DNA of 64,000 bases from Dokdonia sp. Dokd-P16 (lineage in GTDB: Bacteria; Bacteroidota; Bacteroidia; Flavobacteriales; Flavobacteriaceae): positions 2,417,001 to 2,481,000 of the forward strand of contig NZ_CP029151.1 in the NCBI RefSeq assembly GCF_003095655.1, written 5' to 3'. Shown here one piece after another: positions 1-64,000 of the stretch. The notes beneath the pieces were generated by a model that worked only from the letters and a program-made list of their open reading frames with translations, did not search any database and had not been told where the DNA came from. The number at the start of each line of letters is the position of its first letter. Positions within the stretch are counted from its first letter, which is position 1. A program made the position numbers and the translations under genes.

Positions 1-639
1 AATGAAGATGTTATCGAGATACTAGGCTCTCCAAAGATGGAACGTAACAAGTATGAGAATAACGACGTTGCCGGAGTTGTTACGGGTCTTGCATGGACAC
101 GAGTAGGAGGAGATATCTTATTTATAGAATCTGCTTTATCAAAAGGTAAAGGAACACTATCTATCACAGGGAACCTAGGTAAAGTGATGAAGGAGAGTGC
201 TACCATAGCCATGGAGTACATTAAAGCAAATGCAGAAATATTAGGTCTTGACCCAACTATATTTGATAAGTATAATGTACACATACACGTACCAGAAGGA
301 GCAACTCCTAAAGATGGTCCTAGTGCAGGTATTACCATGCTTACATCTCTAGTTTCTTTATTTACACAACGTAAAGTGAAGAAAAATCTAGCGATGACGG
401 GTGAGATTACCCTAAGAGGAAAGGTACTACCAGTAGGAGGAATTAAAGAAAAGATTCTTGCTGCCAAGCGTGCTAAAATTAAGGAAATACTCTTATGTGA
501 GCAAAACCGTCGCGACATAGAAGAGATCAAGCAAGACTACTTAAAAGGCTTAACATTCCACTATGTGAGTGACATGAGCGAAGTGCTAGAACTAGCACTT
601 ACTAAGCAAAAAGTAAAAAATGCTAAAACACTAGCTTAA
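1..639 (+). CDS. lon: Lon protease, C-terminal proteolytic domain (5' end outside window)
   Basis: The frame is open from the first base, so this is the 3' part of a longer gene. What remains is the Lon proteolytic domain: the GLAWT and GGD segments near the start, the catalytic serine in PKDGPSAG (codon at 322-324) and the catalytic lysine in [12 protein letters not shown] (codon at 445-447). Lon is a cytoplasmic ATP-dependent serine-lysine protease that degrades misfolded and regulatory proteins. The AAA+ and N-terminal domains must lie upstream of base 1. The gene ends before a clear hairpin terminator and is followed by porQ and cmk, an arrangement I recall from other Flavobacteriia. Both catalytic residues are intact, so this copy looks functional. 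Confidence 0.95.
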
Positions 640-679
640 GGTTAGTTTATCAAATTTTGGCGAAAGCGTAAAATTATAC

Positions 680-710
680 AAGGGAAACTCAACAAGAGTT
701 TCCCTTTTTC
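680..710 (+). terminator. Rho-independent terminator after lon
   Basis: A perfect 10-bp stem (681-690 AGGGAAACTC with 696-705 GAGTTTCCCT) with a 5-nt loop is followed by a T run. It lies 40 nt after the lon stop. A half copy of the window's palindrome (GGCGAAAGCGTA, about 659-670) sits between the stop and the hairpin. Confidence 0.8.
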
Positions 711-796
711 TTTATCCTATAGTTCTAATTATTTCCCATCCCTCTCAAAATATACTATCATTGCAATCGTTAAGTATCATGATGCAGTACTGATTA

Positions 797-1813
797 ATGA
801 AAAAGAGTCTCTTTTTATTCTTGTTTGCGTGTTCACTAACGGCCTTTGGTCAGTTAGGGGGACGTGCTACCTATCAGTTTCTCAACTTAATGTCATCACC
901 TAGGCAAGCTGCTTTAGGAGGTAAAATCATTACAAACTACGACTACGACCCAGACTCTGCGCTCTATAATCCAGCCAATATTAACTATAGGATGGATAAT
1001 CAACTTTCTATAAATTATGTAAACTACCTGGCAGATATCAATTATGGGACGGCGTCTTATGCCTATTTATGGGATAGACGCACACAGGTCTTGCATGCGG
1101 GAATCACTTATGTAAATTACGGAACCTTTGATGGAAGAGATGAGAATGGGAACTCGACTGGAGAATTTGGCGGTAGTGAGGCGTCGCTTTCACTAGGCTA
1201 TGCACTTAATATTCCGTACACAGATTTTCACGTGGGGGCAAATGTAAAATTAATCACCTCTACACTAGCCGAGTATTCATCGGCGGGAGGAGCGATAGAT
1301 CTTGGGCTTACTTATAATTATGAAGATTGGGATCTCAACGCAGCATTAGTGGTACGTAATATAGGAACCCAATTTACACCTTATGTAGATACTTTTGAGA
1401 AGCTTCCGCTAGAGATAGACGCTGGTATTTCTCAGATTTTGCCTAATGTCCCTATACGCTGGCACGTGACGCTAGAAAACCTTCAATTATGGAATATCGC
1501 CTTTGAGAATGAAGCTAGAGGTACTACAGATCTTGACGGAAATACCACCACAGAAAAAATAGGAATTCTCGATAACGTAATACGTCACGCGATTGTGGGT
1601 GTAGAGTTGTTTCCTAAAGGTGGATTTAACGTGCGACTGGGCTATAACTTCCGTAGGAGTGAGGAGCTGCGTATAATCAATCAGCGTAGTTTTGCAGGTA
1701 TCAGTGCAGGCTTTGGGATTAAGATTAACAAGATGCGTTTCAATTATGCATATGCTCGATATAACAGCGCTGCGGCAAGCAGTTTCTTTGGTCTAGGTAT
1801 CGATTTACAATAA
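797..1813 (+). CDS. porQ: Type IX secretion system protein PorQ-like
   Basis: The 338-residue protein starts with a signal peptide (about residues 1-18, cut after FGQ). The rest reads as an outer-membrane beta-barrel, with alternating aromatic/polar strands and the early segment QFLNLMSSPRQAALGG that is typical of PorQ. PorQ is an outer-membrane component of the Bacteroidota type IX secretion system and belongs to the PorV/FadL-like barrel group. The position between lon and cmk agrees with the order I recall in related genomes. The ATG at 797 directly precedes the signal peptide. Assignment rests on the N-terminal pattern and context. A generic barrel protein is the alternative. Confidence 0.8.
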   Translation: MKKSLFLFLFACSLTAFGQLGGRATYQFLNLMSSPRQAALGGKIITNYDYDPDSALYNPANINYRMDNQLSINYVNYLADINYGTASYAYLWDRRTQVLHAGITYVNYGTFDGRDENGNSTGEFGGSEASLSLGYALNIPYTDFHVGANVKLITSTLAEYSSAGGAIDLGLTYNYEDWDLNAALVVRNIGTQFTPYVDTFEKLPLEIDAGISQILPNVPIRWHVTLENLQLWNIAFENEARGTTDLDGNTTTEKIGILDNVIRHAIVGVELFPKGGFNVRLGYNFRRSEELRIINQRSFAGISAGFGIKINKMRFNYAYARYNSAAASSFFGLGIDLQ

Positions 1814-1860
1814 TTCTTTTCAGTTTTAGGAGCAGCACATTTTAGGTGTATTTGCAAGGT

Positions 1861-1935
1861 GGTTTCCCGCTTTTCATTACAATTCCTCGTTGCGCTATCG
1901 CTACACTGCGGGATTTTCATTGCAATCGGGGCTAG
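1861..1935. repeat. Intergenic element with direct and inverted repeats upstream of cmk
   Basis: The 249-nt gap before cmk contains an internally repeated segment. TTTTCATTRCAATY occurs at 1871-1884 and again at 1914-1927, and CCCGC (1866-1870) pairs with GCGGG (1908-1912). The segment ends in CAATCGGGGCTAG, which resembles dispersed intergenic elements I recall from Bacteroidota. Only one copy was noticed here, so calling it a genome-wide repeat is an inference. The cmk frame happens to stay open across it. Confidence 0.35.
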
Positions 1936-2062
1936 GGAGTCAAGAAGCTGTCTTTTTGCAATTGATGGAAGTAGTATGCTCATTTTAATAAGGAGATATT
2001 CTTTAAATCTATTTAGTAGGCACTATCATAGGTTTTCCTATTTTTGTGTAAAACACATACCC

Positions 2063-2758
2063 TTGAAAATTACCATTGCTATAGACGGATATTCATCCAC
2101 AGGAAAAAGTACCGTAGCCAAACAACTTGCAGACTGGCTAGAATACATTTATGTAGATACGGGTGCGATGTATCGCGCAGTCACCTTATATGCAATGGAA
2201 AATAGCCTTATCTCTGATGGTTTTTTTGATAAAGAAACGTTAGTAAAAAGGCTTGATGATATCGAGATTTCATTTACAAGAGAAACCGCTTCTGGAAAAG
2301 CAGAGGTTTGTCTTAACGGGAAGAATGTTGAGAAGTACATAAGAACCCTAGAAGTTTCTTCCTTTGTGAGTCCTATAGCTACCATCTCAGAAGTGCGCGC
2401 CAAACTCGTAGAGCAGCAGCAACGCATGGGGGAAGAAAAAGGAATAGTGATGGATGGCCGTGATATAGGTACCGTAGTATTTCCTAAAGCCGAGCTTAAA
2501 ATATTTATGACCGCTAGTGCAGAAGAACGTGCAAAGCGTCGTTACAATGAGCTTGTAGAAAGAGGTGATAAAGTGAGTTATGAAGCTGTACTCTCTAACG
2601 TAGTAGAGCGAGATCACATAGATACTACTCGTGAAGATTCTCCACTCGTAAAAGCAGCCGATGCTATTGAGATAGACAATACAGAAACTAATATTGAAGA
2701 TCAGTTTCATACTATCTTACAACTGGCAAAAGATCGTATTGCAAAACGTCTCGTTTAA
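2063..2758 (+). CDS. cmk: Cytidylate kinase
   Basis: This enzyme phosphorylates CMP and dCMP with ATP in pyrimidine nucleotide metabolism. The P-loop is IAIDGYSSTGKSTVAKQL at the very N-terminus, followed by VDTGAMYRAVT (substrate binding) and GRDIGTVVFPKAELKIFMTA, all standard for Cmk. The frame is open back to 1859, but residues before the P-loop look like translated intergenic DNA. I therefore choose the TTG at 2063, which gives a 231-residue protein of family length starting LKITIAIDG. A TATTTTTG -7-like box lies just upstream at 2039-2046. It is followed after 6 nt by the DUF4345 gene, suggesting co-transcription. Confidence 0.92.
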   Translation: MKITIAIDGYSSTGKSTVAKQLADWLEYIYVDTGAMYRAVTLYAMENSLISDGFFDKETLVKRLDDIEISFTRETASGKAEVCLNGKNVEKYIRTLEVSSFVSPIATISEVRAKLVEQQQRMGEEKGIVMDGRDIGTVVFPKAELKIFMTASAEERAKRRYNELVERGDKVSYEAVLSNVVERDHIDTTREDSPLVKAADAIEIDNTETNIEDQFHTILQLAKDRIAKRLV

Positions 2759-2764
2759 TCGATA

Positions 2765-3154
2765 ATGTCTAGGCTTCCTAAAAATTTACAACTAGCGCTA
2801 TCTGCATGTATTGTGATAGCCATGTCATTTGTTTATGGAGCGCATCCCAGTGTTATACTCCCTTATATTTTTGGCTTCGAAGTTCAAAACTTAGAGCTCA
2901 AGAATATCTTTAGAGCAATCATGGGGATCTACATCGCCTTTGGCGGTTATTGGATATATGGTGTTATTAAGGAAAATCACTGGAAATCTGCAACCATAGT
3001 AAACGTACTATTTATGGGTGGTCTCGCAGGAGGTAGGTTAGTCAGCGCCATTCTAGACGGCTGGTCACCACAATACGGTGCAGGAATGATAGCCGAAGCT
3101 GTCATGATGTGGTGGGGTTTATGGAATCTTAGGTTTTATGATGAAAATTTTTAA
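2765..3154 (+). CDS. DUF4345-like small integral membrane protein
   Basis: This 129-residue protein has about four hydrophobic segments (residues ~8-27, 45-65, 72-95 and 105-122) with small-residue motifs such as FMGGLAGGRLVSAILDG. This matches the DUF4345 family of four-helix inner-membrane proteins, whose function is unknown. It starts 6 nt after cmk and its end overlaps the following lipoprotein gene by 17 nt, so the three probably share a transcript. No catalytic motif is visible. Confidence 0.6.
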   Translation: MSRLPKNLQLALSACIVIAMSFVYGAHPSVILPYIFGFEVQNLELKNIFRAIMGIYIAFGGYWIYGVIKENHWKSATIVNVLFMGGLAGGRLVSAILDGWSPQYGAGMIAEAVMMWWGLWNLRFYDENF

Positions 3155-3749
3155 AGAATTTAGAAGTGTAATTGTTGTTTCTGTTTTAATGTATTTTACA
3201 ACTAGTTGCGGTAATAATAAGAGCAAAATCCCATTAAAGAAAGAACAACAAAATTTTCTTACAATTAGAAATCTGGCGAATGGATTTATTGAGTATGATA
3301 TCGACACATTAGCGAACTTTAGGGAAATAACTAAAATTTTAGAAGAGATTGATTGCGAAAAAAATTATGCGCTTTTTAAGCTAGAAACTAATAGTAAAAT
3401 CTTCAAAATACAACCACTACAATCTTGCGGTGATATATTTCATTATAAAATGAAAGAAGTAGTTTATATTAATACAGATAGTATTACTGTAAATAATGAT
3501 CTAGACTATCCAATAGATAGTCTTAACTCGGTATTGCGTAATCACTTGCTAAATTTTAATGGTGATAATAATTATCCTTCAGCTGCAGAAAGAAAATGGA
3601 TAAGTATCAACGTTGATGATTCAAAAAAAATTGACGACACAAAAATTTTACTACTTAAAATAATTGATGAAATTAATAGTATTGAAAGTAATGTGGATTT
3701 TGGGTTTATGTTTGAAAATTCTGGATTAATTGAAGTTGTTGAAGAATAA
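3138..3749 (+). CDS. Lipoprotein of unknown function
   Basis: The 203-residue protein begins with a charged stretch and a hydrophobic core ending in the lipobox FTTSC, so it is probably lipid-anchored in the envelope. The mature part is rich in Asn, Asp, Ile and Lys and has no domain I recognise. Base composition is more AT-rich than cmk. The start overlaps the DUF4345 gene by 17 nt; an ATG one codon further in is equally possible. A bidirectional hairpin follows. Function is unknown. Confidence 0.7.
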   Translation: MMKIFKEFRSVIVVSVLMYFTTSCGNNKSKIPLKKEQQNFLTIRNLANGFIEYDIDTLANFREITKILEEIDCEKNYALFKLETNSKIFKIQPLQSCGDIFHYKMKEVVYINTDSITVNNDLDYPIDSLNSVLRNHLLNFNGDNNYPSAAERKWISINVDDSKKIDDTKILLLKIIDEINSIESNVDFGFMFENSGLIEVVEE

Positions 3750-3857
3750 TAGTAGCCAAATTATAAACAGCAATTAAGAGACAATCCGAATTATCAATAC
3801 TATGATTGTTTAAATGATTGATAAGTTGCTGCTTGTTTGTAAACTTCAAAATAATAA

Positions 3858-3905
3858 AAACGTCTACCGTGATAAGAATGAATCACAATAGACGTTTGTT
3901 TTTAC
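3858..3905. terminator. Bidirectional hairpin terminator between convergent genes
   Basis: AAACGTCTA (3858-3866) pairs with TAGACGTTT (3889-3897), with an inner GTGAT/ATCAC stem (3869-3873 and 3882-3886). It is flanked by A-rich sequence on the left and T-rich sequence on the right, so it can stop transcripts from the lipoprotein gene and from the minus-strand dgcA-like gene. Confidence 0.75.
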
Positions 3906-3920
3906 AGTTAAATTTATTCC

Positions 3921-4982
3921 TTAAAAATCACTCAATCCCAAGCCAGCTTTTCCATTAGGTCTTAAGATTCCTTTCTCTAGGCTAAAGAGCCCTTTAAAAG
4001 GATCATTCTCAAAATCTAGATGTCCATCAAGGTCTGCATATACGGTATTAGGACGAGAAAGCGCAAAGTGTAATCCTGAGGAGATGCCAAGTCTGCACTC
4101 ATCTATACAGCCTATCATAGCCTCTAATCCTGCAGCTCTTGCTACAGAGTTGATATGCATCGCTTCCATAATACCACCTACCTTTTGAATCTTGATATTG
4201 ACCATATTCATACGGCTGTTTTGAGCAAGTCTAAAAGCGTCTTTCAGTGACTTTAAACTCTCGTCTGCCATTACTGGAATGTGAACTTTTCTCGTTACTT
4301 CTCCTAGTTTTTCTTCGTCTGCGACTAGGGTTGGTTGTTCTAGTATTTCTATGCGTGCTGTTCTGGTTTTTTCAACAAATTGTACAGCTTGTGCTACGGT
4401 GTAACCTTGGTTGCCATCAAAGCGTAGCGTGAGGTTTGGATGATTTTCGCGCAAGCGGTGTATTTTTTCTACATCCTCCTCCAGCGATAATCCTCCTTTG
4501 AGCTTAATAATTGTAAATCCTTGGTATACATATTCTTGAGCTTGCTTCAAAGTCTCTTCTATACTTAAAATACCTATGGTAATACTCGTTGCAATACTAT
4601 CACGATAACCGCCCAAAAATTGATAAAGCGGCACATCCATCTTTTTTGAAGCAATGTCTAGTAACGCCATATCCACCATCGCTAGCGCAGAGGAGATAAC
4701 ACTGAGCAGTGGCTTTAACTCATCAAGAATGCGCGCATAGTTGAGTGCATTTTTATCTTTAAGATATGGAATAATGACAAGGTCTAGCGCTCTAGCTACA
4801 TCATCACCAGTTTCCTTAGTAACCTCAAGATCTGGAGCAGCGCAACCTAAGCCTATGATGTTACTATCTGTTTCTATCTTGAGAATAAAATTAGTTGCCT
4901 GCGATACAGTCTCATAAGCAATCGTATAGGGTGCAGTGAGTGTAAGTTCTAGTCGCTCGTAACTAACGTTTGTGATTTTCAT
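3921..4982 (-). CDS. dgcA: Enolase-superfamily racemase/epimerase, DgcA-like (N-acetyl-D-Glu racemase or L-Ala-D/L-Glu epimerase)
   Basis: The 353-residue protein has the muconate-lactonizing-enzyme-type enolase layout. An N-terminal capping domain is followed by a barrel carrying KLKGG (KxK base), the metal ligands in RFDGNQ, LEQP and MADES, and the second-half lysine in NIKIQKVGG. This is the dipeptide-epimerase subgroup. The gene lies 3 nt after a DUF1611 gene. That pair is known as DgcN-DgcA in marine bacteria and haloarchaea, where D-glutamate is N-acetylated and then racemised. I infer the DgcA role from the pairing; without the neighbour I would have called it L-Ala-D/L-Glu epimerase. 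The catalytic residues look complete. Confidence 0.75.
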   Translation of the reverse strand: MKITNVSYERLELTLTAPYTIAYETVSQATNFILKIETDSNIIGLGCAAPDLEVTKETGDDVARALDLVIIPYLKDKNALNYARILDELKPLLSVISSALAMVDMALLDIASKKMDVPLYQFLGGYRDSIATSITIGILSIEETLKQAQEYVYQGFTIIKLKGGLSLEEDVEKIHRLRENHPNLTLRFDGNQGYTVAQAVQFVEKTRTARIEILEQPTLVADEEKLGEVTRKVHIPVMADESLKSLKDAFRLAQNSRMNMVNIKIQKVGGIMEAMHINSVARAAGLEAMIGCIDECRLGISSGLHFALSRPNTVYADLDGHLDFENDPFKGLFSLEKGILRPNGKAGLGLSDF

Positions 4983-4985
4983 TGA

Positions 4986-6059
4986 TTATTTAATGTGTTT
5001 TTCAAGAACCTTTATTAAGCCTTCTGCGCCATGAGCAAGTACATCAAAAGCAGGAAGGCCTGTTTCTTCTGTAATCGCTTTACAAGCTGGTTCAATTTGT
5101 TCTAGTGTCATATTCTCGTGATTTACCGTAACTGCAATAACTTTTTTTCCAGAGATTACCTCGATGGCCTTAATTTGTTCTTGTAATGAGTGCAATTTAT
5201 AGCCAGGGAATCCATCATATTCTAGACGTGTAGGAGCGTGTTGTAAGATTACATAGTCTGGTCTTCCAGCTGCAAGGATTTCAAAACCTCCAGGGTATGC
5301 TGGGTTCATAAGACTTCCTTGACCTTCTATTACGATTACATCAGGTTGTTCATTATGGTATGCACTTACTACTGCGTGCTCTATCTCTCCAGACACAAAG
5401 TCGTTAATGCAGCTATCCATCACCATGCTGTATTTTGCTCCTTGCATCCATGCAGTTTGACCTGTACCAATCATCTCCGCTTTTTTACCGCTATTGCGCA
5501 GTCCGTGCACAATTAACCATGAGGTCGTGCGCTTACCAATAGCGCTATCTGTACCTAAAACAGCAATCTTAAGACAATTCACTTTTTCTATTTCGCCAGA
5601 GAAAAAATGAAGGGTGTCGCGATCTGGAGTTTTACGCACGTCACGTATTTGGATATTGTGCTCTTTACTAAGCGCTACAAGATGCTGATCATTAGTAAGG
5701 AAATCATGCAAACCACTATCGATATTCCAGCTTTGTTTAATCGCTGTTGCAATAGTTGCTCTTGCTTCCTCAGGAAGACGCCCACCATCTGGCGCAAGAC
5801 CGATCACAAGTGATTTTGGAAATTTTTTTCCGCCTTGTAATGATGAAATAGCAGTCTCGATGTTTTCAAAAATTAGTATTCCATTAGGTTTCCCGTCCAG
5901 CACTTCGCCAGCATCTTTGCCAGTATACGTACTATCTATAATTCCCACGACATTATAACGTTCTGTAAAGCGCACTAGGCCGTGAGCTGTTTTTCCGTTT
6001 GGAGTGTTAAAAGCGCCTTGACAGTATACAAGAGCATTTCCGTCTATTGATTTTTTCAT
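4986..6059 (-). CDS. dgcN: DUF1611 family protein, DgcN-like (D-glutamate N-acetyltransferase)
   Basis: The 357-residue protein has a Rossmann-like N-terminal half (VVGIIDSTYTGKDAGEVLDG) and a P-loop-like C-terminal half (AVLGTDSAIGKRTTS, about residue 167 on, and VIVIEGQGSLMNPAYPG). This is the DUF1611 arrangement. Members paired with an enolase-superfamily racemase have been shown to be DgcN, which acetylates D-glutamate. Here the partner follows after 3 nt, so the two are surely co-transcribed. Substrate is inferred from the pairing, not visible in the sequence. Confidence 0.75.
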   Translation of the reverse strand: MKKSIDGNALVYCQGAFNTPNGKTAHGLVRFTERYNVVGIIDSTYTGKDAGEVLDGKPNGILIFENIETAISSLQGGKKFPKSLVIGLAPDGGRLPEEARATIATAIKQSWNIDSGLHDFLTNDQHLVALSKEHNIQIRDVRKTPDRDTLHFFSGEIEKVNCLKIAVLGTDSAIGKRTTSWLIVHGLRNSGKKAEMIGTGQTAWMQGAKYSMVMDSCINDFVSGEIEHAVVSAYHNEQPDVIVIEGQGSLMNPAYPGGFEILAAGRPDYVILQHAPTRLEYDGFPGYKLHSLQEQIKAIEVISGKKVIAVTVNHENMTLEQIEPACKAITEETGLPAFDVLAHGAEGLIKVLEKHIK

Positions 6060-6119
6060 ATAAGTGTCCTGAGTAAACAGGTATGTGTTAATATTATATC
6101 CAGCGACTGCTGGTGGTAG

Positions 6120-7181
6120 TTAATTTTTTGCAGTAAGTACTGCTACAAAACGATCTGGAGCGAGGTTCTCCTTCTCATCAAGTTCTAGGAGAGCGATAAG
6201 TCCAGCAGTTGATGCAGGAAGAATGCGTAATCCCTCTTTTTTGAGTAGGAGCGTACTCATCTCTCTCATTTTTTTATCACTAATGTTAAATGCTTTACCA
6301 TCAGATTGCTGGATAGCATACAGAGCTTCCTCTCCATCAAAGCTGTGCCAGTTTATGAGTGGCTCATTGTACTTAGTTTCTTTAATCTTATCTGGATCAA
6401 GATCACGACAGTGGTCTAGTCCTTCTTTATGAGATTGAATAATAGGATTCTTACCTGTAGAAGAAGCTGCAATCATTTTAGGAATGCGAGAGGTTTTACC
6501 TCGTTTGTATAAACTCACAAAGCCTCTATAAATCCCAGCAAATAAAGTTCCATTAGATACTGGAGCAGCACAATACTGTGGCGCATCACCGAGCTCATCT
6601 ACAATCTCTACAGCAATTTGCGAGTATGCAGATATCTGTAACGGTGTGTTTGCACCTCCAGGGTTTGCGTCATACCATTCATATTCTTGTGCTAGTTTGC
6701 TGCTCGCAGTAACTACCTCCTCATAACTACCTTGTAGCCTAAAAATCGTTGCTCCTAGACGTTCCATCTCTATGATACGGTCTGTGTGATAGGACTCTGG
6801 GATGTAAATGTTACAAGCAATTCCGCCTAACTTTGCAGCAAGTGCAACTGCGACACCGTAATTACCGCAAGTGGCGAGTGACATGGTATGAAAATTTCTA
6901 CGCAGCGCATCATATACTTGTGCAAAGGCAATTCTATCCTTTTGTGTTCCCGTAGGGTTATCACCTTCGTATTTGATGTATAACTGTCTAATATCAAACT
7001 CACGTTCAAGAGATTTTGCTCTTGTAAGACCTGTGTCACCTACTTCTAGGTTAATAATGTCTTCGTAAGATTCTAAACGGTCTGTAAGTGATTTTGTGGT
7101 GTCTTTTACAAACAGACTAAGTGCCATCGCTTCTGAGGATACTTTATTATCTGATGATTTTACACCGTCTTTAAGATTCAT
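6120..7181 (-). CDS. Fold-type II PLP-dependent enzyme, threonine-synthase-like
   Basis: The protein has the tryptophan-synthase-beta/threonine-synthase fold signature. NPTGTQKDR carries the PLP lysine, ATCGNYGVAVA the phosphate-side loop, and a C-terminal PASTAGL segment follows. I start at the ATG at 7181 (MNLKDGVKSSD), because the upstream extension begins at a TTG and reads like leader DNA. The gene lies 60 nt before dgcN on the same strand, so the three probably form one unit. Threonine synthase, a lyase or an amino-acid racemase/dehydratase are all possible. The context points to amino-acid catabolism, but the substrate cannot be told from sequence. A palindrome copy lies 50 nt upstream. 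Confidence 0.7.
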   Translation of the reverse strand: MNLKDGVKSSDNKVSSEAMALSLFVKDTTKSLTDRLESYEDIINLEVGDTGLTRAKSLEREFDIRQLYIKYEGDNPTGTQKDRIAFAQVYDALRRNFHTMSLATCGNYGVAVALAAKLGGIACNIYIPESYHTDRIIEMERLGATIFRLQGSYEEVVTASSKLAQEYEWYDANPGGANTPLQISAYSQIAVEIVDELGDAPQYCAAPVSNGTLFAGIYRGFVSLYKRGKTSRIPKMIAASSTGKNPIIQSHKEGLDHCRDLDPDKIKETKYNEPLINWHSFDGEEALYAIQQSDGKAFNISDKKMREMSTLLLKKEGLRILPASTAGLIALLELDEKENLAPDRFVAVLTAKN

Positions 7182-7230
7182 AATTTTAAAACTTAAAATT
7201 GTGGAGTGCAACTTGTTGTGGAGGGAATAC

Positions 7231-7246
7231 CGCTTTCGCGAAAGCG
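7231..7246. repeat. Palindrome copy 1 (CGCTTTCGCGAAAGCG)
   Basis: Perfect 16-bp palindrome followed by TA, in the gap between the PLP-enzyme gene and the terminator of the next minus-strand gene. Confidence 0.95.
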
Positions 7247-7260
7247 TACATTAAATCCAT

Positions 7261-7295
7261 AAAAATAGGGCAGAAGGTATTACCAACTGCCCTAT
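7261..7295 (-). terminator. Rho-independent terminator of the 7315-7617 gene
   Basis: ATAGGGCAG (7265-7273) pairs with CTGCCCTAT (7287-7295). Read on the minus strand the stem is followed by TTTTT, and it lies 20 nt after the stop of the small exported protein. Confidence 0.8.
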
Positions 7296-7314
7296 GGTTA
7301 TAAAGTTATTGAGC

Positions 7315-7617
7315 TTATTTAATTAACTCAAGAGCAGTAATAGAAAGTACATCATACTCCTCATCATCCTCATTGATCTCTGAAGTTGTAGTGTACGTTA
7401 CTTTAAATATTTGTCCTTGAAACGCCTCAGTAGTAAGGTCAAATTGCTTTGCAGCAGCATCACTCATGGCGTCAAAAGAATGTGTAAGCTCATCTGCATC
7501 TTCAAAATAGAAAGTACCTTCTGCATAGCCAGTAAAAGTAGCGGTAACGCTATCTGTAGTTTGTACATTAAGAGCTAGTGTAACCACTGTAAAAAGGGCA
7601 ATAAACATTGTTTTCAT
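7315..7617 (-). CDS. Small exported protein of unknown function
   Basis: A 100-residue protein starting with a signal peptide (KTMFIALFTVVTLALNV). The rest is acidic, with a beta-rich look (TATFTGYAEGTFYFEDADE). No lipobox and no family recognised. It stands as its own unit with a terminator right after it. Confidence 0.65.
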   Translation of the reverse strand: MKTMFIALFTVVTLALNVQTTDSVTATFTGYAEGTFYFEDADELTHSFDAMSDAAAKQFDLTTEAFQGQIFKVTYTTTSEINEDDEEYDVLSITALELIK

Positions 7618-7760
7618 AATAGTGTAAATTAAAAAGTGTTGTTAATTTAAAATTGCCGCGTGTGCGACCACTATCAAATAGATTTCCCAATCTAGGATTT
7701 TACCCTATACCTTATACGTAGTGGGAGATAAGAATGTTACAAAAGGTGTTACAATTTTTT

Positions 7761-7780
7761 AAAATAATTGCAATTATTTT
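7761..7780 (-). terminator. AT-rich perfect palindrome at the 3' end of the acidic-protein gene
   Basis: AAAATAATTGCAATTATTTT is a perfect 20-bp palindrome that touches the stop codon of the 7780-8097 gene. It may act as a weak terminator for the polyamine operon; its stem is almost all A-T, so this is tentative. Confidence 0.4.
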
Positions 7781-8097
7781 TAATCCTCTCGTTCTTCTTG
7801 ATCTTCGTCCTCTATATCGAGATCTAGATCGTCATCATCTGTATCATCATCGTCATACTCATCTTGGTCAAAGTCCTCCATTGCCACAACAAGGCGCTTA
7901 CTTACTTTAACAAGGTATAAGGTGTCTTCTGTAGTTACTTCTACACAATCTACCATCTCACCTTGAGCATTTTTAAAAGAGATAATATGATGAGACTCAT
8001 ACCCATCTGGATACTTTGCAACTAGTAAATTTAATATATCATCATTGAGTTTTGCATAGTCTACAATGACGCGTCTTAGGTTACTCGGTTTTTTCAT
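7780..8097 (-). CDS. Conserved small protein with acidic tail
   Basis: The 105-residue protein has a compact N-terminal part (RRVIVDYAKLNDDILNLL, then VEVTTEDTLYLVKVS) and a C-terminal tail of almost only Asp and Glu (about residues 75-105). I recall similar flavobacterial proteins labelled DNA primase, apparently wrongly, since no primase motif is present. I start at MKKPSNLRR (8097); the upstream 11 codons run into the intergenic gap. It follows the deoxyhypusine-synthase-like gene after 38 nt and so may be the last gene of the polyamine operon. Function unknown. Confidence 0.65.
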   Translation of the reverse strand: MKKPSNLRRVIVDYAKLNDDILNLLVAKYPDGYESHHIISFKNAQGEMVDCVEVTTEDTLYLVKVSKRLVVAMEDFDQDEYDDDDTDDDDLDLDIEDEDQEERED

Positions 8098-8135
8098 TAT
8101 GCGTTTATTATTAAAGATGTGTTGAGACACCTTAT

Positions 8136-9110
8136 TTACATATCTAGTAGGTAAGCAAAGATTAATGGCGCTACAATAGTAGCATCACTCTCTATGATAA
8201 ACTTAGGAGTATCCATATCTAGTTTTCCCCAAGTGATTTTTTCATTAGGTACCGCTCCAGAGTAAGATCCATAACTAGTAGTTGAGTCACTTATCTGGCA
8301 GAAATAGCTCCAGAAAGGAGTTTCTGTACGTTCCATATCTTGGTAAAGCATAGGCACTACACAAATAGGGAAATCTCCTGCGATACCTCCACCTATCTGG
8401 AAGAAACCTATTCCTTTTTCTGAGTTTGCTGTATACCAGTCTGCAAGGAATGTCATGTACTCAATTCCAGACTTCATAGTCGTAGCTTTAAGTTCGCCTT
8501 TCATCACGTAGCTCGCAAAGATGTTACCCATAGTACTATCTTCCCAACCTGGGCAAATGATAGGTAGGTTTGCCTCTGCAGCTGCATACATCCAGCTATC
8601 CTTAATATCTATCTCGTAGTACTGCTCTAATACTCCAGAAAGTAACAGTTTGTACATGTACTCATGCGGTAAATAACGCTCACCAGCAGCCTCTGCATCT
8701 TGCCATATTTTTACAATATGTTCTTGAATACGACGAAAAGCTTCTTCTTCTGGAATACACGTATCTGTAACACGGTTAAGTCCTTTTTCTAGTAAATCCC
8801 ACTCATCTTGAGGAGTAAGATCTCTATAGTTAGGCACACGCTTGTAATGGCTGTGAGCTACAAGATTCATGATATCTTCTTCAAGGTTTGCACCTGTACA
8901 AGAAATGATATGCACTTTTTTCTGGCGTATCATCTCTGCAAAGATTTTTCCTATCTCTGCGGTACTCATTGCTCCAGCAAGAGAAACAAGCATTTTTGAT
9001 CCCTTTTCTAGTTGTGCTTCATACCCTTTGGCAGCATCTACGAGAGCAGCTGAGTTAAAGTGTAAGTAGTACTTCTCAATAAATTGTGATATTGCTCCTT
9101 TATTAGTCAT
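8136..9110 (-). CDS. Deoxyhypusine-synthase-like protein
   Basis: The 324-residue protein carries the deoxyhypusine synthase fold. SLAGAMSTAEIG is the NAD-binding start, SCTGANLEED follows, and ITWGKL near the C-terminus holds the lysine (K296) that matches the catalytic lysine in the eukaryotic VSWGK motif. Bacteria lack eIF5A, so the natural reaction must differ, for example transferring the aminobutyl group of spermidine or putrescine to a small amine such as in homospermidine formation. It overlaps the agmatinase gene by 8 nt and lies in a polyamine operon, which supports a role in polyamine synthesis. The exact product is an inference. Confidence 0.8.
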   Translation of the reverse strand: MTNKGAISQFIEKYYLHFNSAALVDAAKGYEAQLEKGSKMLVSLAGAMSTAEIGKIFAEMIRQKKVHIISCTGANLEEDIMNLVAHSHYKRVPNYRDLTPQDEWDLLEKGLNRVTDTCIPEEEAFRRIQEHIVKIWQDAEAAGERYLPHEYMYKLLLSGVLEQYYEIDIKDSWMYAAAEANLPIICPGWEDSTMGNIFASYVMKGELKATTMKSGIEYMTFLADWYTANSEKGIGFFQIGGGIAGDFPICVVPMLYQDMERTETPFWSYFCQISDSTTSYGSYSGAVPNEKITWGKLDMDTPKFIIESDATIVAPLIFAYLLDM

Positions 9111-10032
9111 TATAATCGTCTTCTTCTTGATTAACTTTTTTGCTTTTTTCTTGTAATCCGCTTACTTCATAGTCTTCTCCAGCATCTTCTTGCTCAAACT
9201 TATAGCTAAGCATTTTGTAGTATAATTTTGCCGCTGCAAACTCAGAAGGCTTGCTATTTCCATTAGGGCAAAGCTCTACAATATCAAAACCTACAACATT
9301 CTTCTCTGCAAACACGCGACGTAAGAAGTCTAGCGTTTCATACCAGAATAAACCTCCAGGTTCTGGAGTTCCTGTAGCTGATAGTACTGATGGATCAAAG
9401 GCGTCAAGATCAAATGTAATATATACATTATCTGTCATTGCCTCAATCGCATTGTCCATCCAGTAATCGTCTGTTGCCATCTCGTGAGCAAAGAAAACAT
9501 TCTCTTCATTCATCACTGTTTTTTCTATGGCATCCATACTACGTATTCCTACTTGCACAAGATTTGTAGTTTGGTTTGCTTCATACACAGCGCATGCGTG
9601 ATTACAAGTAGAACCTTCATAAGACTCACGTAAATCTGCATGTGCATCTAGTTGTAATACCGTAAGATTATCAAATGTTTCATTAAATGCGCGAATGGCA
9701 CCTATAGATACAGAATGCTCTCCACCAAACATGGTAACAAACTTGCTACGTTTAATGTTTTTCTTTACAATCTTGTGTACAGCTTCCACCATTGCTTCTG
9801 GTGATGAATTTTCTGTAATAGGATCTGCAAGGTGTATCCCTTGTTTGTAAACTTCGCTTCCTGTTTCAATGTCGTAAAGCTCCATATTTTCAGAAGCATG
9901 TAAAAATGCTTCAGGTCCCTTGTCGGCTCCTTTGCCCCAAGTACTAGTTCCGTCATAAGGAACTGGAAGTAAAACAATTTTAGCTTTTTCAGCTCCTGCA
10001 TATTCTTGTGGTATGCCTGCGTACGTTTTCAT
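9103..10032 (-). CDS. speB: Agmatinase (ureohydrolase family)
   Basis: Hydrolyses agmatine to putrescine and urea in the cytoplasm. The 309-residue protein shows all manganese-ligand motifs of ureohydrolases: GGEHS, QLDAHADLR and TFDLDAFDPS, with GTPEPGG between. The C-terminal 30 residues are charged and extend beyond the core. It lies downstream of arginine decarboxylase and overlaps the next gene by 8 nt. With speA this gives arginine to agmatine to putrescine. Arginase or another guanidino-hydrolase is less likely given the neighbour. Confidence 0.88.
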   Translation of the reverse strand: MKTYAGIPQEYAGAEKAKIVLLPVPYDGTSTWGKGADKGPEAFLHASENMELYDIETGSEVYKQGIHLADPITENSSPEAMVEAVHKIVKKNIKRSKFVTMFGGEHSVSIGAIRAFNETFDNLTVLQLDAHADLRESYEGSTCNHACAVYEANQTTNLVQVGIRSMDAIEKTVMNEENVFFAHEMATDDYWMDNAIEAMTDNVYITFDLDAFDPSVLSATGTPEPGGLFWYETLDFLRRVFAEKNVVGFDIVELCPNGNSKPSEFAAAKLYYKMLSYKFEQEDAGEDYEVSGLQEKSKKVNQEEDDYND

Positions 10033-10126
10033 GGTGATACTAGATGTTAGATGTAAAGTGAGAATGTTGTTTTCTCGGTGTTGTTACTGTTAGTGGTTAT
10101 ATAATTGATTTAATATTTTTTGTTTT

Positions 10127-10141
10127 GCTTTCGCGAAAGCG
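10127..10141. repeat. Palindrome copy 2
   Basis: GCTTTCGCGAAAGC plus G, followed by TA. It lies directly after the speA stop (10145) on the minus strand, between speA and speB. Confidence 0.95.
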
Positions 10142-10144
10142 TAT

Positions 10145-11536
10145 TTAATACCCTAAGATACCTAATAATTGCTCACTCGTTTGCTGCTCTGCAAATACTT
10201 CTGTGGTAATCTCTCCATCTTCATTGCGGTCAATAAGGATGTGTTTAGGAGAAGGCACAAGGCAGTGTTGTAGTCCGCCAAAACCTCCTATAGACTCTTG
10301 ATATGCTCCTGTATTGAAGAAACCTATATAGAGCGGTTTATCTTTTTTATACTTAGGCATATAAATCGCGTTCATGTGCTGCTCGCTGTTATAGTAGTCA
10401 TCACTATCGCAAGTAAGACCACCCAATAACACACGCTCATATTCTTCATTCCAGCGGTTTACGGCTAGCATGATAAAACGTTTGTTTATAGCCCAGGTAT
10501 CTGGTAATGTTGTGATAAATGAAGAGTTAATCATGTTCCACTTTTCACGGTCGTTTTGCTGCTTTTGGTAAAGGACTTCATAAATAGCTCCACCGCTTTC
10601 GCCAACAGTAAAGCTGCCAAACTCAGTAAAAATATTAGGCACCTTTACATCTGCATCATCACAAGCTTGTTTGATTTGTGCGATGATCTCATTAATCATG
10701 TATGCATAATCATACTCAAAGGCAAGCGAGTTTTTTATAGGGAAACCTCCACCTATGTTTAAGCTATCAAGTGACGGACAAATCTTTTTGAGATTAATGT
10801 ACACTTTGATACACTTCATGAGCTCGTTCCAGTAATAAGCCGTGTCGCGTATACCAGTGTTTATAAAGAAGTGAAGCATTTTAAGCTCAACCTTCTCGTT
10901 ATTTTTGATCTGGTTATTAAAAAATGGTACAATATTCTTGTAACCTATTCCAAGTCTTGAAGTATAGAATTCAAACTTAGGCTCCTCCTCAGATGCGATA
11001 CGAATTCCTACTTTAAACTTGCCATTAATCTGGTTGCTTAGAAGGTCAATCTCTTCGTAGTTGTCAATTACCGGAATTGCATTTTTGTGCCCATTATTAA
11101 TAAGACGAGCAATGTTTTCTACATACCTCTCACGTTTAAACCCATTGCTTATTACGTATGTATCGTCTGTGATTTTTCCCGCAGCTTTTAAACTCTCTAC
11201 AATATCTATATCAAATGCAGACGAAGTCTCGATATGTATATCATTAGAAAGTGCTTCGTTAAGCACGTGCTTAAAGTGTGAGCTTTTTGTACAGTAGCAA
11301 TAGTTATAACTTCCTTCATAACCATTTGCCTCGATAGCATCTGCAAACCATTTTTTAGCTCGCTGTATGTTATCAGAGATTTTAGGTAAATAAGTAAATT
11401 TAAGTGGTGCTCCGTATTGCTCTACAAGTTTCATAAGGTCTATGCCATGAAACTCTAAGTGGTTTTTATTAAGGTTAAATTCCTCTTGTGGGAAATAATA
11501 CGTCTGCTCGATGAGATCAATGTACTTGGTCTTCAT
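10145..11536 (-). CDS. speA: Biosynthetic arginine decarboxylase (PLP, fold type III)
   Basis: The 463-residue protein belongs to the alanine-racemase-fold decarboxylases. NYCYCTKSSHFKHVL holds the PLP lysine region, NIGGGFPIKNS is the glycine-rich phosphate loop, GGLTCDSDDYY carries the CxxD-type active-site cysteine, and IGFFNTGAYQES follows. Bacteroidota use this short form for arginine decarboxylation to agmatine. The downstream agmatinase supports arginine over diaminopimelate or carboxynorspermidine as substrate. It is the first gene of the polyamine unit and has 113 nt to speB, so a second promoter there is possible. A GGGGA-GATA-TCCCC hairpin lies about 40 nt upstream of the start. 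Confidence 0.85.
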   Translation of the reverse strand: MKTKYIDLIEQTYYFPQEEFNLNKNHLEFHGIDLMKLVEQYGAPLKFTYLPKISDNIQRAKKWFADAIEANGYEGSYNYCYCTKSSHFKHVLNEALSNDIHIETSSAFDIDIVESLKAAGKITDDTYVISNGFKRERYVENIARLINNGHKNAIPVIDNYEEIDLLSNQINGKFKVGIRIASEEEPKFEFYTSRLGIGYKNIVPFFNNQIKNNEKVELKMLHFFINTGIRDTAYYWNELMKCIKVYINLKKICPSLDSLNIGGGFPIKNSLAFEYDYAYMINEIIAQIKQACDDADVKVPNIFTEFGSFTVGESGGAIYEVLYQKQQNDREKWNMINSSFITTLPDTWAINKRFIMLAVNRWNEEYERVLLGGLTCDSDDYYNSEQHMNAIYMPKYKKDKPLYIGFFNTGAYQESIGGFGGLQHCLVPSPKHILIDRNEDGEITTEVFAEQQTSEQLLGILGY

Positions 11537-12136
11537 TAATTAGTTTTAAAAGTGTAAGGTATAAAAGGTACAGAAATAGGGGAGATATCCCCTTTAAGAA
11601 AATGTTAAGTCTATAAACCTCAGATGCGGAAAATAAATACAGTAAAAGGAGAGAATGCAAATTCCTCTAGGCGCTTTATAGCGATATTGATGGTACAAGC
11701 CGGCCATAACATTCGGTTCCCAAATCTTTGGGCAGCTGTTGGATTAGACTTTGTAATCATCCTAAGCCCGAATATGAAATTGTTTTTCATTAAGAGTAGG
11801 CAATAAGCTCGATTGAACAAACTTATTTTGCGCGGCAAACATAAACTCAAATTTTAATTGGTGAAATAGCTTGTCAAGTAATTAACAAATATTTAACTTT
11901 TTAAAATTTGGACGTTATTTATTCAGATTTAAAATCGGCATGTAATTTTTTGATTATGAGCGAGTCATTTTCACAAAATTACTGTTAATAAATAAATTTT
12001 ACGCTCGTTAAATGACAGCCAAATAGGTGTGCCAATCGTTAAACTGTGTTAATCTCAATTTTTTAGGAAACCACTCAAACCTTTTTGAACGTACATATTC
12101 AAAACAATAATCAATTTAACTTTTAAAATTACGTTT
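11537..12136. other. 600-nt intergenic region between divergent genes
   Basis: No convincing gene. Both strands hold short open frames around 11620-11850, but they lie on top of each other and resemble nothing I know. A patch at about 11695-11765 is less AT-rich than its surroundings and contains a tight hairpin (CCCAAA TC TTTGGG, 11719-11732) and a GCCGGC. The right half is very AT-rich and probably holds the promoter of the 12137 lipoprotein gene. A GGGGA/TCCCC stem at about 11579-11592 sits in the speA leader. Confidence 0.5.
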
Positions 12137-13165
12137 ATGAAATCAATAAAAATTTGTGGATTACTTTTAGGAGCAGCATTTGTAGCTGCAAGCTGTTCAT
12201 CTGATGATGAAGGAGGGGCAACTGTTGTAACTGCAGATTCACGTGCAGAACTTTATGCATCAAGTAATAGTGATGGTGATGTAACAGTATATGACGTGAG
12301 AGACACATCAAATATTACAGCTGCTAGCTTTGGAACAGTTTCTACAGATGCAGAAGGTATCTATTATGATGGTTCTAGTGATGAGGTAACTCAGGCATCT
12401 AGATCAGGATTACAATTAAACGCTTACGGAAACGTACTTCTTTCTACTGCAGGTATTAATCTTACTGCAACTTTGAGTAGTAATGCAGTATTAGTAAGTC
12501 CACGTGACCTAGCTGTAAATGGTGATCTTTATGTAGTTGCAGATAACGCAGACGTAGATGGAAACCCAGACACTGCAGACGGTAGAATATTTATTTTCCA
12601 GAAAACAAATGGCGAATTTACTCTAAGAAATACAGTAACTACTGATTTTGCATTATGGGGAATCGAGTTTGTAGGAGATAATCTTTATGCTGTAGTAGAT
12701 AAAACATCTGACGTAGCAGTATTTGCAAACTTTACAGCTACAAATACAGCAGATGCAGCAATCACACCAACTAAGAGAATTACTATAGAAGGTATTGTAA
12801 GAACACACGGTATTGCAGAGAGCAATGGTACAATGATTCTTACAGATGTAGGAGATGCAGCATCAGATACTGACGGTGGTTTCCACGTGATTTCAAACTT
12901 TGAGTCTAAATTTGCAGCAGTAGCAAACGGAGAAACTCTTGCAGTAGCAGGAAATCAAGTACGTGTAGCTGGAGCAGCTACCTTCTTAGGTAACCCGGTA
13001 GCAGCAGAGTATGATGCAGTAAACGATATCGTTTATATTGCAGAGAGAGCTAATGCAGGCGGTAGAGTACTTGCTTATGCAAATGTACAGGCAGGTGGAG
13101 ATCTTGCCCCAACAGTAAACAACGAATTAGAAGGAGCTTCATCTTTGTATTTATACCAAGAGTAG
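12137..13165 (+). CDS. Lipoprotein with repeated beta structure, function unknown
   Basis: The 342-residue protein starts with a lipoprotein signal (KICGLLLGAAFVAASC) followed by SSDDEGG, the acidic stretch often seen after the lipobox in surface-exposed Bacteroidota lipoproteins. The mature part repeats patterns such as GDLYVVAD, DNLYAVVDKTSDVAVF and NDIVYIAERANAGGRVLAYANV, spaced like blades of a beta-propeller (NHL or SMP-30 type). No catalytic residues are evident. The codon use (many GCA and GTA) suggests high expression. It forms its own unit, with a long upstream gap and a strong terminator. Confidence 0.7.
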   Translation: MKSIKICGLLLGAAFVAASCSSDDEGGATVVTADSRAELYASSNSDGDVTVYDVRDTSNITAASFGTVSTDAEGIYYDGSSDEVTQASRSGLQLNAYGNVLLSTAGINLTATLSSNAVLVSPRDLAVNGDLYVVADNADVDGNPDTADGRIFIFQKTNGEFTLRNTVTTDFALWGIEFVGDNLYAVVDKTSDVAVFANFTATNTADAAITPTKRITIEGIVRTHGIAESNGTMILTDVGDAASDTDGGFHVISNFESKFAAVANGETLAVAGNQVRVAGAATFLGNPVAAEYDAVNDIVYIAERANAGGRVLAYANVQAGGDLAPTVNNELEGASSLYLYQE

Positions 13166-13182
13166 TAGTCACATAATTCCAT

Positions 13183-13218
13183 AAAAAAACCCTCAAGAGA
13201 AATCTTGAGGGTTTTTTT
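13183..13218. terminator. Strong bidirectional terminator
   Basis: CCCTCAAGA (13190-13198) pairs with TCTTGAGGG (13203-13211) around a GAAA tetraloop. Seven A precede and seven T follow, so it serves both the 12137 gene and the convergent yebC gene. Confidence 0.9.
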
Positions 13219-13231
13219 ATGCGTTGTAATT

Positions 13232-13960
13232 TTATTCTTCTTCCTCTGCATTAGCTTGCATAGTAGAGAATACATTCTGTACGTCATCATCTTCATCAAG
13301 CTTATCAATAAGCTTGTTTACATCTGCCTCTTCCTCTGGAGTAAGTTGCTTAGTTACTTGTGGTATGCGGTCAAAACCAGATTCTAAGATCTCAATCCCT
13401 TTTTCTTCAAGGGCGCTTTGTATCGCTCCGTAGCTTTCAAAAGGCGCATAGATATGTATCCCGTCTTCGTCTTCAAATACTTCTTCGGCACCAAAGTCTA
13501 TAAACTCAAGTTCTATCTCTTCTACATCTTGTCCCTCTGCATTCACGCGGAAGGTACAAGTGTGGTCAAACATAAAAACTACAGACCCAGACGTACCTAG
13601 ATTACCGTCACATTTATTAAAAGCAGCTCTCACATTTGCCACCGTACGTGTGTTATTATCTGTAGCGGTTTCTACAAGTATGGCGATACCATGCTGTGCA
13701 TAACCTTCAAAGATTACCTCTTTATAATCGCCTTGGCTCTTATCTGATGCTCTTTTAATAGCACGTTCTACGTTATCCTTAGGCATGTTTACCGCCTTAG
13801 CATTCTGTATTACCGCACGCAGTCTTGAGTTTGAGTCAGGATCTGGACCACCTTCTTTAACGGCCATTACAATATCCTTTCCTATACGTGTAAACGCTTT
13901 AGACATTGCGCTCCAGCGCTTCATTTTACGTGCTTTTCTAAACTCAAATGCTCTTCCCAT
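13232..13960 (-). CDS. YebC/PmpR family transcription/translation factor
   Basis: The 242-residue protein has the family start MGRAFEFRKARKMKRW, then MSKAFTRIGKDI and PDSNSRLRAVIQNAKAVNMPKDNVERAIKRA, and the conserved YEGYGP-like stretch is here FEGYAQHGIAILVETATDNNTRT. YebC-type proteins act in the cytoplasm, as DNA-binding regulators or as helpers of ribosomes stalled at difficult peptide stretches. The C-terminus is very acidic (EEEADVNKL...EEEE). The gene is alone. Degenerate palindrome-like sequence (TTTCGCGTAAGC) follows its start at about 13980. Confidence 0.9.
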   Translation of the reverse strand: MGRAFEFRKARKMKRWSAMSKAFTRIGKDIVMAVKEGGPDPDSNSRLRAVIQNAKAVNMPKDNVERAIKRASDKSQGDYKEVIFEGYAQHGIAILVETATDNNTRTVANVRAAFNKCDGNLGTSGSVVFMFDHTCTFRVNAEGQDVEEIELEFIDFGAEEVFEDEDGIHIYAPFESYGAIQSALEEKGIEILESGFDRIPQVTKQLTPEEEADVNKLIDKLDEDDDVQNVFSTMQANAEEEE

Positions 13961-14100
13961 GTATATAAAGTAATAGATATTTTCGCGTAAGCAAAAATCT
14001 CCTTTTTAATAATAGTGTAATTAAAAACGCGATCAATACAAATAGTATTGACCGCGGTAAAAATATGAAATCGGTTGATTTCTTTAAAATTTATAGTCCT

Positions 14101-14382
14101 TTATGCGCCTAAAATATCATCTATAGCAGCTGCAAGGTCAAAATCCTTTTCTGTAACACCATCTGCATCGTGTGTGTTAAGAGAGATTTCTAGCTCATTA
14201 TACGTGTTTGTCCAGGTAGGGTGGTGATCCATTTTCTCACACTCAAAGGCAATACGCGTCATGGTTGCAAACACCTCGCGGAAGTTCTCAAACTCAATCG
14301 TGGTGTGTATTGCGTTATCGTCATACTCCCAGTCTGGAAAATCTTCTAGTCTATTGTTGATTTGATCGTCTGTAAGTTTCAT
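14101..14382 (-). CDS. phhB: 4a-hydroxytetrahydrobiopterin dehydratase (pterin-4a-carbinolamine dehydratase)
   Basis: The 93-residue protein has family length and the key signature EKMDHHPTWTNTYNELEISLNTHDADGVTEKDFDLA, with the catalytic HHP. It dehydrates 4a-hydroxy-tetrahydropterin made by aromatic amino-acid hydroxylases. No hydroxylase gene lies nearby. A palindrome copy lies 39 nt upstream of its start. Confidence 0.9.
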   Translation of the reverse strand: MKLTDDQINNRLEDFPDWEYDDNAIHTTIEFENFREVFATMTRIAFECEKMDHHPTWTNTYNELEISLNTHDADGVTEKDFDLAAAIDDILGA

Positions 14383-14421
14383 ATGCTTGTTTTTAAAGTG
14401 CTAGATAAAGATAGATAATTA

Positions 14422-14435
14422 CGCTTTCGCGAAAA
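14422..14435. repeat. Palindrome copy 3 (asymmetric right arm)
   Basis: ACGCTTTCGCGAAAATG, in which the right arm is GAAAAT instead of GAAAGC. It lies in the gap between phhB and the 14475 gene. Confidence 0.9.
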
Positions 14436-14474
14436 TGGGATTTCGATTAAATATTTGTTAAGGCATTTATCTAG

Positions 14475-14972
14475 TTATAGCAGTCTAAACTTTATTCTAT
14501 CCATTAATCGCCAGTTGTCTTTTATTTTGATAGATTTTCTTAAAATCACTTCAAAATCAACGTCATTACTGTTGCATACTAGAATTATATCTGCCATCTC
14601 AACAGGAATCTTGTTATCTCCTTGAGGTTCATGGTGTACCGTCTGTAACTGGATGTCTTGCCATTGCACGTTAAAGGCAGTTCCCTTTCTTAAAACTTCT
14701 TGAAAATCTTTTGCTGCTTCTGTTTTAAAGTTGGCTATTATAGTTGCTACCTCAGGGATGTTTTCACTGGAATTTGCTTGTACTATTGGGATGAGGTATA
14801 AGAGCTCCTCTTTAGTAGCCAGACTTTCAATGACCTTTGTTTCATCTTGGCTTTTCAGCGCAGAGAAGATGTTCTTGACAAGCGTTGTTTTTTCAAAATT
14901 TTCTTGTGCAGTGGCAGTATGAAATGCAAATAAGGTTATTACAAGAAGAACTGTTTGTAGGGAATTTTTCAT
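14475..14972 (-). CDS. Exported protein, DUF4783-like
   Basis: The 165-residue protein has a signal peptide cut after TATAQ. The mature part looks like a small alpha+beta (NTF2-like) fold: LVKNIFSALKSQDETKVIESLATKEELLYLI, then an ending IKIKDNWRLMDRIKFRLL. I recall DUF4783 proteins of this size and pattern in Bacteroidota, with unknown function. It probably acts in the periplasm. It is flanked by palindrome copies on both sides. Confidence 0.55.
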   Translation of the reverse strand: MKNSLQTVLLVITLFAFHTATAQENFEKTTLVKNIFSALKSQDETKVIESLATKEELLYLIPIVQANSSENIPEVATIIANFKTEAAKDFQEVLRKGTAFNVQWQDIQLQTVHHEPQGDNKIPVEMADIILVCNSNDVDFEVILRKSIKIKDNWRLMDRIKFRLL

Positions 14973-15012
14973 TGATGAGATGAGGTGATTTGTTGTGTGT
15001 GATAATTAGTTA

Positions 15013-15026
15013 CGCTTTCGCGAAAA
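15013..15026. repeat. Palindrome copy 4 (asymmetric right arm)
   Basis: TACGCTTTCGCGAAAATAG, about 40 nt upstream of the 14972 start codon on the minus strand. Same GAAAAT variant as copy 3. Confidence 0.9.
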
Positions 15027-15133
15027 TAGGGAATTGGGGTTGATTGGGGTGAGAAAGAAATATTTGTAATTAAAAATGCAAAGGAACTTTATAGAATCAT
15101 TAAAGACTAGCTAACTTTTTTCAAAATCACCAT

Positions 15134-15730
15134 CTAAGGTTGTTGTTCTAAAAATCTCTGTATTTCTAATTCAAAATTAGGGTTGCTTGGTCTCAAGTTA
15201 GAATTGCTTAGAATTTCTCCTTTGGCAGATATAATCACATATTTAGGAAGCGCTATTAAAATCATTTTGCTTCCATCTATTTTATGTTTTGAGTACAGAT
15301 AAGAAAAAAATGGTTCATCTTCTTGCATTCCAAACCAGTAATTATTCCCGCTCCATTTTTTTTCAATCACATACTTTTTCCACTCATCAAAACTATCGTC
15401 TACAGAAATAGAAATAAATGTCGCATTTGTGTTTTTATATTTTTGAGCGATCTCTTTAAAAATTGGAGCTTCGGTTAAGCAGGGAGCACACCAAGTTGCC
15501 CAAAAATCTATAGCTAGAAGTTTTCCTTTAAAAGAATTAATATCAATACTAGTATTGTTTATGTTTTGTATCGTTCCGTTCGGGCTTTGTTTTCCTTCTA
15601 ATACAGAATCTATTTTTTCTGCCTTTGTAAGCGAAGTAACTATAGTTTGATCCTGACTTACTTCCACAGGGGTTGCTTTATTGTTACAACTAAAACAAAG
15701 TATTAAAAATGATAAAACTAAAAGTCTCAT
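15134..15730 (-). CDS. TlpA-like thiol-disulfide oxidoreductase, lipoprotein
   Basis: The 198-residue protein has a lipoprotein signal (LLVLSFLILCFSC) followed by a thioredoxin-like domain of the TlpA/ResA type. The redox motif is WATWCAPC and the cis-proline region is ALPKYVII. It is anchored in the envelope and likely reduces or isomerises disulfides, for example in c-type cytochrome maturation or repair. It stands alone on the minus strand. It resembles the C-terminal domain of the 26567-28015 protein, but lacks the long N-terminal region. Confidence 0.82.
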   Translation of the reverse strand: MRLLVLSFLILCFSCNNKATPVEVSQDQTIVTSLTKAEKIDSVLEGKQSPNGTIQNINNTSIDINSFKGKLLAIDFWATWCAPCLTEAPIFKEIAQKYKNTNATFISISVDDSFDEWKKYVIEKKWSGNNYWFGMQEDEPFFSYLYSKHKIDGSKMILIALPKYVIISAKGEILSNSNLRPSNPNFELEIQRFLEQQP

Positions 15731-15753
15731 AAGGTTTGCTTTTGAACTATTTG

Positions 15754-15769
15754 CGCTTTCGCGAAAGCG
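15754..15769. repeat. Palindrome copy 5
   Basis: Perfect CGCTTTCGCGAAAGCG preceded by G and followed by TAAA. It lies 24 nt upstream of the TlpA-like start. Confidence 0.95.
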
Positions 15770-15936
15770 TAAAACAAAACAGTTGTAATGATATCTAATG
15801 TATTGTTTAATAGCTTCTCAAAACGAAACTACAAAGTCTTTTTAATAAATCACTACGGATTTCCGCATGGTGATGTCTAAAGTGTAAAAAAAAATGTCAA
15901 ATTGAATATTTAGAATCCTGTAAATAGGGTGCACAA

Positions 15937-16009
15937 AAAAGCCGTAGCCAAAACATTTGTTTCTTATCCTAAACTTATAGATAAGGAGCATGTCTCGACT
16001 ACGGCTTTT
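15937..16009 (-). terminator. Branched hairpin terminator after the hydrolase gene
   Basis: AAAAGCCGTAG (15937-15947) pairs with CTACGGCTTTT (15999-16009), with an inner CTTATC/GATAAG stem. On the minus strand the outer stem ends in TTTTTT. It lies 11 nt after the stop of the 16020-16994 gene. The outer stem is close in sequence to the hairpin at 17012-17046. Confidence 0.7.
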
Positions 16010-16019
16010 GCTTAATCTT

Positions 16020-16994
16020 TTATCTAAGTGTCTTCATAAATTCCCTCACCTTTTTAATGATTGCTTCTCCTTCTTCTTCAAGAGCAAAGTGTCCTGTGTC
16101 GTAAATGTTGTAATCAATATTTTTTACATCTTTTTTAAATGCTGCAGCACCACTTTCTGGAAAGAAGGCATCATTTTTACCCCACACCACTAACAATGGT
16201 GGCTGGTGATCTCTCAAGTACTGCTGCCACTGTGGATATAACTTCACATTGTTTTGATAGTCATAAAACAAATCAAGATTTACTTGATGAGCATTAGGCC
16301 TTGATAACCTCAAGTAATCTAGATGGTAACTATCTGGATCTACAGTTGCTATATCTCTCACACCATGTGTGTATTGCCATTTAAGACCTTCTAGAGTAAA
16401 TGCTGGTCGCAAAGCTTGTTCTGTTTGTGCATTTCTATCTTTCCAAAGTGCTTTGATATCTTTCCAAGCATCTCCTAGACCTTCTTCATAGGCATTTCCA
16501 TTTTGGGTGATGATTGCTGTAATTCTTTCAGGATGTGCGGTTGCAAGTCTAAAACCTATAGGCGCTCCATAATCTTGAACCATGATTGCATAGGAATTAA
16601 TATTTTTCTTCTCTAAAAAAGCATTTATAGTTTTTGAGATATTATCAAAACTATACGTGTATTCTTTTGGGCTAGGGAAGTCACTATTCCCAAAACCTGG
16701 ATAGTCTGGAGCGATGAGATAAAACTCATCAGATAATTCTTTGAGTACTTTTCTATATTGAAAAGAGGAAGCAGGAAAACCGTGTAGTAACACAATAGCT
16801 GGATTTAAAGAGTCGCCAGCCTCACGGTATGCGATGTTTACACCATCTATTTCTAATGATTTATACTTGACGGCTGTGCGATTATCAAGTTTATTATAGT
16901 TTGTTGTTTCTTGTTTTGCTGTGGCGGTTGTCGGACTTTCTTGACAAGAAAGCGTCAGAAAAAAAATGCTGACAAGTAGTATAAGATTTTTCAT
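16020..16994 (-). CDS. Alpha/beta-hydrolase lipoprotein, epoxide-hydrolase-like
   Basis: A lipoprotein signal (NLILLVSIFFLTLSC) is followed by an alpha/beta-hydrolase. Its HGFP oxyanion motif, a nucleophile elbow with aspartate instead of serine (MVQDYGAPIG), acid in GKNDAF and histidine in TGHFALE fit epoxide hydrolases and haloalkane dehalogenases. The HGxP motif favours epoxide hydrolase. I start at the ATG at 16994, where the signal peptide begins. The protein should sit in the envelope, unusual for cytoplasmic relatives. It lies 72 nt downstream of the SDR gene, with a hairpin between, and so may be partly under the same TetR control. Substrate unknown. Confidence 0.78.
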   Translation of the reverse strand: MKNLILLVSIFFLTLSCQESPTTATAKQETTNYNKLDNRTAVKYKSLEIDGVNIAYREAGDSLNPAIVLLHGFPASSFQYRKVLKELSDEFYLIAPDYPGFGNSDFPSPKEYTYSFDNISKTINAFLEKKNINSYAIMVQDYGAPIGFRLATAHPERITAIITQNGNAYEEGLGDAWKDIKALWKDRNAQTEQALRPAFTLEGLKWQYTHGVRDIATVDPDSYHLDYLRLSRPNAHQVNLDLFYDYQNNVKLYPQWQQYLRDHQPPLLVVWGKNDAFFPESGAAAFKKDVKNIDYNIYDTGHFALEEEGEAIIKKVREFMKTLR

Positions 16995-17011
16995 AATTAT
17001 AATGTAATAGA

Positions 17012-17046
17012 AAAGCCATAGCCCATACAATACGAGCTATGGCTTT
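17012..17046 (-). terminator. Hairpin between SDR and hydrolase genes (attenuator or terminator)
   Basis: AAAGCCATAGC (17012-17022) pairs with GCTATGGCTTT (17036-17046). On the minus strand the stem ends in CTTTTC. The stem core AAGCCRTAG is shared with the terminator at 15937-16009, so the hydrolase gene is bracketed by two similar hairpins. Confidence 0.6.
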
Positions 17047-17066
17047 GTGTGAATATGTATGGTTAA

Positions 17067-17813
17067 TTAATTTCTTCCAGCCATTACACCGCCATCTGTA
17101 TCCCATATTGCACCTGTTACCCAGGCAGCTTTATCAGAAAGTAAGAACGTTATACTATTTGCGATGTCTTGTGCTTCACCAAAACGGCCTATCGGGTGAA
17201 AAGCATTAAAGCCTACAAGGGCTTTTTGAGCTTCTTCTTCACCTCCAAAAACGCTATCGTACACAGGAGTATTTACAAGAGCAGGCGATACTGCATTTAC
17301 ACGTATGTTATCTTCGGCAAGTTCCATTGCTAGGTGTTGCGTGAGGGAGTGTAATCCTGCTTTTTGCATAGAATATGCAGAAGATGGAGTTGCCTTTACT
17401 GCTTGCTTAGCCCACATAGATCCTACATTTACGATAGAACCACCTTGAGTAGCTTTCATTTTCTTTGCAGCACTCTGTGTGATAAAAAAGAAACCTCTAT
17501 TAAGATCTTGGTATGAGTTGTAATCTTCCATCGTGTGATCTAAGAATGGCTTAGGACCAAAGATTCCAGAAGCATTTACAAGATAATCTAAGTTTTCTAG
17601 CTCGCTTATTTTAGCAACTAAACCATCTACCTCTTGTGTGTTTGAGATATTCACGGTGTGCTTGATAAGGTTAGGAGCATCACTTATTTTATCAGTGTTT
17701 CTACCTACTACGTGTACTGTTGCACCACCTTCTAATAAAGTGTTTGTAGTAGCATTACCGATACCGCTTGTTCCACCTATTACTAAGGCTACTTTGTTTT
17801 CAAATTCTTTCAT
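17067..17813 (-). CDS. Short-chain dehydrogenase/reductase (SDR)
   Basis: The 248-residue classical SDR has the NAD(P) motif GGTSGIG (residues 13-19), the NNAG equivalent VNASG, a serine in NVGSM, the catalytic YSMQK and the C-terminal PxxxxTP-like [11 protein letters not shown]. It reduces or oxidises a small carbonyl or alcohol in the cytoplasm. The R in VVGRN after beta-2 suggests NADP. It is preceded by an inverted repeat matching the one in front of the TetR gene, so it is most likely the regulated target. Physiological substrate unknown. Confidence 0.85.
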
Positions 17814-17839
17814 AGTTCAATTATTTAATTATTAATTAC

Positions 17840-17857
17840 AGACAGACAAGTCTGTCT
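17840..17857. promoter_or_regulatory. Probable TetR operator upstream of the SDR gene
   Basis: AGACAG-N6-CTGTCT with an inner GACAGAC-AA-GTCTGTC dyad (17841-17856). It lies between tetR and SDR, 26 nt upstream of the SDR start codon. The half-site sequence equals that of the 18470-18483 site. Confidence 0.75.
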
Positions 17858-17875
17858 TTTGTTTGATAAATTTTT

Positions 17876-18439
17876 TTAAGTGATGAGTCGCTCACAAATA
17901 TTTTTTGACTCTAATATAGGCCAGTCTTGTTGGTGTAGGTGGCTTTCACCTACAGCGCTTTCATAAAGTAAATAGATTTGTCTAGCGAGAGAGGCTGTTT
18001 GTGCTCTATCTATTCCTTCGACATTAACCGCTACAAGCTTTGTAATAAAAGCAATGAAGGAGTTTTTCTGCAACTGGATTTCATCTCTTATTAACTTATT
18101 GTCTTTTGGTATTTCTGCTACTGTTTTGATACACCAGCATCCATTAAAATCCTTCTGTTGATAGAATAATGTCAAGAAGTCAAAAATAGCAAGTAGTTGA
18201 TCTTTCCCTTGTGTTTTTGAAGTAGTGAACGCTTCAAAATCTTCAAGAAAGCTTATGTTTTTATGTTTAAGATATGCTAAGCAAATCTCTTCCTTAGACT
18301 TAAAATGATTGTAGAGAGTGGCCTTTGCAATCCCAGCTTCAGAAATAATCTGATTGATGCCAGTAGTATTATAACCGTTCTTATAAAATAAATAAGAGGC
18401 GGTTTCAATAATTCTACTTTTTACTTCGGCGTGTTTCAT
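17876..18439 (-). CDS. TetR/AcrR family transcriptional regulator
   Basis: The 187-residue protein has the TetR N-terminal helix-turn-helix (SRIIETASYLFYKNGYNTTGINQIISEAGIAKATLYNHFKSKEEICLAYL, residues ~7-56) and a helical ligand-binding C-terminal domain. The ATG at 18439 (MKHAEVKSRI) is the natural start; the open frame upstream runs through the promoter. It sits directly upstream of the SDR gene on the same strand. Matching inverted repeats before both genes suggest that it represses itself and the SDR. The ligand is likely a substrate of the SDR or hydrolase. Confidence 0.88.
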   Translation of the reverse strand: MKHAEVKSRIIETASYLFYKNGYNTTGINQIISEAGIAKATLYNHFKSKEEICLAYLKHKNISFLEDFEAFTTSKTQGKDQLLAIFDFLTLFYQQKDFNGCWCIKTVAEIPKDNKLIRDEIQLQKNSFIAFITKLVAVNVEGIDRAQTASLARQIYLLYESAVGESHLHQQDWPILESKNICERLIT

Positions 18440-18469
18440 ACGGCAAATATATAGTAAAATATTCAAAAC

Positions 18470-18483
18470 AGACAGGTCTGTCT
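18470..18483. promoter_or_regulatory. Probable TetR operator upstream of tetR
   Basis: AGACAG-GT-CTGTCT, a perfect inverted repeat with a 2-nt spacer, 30 nt upstream of the tetR start codon. It resembles operators I recall for other TetR proteins controlling reductases (NemR-type AGACNGGTCT sites). Confidence 0.75.
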
Positions 18484-18501
18484 ATTTTTTGTTTTAAATC
18501 A

Positions 18502-18517
18502 CGCTTTCGCGAAAGCG
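18502..18517. repeat. Palindrome copy 6
   Basis: ACGCTTTCGCGAAAGCGTAA, 18 nt beyond the tetR operator, between the divergent tetR and kinase genes. Confidence 0.95.
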
Positions 18518-18706
18518 TAATAAGTCCTAGTGCTCAAATTCAAGGCTATAATTATGAGATGACATTCTAATAATCTTTCAAAGGTTACATCATAAGTTTA
18601 TATTTGTTAAGCACATGATTGTTTTTGGAAATTATAGCAATCTTATTTATTCAAAACCATTATTTCTTTGCACTACTACACGAAATCAATATCCAGATTT
18701 TTATTT

Positions 18707-20557
18707 ATGATAATAACTATTCAAACGCTGAAAAGATGGAGTTTTAGTATTTGCTTACTGCTACTGTTTTCTGCTTGTACAAAGGAAGATTCGATTCGTC
18801 CAAGTATTGAAAATAAGCTTACTATTATGGATAGTCTCGTGCAAATACAACCCGAGAAAGCGATTGTGGAGCTGGATAGTTTACTTCAGAATACTGACAA
18901 TTTGAGTTTGCGAGAGCGAGCTATGTTATTATTTCAAAAAGGCGAATCTCACTATGTGAATTATAGTTATGAAGAGGCATTTAATACTCAGCTAGAAAGT
19001 TACGAGCTTTTTACAGGGTTAAATGACAGTTATAATGAAGGTCGTGCTTTAATCACGCTAAGTGGAGCTGCATTACATATGGGTGATATAGAGGAGTCTC
19101 AAGCATATGCTCTAAAGGCGTTGCATTTATCTCAACTTATCGATAACACTCGCATAGAAGGAAAGGCGTACAATCAATTATTTAAATTGCATTACCAGTT
19201 AAAAGATTATGAGAAGGCGTTGTCTTACATAGAAGCAACAGATAGTTTGTACTCCAAGCAAGCAGACACGCTTTCTATAATAGCTATTAAGAATAATAAA
19301 GCTAGTATATATCTAGAGTTAAAAGAATATAACAAGGCGCTAAATAGCTACTCCGAAGCTATGAATCTGAGCCAGTCTAAAGGTGATCCCAAGATATTAG
19401 TAAGTGTGCTCAATAATATAGGATACACGTACATAGAGGCGGGAAAATATGAGAATGCAGAACGATTTTTAAGAGGAGCTATCAGGTTGAATAAGAATAT
19501 TAATGTCATAAATGCCGCACCATATAAGGGGCTGGGTAATTTGTTTTTATTGACTTCAGAAATTGATTCTGCTCGCGTTAATTATGATAAGGCGCTTCGC
19601 ATTTATCAATCTAATAAGGATGCGAAGGAAGAGATTAATGTGCGAGACAGGCTAGTCGCTGTTTCGTTGTTTTATGGAGATTATGCGCAAGCTTTAAATA
19701 ATCAAATAATAAGGGATAGTCTCCAGCTAGACGTAAGTAGGTTAGAGCAGGACAATCTTTTAGAGTTTGCAAATGTAAATTATGAAGTAAAGAAAAAGGA
19801 AACAGAAATTGAACACCAGCAAGAGATTAATGCTAGAAACAAATGGCTATTAATAAGTATCGTTTTGTTATTTCTTGCACTCTTAGTTGCTATAGGTTTT
19901 TATGTGTATAGTGCAAAATTGAGAGCAGCAAATAAAGCCACGACACTAGAGCAAAGCTTATTGCGAGCACAGATGAATCCGCATTTTATCTTTAATACAC
20001 TAGCGGCAATTCAAAATATCACACTGGAGGGGAATGCTATAAAATCGTCAAATTACATTGCAAAATTCTCCAAGCTCATCAGGCAAAATTTTGATTACGT
20101 AAGAAAGGAGTCCATCACGTTAGATAAGGAGATAGCGATGATTTCAAATTATATAGAAACCCAGCAACTTCGTTTTAATAATGAGTTTACCTATGTAATC
20201 TATAATGATCCAGTTATCAACCCCAAAGAGGTTAAAGTACCACCTATGATGTTACAGCCTTTTGTTGAAAATGCGATAGAGTACGGCCTTAAAGAAAGAA
20301 AAGAAGGAGGAGCGCTAGAGATTAAGATAGAAAAAGAGGCAAAGCAACTACACTTTGTTATTATAGACAATGGAGTAGGAAGGTCTGCAAAAGCAAAGCA
20401 AGAGAAAGTGACCGAAGAATTACACGCAACCGCTATTTTTAAGGAACGTTTGAAAATGAGAAAAATGGGGGAGGAGAAATCATTTATAATTGAAGACCTC
20501 TTTGATGAACAGCACAACCCTGCAGGTACAAAGGTGTCATTTAAATTAAAGCAGTAA
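18707..20557 (+). CDS. LytS-type sensor histidine kinase with TPR sensor region
   Basis: The protein starts with a lipoprotein-like signal (IITIQTLKRW...LLLLFSAC). It then has a TPR region (about residues 35-340, with repeats such as YNKALNSYSEAMNLSQS and YENAERFLRGAIRLN), a coiled segment, one membrane helix (NKWLLISIVLLFLALLVAIGFYVYS) and a His_kinase domain with NPHFIFN (phospho-accepting H426). An ATPase with PPMMLQPFVENAIEYG and DNGVG follows. The ATG at 18707 is preferred because TTTCTTTG just upstream resembles a -7 box. It overlaps the LytTR regulator by one base, so they form a two-component pair. The TPR part is probably periplasmic and senses proteins or peptides. Confidence 0.88.
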   Translation: MIITIQTLKRWSFSICLLLLFSACTKEDSIRPSIENKLTIMDSLVQIQPEKAIVELDSLLQNTDNLSLRERAMLLFQKGESHYVNYSYEEAFNTQLESYELFTGLNDSYNEGRALITLSGAALHMGDIEESQAYALKALHLSQLIDNTRIEGKAYNQLFKLHYQLKDYEKALSYIEATDSLYSKQADTLSIIAIKNNKASIYLELKEYNKALNSYSEAMNLSQSKGDPKILVSVLNNIGYTYIEAGKYENAERFLRGAIRLNKNINVINAAPYKGLGNLFLLTSEIDSARVNYDKALRIYQSNKDAKEEINVRDRLVAVSLFYGDYAQALNNQIIRDSLQLDVSRLEQDNLLEFANVNYEVKKKETEIEHQQEINARNKWLLISIVLLFLALLVAIGFYVYSAKLRAANKATTLEQSLLRAQMNPHFIFNTLAAIQNITLEGNAIKSSNYIAKFSKLIRQNFDYVRKESITLDKEIAMISNYIETQQLRFNNEFTYVIYNDPVINPKEVKVPPMMLQPFVENAIEYGLKERKEGGALEIKIEKEAKQLHFVIIDNGVGRSAKAKQEKVTEELHATAIFKERLKMRKMGEEKSFIIEDLFDEQHNPAGTKVSFKLKQ

Positions 20558-21294
20558 TGATCAATGCAGTTATAGTAGAAGACGAGTTTAATGCCTTAAA
20601 TACATTAGATAAGCTCATTCGGTACACGCAAAAGGATATTGAAGTTATTGCCAAAATTGATAATGTCCCAGAAGCAATATCTTTTTTAAAGGCAGAAAGT
20701 CCTGATCTTGTTTTTCTAGATATAGAATTAATAGGAGGAAATGCTTTTCAAATACTAGAAGCTCTTGATAGTATCGATTTTAAAATAATCTTTACAACAG
20801 CTTATGATGAGTTTGCGATAAAAGCTATAAAATTTGATACTATAGATTACTTGCTTAAACCTATTGACTCAGAGGAGCTATCAGACTGTATAGATAGATT
20901 TAGAGTTGCTTATAAAAAAGAGCAAGTTTATAAAAATGCCGTAGATAAAGTATCTGAGATTAATCAAAAAGAAATTGAAAAAACTCTTTTGATTAAAACA
21001 GCAGAAGCACAATATTTCCTTCAAACTAAGGATATCGTGCGATGCCAGTCTGATGGAGCATATACGGTCTTCCATACTGTAGATAGAACAATAATGAGCG
21101 CTCGTAATCTTAAATACTATGAGAATATACTAAGTGAACACACCTTTGTACGTGTGCATCAATCACATTTAGTAAACATAAAATACATTAAGACAATTAA
21201 TGTTAACAATACAGTACGTCTTACAAACGATGAGGAAATACCAGTGGCTACACGCAAAAAGTCGTATTTAAAACAAGTGCTAGATACGCTTTAA
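20557..21294 (+). CDS. LytTR family response regulator
   Basis: The 245-residue protein has a receiver domain (acidic pocket VEDE, phospho-accepting D55 in LVFLDIEL, K in YLLKPID) and a C-terminal LytTR DNA-binding domain (FLQTKDIVRCQSDGAYTVFHT...FVRVHQSHLVNIKYI). Its ATG overlaps the kinase stop codon by one base. LytTR regulators typically bind repeated sites upstream of few target genes. The five-gene operon that starts 103 nt downstream is an obvious candidate target, but no clear repeated binding site was found there. Confidence 0.9.
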   Translation: MINAVIVEDEFNALNTLDKLIRYTQKDIEVIAKIDNVPEAISFLKAESPDLVFLDIELIGGNAFQILEALDSIDFKIIFTTAYDEFAIKAIKFDTIDYLLKPIDSEELSDCIDRFRVAYKKEQVYKNAVDKVSEINQKEIEKTLLIKTAEAQYFLQTKDIVRCQSDGAYTVFHTVDRTIMSARNLKYYENILSEHTFVRVHQSHLVNIKYIKTINVNNTVRLTNDEEIPVATRKKSYLKQVLDTL

Positions 21295-21397
21295 ACGCAC
21301 TTATAAAACCAAAAATAGCGAATGTAAAACGGTTGCGAGAATACCCTTATCCCTGTCTTAGTTTTGAAGTAGATAACAACTTTAAAAACAAAATATC

Positions 21398-21808
21398 ATG
21401 GGATTAAAAGAAAAAAGATTTACTAAAACATTTCAAGAAGAGCAGTTTCCGCAACTACAAAAGGCAATCATTGAAGCAGCAGGTTTTGATGTTACTTTTA
21501 ACATAGCGTGGGACACATTATTTGAAGATCGCTTCTTACATCTTTACAGCGATTCTTACCCAAAAATTTACTTTCTACCAATTATTGAAGCATTCAAAGC
21601 TATCACAGCAGATGAGATGGGTAAGGAAGCCCTAGCCGAGAGCTTAAAAGAAATACATATTACTAATACTAAAGACCACCACAATCCAGCAAACGGATTT
21701 TCATTTTCTAATGGCGTGTTAACCTTGGATCATAGTCCAATAATGAACGCAGATGATGTAGAGAGTAGAGTTAAAGTGCTCACTACGGTATTAGAAAACA
21801 ATTTGTAA
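21398..21808 (+). CDS. Uncharacterised protein, short paralogue of the 23525 gene product
   Basis: The 136-residue cytoplasmic protein (no signal or membrane segment) aligns from end to end with the first ~135 residues of the 23525-24703 protein. Shared blocks are MGLKEKR, FPQL, EDRFxHLY, PKIYFLPxIEAFK and NADxVExR near the end. The family is unknown to me. It is the first gene of the five-gene set and lies 103 nt after the LytTR regulator. Keeping both a free and a fused version suggests they form hetero-oligomers or bind the same partner. Confidence 0.7.
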   Translation: MGLKEKRFTKTFQEEQFPQLQKAIIEAAGFDVTFNIAWDTLFEDRFLHLYSDSYPKIYFLPIIEAFKAITADEMGKEALAESLKEIHITNTKDHHNPANGFSFSNGVLTLDHSPIMNADDVESRVKVLTTVLENNL

Positions 21809-21849
21809 TCATAGGTGTCATTTAAGTAGAACTAGTAAGAGGTATTGAT

Positions 21850-22821
21850 ATGTATAGATTTATTGTTTCATTAATTTTTATAGCAGTATTACTGCTCTTA
21901 GGAAGTTGCGGAGTTTCTAATGCTAACGCAAAAAAAGGATTTGACACGTATTTAAATACACGTCATCCTAATAAATATGATATCCTAACTTTTAAAAGGA
22001 ACTTTAATACGGCTACGATGAACCCTAATCTATACTGGGTAGAATTGAGCCTTAAAGAAAATCCAGAGATTGTGATCAATTTCAGATGGGATGCAGAAAA
22101 CAATGATGTCTATGTTCCAGATTTTTATGAAGAAGACAGAGGTATCGAGGCATTAACACACTATCAACAGCAAGAAATTGTGTTAAGAGAGGAAATACAC
22201 CAAGTCTTAGAAGATGAGGTAGTAGCCATGGAGGTAAATGTTTTTAATCACACTATTAGCATCACACTAGATAAGGATCCTACATTTGATGATTTTCAGT
22301 TTTTCTCACGTAAAATTTGTAGTGTCGTGGATAAGTATCCAGATACCTGGACGAGTGAAGCGCGTGTTGATTTCAGATTGAAAGGCGAGCGAAAAGGTTT
22401 TTATGAACTTATTGTAAAACCTAATAATTATGATGATAGTAGAGAATCGTATAGATATCATCCTAACGCAATTATCATCAATAATTACGGATCAACAAAA
22501 GCCGACGCTATTGATCATGTAGTACAAGGGAAATTTTCAAAACCTAATGCTCCAGTTTATTTAAATCGAATATGGGTACATCAAGCAGATTTAAGTTCGA
22601 TGTACTTAGCTATCGAGAAGCATAAACCTCGTCAAGATCCTTACAACAAGAAAATGCTGACTGAAGGTGCGGGTATGTACTTAGTAAAAATGGATTATAA
22701 TAATCTTGATATGAAAATCATGTCTTACTACGATTATAAAACCATCTCCCGTGATAACATATTTCTTGATCTCATGGAGCAACTTCCAGAAGACTATAAA
22801 TACCTCATAGAGGACTCTTAA
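21850..22821 (+). CDS. Lipoprotein of unknown function
   Basis: The 323-residue protein has an N-terminal hydrophobic helix ending in a lipobox (LLLLGSC, about residues 14-20). The mature part is rich in charged residues and looks alpha+beta (FTTATMNPNLYWVELSLKEN is not a motif I know). It is the only predicted envelope component of the operon, which suggests that the cytoplasmic peptidase system is linked to the membrane. The gap to the previous gene is 41 nt and to the next 13 nt. Confidence 0.65.
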   Translation: MYRFIVSLIFIAVLLLLGSCGVSNANAKKGFDTYLNTRHPNKYDILTFKRNFNTATMNPNLYWVELSLKENPEIVINFRWDAENNDVYVPDFYEEDRGIEALTHYQQQEIVLREEIHQVLEDEVVAMEVNVFNHTISITLDKDPTFDDFQFFSRKICSVVDKYPDTWTSEARVDFRLKGERKGFYELIVKPNNYDDSRESYRYHPNAIIINNYGSTKADAIDHVVQGKFSKPNAPVYLNRIWVHQADLSSMYLAIEKHKPRQDPYNKKMLTEGAGMYLVKMDYNNLDMKIMSYYDYKTISRDNIFLDLMEQLPEDYKYLIEDS

Positions 22822-22834
22822 AACACCTTACATC

Positions 22835-23491
22835 ATGAATACATCACCATACTATAAAGCGTTTGTAGCACAAACGTTAGAGGGAGTCTTACAATCTATT
22901 TTTAAAAAAGAAGAAGACGTTTTAATAGCGATTTCATTAACAAACGGGTTTTATCTAGAAGGTTTACTCATTGATTTAAAAACAGAAGGAAACCACACTA
23001 CGGCTATCTGTATACGCACTCAGAACGAAGAAATATCCTATGTGCATTTGCATAGTGTTGCTATGGTAACTGTAAAACAACCTAAAAAGATGGTTGTAGA
23101 GTTATCAAAAGGAGTCATAAGTAGACCGCTATCATCCACTACAAATGCGTTGACAGTATTACAACTCAAAATCTGGTTAAAAAATGAAAAATCACAGTTA
23201 GGTAGCCAGATTCAGCATGTTAATGTAGAAGCACTAGATCTCAAAGAGGAGAATAATAGACTCAATGTTCAAGATCTATTTGTAGCATTTAAAAATAGCA
23301 TAGACTCCATCACACAAGATAGTTTAGGGCAGGAAGCTTGGCTAGGTGTTGACAGCATCGTCATACAACAAGCAGAAAATTTACAGCTTACTATTGAGGC
23401 AAGCACACTAACCATATCAATCGCAATACATAAAGCCTTGCCTCAAAATCTTTCTTCACTACTAGAAGAAAAATTACTTCAATTATTATAA
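22835..23491 (+). CDS. Uncharacterised protein with Sm/Hfq-like N-terminal segment
   Basis: The 218-residue protein has no signal or membrane helix. Residues ~26-82 (VLIAISLTNGFYLEGLLIDL ... EEISYVHLHSVAMVTV) follow the strand pattern of Sm-like proteins: a glycine after a short NG turn in strand 2, and a YxHxxSV block resembling the Sm2 motif of Hfq (YKHAIS). The similarity is weak and judged by eye. The C-terminal ~100 residues are unrecognised. It lies 13 nt after the lipoprotein gene and 33 nt before the DUF6882-like gene. Confidence 0.6.
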   Translation: MNTSPYYKAFVAQTLEGVLQSIFKKEEDVLIAISLTNGFYLEGLLIDLKTEGNHTTAICIRTQNEEISYVHLHSVAMVTVKQPKKMVVELSKGVISRPLSSTTNALTVLQLKIWLKNEKSQLGSQIQHVNVEALDLKEENNRLNVQDLFVAFKNSIDSITQDSLGQEAWLGVDSIVIQQAENLQLTIEASTLTISIAIHKALPQNLSSLLEEKLLQLL

Positions 23492-23524
23492 AAACAATTT
23501 AATCTATTATAACAACAACATATT

Positions 23525-24703
23525 ATGGGACTTAAAGAAAAAAGAATCATTCAAGCATTTCAAAAAGAAGTATTTCCACAATTAGAAACAGAAATCAATA
23601 GAGCGGCTGGTTACACAGTTCCTTTACAAATAGAATGGAATACATTAATGGAAGATCGTTTCTCTCATTTATATAACGATACATTTCCTAAAATTTACTT
23701 TTTACCATTAATAGAAGCTTTTAAGGTGATTTGTGAGGATGCTATGGGAGTAGAGCTTTTAAAGGGAGGTCTCAAAAGTGTAGTGATTGTAAATGAAAAT
23801 GACGAGCATAATCTAGAACGCGCTATCACCTTTGAAGAAGGCATTTTAAAAATAAATCACGGCCCAGTGGTTAACGCAGATAAAGTAGAAGAAAGAACTG
23901 AGCGTATTACATCACTACTAGAAGAAAAACTTGAAGAGTTTGCAGAGGGAACTACAGATACAGCCACCACAAGTACATCAAACACAGCTGACGCCGCTGC
24001 AACAAATGGTCAAGAAAATACTAGTGAGTCTACAGTGACTATACAAGAATTATATAACCAGTCTATTGCATTATCACTAGAAAAGCAAGAAATCTTTGAT
24101 GAGCTTGTAAAGGATCTAGGGTGGAGTTTTGACATGCTAGAAGGGAAGGTAACCTTTGGTAATGACAAGGTATTTGACATTCAAGTATTGGGAACTTACT
24201 CAGAAAATGAGAAAAGCTGGTTATGGGCTTGGGCAAATAATCAAAGCGGTATCCCAGAAAAGTTTTTACAAACATCGCAAGCCGTACAAGCATTAGGAAA
24301 AGCGTGTAATATTGATGATTTTATAGCGCCAAAATTTGAGATAGATTCAGATCCCGGTATTTATTTTGCGACCATAGCCTCAGTAATGTCAAATGAGAGC
24401 TGTTACCTCGCGCTTCCTTTTAAAGGTATCACAGTATATGTGACTATTACCTCAGAAGAGGTAGAGAGTAAGGTGAGAATAGCACCAGCATTACTTTGTT
24501 CTCACTTTACATTTATTGCGGCAAATTATTCCTTCCCTCATAAATACAGTCTGTATTTCTACCTTAAAAAGAAAGGTTATGAGGTAGAGCTGCCAGGTAA
24601 TAACATCATCGCTCAAAAAGGCGAAGATCAAATTCTAGGAATCTTTGACCTCAAAGGAAGACTTATGAAACTATCTAATTCAAAAATAACCGTTCAAGCT
24701 TAA
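23525..24703 (+). CDS. Two-domain protein: paralogous N-domain plus DUF6882-like C-domain
   Basis: The 392-residue protein consists of an N-terminal domain shared with the 21398 gene product (residues ~1-140), a Thr/Ala/Asn-rich low-complexity linker (~141-175) and a C-terminal domain (~178-390). The C-domain has the pattern WSFDMLEGKVTFGNDKVFDIQVLGTYSENEKSWLWAWANNQ, which matches my memory of DUF6882. DUF6882 has no established function. The linker suggests the two domains move independently. It is followed after 4 nt by the M48-TerB gene, so translation is probably coupled. Confidence 0.65.
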   Translation: MGLKEKRIIQAFQKEVFPQLETEINRAAGYTVPLQIEWNTLMEDRFSHLYNDTFPKIYFLPLIEAFKVICEDAMGVELLKGGLKSVVIVNENDEHNLERAITFEEGILKINHGPVVNADKVEERTERITSLLEEKLEEFAEGTTDTATTSTSNTADAAATNGQENTSESTVTIQELYNQSIALSLEKQEIFDELVKDLGWSFDMLEGKVTFGNDKVFDIQVLGTYSENEKSWLWAWANNQSGIPEKFLQTSQAVQALGKACNIDDFIAPKFEIDSDPGIYFATIASVMSNESCYLALPFKGITVYVTITSEEVESKVRIAPALLCSHFTFIAANYSFPHKYSLYFYLKKKGYEVELPGNNIIAQKGEDQILGIFDLKGRLMKLSNSKITVQA

Positions 24704-24707
24704 CAAT

Positions 24708-26201
24708 ATGTCATACACATCAGAAACACTTTCAGCACTAGAACAAGAACACCAAGTAGCACTAGCTACTGCACAAGAAAAAATGTTGAGCGAACTAAGC
24801 GATGCACAAGCATCTGGAGATCATGCAAAACTGCAAGAAGCCAGTGTAGATTTTCAAAATGTAACCTCAGAGCTAGCGGTAGCATATGCAAAACGTATAG
24901 AAGAAATCAATGCACTTAACCACAAAGCCACTGTAGAGCAAGAACCAGAGATTTATACAAACCATAGAGCAGATGTAGATTTAAATCTACTCGTTTATGA
25001 TGGAGATAGAGATTACGTTATTGCTTTTCAAAAAGACGAGCTGATTCAAAAGACGTTGGAAAAAGTTAATGAAGGTAATAGCAAGTTCAAGTCTAGAAAA
25101 CACCTATTAAAATCTAGTTTGAGACTCACAAAGACACTTGCACCTATGCTTCACGAGATAGGAGAACACTGCAAGCAAACCTTGAAGCTTAAAGCAGATA
25201 TTGAGTTTTTTGTATATCAAAGTGACATGTTTAATGCCTCATGCTATCCACCAGATGATAATAAACTGTACATCATTCTATCATCAGGAATACTAGAGCG
25301 ATTCTCAAAAGATGAGCTCACCTTTGTGGTAGGGCATGAGATAGGGCATGTGTTATTTGAACACTTTGACTACCCAGTGAGACAGATACTTGATCACGGT
25401 GAGAATGATCTCGCACCCATACACGCCATGAAGTTATTTGCATGGAACAGAAATGCAGAGATAAGCGCAGATAGAGCAGGATTGCTATGTTGTCAAGATT
25501 TTGAAGCCGTAGGTCGCACCTTTTTCAAGCTTTCTTCTGGAGTAACTACAGATTCTCTAGACTTCCAGCTTAATGCATACATAGAGCAGTTTAGTGATCT
25601 TGAGGAAGTCTTAAATGACTCAAATCATGACCCTTCAGACTGGTATAGCACGCATCCTTTTAGTCCGCTTAGGATTAAGGCACTCGAGCTTTTTAATAAG
25701 AGTGAGACCTATGCAGCTTTTAATAATACTATCAAAGGTGAGATTACAGAAGAGGCGATGGAGCTAGAAATCAAGCGCATCATGTCATTAATGGAGCCAG
25801 AAAACCTAGAAGACGAGAGCGAGCATTCAGAAAAAATACAGCGTTTAATGTTCTTAGGAGGGTACCTCATATCAAATGCAGATGGCGTGGTAGACGACTC
25901 AGAGATCCAAGCATTGAGCAGTATTGTAGCGCCTAAGGTATTTGCAAACTGTATGATGACTATCAAAGGACTCACAGAAGATGAGATGATAAGCGAGGTA
26001 CAGGAGCTCACGCGTGATTTACACATAGTGCTCTCGGTCATGCAAAAGCTCAATTTACTACGAGACCTATCTATAATCTCCTATGCAGATGGCGAGATAG
26101 ATGACAGTGAGATTATCGTATTATACAACCTAGCAAGATTGCTACATATCAATACAGATTTTATAGACCGTGTCATAAGCGACGCCCAAGGAGTAGACTA
26201 A
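24708..26201 (+). CDS. M48-like zinc metallopeptidase fused to a TerB-like domain
   Basis: Residues 1-100 are mostly helical and look coiled-coil (AQEKMLSELSDAQ). The peptidase follows: VVGHEIGHVLFEH, with the zinc motif HEIGH at 210-214, and the third ligand E251 in NAEISADRAG, as in M48. The last ~120 residues are TerB-like, with two acidic turns (NADGVVDDSEIQ and YADGEIDDSEII) of the type found in TerB. There is no signal peptide or membrane helix, unlike HtpX or typical M48 enzymes, so it should work in the cytoplasm. It is the last gene of the operon, followed by a terminator. Proteolysis linked to stress or defence sensing is a reasonable guess, not shown. Confidence 0.8.
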   Translation: MSYTSETLSALEQEHQVALATAQEKMLSELSDAQASGDHAKLQEASVDFQNVTSELAVAYAKRIEEINALNHKATVEQEPEIYTNHRADVDLNLLVYDGDRDYVIAFQKDELIQKTLEKVNEGNSKFKSRKHLLKSSLRLTKTLAPMLHEIGEHCKQTLKLKADIEFFVYQSDMFNASCYPPDDNKLYIILSSGILERFSKDELTFVVGHEIGHVLFEHFDYPVRQILDHGENDLAPIHAMKLFAWNRNAEISADRAGLLCCQDFEAVGRTFFKLSSGVTTDSLDFQLNAYIEQFSDLEEVLNDSNHDPSDWYSTHPFSPLRIKALELFNKSETYAAFNNTIKGEITEEAMELEIKRIMSLMEPENLEDESEHSEKIQRLMFLGGYLISNADGVVDDSEIQALSSIVAPKVFANCMMTIKGLTEDEMISEVQELTRDLHIVLSVMQKLNLLRDLSIISYADGEIDDSEIIVLYNLARLLHINTDFIDRVISDAQGVD

Positions 26202-26221
26202 TGGCGGTTTAAAGATTTCTA

Positions 26222-26236
26222 CGCTTTCGCGAAAGC
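26222..26236. repeat. Palindrome copy 7
   Basis: TACGCTTTCGCGAAAGC, 20 nt after the stop of the M48-TerB gene and before its terminator. Confidence 0.95.
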
Positions 26237-26272
26237 AAGGCTAGAATGGGGTTTAGGGGGCTCCAAAGAAGG

Positions 26273-26303
26273 AAAGGCAGCAATACTATATTGCTGCCTT
26301 TTT
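26273..26303 (+). terminator. Terminator of the M48-TerB operon
   Basis: AAAGGCAGCAATA (26273-26285) pairs perfectly with TATTGCTGCCTTT (26289-26301) around a 3-nt loop, followed by TT. A 13-bp stem. Confidence 0.88.
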
Positions 26304-26353
26304 ATTGTTATAAGAATTTGATGCGCTACGATATGTGGTAAAAACAATAAGTA

Positions 26354-26367
26354 CGCTTTCGCGAAAA
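26354..26367. repeat. Palindrome copy 8 (asymmetric right arm)
   Basis: GTACGCTTTCGCGAAAATGT; the same 20-nt string occurs at 40241-40260, so two asymmetric copies are identical beyond the core. Confidence 0.9.
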
Positions 26368-26566
26368 TGTGAAGTGATTAAAACTTTAGTAAATTAAAAG
26401 GAAGATTGAACTTGCGGAAATAAAGCAGAATGAATTTTGTTTTTATAGTTCTAATTCCTTTTTTGCCACATTACTCTTTATTAATTAGGTTGATGACGCT
26501 GTATCAGAATCCTGATTATGTAGTACGCCGTGCAACTGTGGAGTCTATAAATATTAATGGCATTTC

Positions 26567-28015
26567 TTATAAGTTAGCTTTAATTAAGGATGCAAGTTCA
26601 TTATCACTTGGTCTTGCTGCATTATCATCAATGATTTTTCCAAATTTATCAAAAAGCAGATACCGTGGTATTGTCTTTATATTGTAATTATTATATAGTT
26701 TTGACTTCTTCCAGTTTGCAATTATATAATTATTCTCTTCAGTTGATAGATTTTCTAATTTACTTGCTCGAAGCCAAGCTGCGTATTCATTGTCAATTGA
26801 AATTTGAATAATTTCAAATTCTGTTTTATCAAATCTTGTTTTTAAATCTTCTAAAAATGGCATTTCTTTTCTACAAGGTGCACACCAACTTGCCCAAAAA
26901 TCAACTAGCACTATTTTTCCTTTTTCTCTTAAAAGAATCTCCTCAAATGTCAATTGGTTGTCATTTACCAAATTGGATAAAACCCCAATAGTACGATCAT
27001 TTATATCTAATTTCTCAATGTTTTCTCGTTGATTTTCTACAATTGTCATCCATTTGTCTTTCAACTCATTGCTACTATTTAAAGTATAAAATTTTTCTAG
27101 ATAATTGTCAAATTTTGATTTTTCTAAAAAATAGATACTCTTTAGATAAGCACTTAGTAACACTTCTTTTGACGACTGATTAAATAGTGTTGTGTCTTTG
27201 CTAACAACATCAAATTGTACAGAGTTTGAAACTCTTTTATCCTTTTCAAAATATTTATATAAAACCAAAGCTTTTAAAAAACTTAAGTATTCATTGCGTT
27301 CAAATAATTCTTCATTATTTATTATAATATCCAAAGTATCTATGTCCAATTGTAAATGCCGCTTTCTAGCTTCTCTTACTTTCGATGTTGCGTACTTAAG
27401 TTGCTGGTCAAGCTTTGTACTTCTGTAGAACTCATCTGAGATACTATTAATAGCTTTTAGACTATCCAATAACAAGTTTGAGTTTTCATGTATTTGTTTT
27501 ATTGAAAACTTATTGTTTTGAAATTTATCTTCGTCGATTACGATTGCCTCACTATTTAGATTTTGCTTAAACAGAAGGTAATCAAAGTTAGTTTCGCTCC
27601 ATGATTTATCACTATTTAAGTGAGTGAAGACTGGATATTGTATTTGCTTAGATAAGTTGATTTTTAAGTTTGCCACGTTAATTAAAATGCTATCACCTTG
27701 CTCAATTTCAAGTTTGTAAAACATTGAAATGAATGGGTCTCCACCTATTATATAAACTGTACTGTCTGTAGGGATTGTTATAGAGGACTTGCTTTCCTTA
27801 TTACCTAGGTACAACATGTCAGGAATACCCTGCATCTCATCCAGCGTTAAATTTGTAAAGAAAGAATCTACAGTGTCATTTACTTTTATAAATACCTCGT
27901 TTCTCTTTTCAATTGTTTCCTTATTGGAGACTAGAGGCTCAAAACTAGTATTTATCTTTTTTTCCGAACAACTGAGAAGTGCAAGAAGTAAAAGTATTGT
28001 GTATATATTTTTCAT
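26567..28015 (-). CDS. Large TlpA-like thiol-disulfide oxidoreductase, lipoprotein
   Basis: A lipoprotein signal (KNIYTILLLLALLSC) leads a ~300-residue N-terminal region of unknown type (mostly helical, rich in Lys, Asn and Asp), then a C-terminal thioredoxin-like domain with FWASWCAPCRKEMPFL and the cis-proline in KTIPRYLLF. Proteins of this build are common in Bacteroidota and are thought to reduce periplasmic disulfides. I start at the ATG at 28015. A copy of the ~105-bp repeat lies 90 nt upstream. It is the first (downstream-most) gene of the accessory-like minus-strand block. Confidence 0.82.
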   Translation of the reverse strand: MKNIYTILLLLALLSCSEKKINTSFEPLVSNKETIEKRNEVFIKVNDTVDSFFTNLTLDEMQGIPDMLYLGNKESKSSITIPTDSTVYIIGGDPFISMFYKLEIEQGDSILINVANLKINLSKQIQYPVFTHLNSDKSWSETNFDYLLFKQNLNSEAIVIDEDKFQNNKFSIKQIHENSNLLLDSLKAINSISDEFYRSTKLDQQLKYATSKVREARKRHLQLDIDTLDIIINNEELFERNEYLSFLKALVLYKYFEKDKRVSNSVQFDVVSKDTTLFNQSSKEVLLSAYLKSIYFLEKSKFDNYLEKFYTLNSSNELKDKWMTIVENQRENIEKLDINDRTIGVLSNLVNDNQLTFEEILLREKGKIVLVDFWASWCAPCRKEMPFLEDLKTRFDKTEFEIIQISIDNEYAAWLRASKLENLSTEENNYIIANWKKSKLYNNYNIKTIPRYLLFDKFGKIIDDNAARPSDNELASLIKANL

Positions 28016-28104
28016 TTGTGAGCGGATAAAAAGCAATCTTTTAAAGCAACCAGAGTTCAAATCATAGAAGGCTCCTTGAAAATTTTGATATCACTGAAAA
28101 GATA

Positions 28105-28210
28105 TGTAATTAGTTGTTTTTTTAATTGATTGTATAAATGTACACTTACTTTTAAATCTATCGCAGCGTATATCGCTACTAGAAATAATGATTGTAAGAA
28201 TATTTTAGCG
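28105..28210. repeat. ~105-bp direct repeat, copy R1
   Basis: Shares long blocks with R2 and R3: TTTTAATTGATTG, AAATNTACACTTA, then AAATCTATCGCAGCGT and CTACTAGAAATAATGATTGT. It lies 90 nt upstream of the 28015 start. Its left-strand end has only a decayed palindrome (ATTTTAGCG). Confidence 0.88.
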
Positions 28211-28258
28211 TGCACAATGAATAAACTTATCTTAGTGATTTGTTGCACTCACTTATGA

Positions 28259-28726
28259 TTATTCAATCCGTTCAAGAATACTATTGCAGTCTTCTACACA
28301 GCCATTTGGATTTTGTTTGTGCATTAGAAATAAAAGATTGTTTCTAGTTAAATCTTCTGCGAAGCTTTCAGTCAAGCTTCTGACTAAATTTCCATGAAAA
28401 TTAATCTCACAGTTAAAATCAAATGTTATGCTAGAAAGCTCATCATTGTAAAAATAGGTTCCCGTAGAGCAGCCTTCAAATTTTGTATAAATAAAAGATT
28501 TGTCATCATTTAATTGTAACGTAAATCCGTTGTCAACTTCTTCCCAAACGTAAACTGCAGGTGTCATAGAATCATCCTCTAAATTGAATGATCTCACCTG
28601 CTGCCATTTCCCAATAATTTTTTTTGAATAACTGTTATTACCATCATTCACATTGTCAGTTTCACAAGAAAATGCAATAAATGAGATTATTACTAAAAAG
28701 CATATTTTCCCTATAAATTTCAACAT
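28259..28726 (-). CDS. Lipocalin-like lipoprotein
   Basis: The 155-residue protein has a lipoprotein signal (FLVIISFIAFSC), then the pattern KKIIGKWQQVRSFNL...FTLQLNDDKSFIYTKFEGCSTGTYFYNDELSSITFDF. That GxW start and repeated beta strands are typical of the lipocalin-like families common in Bacteroidota. It probably sits in the outer membrane. Function unknown. Repeat copy R2 lies 63 nt upstream. Confidence 0.65.
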   Translation of the reverse strand: MLKFIGKICFLVIISFIAFSCETDNVNDGNNSYSKKIIGKWQQVRSFNLEDDSMTPAVYVWEEVDNGFTLQLNDDKSFIYTKFEGCSTGTYFYNDELSSITFDFNCEINFHGNLVRSLTESFAEDLTRNNLLFLMHKQNPNGCVEDCNSILERIE

Positions 28727-28788
28727 GATTTTATAATTATTTTTTAAAATTACTGTCTAGCTTACTGTATATCGCTATTAAAGCTGAT

Positions 28789-28902
28789 TGTAATTAGTTG
28801 TTTTTTAATTGATTGCATAAATATACACTTATTTTTAAATCTATCGCAGCGTGTATCGCTACTAGAAATAGTGATTGTGAGCATATTTTTGCGAAAGCGT
28901 AG
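28789..28902. repeat. ~105-bp direct repeat, copy R2
   Basis: Same blocks as R1 with few changes (AATTGATTGCATAAATATAC, then CTATCGCAGCGTGTATCGCT). It lies 63 nt upstream of the 28726 start and ends in a half palindrome (TTTTTGCGAAAGCGTAG). Confidence 0.9.
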
Positions 28903-28965
28903 TTCAAAATTTTTTTATCATAAAACTAGCAAGTCTCTATGATATAATAAGCTTGACTACAAGCA

Positions 28966-29448
28966 TTAAGAATTAATTATTATAGAAGTCATTATGATAA
29001 TAAAAGCTGCTATTTTTTGATAGTAATTGATCGATAATATACCTGTAATTAAAAGTAAGTCGTTTGTAGTAGTTGACTTTATATATCCATCGCTTAAGCC
29101 TGATTTTTTGAACTCAATCAATTTTTTATTGTGCTCTTGTATGCTCCATTTGTTATTCCAAAAACTATCTGACTTCCATTCAAACTTTTGATTGTCCAAC
29201 AATATTTGTGACTTAGTATTCCAAGAATTAAATGTTATCCTACCGATTATATTTTTGGATTTCAAATCTATTATTTCCATTCCAGAGTCAAACAGTCCTT
29301 TCTTCATGAATTTATAATGAGATTCGTTTATGTTTCCATAGACAGTGGTGCTAAATGCCTCTTTTTTAAGTTCTCCTATCTTTTTCTCACTCGAATATAA
29401 TTCAGATGTTGATGAGAAAAATCCTTTAGTCCATTTGTAGTTTATCAT
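28966..29448 (-). CDS. Unknown protein with C-terminal membrane segment
   Basis: The 160-residue protein starting at MINYKWTKGFF (ATG 29448) is a beta-rich domain with repeated patterns (YKFMKKGLFDSGMEIIDLKSKNIIGRITF and KFEWKSDSFWNNKWSI), loosely like scramblase/tubby-type beta barrels, and has a hydrophobic C-terminus (IAAFIIIMTSIII). The open frame extends 10 codons upstream, but these are less likely. Repeat copy R3 lies 80 nt upstream. No function can be assigned. Confidence 0.5.
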   Translation of the reverse strand: MINYKWTKGFFSSTSELYSSEKKIGELKKEAFSTTVYGNINESHYKFMKKGLFDSGMEIIDLKSKNIIGRITFNSWNTKSQILLDNQKFEWKSDSFWNNKWSIQEHNKKLIEFKKSGLSDGYIKSTTTNDLLLITGILSINYYQKIAAFIIIMTSIIINS

Positions 29449-29527
29449 GTTTTGTATTGCTTCCCACAGGCACGGCATAAAGAAAGCAACGCATCTTGAT
29501 AATTATTACGATTGCTGGACGGCCTGC

Positions 29528-29638
29528 AGTTGATTGTTTTTTAATTGATTGTCTAAATATACACTTATTTGTAAATCTAGCATACGGTCTAGTGTTACTA
29601 GAAATAATGATTGTGAGAACATTTTCGCGAAAGCGTAG
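29528..29638. repeat. ~105-bp direct repeat, copy R3
   Basis: Shares TTGTTTTTTAATTGATTG, AAATATACACTTATTTGTAAATCTA and TTACTAGAAATAATGATTGTGAG with R1 and R2, with more divergence in the middle. It lies 80 nt upstream of the 29448 start and ends in a full palindrome copy. Confidence 0.82.
29622..29635. repeat. Palindrome copy 9 (end of R3)
   Basis: TTTTCGCGAAAGCG followed by TAG. It forms the end of R3; the same place in R2 and R1 has a half and a decayed copy. Confidence 0.9.
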
Positions 29639-29712
29639 CTCCACTCATTGTAATCAGAATATGCTGTAGGATGCTAACTTGATAAAGGTGTTATGAACGC
29701 CATTTGTAATCA

Positions 29713-30702
29713 TTAAGCGTCGTAAAACTCGGTGGTTTTAATAGTAAATCCTAGTGTTTCAAGTTTGGTTTTGAGTTCAGATAACGGGACACTATTAGGA
29801 CTGTCTCTATATGTTAAGTTGTTTACCGTGATCTCTGTTGCTCCGGCTCCTTTTGCTGGTAGTATATTAGTAAAGACGAGTTCGCTACCATAGTCAAAGA
29901 CCGTGAAGTCGTGCATAGTCGCTAGTGCATACTGCTGCGTAGTGTCTAAAGATAAAAGGAGTAGCTGGTTAGGTTGCATTTGTTGTGCAAGGTCTTTTGG
30001 AGTTCTATAAACGTTAGCGTGATATAAAGCGAGCTGTGCTGCGTGAATTTCATCTTCCTTATCTGCCAGCAAATCACTAGGTAACTCATAAGATCTACGG
30101 AGTGTTTTTAATTGACCGTAGCTAAGTGTAAAGGTTTCTATTACAGTGAGCTCCTTGCTTATACGAGCTTCCCTGTCATAATACTCATTGATGTATGGCT
30201 TAGCCATTGCTATCTCATTATACCAACCTATATAAAGGAGTGCCGCTGTTTCTCCTAATGATTCATTCCTGATTCCTCCGTACGCAGAGAGGCCAATCCT
30301 AATATCGCCAAACCACCAGTGTGCAGCATAAATCACACTGCCGCTGCTATAGCCCTTGTTATACTTTTTATCATCTGGCAGCGGATTCTCATGAACGTTA
30401 TGAGGTTCGCCAAGAATGGATATGAGCTGTATCATATAAGGCGAGTGGTGCTGTTGAAACCATCCCTTTTTATTAGGTTTTAATCCAAATGAAATAGAGG
30501 AAACAGGCTTATCATAAGAAGGCCCGTAGAATTCACAGGAAACAGCATCTAAGCCTAAAAAACCGTCTGAAGGTACCTTGTGAAGCTTCCAGGAACTAGT
30601 ATTCTTGTTGAGGTTTTCACGCCCAAAGATTTCAAAAACATCATTAAATGTTTGTCCCCATTTAAATGGTTTGTTGTCTATCTCAAAGCTGCTCCAGTCC
30701 AT
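29713..30702 (-). CDS. Uncharacterised cytoplasmic protein
   Basis: The 329-residue protein has no signal or membrane segment. The N-terminal half (FKWGQTFNDVFEIFGR..., HHSPYMIQLISILGEPHNV, SGSVIYAAHWWFGDIRIGLSAYGG) has tryptophan- and glycine-rich beta patterns. The C-terminal half is mixed helical. I do not recognise the family. Its composition is less AT-rich than the flanking lipoproteins. Neighbours are small lipoproteins, so context gives no role. Confidence 0.6.
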   Translation of the reverse strand: MDWSSFEIDNKPFKWGQTFNDVFEIFGRENLNKNTSSWKLHKVPSDGFLGLDAVSCEFYGPSYDKPVSSISFGLKPNKKGWFQQHHSPYMIQLISILGEPHNVHENPLPDDKKYNKGYSSGSVIYAAHWWFGDIRIGLSAYGGIRNESLGETAALLYIGWYNEIAMAKPYINEYYDREARISKELTVIETFTLSYGQLKTLRRSYELPSDLLADKEDEIHAAQLALYHANVYRTPKDLAQQMQPNQLLLLSLDTTQQYALATMHDFTVFDYGSELVFTNILPAKGAGATEITVNNLTYRDSPNSVPLSELKTKLETLGFTIKTTEFYDA

Positions 30703-30764
30703 GTTGTTTTAGTGTCAATCATAGCTTGCGCGTAGCACAAATATGTGTAATTACGATTGCTAGC

Positions 30765-31301
30765 TTATTTGTAATTAATTGTTGAGTTAATCAGCTGCAT
30801 TGTTGACTTGGTTTCTGCTGTAAAATCTCCATCTTTTGTTGTAAGCTTCTCAAAACTTATAAACAATGTTTTTTTGGCTGACTTTTTCACCTCTAGAATT
30901 AGTACCTCTTTACTATTGTTAATAGTTGCTTTCATTGCAGGCAGTGTTTTATTACCTAATTGAAAATCTATACTTTCAATCTTTGGAGTAGATATATTCA
31001 TATTATTAATCATTGCTCTTGCAAAATCTTCAAGTTTTAATTCTTGATCCATTTCATAAATCACGATAGTTGTGCTATCACCCTTTAGCGTGTTTACTTT
31101 TACAGTCTCGTGTGCTTCATAAGAGGTAGTGAATGATGTGGGGTAAGAGAAAGAAAGATAATCATTTGTAAAACTGCCAGTATTCAAGTTTTCAATTACT
31201 GCAGTGGTGTTCTTACTGCTCTTATGGTTTTGTATTTGTTTACTAGAATCGCAGCTAGAAAAGGATAGTACAAGGATGAGTATGTAGATTGTTCTAAGCA
31301 A
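30765..31301 (-). CDS. Lipoprotein of unknown function
   Basis: The 178-residue protein has a lipobox signal (TIYILILVLSFSSC). The mature part (YLSFSYPTSFTTSYEAHETVKVNT...IVIYEMDQ) resembles the PsbP/Mog1-like fold seen in proteins that begin 'FSYPxxW', a loose match. It is probably exposed in the envelope. It is separated from neighbours by 60-155 nt and shares their direction. Confidence 0.6.
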   Translation of the reverse strand: MLRTIYILILVLSFSSCDSSKQIQNHKSSKNTTAVIENLNTGSFTNDYLSFSYPTSFTTSYEAHETVKVNTLKGDSTTIVIYEMDQELKLEDFARAMINNMNISTPKIESIDFQLGNKTLPAMKATINNSKEVLILEVKKSAKKTLFISFEKLTTKDGDFTAETKSTMQLINSTINYK

Positions 31302-31456
31302 AGATTAAATTCTAAAATAGATTGTAGCCGCTGGGCTTCCTAATGTTATATAGTATAAATATACAATGATTAAGTAGGAAGTTATGATTGATTAAGATAA
31401 AAGCATCTTTACGATAGTCTTGACTCCCGTGAAAACATACTGTACGTTAAGTAAGA

Positions 31457-32021
31457 CTAGTTAATCCAGTCAAATGCTTTTATAGAAACACCTGTAAAAC
31501 AATCATCTGCACAATTATTAGGTGTAAAACCGCATAATGTAAGTAAGCCATTTACTTCAGTCTGTAAGTATATCGTATTATTCTCTTGGTCTACTACGAG
31601 GTAATCACTAGCGCAAGAATCATATAACTCGTCTATTGTGAGCGGTGTAGTGCCTTCAGGGTTAGTTTCTAAAGCAGCTTCGTCTTCAGAATAGGTGCTT
31701 GTAATTGTTCTTTCTCCGGTCTCACCGTTTATAGTAAAGGATTGGTAAACTCTTGAGACCACACTGTTATTTATCACTTTGATTTCTGTAGTGCTTCGAT
31801 TACCTGTAAAGGAGATAATGTCTGTTTAGTAGACGTAAGATCTTCCATTATCAGTTTTTAAGTCTGCCCACTTGCTCAAACTTTCTTCATAAGATAAACC
31901 AGTCTCACCATTCAAGTATGTAAGAGTTGATAGGTTATCGATACTCGTAGTTTCATCATCACTATCACAAGAGGTAAGTAGGAGTGTAGAAGCTAAAAGT
32001 AGGTTTGAAAAAAAGTTTCAT
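31457..32021 (-). pseudogene. Broken lipoprotein gene (frameshift in T tract plus in-frame stop)
   Basis: Reading the minus strand from the ATG at 32021, the first codons enter a run of seven T (32008-32014) and then terminate. Removing one T gives a perfect lipoprotein signal (KLFSNLLLASTLLLTSC) followed by DSDDETT. This frame runs on to a TAA at 31828-31826 (after GRSYVY) and then continues in the same frame through TDIISFTGNRSTTEIKVINN into the open 106-codon 3' part that ends at 31457 (FDWIN). Without both lesions the product would be about 187 residues, rich in Asp and Thr. A downstream ATG at 31777 could give only a signal-less fragment. Confidence 0.75.
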
Positions 32022-32110
32022 AATTATGTTTTTTGAATATTTTCTTAACTGGGTATCACAATTAAGTTTTTGATCAGCCAAGTAATACTACTAGGTAATA
32101 TGAATAAAAA

Positions 32111-32743
32111 TTAACGACTTACGGTTAGAGTATTTGTTGTTTTTTTGAATAATTGATCATTTATATTATAGGTAATATTGACAAATTGCCCATCTTCCTT
32201 TTGAGCTCTTACATTACAAATTTCATGATTTTCACCTTCTTTTAAAAAGAAGAAATATTTTCCTTCAAGAAGCTTCTCTGAAACTACATCTTTATTTGAA
32301 CAATCCCATTTAAACTCTAACTGAGTGTAACCTTGATAAGGAAACTCTCCAGCAAAAAATGTAAAGCAATCATCTATATCTTGAGATTTTATACTTCCTT
32401 TATTACTGGAACGTACAATGCAGTTACTTTTATTAAATAATGAAGATCTTTCCTTTCCTTGCAGGTGGTTAATGGAGAGGATTTTATTTTTATCGGTGAT
32501 TCCAAAATATAGTTCATTTGTGCCTTTTATCTTGTAGAACACTCCGTTATAGTATGAATGAATTTCCTTTGAACTTATGATTTCAACTTCATTTTTAGAC
32601 TTTTCAATAGTTGAGTTCTTTAAATGATATTTATAGAAAAGATTTTGTAAATCTTTTTGTGATTGTTTCTCATTATCCGCACAACTTACGTTTGAAAGTA
32701 ATAATAAACACAGAATAGATTTGATTATGTAAAAGTTTTTCAT
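32111..32743 (-). CDS. Lipoprotein of unknown function
   Basis: The 210-residue protein starts with a lipoprotein signal (IIKSILCLLLLSNVSC) and then ADNEKQSQKD. The mature part is Lys/Asn-rich and contains four further cysteines (NKSNCIV, IDDCFTF, KWDCSN, HEICNV), which could form two disulfides in the periplasm. The family is not recognised. It is the outermost gene of the minus-strand block and faces the long gap before rpsA. Confidence 0.62.
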   Translation of the reverse strand: MKNFYIIKSILCLLLLSNVSCADNEKQSQKDLQNLFYKYHLKNSTIEKSKNEVEIISSKEIHSYYNGVFYKIKGTNELYFGITDKNKILSINHLQGKERSSLFNKSNCIVRSSNKGSIKSQDIDDCFTFFAGEFPYQGYTQLEFKWDCSNKDVVSEKLLEGKYFFFLKEGENHEICNVRAQKEDGQFVNITYNINDQLFKKTTNTLTVSR

Positions 32744-32858
32744 TGTTTAATTAAGTTTATTTAAAGTGCTGTCCTAGATTATCGTCTTATTGCAATTTCT
32801 CACTATGTTAATATTTCGTTGGCTTTCTAAATATGTGGGTAGATTATTATAGAAATGG

Positions 32859-32873
32859 GCTTTCGCGAAAGCG
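32859..32873. repeat. Palindrome copy 10
   Basis: GCTTTCGCGAAAGCG flanked by GG and TT, in the divergent gap between the 32111 lipoprotein gene and rpsA. Confidence 0.95.
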
Positions 32874-33136
32874 TTAAAATTCTAATAATCAATACTTTTT
32901 GGTATTTAGATGAAAATGGACTTAGCTAATCTACAAATAGATTTTCACACTTGTTTACGGATTTCCTTTAGGCTTGTTGTTTTTATGTAAAATTTACGTT
33001 ATTATGTTGTATGTAATAAGCTTAGGTACATGGCTTTTGTTCTTGTAAGTAGAGGGCTTAATAGCCTTAGAACAGTAAGTTAGTTATTCCAAGAATGGAG
33101 GATAATTATGGATGCGCTATTTTATCTTAGAACCCC

Positions 33137-33167
33137 TTTGTAAATCAAGATAAAGGATGTATTTTTG
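33137..33167 (+). promoter_or_regulatory. Bacteroidota-type promoter of rpsA
   Basis: TTTG (33137-33140), 19 nt, then TATTTTTG (33160-33167) fits the TTTG-N17-19-TAnnTTTG consensus of Bacteroidota housekeeping promoters exactly. The transcript would start a few bases further on and leave a leader of about 155-160 nt. Confidence 0.75.
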
Positions 33168-33253
33168 CACTCCTTTTTGGCCACCTTTAGAAAGCTGCCA
33201 GTGAGGTATTTAAAAAACAAAACAAACCCTTTTACGGTTTCTAGGTTTATTAA

Positions 33254-33268
33254 GCTTTCGCAGAAACG
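33254..33268. repeat. Degenerate palindrome copy in the rpsA leader
   Basis: GCTTTCGCAGAAACG differs from GCTTTCGCGAAAGCG by an indel and a substitution. It would be transcribed as part of the rpsA leader. Confidence 0.5.
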
Positions 33269-33330
33269 TAAAATACAAAACCCATCTATCTACAAAGCAC
33301 TTGTTTTGAGATAGATGCAAATTTTAGCAA

Positions 33331-35163
33331 ATGGCTGAAGAAACAAAAAATCCTGAAGTTCAGGAAGACGCTGCAGTAGTAGCACCAAAAGTTGAGCTAT
33401 CTCCAGCTCAAGAGAACCCAAAGAAATTTCTTGAAGATTTTAACTGGGAAAAGTACGAAGAAGGAATCGACACTGTAGATGACAAGCAACTTGAAGAGTT
33501 TGAAGCACTAGTAGCTCAAAACTTTGTAGATACACTTGATGACGATGTAGTAGAAGGAACAGTAATTACAATTACTGATCGTGATGCAATCATTGACATT
33601 AACGCTAAGTCTGAAGGAGTAATCTCTCTTAATGAGTTTCGTTACAATCCAGATCTTAAAGTAGGTGATAAAGTAGAAGTACTTATTGACGTACGTGAAG
33701 ATGCAACTGGTCAATTGATATTATCACACCGTAAGGCACGTGTTATCAAGGCTTGGGATCGCGTTAACGCAGCACACGATGAGGGAACTATCGTAAACGG
33801 ATTTGTAAAAGCACGTACTAAAGGAGGTATGATCGTAGATGTATTCGGTATTGAAGCATTCTTACCAGGATCACAAATTGATGTGAAGCCTATACGTGAT
33901 TACGATCAGTATGTAAATAAAACAATGGAATTCAAGGTTGTAAAAATCAACCACGAGTTTAAAAACGTTGTAGTATCTCACAAAGCGCTTATCGAAGCAG
34001 ATATCGAAGAGCAGAAGAAGGAGATCATCGGGCAGCTTGAGAAAGGACAAGTACTTGAAGGTGTTGTTAAAAACATTACTTCTTACGGTGTATTTGTTGA
34101 TCTTGGAGGTGTTGATGGATTGGTACACATTACAGACCTTTCTTGGTCACGTATCAACCACCCGAATGAAATCGTTGAGCTTGATCAGAAACTGAATGTT
34201 GTAATCCTTGACTTTGATGAGGATAAAACACGTATCCAGTTAGGTCTTAAGCAACTTTCTAAGCACCCATGGGAGGCTTTAGGAGAAGAGCTTAAAGTTG
34301 GTGATAACGTAAAAGGTAAAGTAGTTGTAATCGCAGATTACGGTGCATTTATCGAAGTAGAAGAAGGAGTAGAAGGTCTTATCCACGTATCAGAAATGTC
34401 ATGGTCTACGCACTTACGTAGCGCTCAAGACTTTGTAAAAGTAGGAGACGTAGTAGATGCTCAAATCCTTACTTTAGATCGTGAAGATCGTAAGATGAGC
34501 CTTGGTATCAAGCAATTAACGCAAGACCCATGGACAGATATTACTTCAAAATACCCTGTAGGTTCACGTCACGAAGGTATCGTACGTAACTTTACAAACT
34601 TCGGTGTGTTCTTAGAACTAGAAGAAGGTATTGATGGATTAATTTACATCTCAGATCTTTCTTGGACTAAGAAAGTGAAGCACCCATCAGAATTCTGTGA
34701 GGTAGGAGATAAACTAGAAGTAGTGGTTCTTGAGCTTGACGTAGATGGACGTAAATTATCTTTAGGTCACAAACAAATCGAAGCAAATCCTTGGGATAAG
34801 TACGAGGATGAGTTCAAAATGGGTACTACTCACAAAGCTGCAATCACAGAGATTGTAGACAAAGGAGCTACTATCGATTTTAACGAGGATATTACTGCAT
34901 TTGTTCCTACTCGTCACCTTGAAAAAGAGGACGGTACTAAACTAGGAAAAGGAGAAGAAGCAGAATTCCAAATTATCGAATTCAACAAAGACTTCAAGCG
35001 TGTAGTTGCTTCACATATGGTTATCCATAAAGAAGAAGAAGCTAAAATCGTTAAGCAACAAGCTAAGAAAGCTAAAACTCAATCTGATGAGTCTAAGCCT
35101 ACTTTAGGTGATGCAAACGATGCTCTTGCAGCTCTTAAAAAGAAAATGGAAGGAGGAGAGTAA
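33331..35163 (+). CDS. rpsA: 30S ribosomal protein S1
   Basis: The 610-residue protein consists of S1 (OB-fold) repeats, most clearly VLEGVVKNITSYGVFVDLGGVDGLVHITDLSW, VKGKVVVIADYGAFIEVEEGVEGLIHVSEMSW and HEGIVRNFTNFGVFLELEEGIDGLIYISDLSW. Two more divergent repeats precede and one follows these, six in all. A short acidic N-terminal tail and a Lys-rich C-terminus bracket them. S1 binds mRNA on the small ribosomal subunit and helps initiation, which matters in Bacteroidota where Shine-Dalgarno sites are rare. It has its own promoter and a terminator. Confidence 0.97.
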   Translation: MAEETKNPEVQEDAAVVAPKVELSPAQENPKKFLEDFNWEKYEEGIDTVDDKQLEEFEALVAQNFVDTLDDDVVEGTVITITDRDAIIDINAKSEGVISLNEFRYNPDLKVGDKVEVLIDVREDATGQLILSHRKARVIKAWDRVNAAHDEGTIVNGFVKARTKGGMIVDVFGIEAFLPGSQIDVKPIRDYDQYVNKTMEFKVVKINHEFKNVVVSHKALIEADIEEQKKEIIGQLEKGQVLEGVVKNITSYGVFVDLGGVDGLVHITDLSWSRINHPNEIVELDQKLNVVILDFDEDKTRIQLGLKQLSKHPWEALGEELKVGDNVKGKVVVIADYGAFIEVEEGVEGLIHVSEMSWSTHLRSAQDFVKVGDVVDAQILTLDREDRKMSLGIKQLTQDPWTDITSKYPVGSRHEGIVRNFTNFGVFLELEEGIDGLIYISDLSWTKKVKHPSEFCEVGDKLEVVVLELDVDGRKLSLGHKQIEANPWDKYEDEFKMGTTHKAAITEIVDKGATIDFNEDITAFVPTRHLEKEDGTKLGKGEEAEFQIIEFNKDFKRVVASHMVIHKEEEAKIVKQQAKKAKTQSDESKPTLGDANDALAALKKKMEGGE

Positions 35164-35188
35164 TTCTCACCATCTAATTTTTTATAAT

Positions 35189-35219
35189 AAAAGCCTCTCA
35201 GGAAACTGAGAGGCTTTTT
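35189..35219 (+). terminator. Terminator of rpsA
   Basis: AAGCCTCTCAG (35191-35201), GAAA loop, CTGAGAGGCTT (35206-35216) and a T run. It lies 28 nt after the stop codon. Confidence 0.9.
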
Positions 35220-35284
35220 GTTGTTTACACGTGTAGTAAATAGGTGGTAAATATGTTTCGTTAAAAGTGGTGGGTGAGTAGTAA

Positions 35285-35300
35285 CGCTTTAGCGAAAGCG
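35285..35300. repeat. Near-perfect palindrome copy (CGCTTTAGCGAAAGCG)
   Basis: One substitution in the centre (TTTAGCGAAA for TTTCGCGAAA), flanked by AA and TAC. In the gap after rpsA. Confidence 0.8.
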
Positions 35301-35432
35301 TACATTAAAAATCTTATAAGTAAACCTATGACTTTACTGCTAACTGCTCATGACACTATTGCGCACGAGTTCACTTTGCCCTTATTAACAGGCTTACTAC
35401 TATTTAAATCTGCTTAAGTGTGTTGTTTAGAT

Positions 35433-36506
35433 TTACTTTTGATCTAAAGAATCGATAATAGTATCGTGTTGAAATACTGGGCCGTGATATTGTAATCGCT
35501 TGCGCATTTTGTATTTTCTTATCAAGTTATAAGGCTTCTTTTTTAAGTGAGATTTATTACTGTGTAAAAATGTGATAGTGGCATCTATAACTCTGCGGCT
35601 AGATTGTCCGTCATGATATGGGTGAGAAAATGCAGCAAACTCTTCTATATGCTTAATTAACTCAGGAGGATTAGTTAGTGCGCGAGTAATTTCTTTCTCA
35701 ATATCGCTTACTTCTGTAACATCTACAAGATATGGTCCAGGCATATTATTCCTAAAAGTAACGACAGGTTTGTGTTGTAATAAAAACTCTATAATAGCAG
35801 AAGTAGTATCTGCAAAAAGGATATTCGCTTTCTTAAATAGCGGTATCAAATCTGTGGTGTCATGATACACAAAATTCTCATTTTGTAATGCTTTGATTTT
35901 TGCGTGTACAGCCGGGTCTAACTTAGGGTGAAGTACAATATTAAACTTCCATTTATCTAGCTTAGATAGACGTACAAGTTCTTCCATTACCTCGTCTTTT
36001 AAGGCAATACTGTAATCTTTTGTAAACGTAGAGGCAATTAATATAGTAGGCTTTTCTGTCTCATTATTTTCAATAGGAAACAGTGGGTCAACCTTTGACC
36101 AGCCTGTTTCTACTACCTCAAAATGAGGATATTTTTTTTGCTGCTTTTTAAAAGGGACTGTGCTTGAGGGTCCTTGCGTACAGTATAAATCAAAGAAACC
36201 TCGTATTCTAAACTGATCTGTTCCTTTACGTTTATTAGCAGGAAAACCATGAAAAATCTGCACTTTAATGCCTGATAGAAAATGAGCGACACTATCTGTG
36301 GCAGTGAGTACAATATGCGGCCTGTATGCAACTGCTTCATCTATAGTATGGAGTGCGCCTTGCTCAGAAAGCAGTTTTTCTTTTCCCTCATCTTGATCTG
36401 CAAACCAGCGTACGCTGTGTCCTAGTCTCAGTAGTTCCTGTTCTAGTGGTTTACCTATAGGAATAGAGTAGCTGTAAGAGATGTAAATGAGAAATTTATA
36501 ATCCAT
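35433..36506 (-). CDS. CDP-glycerol glycerophosphotransferase-like protein (TagB/TagF-type)
   Basis: The 357-residue protein resembles the GT-B-like polyol-phosphate transferases: VQIFHGFPANKRKG in the first half, a TGWSKVDPLF block, ILIASTFTKDYS, VLHPKLDP and LFADTTSAIIEFLLQHKPVVTFRN (the conserved D-TSA-EF block) in the second. In Gram-positives these make teichoic acids. In Gram-negatives they add phosphoglycerol-type links to surface glycans. It follows the Stealth gene after one base. The chemistry of the donor (CDP-glycerol or another CDP-polyol) is not visible. Confidence 0.8.
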   Translation of the reverse strand: MDYKFLIYISYSYSIPIGKPLEQELLRLGHSVRWFADQDEGKEKLLSEQGALHTIDEAVAYRPHIVLTATDSVAHFLSGIKVQIFHGFPANKRKGTDQFRIRGFFDLYCTQGPSSTVPFKKQQKKYPHFEVVETGWSKVDPLFPIENNETEKPTILIASTFTKDYSIALKDEVMEELVRLSKLDKWKFNIVLHPKLDPAVHAKIKALQNENFVYHDTTDLIPLFKKANILFADTTSAIIEFLLQHKPVVTFRNNMPGPYLVDVTEVSDIEKEITRALTNPPELIKHIEEFAAFSHPYHDGQSSRRVIDATITFLHSNKSHLKKKPYNLIRKYKMRKRLQYHGPVFQHDTIIDSLDQK

Positions 36507-36507
36507 G

Positions 36508-37500
36508 TTAAGATGTTAGTCTGGCAGATATCCAGTCTTTAATATATATAAGTAAAGCAGGATCTGCTTTTTCTAAACTCTGAAATGTGACAAATATCTT
36601 AGATGGATCATCAATAAATTGAGCCAACTTCTTTTTTACACTCGAGGGTTTCTTGTAAGATCGAAAATAAGTTAATTGTGTGTCTTTTGAGTAGTGAAAG
36701 GTTCCTTTTTTAATTTCGAGATGCTCAGATAATGAAGAAAGTAAAAACTGACTCTTATCCCGAAATCGATAGGAAATATTCTTTTTGAGCAAGTCCTCAT
36801 GCTCATTAAAATAATTTACTAGCGTAGATTTTCTTACACTCATAGGAGTGTGATATCTTCTCACATATTTTTTTGTACCAGCAAGCATAGCGCTTTGCTG
36901 CTGTAGCCTTTTAAAGCTTGGTCTATTTGGGTCAGGTTCCTTTCCTATAAGCTTGAGCAGCTTTTGATAGTATACTTTAAGTGTTCTATCTTCATTAAAC
37001 TTCTCCCATGAGCCACGCAATACGGGCATGCCATTGATAAAGAAATCTTCAGGAGCCGTAGCTCTCATTAAGAAGAAGTCATCATTAAAAACCACAAAAT
37101 GCTCAGATAGATTTGGGATTCTATAGAGCATTATCTCTATAGAAATAGAGTTGAAACTAGGTAAAGCTTCTTCATAATCTTTAAAAATCACTGTGTGATC
37201 TATAATTTTTAGGTTGACACCTTGTTTTTGAGCCTTTATAGATAAGTCTTCAAAATCTTGTGGTACCTGATTGTCGGTAACGACATATATGTTTTTAATA
37301 AACGGAGCAAACTTGATAATGGATGCAATTGCAATCTGCACTTCGCCTATGGCGTTGTAGCGAGTACTCTCTGCTTTTTTAGAGAAATCAATCTTAGTAT
37401 CTAGATACGAATTGATTTTATATTGCCATGTTAAGTCATCACCATTTACCCACGTGATAACCGCATCTATGTTCATATCATTAGTTTGCTCCGTTGTCAT
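36508..37500 (-). CDS. Stealth family capsule phosphotransferase
   Basis: The 330-residue protein carries the Stealth signatures. CR1 is at the N-terminus (DAVITWVNGDD), then CR2 (STRYNAIGEVQIAIASIIKFAPFIKNIYVVTDNQVP and FVVFNDDFFLM), a CR3-like RRYHTPMSVRK segment, and a CR4-like end. Stealth proteins are hexose-1-phosphoryl or sugar-phosphate transferases in capsule synthesis. It lies 1 nt after dapD and 1 nt before the CDP-glycerol-type transferase, so the two glycan enzymes form a unit. They may build a phosphodiester-linked surface polymer. No other glycan genes are nearby. Confidence 0.85.
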   Translation of the reverse strand: MTTEQTNDMNIDAVITWVNGDDLTWQYKINSYLDTKIDFSKKAESTRYNAIGEVQIAIASIIKFAPFIKNIYVVTDNQVPQDFEDLSIKAQKQGVNLKIIDHTVIFKDYEEALPSFNSISIEIMLYRIPNLSEHFVVFNDDFFLMRATAPEDFFINGMPVLRGSWEKFNEDRTLKVYYQKLLKLIGKEPDPNRPSFKRLQQQSAMLAGTKKYVRRYHTPMSVRKSTLVNYFNEHEDLLKKNISYRFRDKSQFLLSSLSEHLEIKKGTFHYSKDTQLTYFRSYKKPSSVKKKLAQFIDDPSKIFVTFQSLEKADPALLIYIKDWISARLTS

Positions 37501-37501
37501 A

Positions 37502-38317
37502 TTATACTGCTACGTCGTACTCTCTTAAGGCATCATTGAGAGATGTCTTTTTATTAGTGCTCTCTTTACGTTTGCCTATAATTAGTGCACAAGGAACTTG
37601 GTACTCTCCCGCAGCAAATTTCTTAGTATAACTTCCAGGTATTACTACAGACCTCGCAGGTACGCGCCCCTTCATTTCTACAGGTTCATCACCAGTAACA
37701 TCAATAATTTTTGTGCTCATTGTAAGTACTACGTTTGCGCCTAAAACAGCTTCTTTCTCAACGTGTACACCTTCTACTACGATACATCTAGATCCTATAA
37801 AAGCACCATCTTCTATAATTACAGGAGATGCTTGTAGTGGTTCAAGAACACCACCTATACCTACACCACCACTTAGGTGTACGTTTTTACCTATTTGTGC
37901 ACAGCTTCCTACAGTTGCCCATGTATCTACCATAGTTCCCTCATCTACATAAGCTCCTATGTTTACATAACTAGGCATTAAGATTACTCCCTTAGAGATA
38001 TAAGCTCCGTGACGTGCAACAGCATTAGGCACTACACGAATACCGCGATTTGCAAAGTCTCTCTTTAAAGGAATTTTATCGTGATATTCAAAGATTCCAG
38101 CTTCCAGAGTTTCCATCTTTTGGATAGGGAAATAAAGTACAACCGCCTTTTTTACCCACTCATTTACTTGCCATCCGTCTTCTGTAGGTTCTGCAACACG
38201 TAGCGTACCACGGTCTAGCATGTCTACTACCTCACGTATAGCATTAATAGTTACTGGATTTGTAAGGAGCGAGCGATCTTCCCAAGCTTCTTCGATGATG
38301 TTTCTAAGTTGTGTCAT
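37502..38317 (-). CDS. dapD: 2,3,4,5-tetrahydropyridine-2,6-dicarboxylate N-succinyltransferase
   Basis: Transfers succinyl from succinyl-CoA in the lysine/diaminopimelate pathway. The 271-residue protein has family length. The helical N-terminal part is followed by hexapeptide repeats of the left-handed beta-helix (GAYISKGVILMPSYVNIGAYVDEGTMVDTWATVGSCAQIGKNVHLSGGVGIGGVLEPLQ) and the conserved end (VPARSVVIPGSYTKKF). It is the first gene of the unit with Stealth and the CDP-glycerol-type transferase. Confidence 0.95.
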   Translation of the reverse strand: MTQLRNIIEEAWEDRSLLTNPVTINAIREVVDMLDRGTLRVAEPTEDGWQVNEWVKKAVVLYFPIQKMETLEAGIFEYHDKIPLKRDFANRGIRVVPNAVARHGAYISKGVILMPSYVNIGAYVDEGTMVDTWATVGSCAQIGKNVHLSGGVGIGGVLEPLQASPVIIEDGAFIGSRCIVVEGVHVEKEAVLGANVVLTMSTKIIDVTGDEPVEMKGRVPARSVVIPGSYTKKFAAGEYQVPCALIIGKRKESTNKKTSLNDALREYDVAV

Positions 38318-38640
38318 TTGATATTTTTAAGCGCTGAGTAAGGTATGTTAACTCTTCTCAGTAATCGTTAATGGATGTTCAAAGATAAAGTTTCAAATGC
38401 TTTTTGATGGTTTCTAGTGGGGCAAAACTCAAACAAGTTAAGGCTTTCTTGTTATATATAAAACAAGTGGTACACTCTCGTAATGTGGATTGAGAAGCTA
38501 TGAAGTTACTTAGCTGGTAAAAGATAGACTGCTCTGTAAGTAGCTACTTTTTTGTAATTGCAAGACCTTGCTATTATGAAAGCTATTGCGATGCACAACC
38601 TTATAGCTTGTTTTTCCTTATTTTTGCACAAATTTTATAG
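38318..38640. other. 323-nt gap between divergent dapD and yqgF
   Basis: No palindrome copy and no open frame of interest. A TATTTTTG -7-like box at 38619-38626 lies 15 nt before the yqgF ATG, but no TTG at the right distance was found. The rest probably holds the dapD promoter. Confidence 0.5.
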
Positions 38641-39051
38641 ATGGCACGCATCATTGCAATAGATTACGGAACAAAGCGCACTGGTATCGCAGTGACAGAC
38701 GAGTTGCAGATGATCGCTTCAGGTCTTACAACGGTTGAAACAAAAGATATTTTCATCTTTTTGAAGAAATATCTTTCAGAAGAGAAGGTGGAGGCTATGG
38801 TGATAGGTGAGCCTAAGCGCATGAATAATGAGGCGAGTGATGTGGAGGTAGACATTGTACGCTTTCGCGAAAGCGTAGAAAAAAAACATCCAGAGTTAAC
38901 CATCATTAGACAAGATGAAAGGTTTACCTCAAAGATGGCTTTCCAGACCATGTTAGACAGTGGTATCGGTAAAAAGAAAAGACAAAATAAAGCACTTGTA
39001 GATCAAATAAGTGCAACGATTATCCTTCAGGATTACCTGTATAATAAGTAG
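38641..39051 (+). CDS. yqgF: YqgF/RuvX family putative Holliday junction resolvase (16S rRNA maturation)
   Basis: The 136-residue protein has the RNase H-like fold motifs of the family: AIDYGTKRTGIAVTD at the N-terminus, VIGEPKRMNNEAS in the middle and DERFTSKMA near the C-terminus, which hold the acidic metal ligands. It is essential in many bacteria and probably processes pre-16S rRNA. A full 20-bp palindrome lies inside the gene (38858-38877) and encodes VRFRESV in frame, in the loop after the DVEVDIV segment. It is 2 nt before def. Confidence 0.92.
   Translation: MARIIAIDYGTKRTGIAVTDELQMIASGLTTVETKDIFIFLKKYLSEEKVEAMVIGEPKRMNNEASDVEVDIVRFRESVEKKHPELTIIRQDERFTSKMAFQTMLDSGIGKKKRQNKALVDQISATIILQDYLYNK
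38858..38877. repeat. Palindrome copy 11, full 20-bp form, inside yqgF
   Basis: TACGCTTTCGCGAAAGCGTA is perfectly self-complementary. It is read in frame as V-R-F-R-E-S-V. Confidence 0.98.
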
Positions 39052-39053
39052 AT

Positions 39054-39644
39054 ATGATTATACCAATTGTGGCGTACGGAGATCCCGTACTTAAGAAAAA
39101 AGCAAAAGATATTACTCCGGAGTATCCTAAATTTAGCGAGCTCATAGAGAATATGTATGATACGATGTATGAAGCTCACGGTGTTGGGCTTGCAGCACCT
39201 CAAATAGGTTTACCTATACGTGTGTTTCTAGTAGATACAACACCGTTTGCAGAAGATGAAAGCTATACTCCAGAAGAGCAGGAACAGCTTGCAAATTTCA
39301 AGAAAACCTTTGTAAATGCAGAGATTCTTGAAGAAGAAGGAGAGGAGTGGGCATTTTCTGAAGGCTGCTTGAGCATACCTGGTATTAATGAAGATGTTTT
39401 TAGAAAACCTAAGGTGACTATCAGGTATCAAGATGAGAACTTTAAAGAGTACACAGAGACTTATGATGGACTTATTGCTCGAGTAATCCAGCATGAGTAT
39501 GATCATATAGAAGGGGTCCTTTTTACAGATAAACTCTCAAGTCTTAAAAAGCGTTTAATAAAAGGAAAGCTTGTAAATATCTCAAAAGGTAAGTGTAATG
39601 CAGAGTATCGCATGCGTTTTCCAGCAGCGTCAAAAAAGCGCTAG
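39054..39644 (+). CDS. def: Peptide deformylase
   Basis: Removes the formyl group from nascent proteins. The 196-residue protein has motif 1 (GVGLAAPQIG), motif 2 (EGCLSIPG with the metal-binding cysteine) and motif 3 (QHEYDHIEG with the HExxH histidines). A 20-residue insertion (DESYTPEEQEQLANFKK) between motifs 1 and 2 is usual for Bacteroidota enzymes. It follows yqgF with a gap of 2 nt. Confidence 0.95.
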   Translation: MIIPIVAYGDPVLKKKAKDITPEYPKFSELIENMYDTMYEAHGVGLAAPQIGLPIRVFLVDTTPFAEDESYTPEEQEQLANFKKTFVNAEILEEEGEEWAFSEGCLSIPGINEDVFRKPKVTIRYQDENFKEYTETYDGLIARVIQHEYDHIEGVLFTDKLSSLKKRLIKGKLVNISKGKCNAEYRMRFPAASKKR

Positions 39645-39743
39645 TATTCTTAAAGTCTCGTGTAAAGATTAACGAATCCTTGCAAACAAAATTTGTAAAT
39701 ATGTATCGCAAAGTGCATCTTTGCCACCCAATTTGAATAACAT

Positions 39744-40169
39744 ATGAGTTTAGATAAAGTAATTGCAATCGCTGGAAAGCCTGGAATATATGAGTTAAAG
39801 CAACAAACACGCAGTGGTTTTGTGGCAGAATCTCTAGTAGATGGTAAGAGAATTACCGTAGGTATTCGTCATAACGTAAGTGTACTTTCTGAAATTGCTA
39901 TCTACACCTTAAGTGAGGAGAAGCCACTTAGAGAGGTGTTACAAGCCATAAAAGACAAGGAAAATGGAGCGCCTACTATTAATCATAAGGTCTCAAAAGA
40001 TGAACTTGAAGAGTTTTTCTTCAATGTGATTCCAGATTATGATGAGGATCGTGTATATGCTAGTGACATTAAGAAAGTAGTACAGTGGTACAACATTTTA
40101 CAAGCAAAAGATATGCTTAACTTTGACGCGCCAGCAGCTCCCGCAGCAGCAAGCGAAGAAGAGGAATAG
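39744..40169 (+). CDS. DUF5606 family protein
   Basis: The 141-residue protein begins SLDKVIAIAGKPGIYELKQQTRSGFVAESLVDGKRITV, the typical start of DUF5606. I recall it next to mazG and def in other Flavobacteriia. The C-terminus is Ala/Pro/Glu-rich (DAPAAPAAASEEEE). Function unknown; the short KPGxYE start suggests a small binding domain. A -7-like box (CATCTTTG, 39716-39723) with TTTG 20 nt upstream may be its promoter. Confidence 0.8.
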   Translation: MSLDKVIAIAGKPGIYELKQQTRSGFVAESLVDGKRITVGIRHNVSVLSEIAIYTLSEEKPLREVLQAIKDKENGAPTINHKVSKDELEEFFFNVIPDYDEDRVYASDIKKVVQWYNILQAKDMLNFDAPAAPAAASEEEE

Positions 40170-40190
40170 TGCATAACTTTTTATAATATT

Positions 40191-40226
40191 AAAAAGCCTT
40201 TACAGTTTATTTGTAAAGGCTTTTTT
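40191..40226 (+). terminator. Terminator after the DUF5606 gene
   Basis: AAAAAGCCTTTACA (40191-40204) pairs with TGTAAAGGCTTTTT (40212-40225), with T run. It lies 21 nt after the stop. Confidence 0.9.
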
Positions 40227-40243
40227 AGTTTTAAAGATGAGTA

Positions 40244-40257
40244 CGCTTTCGCGAAAA
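40244..40257. repeat. Palindrome copy 12 (asymmetric right arm)
   Basis: GTACGCTTTCGCGAAAATGT, identical over 20 nt to copy 8. Between the DUF5606 terminator and mazG. Confidence 0.9.
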
Positions 40258-40333
40258 TGTGACAAGCACCCACACCATAAATAACATTAAATTCAGGTAA
40301 TAGTAAATTATTGCTGCAATTACCACCCTGACT

Positions 40334-41107
40334 ATGAATACAAGAGAGACGCAATTAAAAGCCTTTGATAGATTACTAACCATAATGGACGAACTACGCG
40401 TAGGTTGTCCTTGGGATAAAAAGCAAACCATGGAAAGCTTGCGTCACCTCACCATTGAGGAAACCTATGAGCTAGGCGATGCTATTCTTGATAATGATCT
40501 AGAAGAGGTGAAAAAGGAGCTTGGTGATCTTTTGTTACACATTGTGTTCTATGCCAAAATAGGAAGCGAGACTAAGGATTTTGATATCGCAGATGTAGCA
40601 AATAGTATTTCTGATAAACTAGTTTCTCGCCATCCACACATTTATGGAGATGTTGATGTGGCAGATGCAAAAGAAGTAGAGCGCAACTGGGAAAAACTTA
40701 AGCTTAAAGAGGGTAAGAAGTCTGTACTAGAAGGAGTTCCAAAGGGATTGCCAGCACTAGTAAAAGCCAGTCGAATTCAAGATAAAGTTGCTGGCGTAGG
40801 TTTTGACTGGGAAGAACCACAGCAGGTATTTGAAAAGGTGCAAGAAGAACTTGAGGAGCTACAACACGAAGTAAATGAGAATAATCAAGAAAAGATTGAA
40901 GCCGAATTTGGTGATGTGCTGTTCTCAATGATTAACTACGCACGGTTCTTAAAAGTAGATCCGGAAAGCGCACTAGAACGCACCAATAAGAAATTTATAA
41001 AACGCTTTCAATATTTAGAAGGTAAAGCAAAGGAACTTGGAAAAGACTTTTCAGACATGACACTGGCAGAAATGGATGCTTTCTGGGAAGAGGCTAAGAA
41101 ATTGTAA
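40334..41107 (+). CDS. mazG: Nucleoside triphosphate pyrophosphohydrolase MazG
   Basis: Hydrolyses NTPs and dNTPs to monophosphates, a housekeeping and stress-control enzyme. The 257-residue protein has the two tandem MazG domains: GCPWDKKQTMESLRHLTIEETYELGDAI with ELGDLLLHIVFYAKI (first), and KVQEELEELQHE with EFGDVLFSMINYARF (second). The EExxE and ExxD metal ligands are in place. It has the family length. Confidence 0.95.
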   Translation: MNTRETQLKAFDRLLTIMDELRVGCPWDKKQTMESLRHLTIEETYELGDAILDNDLEEVKKELGDLLLHIVFYAKIGSETKDFDIADVANSISDKLVSRHPHIYGDVDVADAKEVERNWEKLKLKEGKKSVLEGVPKGLPALVKASRIQDKVAGVGFDWEEPQQVFEKVQEELEELQHEVNENNQEKIEAEFGDVLFSMINYARFLKVDPESALERTNKKFIKRFQYLEGKAKELGKDFSDMTLAEMDAFWEEAKKL

Positions 41108-41190
41108 TCGATTTATAACAATGTATTTAAAGTTCTTTTAGAGTCTGATATATTTTATTTCTAGATGGAAAGTGCTTTGAATTTTAATTA

Positions 41191-41231
41191 AACTTCAACT
41201 TCAACTTCAACTTCAACTTCAACTTCAACTT
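41191..41231. repeat. Hexanucleotide tandem repeat (AACTTC)n upstream of the VWA gene
   Basis: Six full AACTTC units and a partial one (41191-41231), preceded by TTAATTA. A small TGAGGG/CCCTCA hairpin follows (41231-41248). It lies 101 nt upstream of the VWA gene start, in promoter territory, where copy-number change could alter expression. Confidence 0.9.
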
Positions 41232-41331
41232 GAGGGCTACTTCCCTCACTCAAACATCCTGTTCCCTCAATCTAGGTTTTTAAAAGGTGATCTCTACTAT
41301 AATTTCACCTCACAATTAAAAACCAAAGGAT

Positions 41332-42786
41332 ATGAAAACACTTACCACATTCATAACGCTACTCCTCTTAACTATAGGAGTACAAGCTCAAGAAATAACA
41401 ATTTCAGGAAACGTATCAAATGATAGCGAACCTCTTCCAGGAGCTAATGTTCTTATAAAAAACAGTAAGATAGGCGTTGTGTCCGACTTTGATGGAAACT
41501 ACGAGATTAAAGCTGCTGCTACAGATACATTAGTCTTTACCTACGTTGGCTATAATTCAAAAGAGGTTCCTGTGAATTCTCAGACTACTATAAATGTCAT
41601 TTTAGAATACAGTAGTGAGCTAGATGAAGTAGTGGTTACAGCTATGGGTGTAAGAAGGGAGAAGAAAGTTTTAGGATATGCTGTTTCTACCGTTTCTTCA
41701 AAACTCGAAGGGAAAGTTGCTGGAATACATATTACAGATGGAAAACCTTCACCTGGAATTTCTCAGAATGATCCTGCGTATGGCCAACTAACAGCGGGTG
41801 AACTAAATGACGTAGAGAAATACGCTGAGTTTGTAAAAATTTACAACTCTGGTGAAGCAAAGGAAATCGCAAAGAAATGGGAATTTAATCACAAAGGTAG
41901 AACTGATATTCAAGTAACGGATATCAGCGGACTGCCAGTAGCAAACGTAGGTGTTGCTATTTATAAAAATAATAACCTCTTGATGAAAGGATTAACAGAT
42001 GCATCAGGAATGAGTATGCTATTTAAAGGGAAGAATAATCCAACAGATACTTATTTAGTGCAACTATATTATAGTGGAAATATAGAAGGAAAGAAAATCT
42101 CTAGAAATCAGAAACAAGTCTCTTTTGTAATTAATGAACATCAAGCCAGTAATGCGATCGACATATTATTTGCAGTAGATGCTACAGGTTCCATGGGTGA
42201 TGAGATTGCATATCTTAAGTCAGAACTCAAAAATATAATGAGCAGGATAGACGCAAGTGTTGAGCAAAAGAGAGTAGCGCTTACGGTGTACAGAGACCAT
42301 GGTGATGATTATGTAACCCGTGCAATAGATTTTAGTAGCGATGTAAATGAAGTAAAAGACTTCCTTTCGGCGCAGCATGCAGCTGGTGGTGGAGATTATG
42401 AAGAAGCGGTTGAGGAGGCGCTTAAGGTATCATTATCACAATCATGGAACAAAAAGGCAAAAGCGAGAATACTCTTTTTAATGCTAGATGCTCCGCCTCA
42501 TTTTAATCAAGAAAATGTTGCCATGATTAAAAGCCAAATTGCAAAAGCAAGAGAGCAGGGTATAAAAATTATTCCAGTAGTTGCCAGTGGAGCAAATAAG
42601 GAAGTAGAGTTTTTAATGAGATCCTTTAGTGTGTCAACTAGTGGAACATTTGTGTTCTTAACTGACGATAGTGGTATAGGAAATGATCACATAGAAGCCA
42701 CTACTGAAAGTTACAAAGTAGAAAAGCTTAATGATTTAATGGTACGATTGATAGAGCAGTATGCAGGTGTGCAAACTGCTGTTTAA
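41332..42786 (+). CDS. Exported VWA-domain protein with SusC-like N-terminus
   Basis: The 484-residue protein has a signal peptide cut after VQAQ. A CarboxypepD_reg-like beta domain follows (ITISGNVSNDSEPLPGANVLIKN...GVVSDFDGNYEIKA), then a SusC-type TonB-plug start (ELDEVVVTAMGVRREKKVLGYAVSTV), cut short to KLEGKVAGIHI, and a second Ig-like domain (residues ~190-270). A VWA domain closes it, with MIDAS-like DATGSMGDE. The plug is far too short to work and there is no barrel, so this is not a receptor. It may bind ligands at the envelope. It has its own terminator and a hexanucleotide repeat upstream. Confidence 0.75.
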   Translation: MKTLTTFITLLLLTIGVQAQEITISGNVSNDSEPLPGANVLIKNSKIGVVSDFDGNYEIKAAATDTLVFTYVGYNSKEVPVNSQTTINVILEYSSELDEVVVTAMGVRREKKVLGYAVSTVSSKLEGKVAGIHITDGKPSPGISQNDPAYGQLTAGELNDVEKYAEFVKIYNSGEAKEIAKKWEFNHKGRTDIQVTDISGLPVANVGVAIYKNNNLLMKGLTDASGMSMLFKGKNNPTDTYLVQLYYSGNIEGKKISRNQKQVSFVINEHQASNAIDILFAVDATGSMGDEIAYLKSELKNIMSRIDASVEQKRVALTVYRDHGDDYVTRAIDFSSDVNEVKDFLSAQHAAGGGDYEEAVEEALKVSLSQSWNKKAKARILFLMLDAPPHFNQENVAMIKSQIAKAREQGIKIIPVVASGANKEVEFLMRSFSVSTSGTFVFLTDDSGIGNDHIEATTESYKVEKLNDLMVRLIEQYAGVQTAV

Positions 42787-42811
42787 GAGTAGTGTTTTTT
42801 TTGTGGATGAT

Positions 42812-42848
42812 TAATAGCGCACTGTGTGAAGCAGTGCGCTATTTCTTT
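42812..42848. terminator. Bidirectional terminator between the VWA and VF530 genes
   Basis: TAGCGCACTG (42815-42824) pairs with CAGTGCGCTA (42832-42841); A-rich before and T-rich after. It touches the 3' end of the minus-strand VF530 gene. Confidence 0.85.
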
Positions 42849-43068
42849 ATATAGACTGCAAGTATAAGTACTCTACTTTCTCTCGTGCCCATGGAGTTCT
42901 TCTCAGAAACTTTAAGCTAGACTTGATGGAAGGATCTTTCTTAAAACAATTAATATCTACCTGCAAACTCATTTCTTTCCAGCCATATTTTTCAACTAGA
43001 AATTCAAGTATATCTGCAAGCTTTACACCGTGCAGCGGATTGTTAGGTTGTGCTTTTTTCTCTTCCAT
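42847..43068 (-). CDS. VF530 family DNA-binding-like protein
   Basis: The 73-residue protein has the VF530 signature [24 protein letters not shown]...[29 protein letters not shown]. It is a small alpha-helical domain similar to SAP-like DNA-binding folds. Function unknown. I start at the ATG at 43068; three more codons upstream are open. It lies 21 nt after the methyltransferase gene on the same strand. Confidence 0.88.
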
Positions 43069-43089
43069 AGGCAGCAAAGATAAAAGAAA

Positions 43090-44700
43090 CTATTGTCTAA
43101 AGAGATTTACCGTTACCGTAGCGGCTTCTGTGTTTGGAAACTTAGCACTTAAGGTTTCATCTCTCTTCATTCCAATAGCGGCAAGGGTATCATGAAAGAC
43201 TGGCACTTCTACAATATATTGATCAGAATATCCGTGTGTAGCATCATATGCCGTAACTGCTGTGCGTCCTATATTACGAGCGGCTACTGCTGGAGGAATA
43301 CTGTGTAGTTCTATAAGTAATAACCCATGTTTCCCTACGTAAGGTGACCACTTACTAAAGTGAGCGGCAAGAGATGCTTCCACAACATTGTTAGATAGTC
43401 GTTTTCCTTCATATGAAAATGCTCCCGTTGAGGTGCTTGCATGCTCTAGCTTTTTCTCAGGGGCTTTCCAAACACGATTGTGGTCTAAGAAGGAGCGTAC
43501 ATTTAATAAATCGCCCAGCGTGATATTATACTCCTCTTGTAAATCTGACGCTAGTCTTTCTGGATCGCCTATATCTCCCCACATTACTTTTGCCCAGATT
43601 TCAGATTGTATTACATTTTGCTTAGTAATGTCTATGGCGGCTTGGTTGTAGTCTGCTCCTACTAGAATGAGTGGGTATTCATCTAGATGTTTACCACGTA
43701 ATGTATGACGCTCGATGAGGTTGTAAAGGTGAATTAAAAACGCACCATTACCACAGCCCATATCGAGAATACCCTTAGGTTGTTCATCTAGAGGTTTATT
43801 AAAAATATCTAAGATGATGGTATCAACCACTTTAAAATAAGTAGCATGTGCACCACCACTTCCCCAGACGTTCATAGCTCTATCTACATGGCCTTCTTGA
43901 TCACCATTATCATGATTTTTTGCACTAAGTGCATCGCCAAAAATAAGATTGTCAAGTTTGCGCAATGTTGGTATATACGATACAGTCACTCCATAAGAGC
44001 TTGCTCTCTTTGCAAAGAATAGTCCTTTGTCTGTAAATTGATACGTCTGTCCTTTTTTTGTAAAAAGCTCAAAATACGATAGGATGTCTAGAAGCTTTTT
44101 AAAATTCTCGCCATCTGCATGAAACTCCTCTGGCTTAAAGCTGGCTTGCATAAAGTATTTATGAAAGGCACCATTCATTGATAGGTGTACTAGCGTAGGG
44201 CCTAGAATATTTCCTTCTATATGCGCAAGTATTTGTTCTTGCACTTCGCGCTCCTTCGTAGTGGAAGATAAGGTAAGACCATAGGCTTCTTTGTATTTCT
44301 CAAAAATATCTTGGAGTTTTTTAAATGGAGCAGCCTCAAATTTTCTAAAATGATAATTCTCAGAAAGCTGTTGTAATGCTGTCACATCCTCATAAAGAGG
44401 AAATAGTGCAAATGCAATAGGCGATAATTCGTTTACCTTATAAACCACTTCGTTATCCTCATTATTCACAGTTTGCTCAATCCATCCCTGTGATGCAAGT
44501 ACACGTAATGCTACGTTCAAGTAGCCTTCGTTTACGGTAAATGTGTTACTCAATGCAGTTAGGTTCACTTCTTTTTCTTGTAAAATAAAATCGGTTACTC
44601 CATTTTTATATAGTGAAAACGCAGATGGCGCTGTCACAATACCGTCTAGATGTCTAAAAAGGCGTTCTCTATAAGTGGTTTGTAGTGTTTTTGACACCAT
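43090..44700 (-). CDS. Class I SAM-dependent methyltransferase, large two-domain form
   Basis: The 536-residue protein has a long N-terminal part with winged-helix-like patterns (ALSNTFTVNEGYLNVALRVLASQGWIEQT). A Rossmann methyltransferase domain follows, with motif I LDMGCGNGAFLIHL, then VGADYNQAAIDITKQNV and MWGDIGDPERL. The winged-helix plus methyltransferase order resembles O-methyltransferases and AprA-type polyketide methyltransferases, with length unusual for a lone enzyme. No biosynthetic cluster is nearby. Substrate unknown. It diverges from pabB. Confidence 0.75.
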   Translation of the reverse strand: MVSKTLQTTYRERLFRHLDGIVTAPSAFSLYKNGVTDFILQEKEVNLTALSNTFTVNEGYLNVALRVLASQGWIEQTVNNEDNEVVYKVNELSPIAFALFPLYEDVTALQQLSENYHFRKFEAAPFKKLQDIFEKYKEAYGLTLSSTTKEREVQEQILAHIEGNILGPTLVHLSMNGAFHKYFMQASFKPEEFHADGENFKKLLDILSYFELFTKKGQTYQFTDKGLFFAKRASSYGVTVSYIPTLRKLDNLIFGDALSAKNHDNGDQEGHVDRAMNVWGSGGAHATYFKVVDTIILDIFNKPLDEQPKGILDMGCGNGAFLIHLYNLIERHTLRGKHLDEYPLILVGADYNQAAIDITKQNVIQSEIWAKVMWGDIGDPERLASDLQEEYNITLGDLLNVRSFLDHNRVWKAPEKKLEHASTSTGAFSYEGKRLSNNVVEASLAAHFSKWSPYVGKHGLLLIELHSIPPAVAARNIGRTAVTAYDATHGYSDQYIVEVPVFHDTLAAIGMKRDETLSAKFPNTEAATVTVNLFRQ

Positions 44701-44827
44701 AATATCAGTATGTTAGTCGTTAGATTTTTATAAGTCTACTTAGTCGGTAGGATTATGTGCAAATTACTTAATAATTGTTTTTTAACATCAATTTAATTGC
44801 GACAGATTCTTATGTATTTTTACAGTA

Positions 44828-46129
44828 ATGAATCGTACTTCAAAAATTATTTCTATTAGTAATATAACAGTGCTTAAAGAGCAATTGTTATCGTGGTCTC
44901 AACAATTTGAAGAGGTCGTTTGGCTTGATAGTAATAGCTATGAACGTCAGAATTATCCCGAGTATGAAGCAATTCTTGCAGTAGATGCTTTTACAAGTTT
45001 AAAGACTGATTATCAAGGTGCTTTTGATCAGCTGGAGGAGTATCAAAGTACGATAAAGGATTGGATATTTGGCTATTTAAGTTATGACCTTAAGAATGAC
45101 ACAGAACGCTTAACCTCAAAAAATGATGATAAGCTAGATTTTGCAGACCTTCATTTTTTTCAACCTAAAAAGTTATTCTTACTTAAAGGAAACACACTCG
45201 AGATATTATATCTAGGGATGGTAGATGATGAGATAGATGAAGATTTTGAGGAAATAACCGCCACCAAACCTCCTGAAACCAAATCCCAAGCGCAGCCATT
45301 ATCTATAAAACTTAAGATACACAAAGAGGCATACAAGGAAAAAGTGCGCAGCATGTTAGAACATATTTATAGGGGAGATATTTATGAGGCAAACTTATGT
45401 CAAGAGTTTTATGCAGCGGGAACTATTAATCCACTAGCTATTTATAAACGCCTTACTGCGATTAGTTCGCCACCATTTGGCACTTATCTCAAGCTTGAGG
45501 ATCAGTTTTTACTTTCGGCTTCTCCAGAGCGATATATTAAGAAAATAGGGAGTAAGATTGTTACACAGCCCATAAAAGGAACTGCAAAACGAGGAGTGGA
45601 TGAAAAGGAGGATACCGCTTTCGCGAAAGCGTTACAAGAAAACTCAAAAGAGCGCTCCGAAAATATCATGATTGTAGATTTGGTAAGAAATGACCTATCA
45701 AAAACTGCCCAAAAAGGATCTGTAATTGTAGAAGAGCTATGCGAAGTTTATCCTTTTAAGCAAGTGCACCAAATGATCTCTACGGTAACCTCGACGCTTA
45801 GTCTTGGTATTTCTCCGGTAGATGCGATTAGAAGTACCTTTCCAATGGGAAGTATGACCGGAGCACCAAAGTTGCGAGCGATGCAAATTATTGAGTCACT
45901 AGAAGAGTCAAAACGTGGCTTGTATAGTGGTGCTGTAGGTTATTTTACGCCAGATGGAGATTTTGATTTTAATGTAGTCATACGTAGTATTCTATACAAT
46001 GCAGAAAATGAATATATCTCATACTCCGTAGGTGGAGCTATCACCGCAGGATCAGATCCAGATAGTGAGTATGAAGAATGCTTGCTTAAAGCAAAAGCGA
46101 TGCGTGCAGTTTTAGAAGGAGATTTGTAA
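44828..46129 (+). CDS. pabB: Aminodeoxychorismate synthase component I (chorismate-binding)
   Basis: The 433-residue protein belongs to the anthranilate/aminodeoxychorismate synthase family: YEANLCQEFYA, LSASPERYI, PIKGTAKRG, ENIMIVDLVRNDLSK, FPMGSMTGAPKLRAM and GYFTPDGDFDFNVVIRS, the full chorismate-binding set. No trp genes are near, so PabB (folate route) is favoured over TrpE. An in-frame palindrome (45616-45631) encodes AFAKA between the PIKGT motif and the ENIMIVD motif, in a loop that is normally variable. Confidence 0.82.
   Translation: MNRTSKIISISNITVLKEQLLSWSQQFEEVVWLDSNSYERQNYPEYEAILAVDAFTSLKTDYQGAFDQLEEYQSTIKDWIFGYLSYDLKNDTERLTSKNDDKLDFADLHFFQPKKLFLLKGNTLEILYLGMVDDEIDEDFEEITATKPPETKSQAQPLSIKLKIHKEAYKEKVRSMLEHIYRGDIYEANLCQEFYAAGTINPLAIYKRLTAISSPPFGTYLKLEDQFLLSASPERYIKKIGSKIVTQPIKGTAKRGVDEKEDTAFAKALQENSKERSENIMIVDLVRNDLSKTAQKGSVIVEELCEVYPFKQVHQMISTVTSTLSLGISPVDAIRSTFPMGSMTGAPKLRAMQIIESLEESKRGLYSGAVGYFTPDGDFDFNVVIRSILYNAENEYISYSVGGAITAGSDPDSEYEECLLKAKAMRAVLEGDL
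45616..45631. repeat. Palindrome copy 13, inside pabB
   Basis: CGCTTTCGCGAAAGCG read in frame as A-F-A-K-A (codons GCT TTC GCG AAA GCG). Confidence 0.97.
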
Positions 46130-46149
46130 ATTAGTGCTTTAAACGACTT

Positions 46150-46566
46150 ATGGCAAATACATTAGAAAATATAAAACTCAAAGAAGAAAGCATATCCATT
46201 AACGATAAGCACATGGATAAATTATTGCTCTTTAGCAATCTATCTACTTCGCTGTTTCTTTTATTATATACTTACAAAAGCTTCAATATTACTGATGTTG
46301 ATATGCTCACTATTATCACAGGATTGTTAGGTGGCCTACTTTTAGTGCTTAGTCTTTTAAGTATTTTTCGCAATTCATGGCAGAAAGAGATTGACCTTTC
46401 AGAGATTGACTATGTTCAAGATAAAACAGCTTTTACGGGACATAGATCTCTGATTTTAAGATTGAAGAATAAGAAAATAAAGAACTTGTACTTAGAGCCT
46501 GCTGATATCCCAGAAATGCTCAGACAATTAACACAACATAATATTCCAATTAATGCTAAGGGATAA
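46150..46566 (+). CDS. Small protein with two membrane helices
   Basis: The 138-residue protein has two hydrophobic segments (LLLFSNLSTSLFLLLYTY and MLTIITGLLGGLLLVLSLLSIF, residues ~27-75) and a C-terminal cytoplasmic part (IDLSEIDYVQDKTAFTGHRSLILRLKNKKIKNLYLEP) that has the look of a PH-like or bPH domain. No family is assigned. It starts 20 nt after pabB, so it is probably co-transcribed. Confidence 0.6.
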   Translation: MANTLENIKLKEESISINDKHMDKLLLFSNLSTSLFLLLYTYKSFNITDVDMLTIITGLLGGLLLVLSLLSIFRNSWQKEIDLSEIDYVQDKTAFTGHRSLILRLKNKKIKNLYLEPADIPEMLRQLTQHNIPINAKG

Positions 46567-46632
46567 TTAAGTAACTAATTACCTTTGCATAATAGCGTGT
46601 TATTATAATAATGAAGAATATGATAAGCAATC

Positions 46633-46648
46633 CGTTTTCGCGAAAGCG
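46633..46648. repeat. Palindrome copy 14
   Basis: CGTTTTCGCGAAAGCG, one base off perfect in the left arm, in the ettA leader. A TACCTTTG -7-like box lies upstream at 46580-46587. Confidence 0.9.
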
Positions 46649-46685
46649 TAATCATATTCAAAAACAACTAGCCTAAAGCCAAATT

Positions 46686-48380
46686 ATGAGCGACGATAAA
46701 AAAATAATATTTACAATGTCTGGGGTTACAAAAACCTTTCCAGGCGCACAAACACCAGTACTTAAGAAAATCTATTTAAGCTTTTTTTACGGAGCAAAAA
46801 TTGGAATCTTAGGTCTTAACGGTTCTGGTAAATCTACCTTGATGAAAATCATCGCAGGATTAGATACTAATTTTCAAGGAGACGTAACTTCAGACAAAGA
46901 ATTTTCTGTAGGATACCTTGAGCAAGAGCCTCAACTTGATCCAGAAAAAACTGTACTTGAGATTGTAAAAGAAGGAGCTGCCGAAACGGTTGCTATTCTT
47001 GATGAGTACAATAAGATTAACGACTCTTTTGGACTAGAAGAAGTATACTCTGACGCCGATAAGATGGATAAACTCATGGCACGCCAGGCTGTCTTACAAG
47101 ATGAGATAGATGCACGTGGAGCATGGGAACTAGATACAAAACTTGAGATAGCAATGGATGCACTACGTACGCCTCCTGCAGATCAAAAAGTGGGTGTACT
47201 TTCTGGTGGAGAAAAACGTCGCGTTGCTTTATGTAGATTATTATTACAAGAGCCAGATGTATTATTACTAGATGAGCCTACTAACCACCTTGATGCAGAG
47301 TCTGTACACTGGTTAGAGCACCACCTAGCACAATACAAAGGAACGGTGATTGCAGTAACGCACGACCGTTATTTCCTTGATAACGTAGCAGGATGGATTC
47401 TTGAGCTAGATAGGGGAGAAGGGATTCCTTGGAAAGGAAATTATTCTTCTTGGTTAGATCAGAAGTCTAAGCGTATGGCACAAGAAAGTAAAACAGCTTC
47501 AAAACGTCAAAAAACTTTAGAGCGTGAGCTTGACTGGGTACGTCAAGGAGCAAAAGGTCGCCAGACTAAACAAAAAGCTCGTCTACAGAACTATGATAAG
47601 ATGATGAGTCAAGACCAGAAGCAAGTAGATGAGAAAGTAGAAATCTATATACCTAATGGGCCGCGTCTTGGTACAAATGTGATTGAAGCATCGGGAGTGA
47701 GTAAAGCTTTTGGTGATAAATTACTGTATGAAGACTTAAACTTCAACTTACCACAAGCTGGTATTGTAGGAGTGATAGGACCTAACGGAGCTGGTAAGAC
47801 TACTATCTTTAAAATGATCATGGGGGAGGAAGCTCCAGATAAAGGAAACTTTACGGTAGGAGAGACTGCTCAAATCGCATATGTAGATCAGAGTCACAGT
47901 AACATAGATCCAGATAAAACCATCTGGCAAAACTTCTCAGACGAGCAAGAGCTTGTAATGATGGGAGGGAAGGAAGTAAATTCTAGAGCATATTTAAGTA
48001 GATTTAACTTCTCAGGAAGTGAGCAAAATAAGAAAGTAGCAACACTATCTGGAGGTGAGCGTAACCGCTTACACCTTGCAATGACACTAAGAGAAGAAGG
48101 AAACGTACTGCTACTGGATGAGCCTACAAACGACCTTGATGTAAATACATTGAGAGCGCTAGAAGAAGGACTAGAAAACTTTGCAGGCTGTGCCGTAGTA
48201 ATTAGTCACGACCGTTGGTTCTTAGACCGTATCTGTACACACATTCTTGCTTTTGAAGGAGATAGCCAAGTGTATTTCTTTGAAGGAGGATTCTCTGAGT
48301 ATGAGGAGAATAAGAAAAAGAGATTAGGTGGAGATCTCATGCCTAAGCGTATCAAGTATAAAAAACTAGTGAGATCATAA
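46686..48380 (+). CDS. ettA: Energy-dependent translational throttle protein EttA (ABC-F)
   Basis: The 564-residue protein has two ABC ATPase domains without membrane segments: Walker A GLNGSGKST and GPNGAGKTT, signatures LSGGEKRRVAL and LSGGERNRLHLA, Walker B VLLLDEPTNHLD and VLLLDEPTNDLD, with the ABC-F interdomain linker (~250-330, rich in Lys/Arg/Gln). EttA binds the ribosomal E site and gates elongation according to ATP/ADP level. The length and start (SDDKKIIFTMSGVTK) match EttA. Confidence 0.95.
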   Translation: MSDDKKIIFTMSGVTKTFPGAQTPVLKKIYLSFFYGAKIGILGLNGSGKSTLMKIIAGLDTNFQGDVTSDKEFSVGYLEQEPQLDPEKTVLEIVKEGAAETVAILDEYNKINDSFGLEEVYSDADKMDKLMARQAVLQDEIDARGAWELDTKLEIAMDALRTPPADQKVGVLSGGEKRRVALCRLLLQEPDVLLLDEPTNHLDAESVHWLEHHLAQYKGTVIAVTHDRYFLDNVAGWILELDRGEGIPWKGNYSSWLDQKSKRMAQESKTASKRQKTLERELDWVRQGAKGRQTKQKARLQNYDKMMSQDQKQVDEKVEIYIPNGPRLGTNVIEASGVSKAFGDKLLYEDLNFNLPQAGIVGVIGPNGAGKTTIFKMIMGEEAPDKGNFTVGETAQIAYVDQSHSNIDPDKTIWQNFSDEQELVMMGGKEVNSRAYLSRFNFSGSEQNKKVATLSGGERNRLHLAMTLREEGNVLLLDEPTNDLDVNTLRALEEGLENFAGCAVVISHDRWFLDRICTHILAFEGDSQVYFFEGGFSEYEENKKKRLGGDLMPKRIKYKKLVRS

Positions 48381-48397
48381 GTACTCGCAGTTAGCAA

Positions 48398-48437
48398 CAA
48401 AAAAGCCCAATACTCGAAGGAGTATTGGGCTTTTTTA
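48398..48437 (+). terminator. Terminator of ettA
   Basis: AAAAAAGCCCAATACT (about 48399-48414) pairs with AGTATTGGGCTTTTTT (48421-48436), with a short CGAAGG loop. It is a very stable stem with T tail. Confidence 0.92.
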
Positions 48438-48464
48438 TTTTAATTAGGTAGTTATTTTAGGTTC

Positions 48465-48551
48465 TTATAGAAAGAAGAAAAATAACGCACATAATGAGAG
48501 AACAATCACTGAAACAATAAGGATAGGTTTGTTTTTTATTTCTACTTGCAT
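48465..48551 (-). CDS. Possible 28-residue membrane protein
   Basis: A short ATG-TAA frame of 29 codons: MQVEIKNKPILIV, then a run of hydrophobic residues (SVIVLSLCALFFFFL) to the stop. This is one membrane helix with charged N-terminal residues, a typical small-protein pattern. It lies alone between ettA and the M14 peptidase gene. There is no clear ribosome-binding site, which is common in Bacteroidota. Confidence 0.45.
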   Translation of the reverse strand: MQVEIKNKPILIVSVIVLSLCALFFFFL

Positions 48552-48683
48552 CTTGAAATAATGTTAGTTATAAAATATAGATGCAAAACTATATAAAAGG
48601 TTGCGTGTGAGAATATTAATTTTCTGTAAGAGTAATCTTAACTTAACGTTTCTTGTAGTGTCTTATTGTGATTTTTAACATCC

Positions 48684-48698
48684 CGCTTTCGCGAAAGC
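48684..48698. repeat. Palindrome copy 15
   Basis: CGCTTTCGCGAAAGC preceded by CC and followed by AT. It lies 40 nt after the M14 peptidase stop codon (minus strand). Confidence 0.95.
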
Positions 48699-48737
48699 AT
48701 AAAAAACACATCTCATTAATAAGAGTTACGCTAGCAA

Positions 48738-51275
48738 TTAATCAATGAGACTCCCGAAGAAGATTGCGTTTAAGAATAGCTTATTGGTTCCATACCAGCT
48801 TCCTCTAAAGTTAGGATTATCTGCAAACATTACAACACGTCCTCGTCCTTTAGGAGAGACCACAATAGATGCGCTCTTTTTCATAAAGTCATTGAGGTTT
48901 TTATCAGAAATGTAACCATCAATATGAGGCGTAGCCGAATATTGTGCAACGGTGTTATACTCGTTCTTGCTAGGTTGTAACCAGACATTGTTATTTTTAT
49001 ATACAGGTAGTTGCTTGTAGCGATAACCAAATGCTAGCGGATGAGTAAGATCTAGGTCTACTTCAAAAATAGCTCCACCTAGACGCTCCTTTCCACGATT
49101 AGGTCTTTGATTAACGTAAGGCTCTCTTTTAATAGTTTTTGTAGAATCTTTCTTGACTTCATTAGTTAGCGTTCCTGATGCTATTTTTGACTTGATAGCC
49201 CAGCTGCTAGCGGTTCCAGAAGTAATCAACGTATTTCCTTGTGTAACCCATGAAGTAAGATTTTCTTGAAATCGCTTTGATAAATCCCCGTAGCTTCCAG
49301 ATACTATTACTAATGTGTTGTACTTGCTCAAATCTACTCTGTTAAGGTTATTACTCATCACTTTTGTAATAGGCATATGGACACGTGTGTCAAGTAAATG
49401 CCATATCTCACCAGCTTCATATGAGCTTGTACCATCTCCTATAATCATAAGCGCTTTAGGAGTATCTACTTTTTGAAAATTCTGACTACCTAAGTCGATT
49501 CCTTTAATACTAAAGCCAGTGTTTGCCGCATAGATAGGTACTTGAAATTGCTGTTGTCCAGCTGTTACGATGCGATATACCTCGTCTGCAGATTTTTCTT
49601 GACGGCTTACAGGCAGCATAAGCGTTCCGTAGTTGAAGTCATGATTACCGCTTGTTGTTTTTGCTGTAAAAGGTTTGAACGCAGTCGCCACTGTTAGACC
49701 TTCACGCTGCAAGTAGGCAAGCAGAGCAGGCGCATTATAATCATCATAATCGATGAGGTATGCGTAATTTGTTTGTGTCACCGCTTTAACTTGAGTGAGA
49801 TTATCTGTTGAGGTTACTTCTTTACCTAAAGACGGCGTGCTATTCAATCCCTTGTAACGCATATTATAGAAGTTACCCACAGACCATGCACTTGCGTCAT
49901 AATAGACACTATCTCTATAAGTTTTATAGGTTTCAAAGAAGGACTGCACCATTCTTTTTTGTGCTTGTTGTGTAGGTACTACATAACGTCCATCGCCTTT
50001 GTCATATAACTTAATACGATGCTTAAGGAGTTTGTCTATAAAAGCCTTCGTTCTGTTTGCATCATAAGGATCTCCAAACTCATAAGCGGCTGCTTGATCT
50101 GTTTTTGCTTTCGCGAAAGCGGACTTGAAAAAATCTTGCTGGTACTTACGTAAAGTACCTTTATTCTCTACAGCAGCCTTTACAGTTGCCATTCCAGAGG
50201 TATACTGATTTCTTATAGTGAAGGGAAAACTTATGGTGCCAAAATCTGTGTCCTGCAAATGCCCGCGACTGCTCGCTTGTTCAAAAAGTAGCGCCAGTGC
50301 TCCTTGTAAATCTGGATATGATGATCCATAACCAGGATAGGTGCCGTCAAAAGATTCCTTTGTAAAATAAAAACTACCTATCTCATCAAGCGCACTTGAA
50401 AAGTAAGGAGCAAAAAGGTTATTGAGGTCTTCATAGTTTTCCTTTGGCATAATAGGATCCATACTCCCAATAGGCAGCATAGGCTCAAAAAAGTGACTGC
50501 TGTTTGTGCCCATCTCGTGAAAATCTGTAACTACATTTGGGTACCACTCGTGATACCAATCTAGTTTGCCACGGCTTTCCGGATTTATAGCAAGTAGCCA
50601 GTCACGGTTTAGGTCAAACCAATAATGATTAGTTCTTCCTCGTGGCCACATTTCTGTATGCTCTGCGTCTATATTATCAGAAACTAGTGGTGAGCCTTTA
50701 TAACTATTTGCCCACTGTGTGTGGCGATCACGACCATCTGGGTTTATGGTAGGGTCTATAAATATGATGCTGTTATTTCTATATTTTTCGATTTCTGGAT
50801 GCTGTGAGGCAACGAGCGTGTATGCAGTAAGTAACGCCGCTTCAGAGCTGGATGGCTCATTACCATGTACATTATAACCTAGCTGTATAAACACGGGTAC
50901 GTCATTATAGTTTGACACTTTCTGATTAGTATCTACAAATGCGAGGTGTTGTTTTTTTAGGGTAGGTAAGTTCTCTTGATTATTTACGTTTGAGATGGTA
51001 AGTATCACAAGTTTTCTGTTCTCGTGTGTTCTTCCGTACTCACTTATCGTTGCTCTAGGCGATAACTCGGCTAGTTTTTCAAAATAGGAGACTATCTGAT
51101 CGTGGCGTGTGTGTTGCTCACCTATTTCATAACCAAGATATTGTGCCGGAGACGGTATTGCAGCGTCAAAAGGTGCGTACTTTCCTGTAAAGTACTCTTG
51201 AGCGTGTAGTTGAGGTGATAACGCTTTCGCGAAAGCGAATACTAAAACACTTACAATTAGAATTTTATATTTCAT
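48738..51275 (-). CDS. M14 family zinc carboxypeptidase, exported
   Basis: The 845-residue protein begins with a signal peptide (KILIVSVLVFAFAKALSPQLHAQ). An N-terminal M14 domain follows: QLGYNVHGNEPSSSEAAL with His and Glu zinc ligands, IDPTINPDGRDRH, and VVTDFHEMGTNSSHFFEP with the third ligand region. The C-terminal half has beta-sandwich and GATase-like patterns (LMIIGDGTSSYEAGEIWHLLD, VIVSGSYGDL). It probably digests peptides outside the inner membrane. Two palindrome copies lie inside it. One is in the signal peptide (FAKAL) and one encodes SAFAKAK at about residue 387. The gene is alone, with no close partner. Confidence 0.88.
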   Translation of the reverse strand: MKYKILIVSVLVFAFAKALSPQLHAQEYFTGKYAPFDAAIPSPAQYLGYEIGEQHTRHDQIVSYFEKLAELSPRATISEYGRTHENRKLVILTISNVNNQENLPTLKKQHLAFVDTNQKVSNYNDVPVFIQLGYNVHGNEPSSSEAALLTAYTLVASQHPEIEKYRNNSIIFIDPTINPDGRDRHTQWANSYKGSPLVSDNIDAEHTEMWPRGRTNHYWFDLNRDWLLAINPESRGKLDWYHEWYPNVVTDFHEMGTNSSHFFEPMLPIGSMDPIMPKENYEDLNNLFAPYFSSALDEIGSFYFTKESFDGTYPGYGSSYPDLQGALALLFEQASSRGHLQDTDFGTISFPFTIRNQYTSGMATVKAAVENKGTLRKYQQDFFKSAFAKAKTDQAAAYEFGDPYDANRTKAFIDKLLKHRIKLYDKGDGRYVVPTQQAQKRMVQSFFETYKTYRDSVYYDASAWSVGNFYNMRYKGLNSTPSLGKEVTSTDNLTQVKAVTQTNYAYLIDYDDYNAPALLAYLQREGLTVATAFKPFTAKTTSGNHDFNYGTLMLPVSRQEKSADEVYRIVTAGQQQFQVPIYAANTGFSIKGIDLGSQNFQKVDTPKALMIIGDGTSSYEAGEIWHLLDTRVHMPITKVMSNNLNRVDLSKYNTLVIVSGSYGDLSKRFQENLTSWVTQGNTLITSGTASSWAIKSKIASGTLTNEVKKDSTKTIKREPYVNQRPNRGKERLGGAIFEVDLDLTHPLAFGYRYKQLPVYKNNNVWLQPSKNEYNTVAQYSATPHIDGYISDKNLNDFMKKSASIVVSPKGRGRVVMFADNPNFRGSWYGTNKLFLNAIFFGSLID
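50107..50121. repeat. Palindrome copy 16, inside the M14 gene
   Basis: GCTTTCGCGAAAGCG is read on the minus strand as S-A-F-A-K-A-K. Confidence 0.96.
51222..51237. repeat. Palindrome copy 17, inside the M14 signal peptide
   Basis: CGCTTTCGCGAAAGCG is read on the minus strand as F-A-F-A-K-A-L and places a lysine in the hydrophobic core or end of the signal peptide. Confidence 0.96.
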
Positions 51276-51406
51276 TTGGCTTGAATTTTCTTTTCTAAAA
51301 ATACAGAAATAAATTTTGCATAATCGGTACCTGAAAAATATTGTTTTTGTGCTACCTTTATTTGTGCACGGTTTTTGATACCTGCTAGACTCATCAAAAA
51401 AACGCT

Positions 51407-52774
51407 ATGCGGTACTTTTACATATTCTTGTTTATTTCATCACTTGCAGTTGCCCAATCTGAACCTATAAAAGGAGTGGTTATCCCACAGGTGACTTTTG
51501 ATAATGCCACAAATGATTATTCATTGTTTTTACCAGCAAATTATAAGGAAACAGCTACCTATCCTGTAGTTGTGATTTATGATGAACTAGGGCGAGGAGC
51601 TAGTGCGGTACAGCAGTTTTCTATAGGTGCAGGATTAACAGAGAGTATTGTAGCTAGTCCTAACTACAGGTTAAATGATACCCTTTCTGTAGCTATTGAT
51701 CAAAGTAAAGAATTTATAGAAAAGCTCTCTCAAACGTATGCTGTAAATAAGGATAAAATTATCTTATCTGGATACGGGAGGGATGGTCTTATTGTTACAG
51801 CACAAGCACAAGCGGATACATCGATTTATGGCGTCATCGCAATAGGAAATGCATTTATAGATAAAAAAAGCTTGCGTAGTAATGAGAATCTTAAAATAGC
51901 ATTGCTCTCTCCAGATGAAGGTAGTCAGTATTACAAGTTGAGGTCTTACAGCCGTAATTATGGACTGAGAAAGAATCTTGTAAGTTATCACACTTATGAT
52001 GGTGTAGACTGGCCTAGTGCAGGCTACATTGCAGAAGCACTGACTGCTATTTTAATAGATGAAACTACGAGTGATGAGAAACTTCAATCTTATTACAACA
52101 GTGATCTTGCCTTCGGTAAAACAATGTACCGAAAGCAAGAAGGTCTGGATGCTTTTGATTTTGTATCCACACTTAAAGACAAATATAAAAAGCGACTTGA
52201 CATCGACGAGCAAAAAGAGCTTTTAAGTAACATCAAGCGACTTAAGAATTATAGATCAGATCGCGATATATATGCTATGTTCAGCTATGGAGAAGACCTA
52301 ATGGCAGAGGAGTTTCAATATAATATCCGAGAGGATATGAATAATAGTTACTTTAATAACTTAGGGTGGTGGAGTTACCAGATGGACGAACTTGATATCC
52401 AAATTGACAGTACAGATAATGCAATGATAAAACGTAAGTCGGCTATGCGTTTAAAGAGATTTGTACAATCTGAGGTTGAATTACAGTATAAAATTTTACA
52501 GCGTAAGGATACTAAAATCGAGCAATTGCTATTTGCAAACGTATTGAGATCACTTGTAAATCCAAATAATCAGGATGCATTTATTCAATCAATATCCTTA
52601 AGTGCAAGAGAAGGTGACGTAAACGCTACGTTGTTTTATCTCGAAGAACTTCTTAAAACTGGATATACAGATTATGAGGCATTGTATAGCATTCCATACA
52701 CGACCGCAGCTCGCATAAGCAATGAATGGAATGAAATTATAAAAGCATACTTAGGGAAGTCTAAGTATTACTAG
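51407..52774 (+). CDS. Exported alpha/beta-hydrolase-like protein, probably inactive
   Basis: The 455-residue protein has a signal peptide (YFYIFLFISSLAVAQ). The first ~230 residues follow the esterase/feruloyl-esterase layout (YSLFLPANYKETATYPVVVIYDE...KDKIILSGYGRDGLIVTAQ), but the nucleophile elbow reads SGYGRDG where GxSxG is expected, so the serine seems lost. The C-terminal ~220 residues are helical with TPR-like spacing. It may be a binding protein built from a dead hydrolase. It diverges from the M14 gene and its end overlaps the convergent 52761 gene by 14 nt. Confidence 0.65.
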   Translation: MRYFYIFLFISSLAVAQSEPIKGVVIPQVTFDNATNDYSLFLPANYKETATYPVVVIYDELGRGASAVQQFSIGAGLTESIVASPNYRLNDTLSVAIDQSKEFIEKLSQTYAVNKDKIILSGYGRDGLIVTAQAQADTSIYGVIAIGNAFIDKKSLRSNENLKIALLSPDEGSQYYKLRSYSRNYGLRKNLVSYHTYDGVDWPSAGYIAEALTAILIDETTSDEKLQSYYNSDLAFGKTMYRKQEGLDAFDFVSTLKDKYKKRLDIDEQKELLSNIKRLKNYRSDRDIYAMFSYGEDLMAEEFQYNIREDMNNSYFNNLGWWSYQMDELDIQIDSTDNAMIKRKSAMRLKRFVQSEVELQYKILQRKDTKIEQLLFANVLRSLVNPNNQDAFIQSISLSAREGDVNATLFYLEELLKTGYTDYEALYSIPYTTAARISNEWNEIIKAYLGKSKYY

Positions 52775-53234
52775 CGTTTTGAGCTTCTCTTAGAGCCGTT
52801 ATTATAGATGAAGCATTGCTAGTGCTTATAAAAAACTCATTCATTTTATTTTTAGTTTTAATATGAAGATTACCTCCGGTATGAGTGTTATATAAAGTTC
52901 CTTCAGGGGTAAACCTTATGCCTATACCCCAGTACCAAGGTATCTTTACACCTCTCGCAGTAGTAATATCTAGCTCATTAATGGCAATCTTTTTATAAAG
53001 TAGCCCTATTCCAAAACTAGCGATGGCATACTGATTTGTAATGATGATTTCTAGCTTGTAAAATAATATGAGAATAACAATAAAAAGAAGGCAGCAAGCA
53101 ATTAGCGTATAGGGAATGGTATCATTATTAATCAATTGCTTGATAATAAAATAGGTCATAAGTGCAATTGAGATTGCACATATAATCACAATTAGATGAA
53201 ATGGCTGGGTCTCTTTGTAGCATATTTTTTTCAT
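52761..53234 (-). CDS. Membrane protein with PH-like domain
   Basis: The 157-residue protein has two N-terminal membrane helices (LIVIICAISIALMTYFIIKQL and YTLIACCLLFIVILILFY) and a C-terminal domain of the bacterial PH type (YKKIAINELDITTARGVKIPWYWGIGIRFTPEGTLYN...FFISTSNASSIITAL). Such proteins are frequent and have no set function. Its 3' end overlaps the 51407 gene by 14 nt. A TAATTTTG box on the minus strand at 53271-53264 may be its -7 element. Confidence 0.7.
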   Translation of the reverse strand: MKKICYKETQPFHLIVIICAISIALMTYFIIKQLINNDTIPYTLIACCLLFIVILILFYKLEIIITNQYAIASFGIGLLYKKIAINELDITTARGVKIPWYWGIGIRFTPEGTLYNTHTGGNLHIKTKNKMNEFFISTSNASSIITALREAQNASNT

Positions 53235-53344
53235 GATTGATAATGCTTGTTATTTGTAATATTCAAAATTACTGATTTTAAAACATTAACCATAATATGG
53301 GTAGCTAGTAGTAGTATTTTATATTAATAATTGATTTACAGCGT

Positions 53345-53365
53345 TGTGACATGCATTTTGTCACA
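53345..53365. promoter_or_regulatory. Inverted repeat in the divergent gap before the TPR gene
   Basis: TGTGACA (53345-53351) and TGTCACA (53359-53365) form a perfect 7-bp inverted repeat with a 7-nt spacer. It may be an operator for either divergent gene. The spacing does not fit CRP (TGTGA-N6-TCACA). Confidence 0.5.
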
Positions 53366-53476
53366 TGTTGTATTTGGCTCGATTTTTGGCTGTTCATTAT
53401 TATGTTGACAACTAAGTTTTAGTTTTAAAGCAGTACTCTTAAGTATTATTACATTTATATAAAGTGTAATTCAAAA

Positions 53477-54874
53477 ATGTCGTTTATGGATTTTGGACAA
53501 GAAGGAAATAGTATATCGCTTACGCGCTTTGAGTCTATGTTAAAGACTAATGACGTGATTTTCTTTGATGCTGAGGAATTTGAGGATATTGCAAATCATT
53601 ATATTGAAAGTGGTAAGATTGCGCTTGCGCGAAAAGCTGTCAAGTTAGGTCTAGACCAGCATCCTACATCTTCAAATTTGAGACTCTTTAAAGCCGAACT
53701 CTTCATTTTTGAAAATAAATTTGACAAAGCAGATGCTATCCTTACAGAGCTTCACTTGCTAGATCCTCATAACGAAGAAGTTTATATTCAAAAAGCAAAT
53801 ATTTACAGTAAGCAGGATGACCATGAAAAGGCAATCAACCTTCTTGAACAAGCAATAGATCTTACAGACGACCCTGCAGATGTATATTCTCTTATAGGGA
53901 TGGAATATTTATTTCTAGAAGACTTTCAGAATGCAAAGCTTAACTTCATGAAGTGCCTTGAGGTAGATGATCAAGATTATAGCGCGTTATATAATGTGAT
54001 TTACTGTTTTGATTTTCTAGAGGAACACGAAGGAGCGATAGATTATTTAAATATGTTTTTAGATAATAATCCGTATTGTGAAGTAGCTTGGCATCAAATA
54101 GGGAAGCAATACTTTGGACTTAAAAATTACGAGAAGGCATTATCATCTTATGAGTTTGCAATCATTAGTGATGATCGATTTGTAGGTGCTTATCTTGAAA
54201 AAGGAAAAGTGCTAGAAAAGCTAGGTCGTTACAATGAAGCGCTCGAAAATTATCAAATTACTTTAGAGCTAGAAGATCCTACCTCATTTGCGTTACTACG
54301 TATGGGTAAATGCTATGATAAGCTAGGAAGCGATGAGCTTGCAATTAAGCATTTTGAACGTTGTGTACATGAAGATCCATTACTAGATAATGGGTGGATG
54401 GCAATTACAGATTTTTATCAAAAGAGACTAGATTATCAAAAGGCTTTGTTTTTTATAAATAAAGCAATAAATATTGATAGTGATAATGTGTTATACTGGA
54501 AACGCTATGCTACCATAAATCATAAGCTTAAATTTCTAGAAGCAGCAGAGGAAGGATATCGTCGCACCTTAGAACTTGGTAATTATGAGCTTGAAACTTG
54601 GTTACAGAGAAGTGATATTCTTGTGCAATTAGGAGAGCCAGACGCCTCTATTACAAATCTCACGCAGGCAATGGAATTCTATCCTGAAAGTGCAGAGATT
54701 GCTTTTAGACTCGCAGGACTTAACTATAGCAATGGTAATGATATCCAAGGACGTTATTTTTTAATTAACGGTTTAAAGATAGAACCGGAATTCTCAATTA
54801 TTTTAGGCGAACTATTCCCATATGCTGCAAGTAAAAAAGAAGTGCTTGAACTAGTACAGCAATACTTAGGTTAA
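53477..54874 (+). CDS. TPR-repeat protein
   Basis: The 465-residue protein is cytoplasmic and built nearly fully of TPR units, e.g. EKALSSYEFAIISDDRFVGAYLEKGKVLEKLGRYNEALENYQITLELEDP and DYQKALFFINKAINIDSDNVLYWKRYATINHKLKFLEAAEEGYRRTLELGNY. It is likely an adapter for protein complexes. It precedes the tandem DUF368 genes by 80 nt, so a shared transcript is possible. A distant TTGCGCGAAAAGC in codons ~50-55 is a poor match to the palindrome. Confidence 0.82.
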   Translation: MSFMDFGQEGNSISLTRFESMLKTNDVIFFDAEEFEDIANHYIESGKIALARKAVKLGLDQHPTSSNLRLFKAELFIFENKFDKADAILTELHLLDPHNEEVYIQKANIYSKQDDHEKAINLLEQAIDLTDDPADVYSLIGMEYLFLEDFQNAKLNFMKCLEVDDQDYSALYNVIYCFDFLEEHEGAIDYLNMFLDNNPYCEVAWHQIGKQYFGLKNYEKALSSYEFAIISDDRFVGAYLEKGKVLEKLGRYNEALENYQITLELEDPTSFALLRMGKCYDKLGSDELAIKHFERCVHEDPLLDNGWMAITDFYQKRLDYQKALFFINKAINIDSDNVLYWKRYATINHKLKFLEAAEEGYRRTLELGNYELETWLQRSDILVQLGEPDASITNLTQAMEFYPESAEIAFRLAGLNYSNGNDIQGRYFLINGLKIEPEFSIILGELFPYAASKKEVLELVQQYLG

Positions 54875-54954
54875 TACTATTCTAAAATCTTGATTAAATG
54901 TAGGTGCTTATTGTGAAAGCTAGTATTTTAGCTTGACGCGAAAAATAAAAACCT

Positions 54955-55929
54955 ATGCCTAAACCATCAGCTTCCTATTTACTTGTAATTTTAAAAGGTA
55001 TGGCCATGGGAGCGGCAGATGTTGTTCCAGGAGTATCTGGAGGAACCATCGCATTTATATCTGGAATCTATCAAGAGCTTATTGAAACGATTGATAAGTT
55101 AGATTTTGGTGTTCTTAAAGTGTGGAAGAAGGAAGGAGTCAAGGCGGCTATCGAGCAGTATAATCTTAAATTCCTAGGAAGCCTTTTTCTTGGGGTTGCC
55201 ATCAGTATCTTATCTCTAGCACGTGTTTTTAAATATTTATTAGAAGTGTATCCTATAATGGTATGGTCATTCTTTTTTGGCTTAGTACTCGCTAGTATTT
55301 TATACATAGGTAAACAAATCACTAAGTGGAATCCCACAGTAATTATAGCACTAATTTTAGGTGTAGCTGTAGCTTATTTTATTACCATTGCCGCACCATC
55401 TGAAGCGCCAAATGTATGGTGGTTTTATTTCCTTTCTGGTTGTATAGCAATTATAGCAATGATACTTCCTGGAGTTTCTGGTTCATTTATATTAGTGCTG
55501 TTAGGTTCGTATGGAATGGTTTTAGGAACTATTACAGATGCTCAAGATGCATTGTTAGCAAAAGATTGGGCATTACTGCGCGCTGCGATATTTAAAATAT
55601 TTCTTTTTGGGATGGGCTGTATTGTTGGACTCAAGTTATTTTCAAAAGTTCTCAAATGGATGTTTGAACACAAAAAGCAAATCACGCTAGCCGTACTCAC
55701 TGGCTTCATGATTGGTTCGCTCAATAAAATCTGGCCTTGGAAGGAAGTGCTATCTACTCGAATAGATAGGCATGGAGAAGAAGTTCCTGTAGAGGCTGTA
55801 AGTATTTTACCATCTTCTTTTGATGGTGATCCTCAAGTGTTATACGCGGTGGTGTTTGCCGTAATTGGATTTGCACTAATCTTATTACTAGAAAGAGCTG
55901 CGGTTAAAAAAAATGTATATGCAGACTGA
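54955..55929 (+). CDS. DUF368 family polyprenyl-phosphate transporter-like protein (first copy)
   Basis: The 324-residue protein has about eight to nine membrane helices and both DUF368 hallmark loops: MGAADVVPGVSGGTIAFISGIY near the N-terminus and MILPGVSGSFILVLLGSYG in the middle (inverted repeat halves). DUF368 members (PopT) have been linked to flipping undecaprenyl phosphate back across the inner membrane for cell-wall and glycan synthesis. It overlaps the second copy by 17 nt. Confidence 0.88.
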   Translation: MPKPSASYLLVILKGMAMGAADVVPGVSGGTIAFISGIYQELIETIDKLDFGVLKVWKKEGVKAAIEQYNLKFLGSLFLGVAISILSLARVFKYLLEVYPIMVWSFFFGLVLASILYIGKQITKWNPTVIIALILGVAVAYFITIAAPSEAPNVWWFYFLSGCIAIIAMILPGVSGSFILVLLGSYGMVLGTITDAQDALLAKDWALLRAAIFKIFLFGMGCIVGLKLFSKVLKWMFEHKKQITLAVLTGFMIGSLNKIWPWKEVLSTRIDRHGEEVPVEAVSILPSSFDGDPQVLYAVVFAVIGFALILLLERAAVKKNVYAD

Positions 55930-56941
55930 GACTAGATCACTTTCTGATAAAGTCTGGCTAGTTCTCAAAGGGCTGGCTATGGGTGCCGCAAATAAGGTAC
56001 CTGGAGTTTCTGGAGGTGTAGTCGCATATGTAGCAGGTTTCTATGAAGAGTTTATTTACTCACTTCAAAAAGTTAATGGAAAAGCATTGAAATTGCTTTT
56101 TAGTGGTAGGTTCAATAGTTTTTGGAGGTATATAAATGGAAAGTTTTTAGGGCTACTTATACTTGGTATGCTTATCAGCTATTTTAGCGTGTCGCTACTA
56201 TTAGATATTGCCATTCGTAATTATCCTTTACTCGTTTGGAGTGCTTTTTTTGGGATGATTATAGGTTCCATTTACTATATCGCAAAGGATTTTGAAGAGT
56301 GGACTAGGCGGAACATCGTGATGCTTATCTCGGGGATTATATTTGGTGTTGCTATAAGCCTCATGGAACCAGCCCAAGAAAATGACAACCTATTTTTTGT
56401 ATTTATATGTGGTATTATTGGAGTTTCTGGGATGACATTGCCAGGGCTTTCAGGCTCGTTTATCCTTATACTTCTAGGTAATTATGTGCTGCTCCTTGTA
56501 GATGCTGTAAATGCATTATTCGTGACGATGACTAGCGTTTTTGGTGGTGATTTCACTTTTATAGATGATCCAGAACACATGAGATTACTTACGGTGCTTG
56601 TTGTGTTTTCATTAGGCTCACTTACAGGTCTCGTGACTTTATCTCACTTTTTAAGTTTCTTACTCAAGAAATTTAGATGGGCAACTAATGCAGCGATTTT
56701 AGGCTTTATTATAGGCTCTCTTGGCGTAGTCTGGCCGTGGAAGCTTGAAGTGTTTAAAAGGGACTCCTTAGGGGAGATAGCGATAGACAGAAACGGCAGC
56801 CCCATATTAGATAATTATGATCGCTACATGCCTACAGATATTAATATAGAAAATGTGCTCGCGGTATTTTTTATCCTCACCGGTATTTTTATGGTCGTGG
56901 CATTAGGAAAATATGGAACAAGAACAAAAGCTCGTGGATAA
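55913..56941 (+). CDS. DUF368 family polyprenyl-phosphate transporter-like protein (second copy)
   Basis: The 342-residue paralogue of the preceding protein has the same hallmark loops in changed form (MGAANKVPGVSGGVVAYVAGFY and MTLPGLSGSFILILLGNYV). The acidic D of the first loop (GAAD) is N here (GAAN), which may change transport. It starts within the previous gene (17 nt overlap) and its end overlaps aroE by 29 nt. The two may form a heterodimer or serve different lipid carriers. Confidence 0.87.
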   Translation: MYMQTETRSLSDKVWLVLKGLAMGAANKVPGVSGGVVAYVAGFYEEFIYSLQKVNGKALKLLFSGRFNSFWRYINGKFLGLLILGMLISYFSVSLLLDIAIRNYPLLVWSAFFGMIIGSIYYIAKDFEEWTRRNIVMLISGIIFGVAISLMEPAQENDNLFFVFICGIIGVSGMTLPGLSGSFILILLGNYVLLLVDAVNALFVTMTSVFGGDFTFIDDPEHMRLLTVLVVFSLGSLTGLVTLSHFLSFLLKKFRWATNAAILGFIIGSLGVVWPWKLEVFKRDSLGEIAIDRNGSPILDNYDRYMPTDINIENVLAVFFILTGIFMVVALGKYGTRTKARG

Positions 56942-57701
56942 ATACGGACTCATAGGAAAAGATATAGGATACTCGTTTTCTAGAGGGTATTTTAAAAATA
57001 AATTTGACAAGCTTGAGATAGCGGCAACATATGTGAATTTTGATGTTCCCGAGAAAGAAGCCTTAAAAGATCTTTTTTCTCCCGCTTACGCGAAAGGTTA
57101 TAATGTAACTATCCCTTATAAACAAGATGTAATACCCTTAGTAGATAATCTCAATTCAGATGCCGAAGCTATTGGAGCTGTAAACACCATAAGAGTTGAA
57201 AGTGATGGAACATTAACTGGTTATAATACGGATTTTATTGGTTTTAGAGATACCTTATTGGAGCACTTTGGAGACTCTCTTTTTGAAGATTTTGGCAAGC
57301 CAAACTTTAAAAGTAGAGATTTAAAATGCCTTATTTTAGGAACAGGAGGAGCATCAAAGGCGGTCCACTATGCAATGAAACAACTAGGTGTTCAATGTGT
57401 TTTTGTTTCGCGAAAGCGTAAAGAATCAACAATAACCTACGAAGATCTAGATAGAGAACTCATCGAGAGCCAGACCTTTATAGTGAATACAACTCCGCTA
57501 GGTACTTATCCAGATGTAGAGGAATCCCCAGATATTCCGTATTTATTTTTAAATGAAACCCATGTCGCATTTGATTTGATTTATAATCCGGCAGAGTCTT
57601 CTTTTTTGCGCTTTGCAAGTGAGCAAGGAGCGACAATTATAAATGGTTTGCGCATGCTTGAACTACAAGCAGAAGCCTCATGGTCAATATGGAACAGCTA
57701 G
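56913..57701 (+). CDS. aroE: Shikimate dehydrogenase
   Basis: Reduces 3-dehydroshikimate with NADPH in aromatic synthesis. The 262-residue protein has the shikimate-binding start (YGLIGKDIGYSFSRGYFKNKF), the catalytic lysine in NVTIPYKQDVIP, GAVNTI, the Rossmann loop LGTGGASKAVHYAMKQLG and the C-terminal NGLRMLELQAE. The start codon overlaps the DUF368 gene by 29 nt. A palindrome copy lies after the Rossmann loop and reads as VSRKRKES, where SRKRK is in the cofactor 2'-phosphate pocket (NADP). Confidence 0.93.
   Translation: MEQEQKLVDKYGLIGKDIGYSFSRGYFKNKFDKLEIAATYVNFDVPEKEALKDLFSPAYAKGYNVTIPYKQDVIPLVDNLNSDAEAIGAVNTIRVESDGTLTGYNTDFIGFRDTLLEHFGDSLFEDFGKPNFKSRDLKCLILGTGGASKAVHYAMKQLGVQCVFVSRKRKESTITYEDLDRELIESQTFIVNTTPLGTYPDVEESPDIPYLFLNETHVAFDLIYNPAESSFLRFASEQGATIINGLRMLELQAEASWSIWNS
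57405..57418. repeat. Palindrome copy 18, inside aroE
   Basis: GTTTCGCGAAAGCG plus TA reads in frame as V-S-R-K-R-K. The left arm is shorter than in other copies, perhaps constrained by the cofactor-binding loop. Confidence 0.85.
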
Positions 57702-57779
57702 AAAGCTGCATTATGCCCATATGTGCCCGCTAAATAGTATATTTACCTATATTCAAATAGAACCCTAACATTGAAAGAA

Positions 57780-59798
57780 ATGTCTGAAGAGAAGAAACCC
57801 CAAGATCCAAGTATTGAAGAGCATCTAGAAGAAACGGCTCCTGCCGCAGATCGCACGATGAATGCAGAAATAGAAGCGCTCGCTGCCGAGGCAAACGATA
57901 CTGAGCTATCTACAGAGGAAGTGAGTGAAAACGCTGCTGCCACAACAGAAGCAGCACCTGCAGAAACTACAGCAGTTACTGAGGAAGCGCCTGTAGAAAA
58001 AAAGGAAGTGCCAAAAAAAGATTATACCGTTCTTTCAAAAGAGGAGTTAATTGCAGAGCTGCAATTACTCATCAAAAATGAAAGAGTTACAGATATAAAA
58101 GATCAGGTAGAAGAAATTAATACTTTGATTAATGCTCAGTTTGACGCAGCGCAAGAGGAGGCTAAACGAGCATTTCTTGCCGAAGGTGGAAATATCATTG
58201 ATTTTAGATTTTTCTCTCCACTCAAAAAAGAATTTAATGAGGTGTATTACGAGTACCGTAATAAACGTCAGGAGTTTTATGAGCGTAAGCGTAAAGATCA
58301 AAATGCAAACCTTAGAGAACGTCAGGACCTAATAGAAGAGGTAAAGGCATTGCGCAATGAACTAGGAGGTGCAGAGAGTGTAAACACTACGTTCAATAAA
58401 TTTAAGGATATCCAAGAACGCTGGAATAATGCAGGTAACATCCCAAGAGATCGTTACAATCTTGTGTGGAACGATTACTACTTCCATATTGATGCATTTT
58501 ATGAGTTATTGCACTTAAATCGTGATTTCCGCGATAAGCACTTTAAAGAAAATCTAGATAAGAAATTACTGCTTATAGAAAGAGCAGAGGAGTTAGGAGC
58601 AGAGCCTAACATCAATAAAGCTTTTAAAGAATTACAATTACTTCACCGCATGTGGAAAGAGGAGATAGGTCCTGTTGCACGTGAGTATAGTGATGAGATC
58701 TGGGACAAATTTAGTGTTGCAACAAAGAAGATACATGATGCACGCGATGAAAAACAGAAGGAAGTGGAGGCTGTATGGGTTCAAAATCTAGAACAGAAAA
58801 ATGAAATCATTGCTAAGATAAAAGAGGTAGCTCAAGATGATATCAAGGCACACAAAACAGTACAAGCCAAAATCAAGAAAGTAGAGGCTTTACGTGATGA
58901 ATTCTTTAAAGCTGGTAAAGTTCCTAAAGAAAATAACGAGGAGACATGGGCATCTTTTAAGGAGGCTACAAAATTATTCAACCACAAGAAGAATGATTTT
59001 TATAAGTCTCAAAAGAAAGAACAATACGATAACCTTGCGAAGAAACAAACACTTGTAAAAATAGCACAAGAGCACAAGGATAGTGACGATATTCCTGGAA
59101 CGCTAGATGTAATGAAACGCATCCAAGCAGACTGGAAAAAAGTAGGTCACGTACCACGTAAGGATAGCGATAAGATCTGGAAAGAATTTAAAGAGGCGTG
59201 TAATCACTTCTTTGATCGCATGAAGGATTCTAAGAAGCAAGCAAATGCTGGCGAGCAAGAAAACCTAGAGAAGAAGCAGGCTTTAATGAAGACTGTAAAA
59301 GAAGCTAAGATGACTGGTGAGCGAGATGCAGATCTCACAGCAATCAAGGCTTTTATAGAAGATTGGAAAGCTATAGGTCGTGTTCCTTATGCAAAGAAGA
59401 ATATCGACCAAGACTTTAATAAACTTCTCGATGGTCTTTTCAAGCAACTTGATATAGATAAGAAAGAAGCAGAGCTCATCAAATATGAGAACCGTATGAG
59501 TATTATGGTTGATGATGAAGCAGCTATTGAGAGAGAGCGTTTCTTTATCCGTAAGAAGATAGATGAGGTAAAAGCAGAGATTAATCAATTAGAGAATAAC
59601 TTAGGCTTTTTCCAGCATGTAGCAGATGATAACCCTATGGTTGCAGAGGTTCACAAGAACATTGCACGTCATAAGGAAGATTTAAATATGTGGAAATCTA
59701 AGTTACGTAAACTCAGAATGGCAATCACAGAAAGCCAGAAAGTAGAGGAGGAAGAAACGACCGAAACTGAAGAAGCTGAAGATACATCAGATTCATAA
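57780..59798 (+). CDS. DUF349 repeat protein
   Basis: The protein (672 residues from the ATG at 57780) has an acidic, Glu/Ala/Thr-rich N-terminal tail (~80 residues) and then several helical DUF349 repeats, seen as ADWKKVGHVPRKDSDKIWKEFKEACNHFFDRMK, DEFFKAGKVPKENNEETWASFKEATKLFNHKK and EDWKAIGRVPYAKKNIDQDFNKLLDGLFKQL. The C-terminus is acidic too. It is cytoplasmic and very charged. The family has no settled role; a coiled, RNA- or ribosome-related scaffold is often guessed. The open frame reaches a TTG 9 nt earlier, but ATG is more likely. Confidence 0.9.
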   Translation: MSEEKKPQDPSIEEHLEETAPAADRTMNAEIEALAAEANDTELSTEEVSENAAATTEAAPAETTAVTEEAPVEKKEVPKKDYTVLSKEELIAELQLLIKNERVTDIKDQVEEINTLINAQFDAAQEEAKRAFLAEGGNIIDFRFFSPLKKEFNEVYYEYRNKRQEFYERKRKDQNANLRERQDLIEEVKALRNELGGAESVNTTFNKFKDIQERWNNAGNIPRDRYNLVWNDYYFHIDAFYELLHLNRDFRDKHFKENLDKKLLLIERAEELGAEPNINKAFKELQLLHRMWKEEIGPVAREYSDEIWDKFSVATKKIHDARDEKQKEVEAVWVQNLEQKNEIIAKIKEVAQDDIKAHKTVQAKIKKVEALRDEFFKAGKVPKENNEETWASFKEATKLFNHKKNDFYKSQKKEQYDNLAKKQTLVKIAQEHKDSDDIPGTLDVMKRIQADWKKVGHVPRKDSDKIWKEFKEACNHFFDRMKDSKKQANAGEQENLEKKQALMKTVKEAKMTGERDADLTAIKAFIEDWKAIGRVPYAKKNIDQDFNKLLDGLFKQLDIDKKEAELIKYENRMSIMVDDEAAIERERFFIRKKIDEVKAEINQLENNLGFFQHVADDNPMVAEVHKNIARHKEDLNMWKSKLRKLRMAITESQKVEEEETTETEEAEDTSDS

Positions 59799-59860
59799 TT
59801 GTAACATTTTGAGCATAGTGTCGTCTTTATAGTATCAATCAATCTTTAAAAATCGACATT

Positions 59861-59992
59861 ATGAAAACTCAAGTACACACAACACAGTTACAGAATCCTA
59901 GGCAAGGAAGAAATTTAATTTTAGGGGTATATGTAATATTCTCCACATTCTTAATAGCTTCTTACACGCTAGTACAGTATTTCTCTATGTAG
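59861..59992 (+). CDS. Possible 43-residue membrane protein
   Basis: A 44-codon ATG-TAG frame: KTQVHTTQLQNPRQGRN, then a helix LILGVYVIFSTFLIASYTLVQYFSM. A polar, basic N-terminus with one membrane helix. It lies 62 nt after the DUF349 gene and is followed within 10 nt by a strong terminator, which supports real expression. Confidence 0.55.
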   Translation: MKTQVHTTQLQNPRQGRNLILGVYVIFSTFLIASYTLVQYFSM

Positions 59993-60000
59993 AGTAAATG

Positions 60001-60034
60001 AAAAAAAACACAACTTGCGTTGTGTTTTTTTTTT
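60001..60034 (+). terminator. Terminator after the small membrane protein
   Basis: AAAAAACACAAC, TTGC loop, GTTGTGTTTTTT: perfect stem followed by more T. Confidence 0.88.
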
Positions 60035-60071
60035 GCGCATAACTCAACGTCTTGCAATACCTATAAACCAC

Positions 60072-60110
60072 AAAATCCGCTCCCAGTTATGGAAGCGGAT
60101 TTTGCTTTTT
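60072..60110. terminator. Second hairpin with T tail
   Basis: AAAATCCGCT (60072-60081) pairs with AGCGGATTTT (60094-60103) and is followed by GCTTTTT. It is either a backup terminator or a structured RNA end. No gene is between it and the first terminator, and 110 nt remain before the phosphatase gene. Confidence 0.65.
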
Positions 60111-60220
60111 CATAGCAGATTTTGTCTATGTTACTTAAACTAAGTATAAAGACACTATATATGTCGGTTGTTTATAAGAGACCTTACAAAAATGTATCTT
60201 TGAGTATAAAATAAATTATT

Positions 60221-60766
60221 ATGATGCGCATTCTATTATTTCTCTTTGTGGTTACTGCAACAACCTTAAGCTGTGATGGTCAGAAAAAGAAGGAATCACC
60301 TTCTAACACGATTACAACAAACTATTACTTTATTCGTCACGCAGAAAAAGATTTGAGTGATCCTAGTAATCGTAATCCAGATTTAACCATAGAAGGAGAA
60401 GAGAGAGCAGAGCGCTGGAAAGCTTATTTCTCAGATAAGGATATCGATGCTGTATACTCGACAGACTATATACGTACGATGCGCACTGCACAACCTACAG
60501 CCGTGGCAAATAATGTTGAGATACAATCCTATAACCCAGCGGATTTATATTCAGAAGATTTTAAAATGGACACTGCAGGTAAAAACATTGTAGTAGTAGG
60601 TCATAGCAATACCACTCCTAATTTTGCAAATGCCGCATTAGGTGAGAACTCTTTTAAAGATATTGATGAGTCTGAGTATTTCCATCTTTACCACGTACAA
60701 CTTGTTGTAAATGATGAAACGGGAGAGATAATTGATAAAAAAAACATCTCAACGGTAGTAGACTAG
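60221..60766 (+). CDS. Histidine phosphatase family lipoprotein
   Basis: The 181-residue protein has a lipoprotein signal (MRILLFLFVVTATTLSC). A small histidine-phosphatase domain follows, with YYFIRHAEKD (catalytic RHAE), VYSTDYIRTMRTAQPTA and VVVGHSNTTPNF (second histidine). It is envelope-anchored and of the SixA-like short type. The substrate is unknown. A TATCTTTG -7-like box lies at 60195-60202. Its 3' end overlaps the convergent DUF6503 gene by 4 nt. Confidence 0.85.
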   Translation: MMRILLFLFVVTATTLSCDGQKKKESPSNTITTNYYFIRHAEKDLSDPSNRNPDLTIEGEERAERWKAYFSDKDIDAVYSTDYIRTMRTAQPTAVANNVEIQSYNPADLYSEDFKMDTAGKNIVVVGHSNTTPNFANAALGENSFKDIDESEYFHLYHVQLVVNDETGEIIDKKNISTVVD

Positions 60767-61515
60767 CAGTTTTTAGGACAAATACTTACAGTGATATTCT
60801 CAAGCTCAATCTTACTTAAAAGATTGAGCTTGTTGTTTTCAAAGAGATTATCAAGCGTGGTAAGCGCAGGAAATTGCTCTTCTGGTTTATAATTGCGATA
60901 ATCTACAAAGCGTATTCCTTCTATAATACGTTCATTGTAAGCTTCTCTAAAACGAGTCCCACCTTCAGAAGTTTGATAATTATAAGCAAGATAATTTACG
61001 TTGTAATTCTCTTTGTGAATCCAATACATATACTCATCTTGAAAATCTTCGCCACCGCCTTCTTGTGCAAATGCTACTTTTATACGGTAGTAAGGTTCGC
61101 CTTTTACGGCAACTTCATCCACTAGTTTTTTTCTAACTGCAGGGTCATTTAAGCCATATGGAAGAACAGAAAAGTAATGAACAGAGTTTACACTATTTGC
61201 ATAGCGATTTTTCATGCTATCTGCTACTGGGATAGGTGCGCTTTCGCGAAAGCGTACAAATTCTCCATTCTCCTTTATAACATCCTGTTGCATCTGGCAT
61301 GCTGCATCCGTACAACGCTCTAAGGTGCGCAAACTACCATTACGCGTGGCTCTGTAGTAATAATTTCTAAATTTGAAATGAATACTTGCATTTGCAATTT
61401 GAGCCCCACCAGAAGCTGCTATGGCCTTATCTACAATCTCTTGTGCAGTAGGTGTTTTTTGAGAACAGCTTGTGATAATTAGTAATACAATAATCGCCGA
61501 AAGATATCGAAACAT
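60763..61515 (-). CDS. DUF6503 family lipoprotein
   Basis: The 250-residue protein has a lipoprotein signal (YLSAIIVLLIITSC) and a beta-rich mature part (IHFKFRNYYYRATRNGSLRTLERC, EYMYWIHKENYNVNYLAYNYQTSEGGTRFREAYNERIIEGIRFVDYRNY) of the LolA-like/DUF6503 type common in Flavobacteriia. An in-frame palindrome (61239-61254) encodes VRFRESAP. It is probably periplasmic and lipid-binding, by analogy only. Confidence 0.72.
   Translation of the reverse strand: MFRYLSAIIVLLIITSCSQKTPTAQEIVDKAIAASGGAQIANASIHFKFRNYYYRATRNGSLRTLERCTDAACQMQQDVIKENGEFVRFRESAPIPVADSMKNRYANSVNSVHYFSVLPYGLNDPAVRKKLVDEVAVKGEPYYRIKVAFAQEGGGEDFQDEYMYWIHKENYNVNYLAYNYQTSEGGTRFREAYNERIIEGIRFVDYRNYKPEEQFPALTTLDNLFENNKLNLLSKIELENITVSICPKNC
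61239..61254. repeat. Palindrome copy 19, inside the DUF6503 gene
   Basis: CGCTTTCGCGAAAGCG, flanked by G and TAC, read on the minus strand as R-F-R-E-S, the same peptide as in yqgF. Confidence 0.97.
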
Positions 61516-61698
61516 ATGAGGGGTTTTCTGAGAGGTGTGGTCGTTAGAAATAATTACTTCTTACAATGGTTTGTGTTAAGGCTACAAAAATACAATCTCT
61601 TTGTTGTTAAAAATAAGCTTAGTAGTCAAGAGATGATTTTTTTGATTTGAAGATTAATTTCAGGTTAGATTTCTTTTCAACTTTGTACCTTTGATATC

Positions 61699-62160
61699 AT
61701 GTCGAATACGGTTAACATAAAGAATAGAAGGGCGCGCTTTGAGTATGAATTACTCGATAAGCTCGTTGCTGGAATCGTACTTGCGGGTACAGAGATTAAA
61801 GCAATACGAGAAGGTAAAGCCTCTATCGCAGAGAGTTTTTGTGAGTTTAATGATCACGGAGAAATGTTTGTGATCAATATGACGGTACAAGAATATTCTC
61901 ATGCTACTTATTTTAACCACCAGCCTAAGAATCAACGTAAATTATTACTCAACAAACGCGAACTCAAAAAATGGGAACGTGAGGTAAATAAATCAGGTCT
62001 TACTATTGTACCACTACGATTATTTACAAACGAGAAAGGATTTGCAAAGCTTGAAATTGCACTTGCAAAAGGAAAGAAAACGTACGACAAACGAGAAACT
62101 ATAAAAGATCGCGATAACAAGAAAAACTTAGATCGCATCAAGAAGTCTTTTAATAATTAA
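61699..62160 (+). CDS. smpB: SsrA-binding protein SmpB
   Basis: The 153-residue protein binds tmRNA and helps rescue stalled ribosomes. Motifs: NIKNRRARFEYELLDKLVAGIVLAGTEIKAIREGKASIAESFC, then VPLRLFTNEKGFAKLEIALAKGKKTYDKRETIKDRDNKKNLDRIKK, the basic C-terminal tail that enters the ribosome. A TACCTTTG box at 61686-61693 lies 6 nt before the start, closer than usual, so it may not be the -7 element. Confidence 0.95.
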   Translation: MSNTVNIKNRRARFEYELLDKLVAGIVLAGTEIKAIREGKASIAESFCEFNDHGEMFVINMTVQEYSHATYFNHQPKNQRKLLLNKRELKKWEREVNKSGLTIVPLRLFTNEKGFAKLEIALAKGKKTYDKRETIKDRDNKKNLDRIKKSFNN

Positions 62161-62238
62161 AACTCATTTTCCCAGTTTAACATTTTGTTAGGCAACTATT
62201 TATAAATTTATAACGTCTTTTATAGAGTACTATACTCT

Positions 62239-62973
62239 ATGCGTTTAAGATTACTACTACTTTTATCATTTATCACCTTCCAAGTTGTTGCACAGTTCCC
62301 TATGTCTATGCAAGGACAGGTTACTCTTGAAGATAAAGTTCTAGAGTCTGCTCACGTGACTAATCTCAACTCACAGGGAAGTACCACTACAGATAATAAC
62401 GGAATATTCTGGCTACAAGTAGATGTGGGTGATGTATTACTTGTATCCCATGTTTCGGCCAAAGAGAAATTTGTTATCATACACAAGCAGCTTGCAAATG
62501 AACCTTTGTTATCTATTTCATTAGAAGAACAAAGAAATGAGCTAGATGAAGTGATCATAAAGGAACAGCCAGATATCACAGTACAGAGCGTAGGAATTGT
62601 ACAAGGAGAACAAAAAATCCCAACCACAAATGAGCGCAGGTTACGTACAGCAGGAGACTTTAAACCTATTCATTTGCTTAGTTTATTAGGAGGTAGCTTA
62701 CAAGTAGACCCTATAATTAATGCCATCACTGGGCGAACTAAAAGGCTCAAACGTTATGTGGAGATCGATAAGAAAATTGCTGTTTATGAGAGTCTATATG
62801 AATATCACGCCTATTTTATAAAAGATCGGTTTGAGATAGATGAAACAGAGGTTAAGCGATTTTTTAATGAGCTAGTAGATCACCCAGAGATTACAGCATT
62901 ACTTAAGAAAGATAATGAAGACCAGATTCGTATATGGCTTTGTGCTCAGTATCTTATCTTTAGTAATTCATAA
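62239..62973 (+). CDS. Exported CarboxypepD_reg-like protein
   Basis: The 244-residue protein has a signal peptide (RLLLLLSFITFQVVAQ), a CarboxypepD_reg-like domain (MQGQVTLEDKVLESAHVTNLNSQGSTTTDNNGIFWLQV) and then a helical C-terminal part (YAQYLIFSNS end) that is not typical of TonB receptors. Proteins of this kind often lie next to DUF5686 genes, as here. It starts 78 nt after smpB. Function unknown; probably periplasmic or outer-membrane associated. Confidence 0.75.
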   Translation: MRLRLLLLLSFITFQVVAQFPMSMQGQVTLEDKVLESAHVTNLNSQGSTTTDNNGIFWLQVDVGDVLLVSHVSAKEKFVIIHKQLANEPLLSISLEEQRNELDEVIIKEQPDITVQSVGIVQGEQKIPTTNERRLRTAGDFKPIHLLSLLGGSLQVDPIINAITGRTKRLKRYVEIDKKIAVYESLYEYHAYFIKDRFEIDETEVKRFFNELVDHPEITALLKKDNEDQIRIWLCAQYLIFSNS

Positions 62974-62995
62974 CATTACTTTCTAAGACAATCAC

Positions 62996-64000
62996 ATGCG
63001 GACAAATTTTTTCTTGGTTATCATCATACTTTTTTCCTTTGCAACCACTGCTCAGATTACGGGTACTGTAGCAAGTAGAGAAGGTGAGGCACTTCCTTTT
63101 GTAAATGTGTTTATAGAAAATACTAATCGCGGTACTACCACAAATGGTGATGGGCAATATGCTCTAGAATTACTGGCGAAAGATCAAGGAGAAACATTAA
63201 ATGTCACCTTTCAGTTTCTTGGGTTTGCTACTGTGGTAAAGGAAGTGAAGGTAAATTCTGGAGAAATGACAGTTTCTATTGTGATGGAAGAATCTTCTAC
63301 ATCCCTAGATGAAGTAATCGTGCAAGCTGGAGTAAATCCAGCAGATCGCATTATACAAGGAGCAATAGCCTCAAGAAAAAAGAATCTACAGAATATAGGT
63401 GAATATACAGCATCCTTTTACTCCAGAGGACTGTGGAAGGTAAAAGATGCTCCAGATAAAATTTTAGGGCAAGAAGTAGGAGACTTGGGAGGAGGCTTAG
63501 ATTCTACACGCACAGGAATTTTTTATTTAAGTGAGACCATTTCAAATATTAAATACCAGCGCCCAGATAATTTTAGTGAGGTGATTGTAGCTAGCAAAGT
63601 AAGTGGTGATGATAATGGTTTTAGCTTTAATACTGCGAGCGATGCAAATTTCTCTTTCTATGAAAATACCTTAAATCTCAACACGCAGATAATTTCTCCT
63701 ATCGCCAGCAATGCATTTTCTTATTACAAGTATGCGCTTGAAGGAACATTTTTTGAAAATGATCAACTCATCAATAAAATAACTGTAACGCCACGCCGAG
63801 ATAATGATCGTGTTTTTGCGGGAACTATTTACATTGTAGAAGACTCTTGGCAACTTTATGGAGTCGATTTACAAACAGATGGAAGCGCAATACAAGTACC
63901 ATTTATAGAAAATTTGAACTTTAAGCAGAATTTCAAATATGAGGAATCTCTTAGTCAGTGGGTGAAAATCTCACAAGTCATTGACTTTAGCTTTGGTTTT
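62996..64000 (+). CDS. DUF5686/CarboxypepD_reg-like outer-membrane protein (3' end outside window)
   Basis: The frame opens at the ATG at 62996 and has no stop before the window end, so 335 codons are seen. A signal peptide (FFLVIIILFSFATTAQ) leads a CarboxypepD_reg-like domain (GTVASREGEALPFVNVFIENTNRGTTTNGDGQYALEL) and then the DUF5686 part (RIIQGAIASRKKNLQNIGEYTASFYSRGLWKV). The full family is ~800 residues with an outer-membrane barrel at the end. It lies 23 nt after the related 62239 gene. The family occurs throughout Bacteroidota and has no settled role. Confidence 0.85.
   Translation, partial: MRTNFFLVIIILFSFATTAQITGTVASREGEALPFVNVFIENTNRGTTTNGDGQYALELLAKDQGETLNVTFQFLGFATVVKEVKVNSGEMTVSIVMEESSTSLDEVIVQAGVNPADRIIQGAIASRKKNLQNIGEYTASFYSRGLWKVKDAPDKILGQEVGDLGGGLDSTRTGIFYLSETISNIKYQRPDNFSEVIVASKVSGDDNGFSFNTASDANFSFYENTLNLNTQIISPIASNAFSYYKYALEGTFFENDQLINKITVTPRRDNDRVFAGTIYIVEDSWQLYGVDLQTDGSAIQVPFIENLNFKQNFKYEESLSQWVKISQVIDFSFGF

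Follow-up and report, generated by a model that had tools for sequence, protein, structure and literature searches.

The chromosome of Dokdonia sp. Dokd-P16 is marked throughout by a 10-bp palindrome, TTTCGCGAAA. Judged by its pattern of occurrence, it may be a symmetric site at which a protein recognises double-stranded DNA, held genome-wide by selection or drive, with DNA uptake (self-recognition) sequences as its closest parallel in function. We give this reading a probability of roughly 0.4. Few genomic words are both highly iterated and evenly spaced, and those known, DUS, HIP1 and Chi, have been linked to DNA uptake, to methylation or to recombination. A literature search for the word returned no report of this palindrome, by title and abstract among the matches listed, and none of the listed matches described such a signal for Bacteroidota.

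In the window, the whole 64-kb stretch of DNA that was analysed, we found 19 copies of the core, while the mean of 100 dinucleotide shuffles was 0.03 and none of them contained 19. The first-pass annotation had listed the same 19 copies; its coordinates lie 1-5 bases upstream of the core because the start of the extended match was marked. Its rough estimate of far less than one expected copy agrees with the shuffling, and its 13 intergenic copies with mechanical ORF calls (13/19). The copies are given below without strand, together with their fate in six genus relatives (G006, G008, G003, G016, G004 and G011).

7234..7243, palindrome core, intergenic; conserved in G006 and G008
10129..10138, palindrome core, intergenic; conserved in G006 and G008, missing from the aligned position in G004, whose site maps ~40 bp away
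14425..14434, palindrome core, intergenic; conserved in G006, G008, G003 and G016, absent in G004
15016..15025, palindrome core, intergenic; G006 and G008 sites map to the same place
15757..15766, palindrome core, intergenic; G003 and G016 sites map to the same place
18505..18514, palindrome core, intergenic between divergent genes; G008 and G003 sites map to the same place
26225..26234, palindrome core, intergenic between convergent genes; conserved in G008
26357..26366, palindrome core, intergenic between convergent genes, 132 bp from the copy at 26225..26234; conserved in G008
29623..29632, palindrome core, intergenic; conserved in G006 and G008
32861..32870, palindrome core, intergenic between divergent genes; conserved in G008
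38863..38872, palindrome core, inside ORF 38641-39051; conserved in 6/6 relatives
40247..40256, palindrome core, intergenic; conserved in G008, G003, G016, G004 and G011, one core substitution in G006
45619..45628, palindrome core, inside the pabB-like ORF 44828-46129; conserved in 6/6 relatives
46636..46645, palindrome core, intergenic, upstream of ettA; conserved in G006 and G008
48687..48696, palindrome core, intergenic, downstream of ettA; conserved in G006, one core substitution in G008
50109..50118, palindrome core, inside ORF 48738-51275; conserved in G006 and G008, lost by substitutions in G003 and G016
51225..51234, palindrome core, near the start of ORF 48738-51275; conserved in G006, G008, G003 and G016
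57406..57415, palindrome core, inside ORF 56913-57701; conserved in G006, G008, G003 and G004, one core substitution in G016
61242..61251, palindrome core, inside ORF 60763-61515; conserved in G004, the sole relative aligned there
35288..35297, degenerate copy ACGCTTTAGCGAAAGCGTA; the core differs at one base
656..665, decayed copy TTTGGCGAAA; the core differs at one base and the left arm has been lost, while G006, G008, G003, G016 and G004 have intact sites that map there

The palindrome is not limited to this region. The 3.62-Mb chromosome carries 1074 copies of the core and only 10 of the reversed-word control, a strong genome-wide over-representation like that of DUS/USS. All of the twenty 20-kb stretches sampled round the chromosome had copies, 4-10 each. 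The first-pass annotation had pointed to an empty stretch between 18.6 and 26.2 kb, which is indeed site-free but not special, given the longer gaps elsewhere (up to 10.2 kb in a 464-kb sample, 13-23 kb over the chromosome's initial 385 kb). Two long site-free gaps that we inspected have 33-34% GC, and one of them is a glycosyltransferase cluster.

All 18 genomes examined from the same genus (g1; nearest named match Dokdonia) are high in copies, with 481-1195 in each of the 17 others. In the family survey, 6/397 genomes were high and the remaining 391 had at most 34 copies. The family has more than 200 genera, and the high genomes come from only three of them (g1, g11 and g210). Carriers in the two further genera have the same core and arms as g1, one of them with 47% GC over the sampled 20 kb. 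No other palindromic word, as a possible dialect of another genus, was comparably enriched in 76 of the 79 loci of at least 8 kb; the remaining three (L001, L149 and L150) are carriers. Strong non-palindromic repeats were seen in a few non-carrier loci (L049, L037, L029 and L002).

The full 20-mer site, TACGCTTTCGCGAAAGCGTA, occurs exactly once in the window. The site consists of the core, the arms GCGTA and, on the 3' side of each strand, ~15 more bases that are poor in G. The strand that enters the site from the 5' side is GT-rich. The arms vary independently: their symmetry at positions 6-8 does not exceed what independent variation would give. Lone half-words show a modest excess only and by eye are mostly damaged palindromes. 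A symmetric, probably dimeric, DNA-binding protein would read such a site on the double strand. The putative protein-binding site of the first-pass annotation fits best among the options it offered, given the symmetry, the conserved core and the modest enrichment of lone halves.

In relatives of 94-76% identity, the words around the core have decayed but the core itself persists. The core was retained in 11/12, 14/16, 6/7, 5/7, 5/7 and 3/3 cases per relative, and control 10-mers, in the same order of relatives, were identical in 36/78, 36/102, 6/46, 4/43, 3/45 and 3/18. Better conservation than the surroundings is also a property of DUS/USS. The copies change mostly by point substitution.

About half of the sampled copies (71/139) lie inside ORFs, and the density is about eight-fold higher outside them, where every gene orientation is represented. 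The copies are also spaced evenly. Only 5 gaps were shorter than 500 bp vs 23.6 in a null that keeps the coding split, and the CV of the gaps was 0.60 vs 1.0; for either measure 0/2000 simulations were as low. Against a uniform null, the spacing in G016 is even as well (CV 0.66, p 0.0001). The first 385 kb of the window's own genome (G000) give a CV of 0.86, which is not significant (p 0.077), with short gaps depleted there too. Evenness of the DUS/USS kind was thus found by CV in two of three listings and in the third by short gaps only.

These properties resemble the DUS/USS of Neisseriaceae and Pasteurellaceae, which reach ~1000-2000 copies, are relatively evenly spaced, lie in many cases inside ORFs, have biased flanking bases and are self-conserved amid more divergent flanks. 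Core-genome bias, self-conservation and relatively even spacing are described for them in PMC2397512 and PMC7811141. If the palindrome acts similarly, DNA carrying the site would be favoured for entry or recombination, and through this preference copies would be restored in shared chromosomal DNA. Near-duplicate copies would gain little, which would lead to even spacing, and newly acquired islands would come without the motif. We observed only a slight deficit of sites in unshared DNA: 126 sites in 400 kb of shared DNA would at equal density give ~7.5 in the 23.8 kb of unshared DNA, which has 4. Natural competence with a preference for own DNA is reported for Riemerella columbina (PMC7965970).

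Several observations count against the uptake-like reading. According to PMC1939737 DUS are not palindromic, whereas the site here is a perfect palindrome, found in Bacteroidota, and no receptor for it was found. Flavobacterium johnsoniae was not competent under the same conditions as R. columbina (PMC7965970), and our literature search on competence gave no match naming Dokdonia among those listed. The slightness of the unshared-DNA deficit and the non-significant CV of the first 385 kb of G000 weigh in the same direction. The sites are also borne by phages, an observation that suits a role inside the cell at least equally well. Phage contigs, chosen by the motif, have 1-8 sites each, and several carry integrase or transposase genes. 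There was 1 site in the 20 kb round the sole portal match over cut-off, and two phages of a Nonlabens/Persicivirga host had no copies, which is uninformative because that host is not established as a carrier. In several contigs the end of a gene for a 211-aa phage protein adjoins the site, and the sequence of this protein ends in a hydrophobic stretch. As a candidate reader it was not supported, with no Pfam match for the five homologous rows, and the single row compared with PHROGs gave no match either.

The main rival is a site for chromosome organisation or segregation, at which a dimeric nucleoid protein would anchor or bridge the chromosome about every 3 kb. The first-pass annotation had likewise raised a replication or segregation signal. 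Sites bound by ParB (parS), Noc and SlmA are symmetric, and the TTTC/GAAA half-sites of the palindrome recall parS. Palindromic symmetry with little enrichment of lone halves, even spacing, the absence of any empty stretch among the 20 sampled and the presence on phages of several kinds all suit such a role. However, the distance between the halves is 2 bp shorter than in parS, the copies are far more numerous, and the 13-23 kb gaps are tolerated. Each of 32 genomes has one strong PF17762 match, with weak second matches in one high genome (G010) and four low ones, so no ParB paralog is specific to carriers and an extra ParB is not supported as the reader. High copy in only three family genera would also be odd for a core architectural system. 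We consider this role rather doubtful. More generally, of the families tested, C5 and N6/N4 methylase, RAYT, RecC and extra ParB, none is common to the carriers.

It is improbable that the site acts as a Chi-like signal stopping a RecBCD/AddAB-type nuclease from either direction. The GT-rich strand entering the site from its 5' side recalls a reported preference of RecA. The biased flanks and the copy number, near the 1008 Chi copies of E. coli (table in PMC1939737), are further likenesses. But Chi is asymmetric and acts on one strand, which should need no second half, while here the site is palindromic with halves only modestly enriched. RecC was absent in 32/32 genomes, and a RecBCD-type Chi is not supported.

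Quite improbable is a HIP1-like palindrome tied to a DNA methyltransferase and biased repair. The likeness to HIP1 pointed out in the first-pass annotation is real: the word is an iterated palindrome and, like HIP1 (GCGATCGC) and the alternate cyanobacterial HIPs, it is clade-specific and both genic and intergenic. High-frequency HIPs are paired with specific methylases in PMC4390886, where Flavobacteria, Bacteroidetes and TCGCGA did not come up in a term search. Such a pairing was not supported here by profile matches to two methylase families. A C5 methylase (PF00145) is absent from 9/15 high-copy genomes, including G000, and an N6/N4 methylase (PF01555) is over cut-off in only 2/15, with weak sub-cut-off matches in two more. 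One-base deviations are not concentrated at the first and last bases as in HIPs; they exceed expectation at positions 3-4 of the core, with no excess at positions 1-2. Deamination-type neighbours are not clearly depleted, on small numbers (C4 to T 2 vs 3.1, C6 to T 2 vs 1.7).

A transcription terminator or RNA hairpin is very improbable. The distance to a stop codon was below 20 bp for 18/67 measured sites outside ORFs, but half of the sampled copies lie within ORFs, those outside occur in all gene orientations, the base enriched on the 3' side of the site is A rather than T, and the lack of compensatory covariation between the arms argues against an RNA hairpin. The tiny mobile palindrome proposed by the first-pass annotation, a REP/RAYT-type or MITE-like element spread by insertion, is largely refuted and scarcely credible: although it would explain many short palindromes denser between genes, and RAYT-family genes occur in 3/3 g11 genomes, RAYT (PF01797) was matched, weakly, in only 1/11 g1 genomes tested and not in G230, half of the sampled copies are in genes, where copies stay in place between relatives, and only 1/59 pairwise losses has a gap of at least 8 bases, so insertion is not the route by which copies come and go.

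In its boldest form, which we regard as doubtful, the uptake-like reading would give Bacteroidota their first DNA uptake or self-recognition sequence, and no earlier sequence of this kind would have been palindromic. A dimeric receptor would have arisen in, or moved among, three flavobacterial genera, each chromosome would have been remodelled with ~500-1200 evenly spaced copies, and several kinds of phages would mimic the password of their host. For an abundant marine phylum, such a word comes with three carrier genera, sharp presence and absence between genera, and gain and loss in close relatives. The reading protein should therefore be findable by gene-content comparison, and the palindrome may offer an independent system for testing why such signals accumulate, by drive or by selection.

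The first-pass annotation had reported 19 copies of the palindrome TTTCGCGAAA in the 64-kb window (positions 2,417,001-2,481,000), and this count was confirmed against an expectation of 0.03 (100 dinucleotide shuffles). The excess extends over the whole chromosome of Dokdonia sp. Dokd-P16 (a single contig of 3,623,447 bp), where we counted 1074 copies vs 10 for the reversed control word. Counts for the extended 14-mer GCTTTCGCGAAAGC and its reversed control are 808 and 0. Searches of an open-licence library turned up no earlier description of the palindrome.

We observed 481-1195 copies of TTTCGCGAAA per genome in 17 other Dokdonia genomes. Among 397 genomes of the family, six were motif-rich: Dokd-P16 and a second Dokdonia (G011), all three genomes examined of the genus g11 (595, 700 and 648 copies) and the single one examined of the genus g210 (G230, 559 copies). 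The remaining 391 had at most 34 copies. In a draw of 395 genomes from the phylum only Dokd-P16 was high, and the runner-up had the 14-mer 6 times. A rough tree was built on one protein, EttA, and has many open forks. In it, EttA of a Dokdonia MAG, the nearest named relative by this protein (94% identity), groups within the Dokdonia clade, G230 may branch beside Dokdonia, and g11 lies elsewhere on a long branch. From these counts and the tree, motif-richness is therefore clade-specific and perhaps patchy. All four 14-mer copies of the motif-poor genome G200 lie inside 16 kb (contig 1, 311-327 kb), as if this were an island from a motif-rich host. The 21.7-kb loci L049 (Robertkochia marina) and L037 have strongly repeated 10-mers of a non-palindromic kind, of the ACTAACGACT / CTAACAACTA type.

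The anatomy and placement of the site were analysed in 464 kb of Dokd-P16 (the window and twenty 20-kb stretches) with 139 sites, whose consensus is TACGCTTTCGCGAAAGCGTA. Moving outward from the centre on each strand, G drops to 7% and A climbs to 43% at 10-20 bases, and the composition is back at background by about 40-50 bases. This bias is present at coding and noncoding sites alike, and also at 23 sites on phage contigs, some of them related. Words with one mismatch are at about background, except at core positions 3 and 4 and their mirror positions. Half-words outside full sites are modestly in excess (e.g. GCGAAAGC, 19 vs 6.2), and about 15 of the 19 lone GCGAAAGC retain a damaged partner arm, as judged by eye. 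The left and right arms vary independently of each other, so the conservation is not that of an RNA hairpin.

With ORFs called mechanically, 90% of the sample is coding; 71 sites fall within ORFs and 68 outside, which makes the density about eight-fold higher outside. Every gene orientation is represented, and 39 of the 71 in-gene sites share one preferred reading frame. Three window features were noted beside these:
8136-11536: a PF01916 (deoxyhypusine-synthase family) gene close to a PF02784 gene (Orn/Arg decarboxylase-type PLP domain)
10129: palindrome between these two genes
43090-44700: ORF with Pfam matches to AprA_N, AprA winged-helix and AprA MT2-like

The sites are spaced more regularly than chance. 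In the Dokd-P16 sample, none of 2000 simulations preserving the coding split was as low as observed for gaps <500 bp (5 vs 23.6 expected), gaps <1000 bp (12 vs 38.1) or gap CV (0.60 vs 1.01). Counts per 10 kb had a dispersion of 0.55 vs 1.12 expected (p 0.0015), and the twenty 20-kb stretches held 4-10 sites each (dispersion 0.40, p 0.010). When the listed positions were compared with a simple uniform null, CV was 0.66 for 67 sites of the relative G016 (p 0.0001) and 0.55 for 20 sites of contig 9 of genome G010 (p 0.005; gaps <1000 bp, 1 vs 3.0 expected, p 0.16). For the 100 sites in the initial 385 kb of Dokd-P16, a stretch with several long gaps, CV was 0.86 (p 0.077), and gaps <1000 bp were still depleted (9 vs 22.5).

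Orthologous stretches of six Dokdonia relatives were aligned with the window.

Table. Retention of alignable window sites and of control 10-mers 30-60 bp from the site; query sites were selected as intact, which somewhat favours retention.
Relative; identity; core kept; control 10-mers identical
G006; 94%; 11/12; 36/78
G008; 90%; 14/16; 36/102
G003; 79%; 6/7; 6/46
G016; 79%; 5/7; 4/43
G004; 76%; 5/7; 3/45
G011; 76%; 3/3; 3/18

Comparing the seven genomes in every ordered pair gave 59 losses, many being one event counted repeatedly. Some of those against G004 and G011 fall in poorly aligned stretches and carry little weight. A decayed copy at window 656-665 has intact sites at the corresponding place in five relatives. 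The suggested tiny mobile palindrome was not borne out, as the relative had a gap of at least 8 in 1 of the 59 pairwise losses and many losses were single substitutions. The alignments indicate that copies are maintained and turned over by substitution, not insertion.

DNA similar to more distant relatives held 126 sites in 400 kb, and the remaining DNA 4 in 24 kb vs about 7.5 at equal density. Two long gaps, selected for being site-free (contig C1 of Dokd-P16, 89,946-113,221 and 334,008-346,942), have 33-34% GC vs 36.5% in the window; the second is a glycosyltransferase/polysaccharide-type cluster.

When IMG/VR was scanned with the 14-mer, the matches listed included phage contigs. These have genes for portal, capsid, sheath, terminase or primase, and three also encode an integrase or transposase. 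Among the matches listed, 34 low-GC phage records were counted whole: 16 had 2-8 copies and 18 had one, the densest 8 in 37 kb, a density biased upward because records were picked by motif. The reversed control occurred once in total. Five records have a near-identical portal gene. Across 22 carrier genomes a single portal match was over cut-off; it is in G012, and the surrounding 20 kb has 1 site. Four records have a 211-aa protein, perhaps membrane-bound, without a family match and 95-99% identical to the L289 copy; the palindrome begins 6 bases past its stop codon in all four:
L289:9290-9941
L290:3679-4330 (= L189:2315-2966)
L185:6844-7495
L203:5737-6388

The main rival explanation is that the site is read by a chromosome-organising protein. 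Phage carriage leans toward such a protein, or toward slow adjustment of prophages to the host. Across 32 genomes, 15 high and 17 low, we found no reader among RAYT, RecC, C5 and N6/N4 methylases and ParB. RAYT (PF01797) was found in 3/3 g11 genomes, and not in 10 of 11 Dokdonia genomes nor in G230. RecC was absent from all 32 genomes, and C5 methylases from 9 of the 15 high genomes, Dokd-P16 included. N6/N4 methylases were over cut-off in 2 of the 15, with weak matches in two more. ParB had one strong match in each of the 32, and five genomes, one high and four low, had a weak second match.

In behaviour, DNA uptake sequences (DUS/USS) are the nearest analogue; the palindrome has several of the traits described for them (PMC2397512, PMC7811141). 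The site here is palindromic, unlike known DUS as described in PMC1939737. Because this departs from known cases, we do not class the site as a DUS. Our results support a recognition site that is symmetric and double-stranded, with a benefit or drive that acts genome-wide and depends on spacing.
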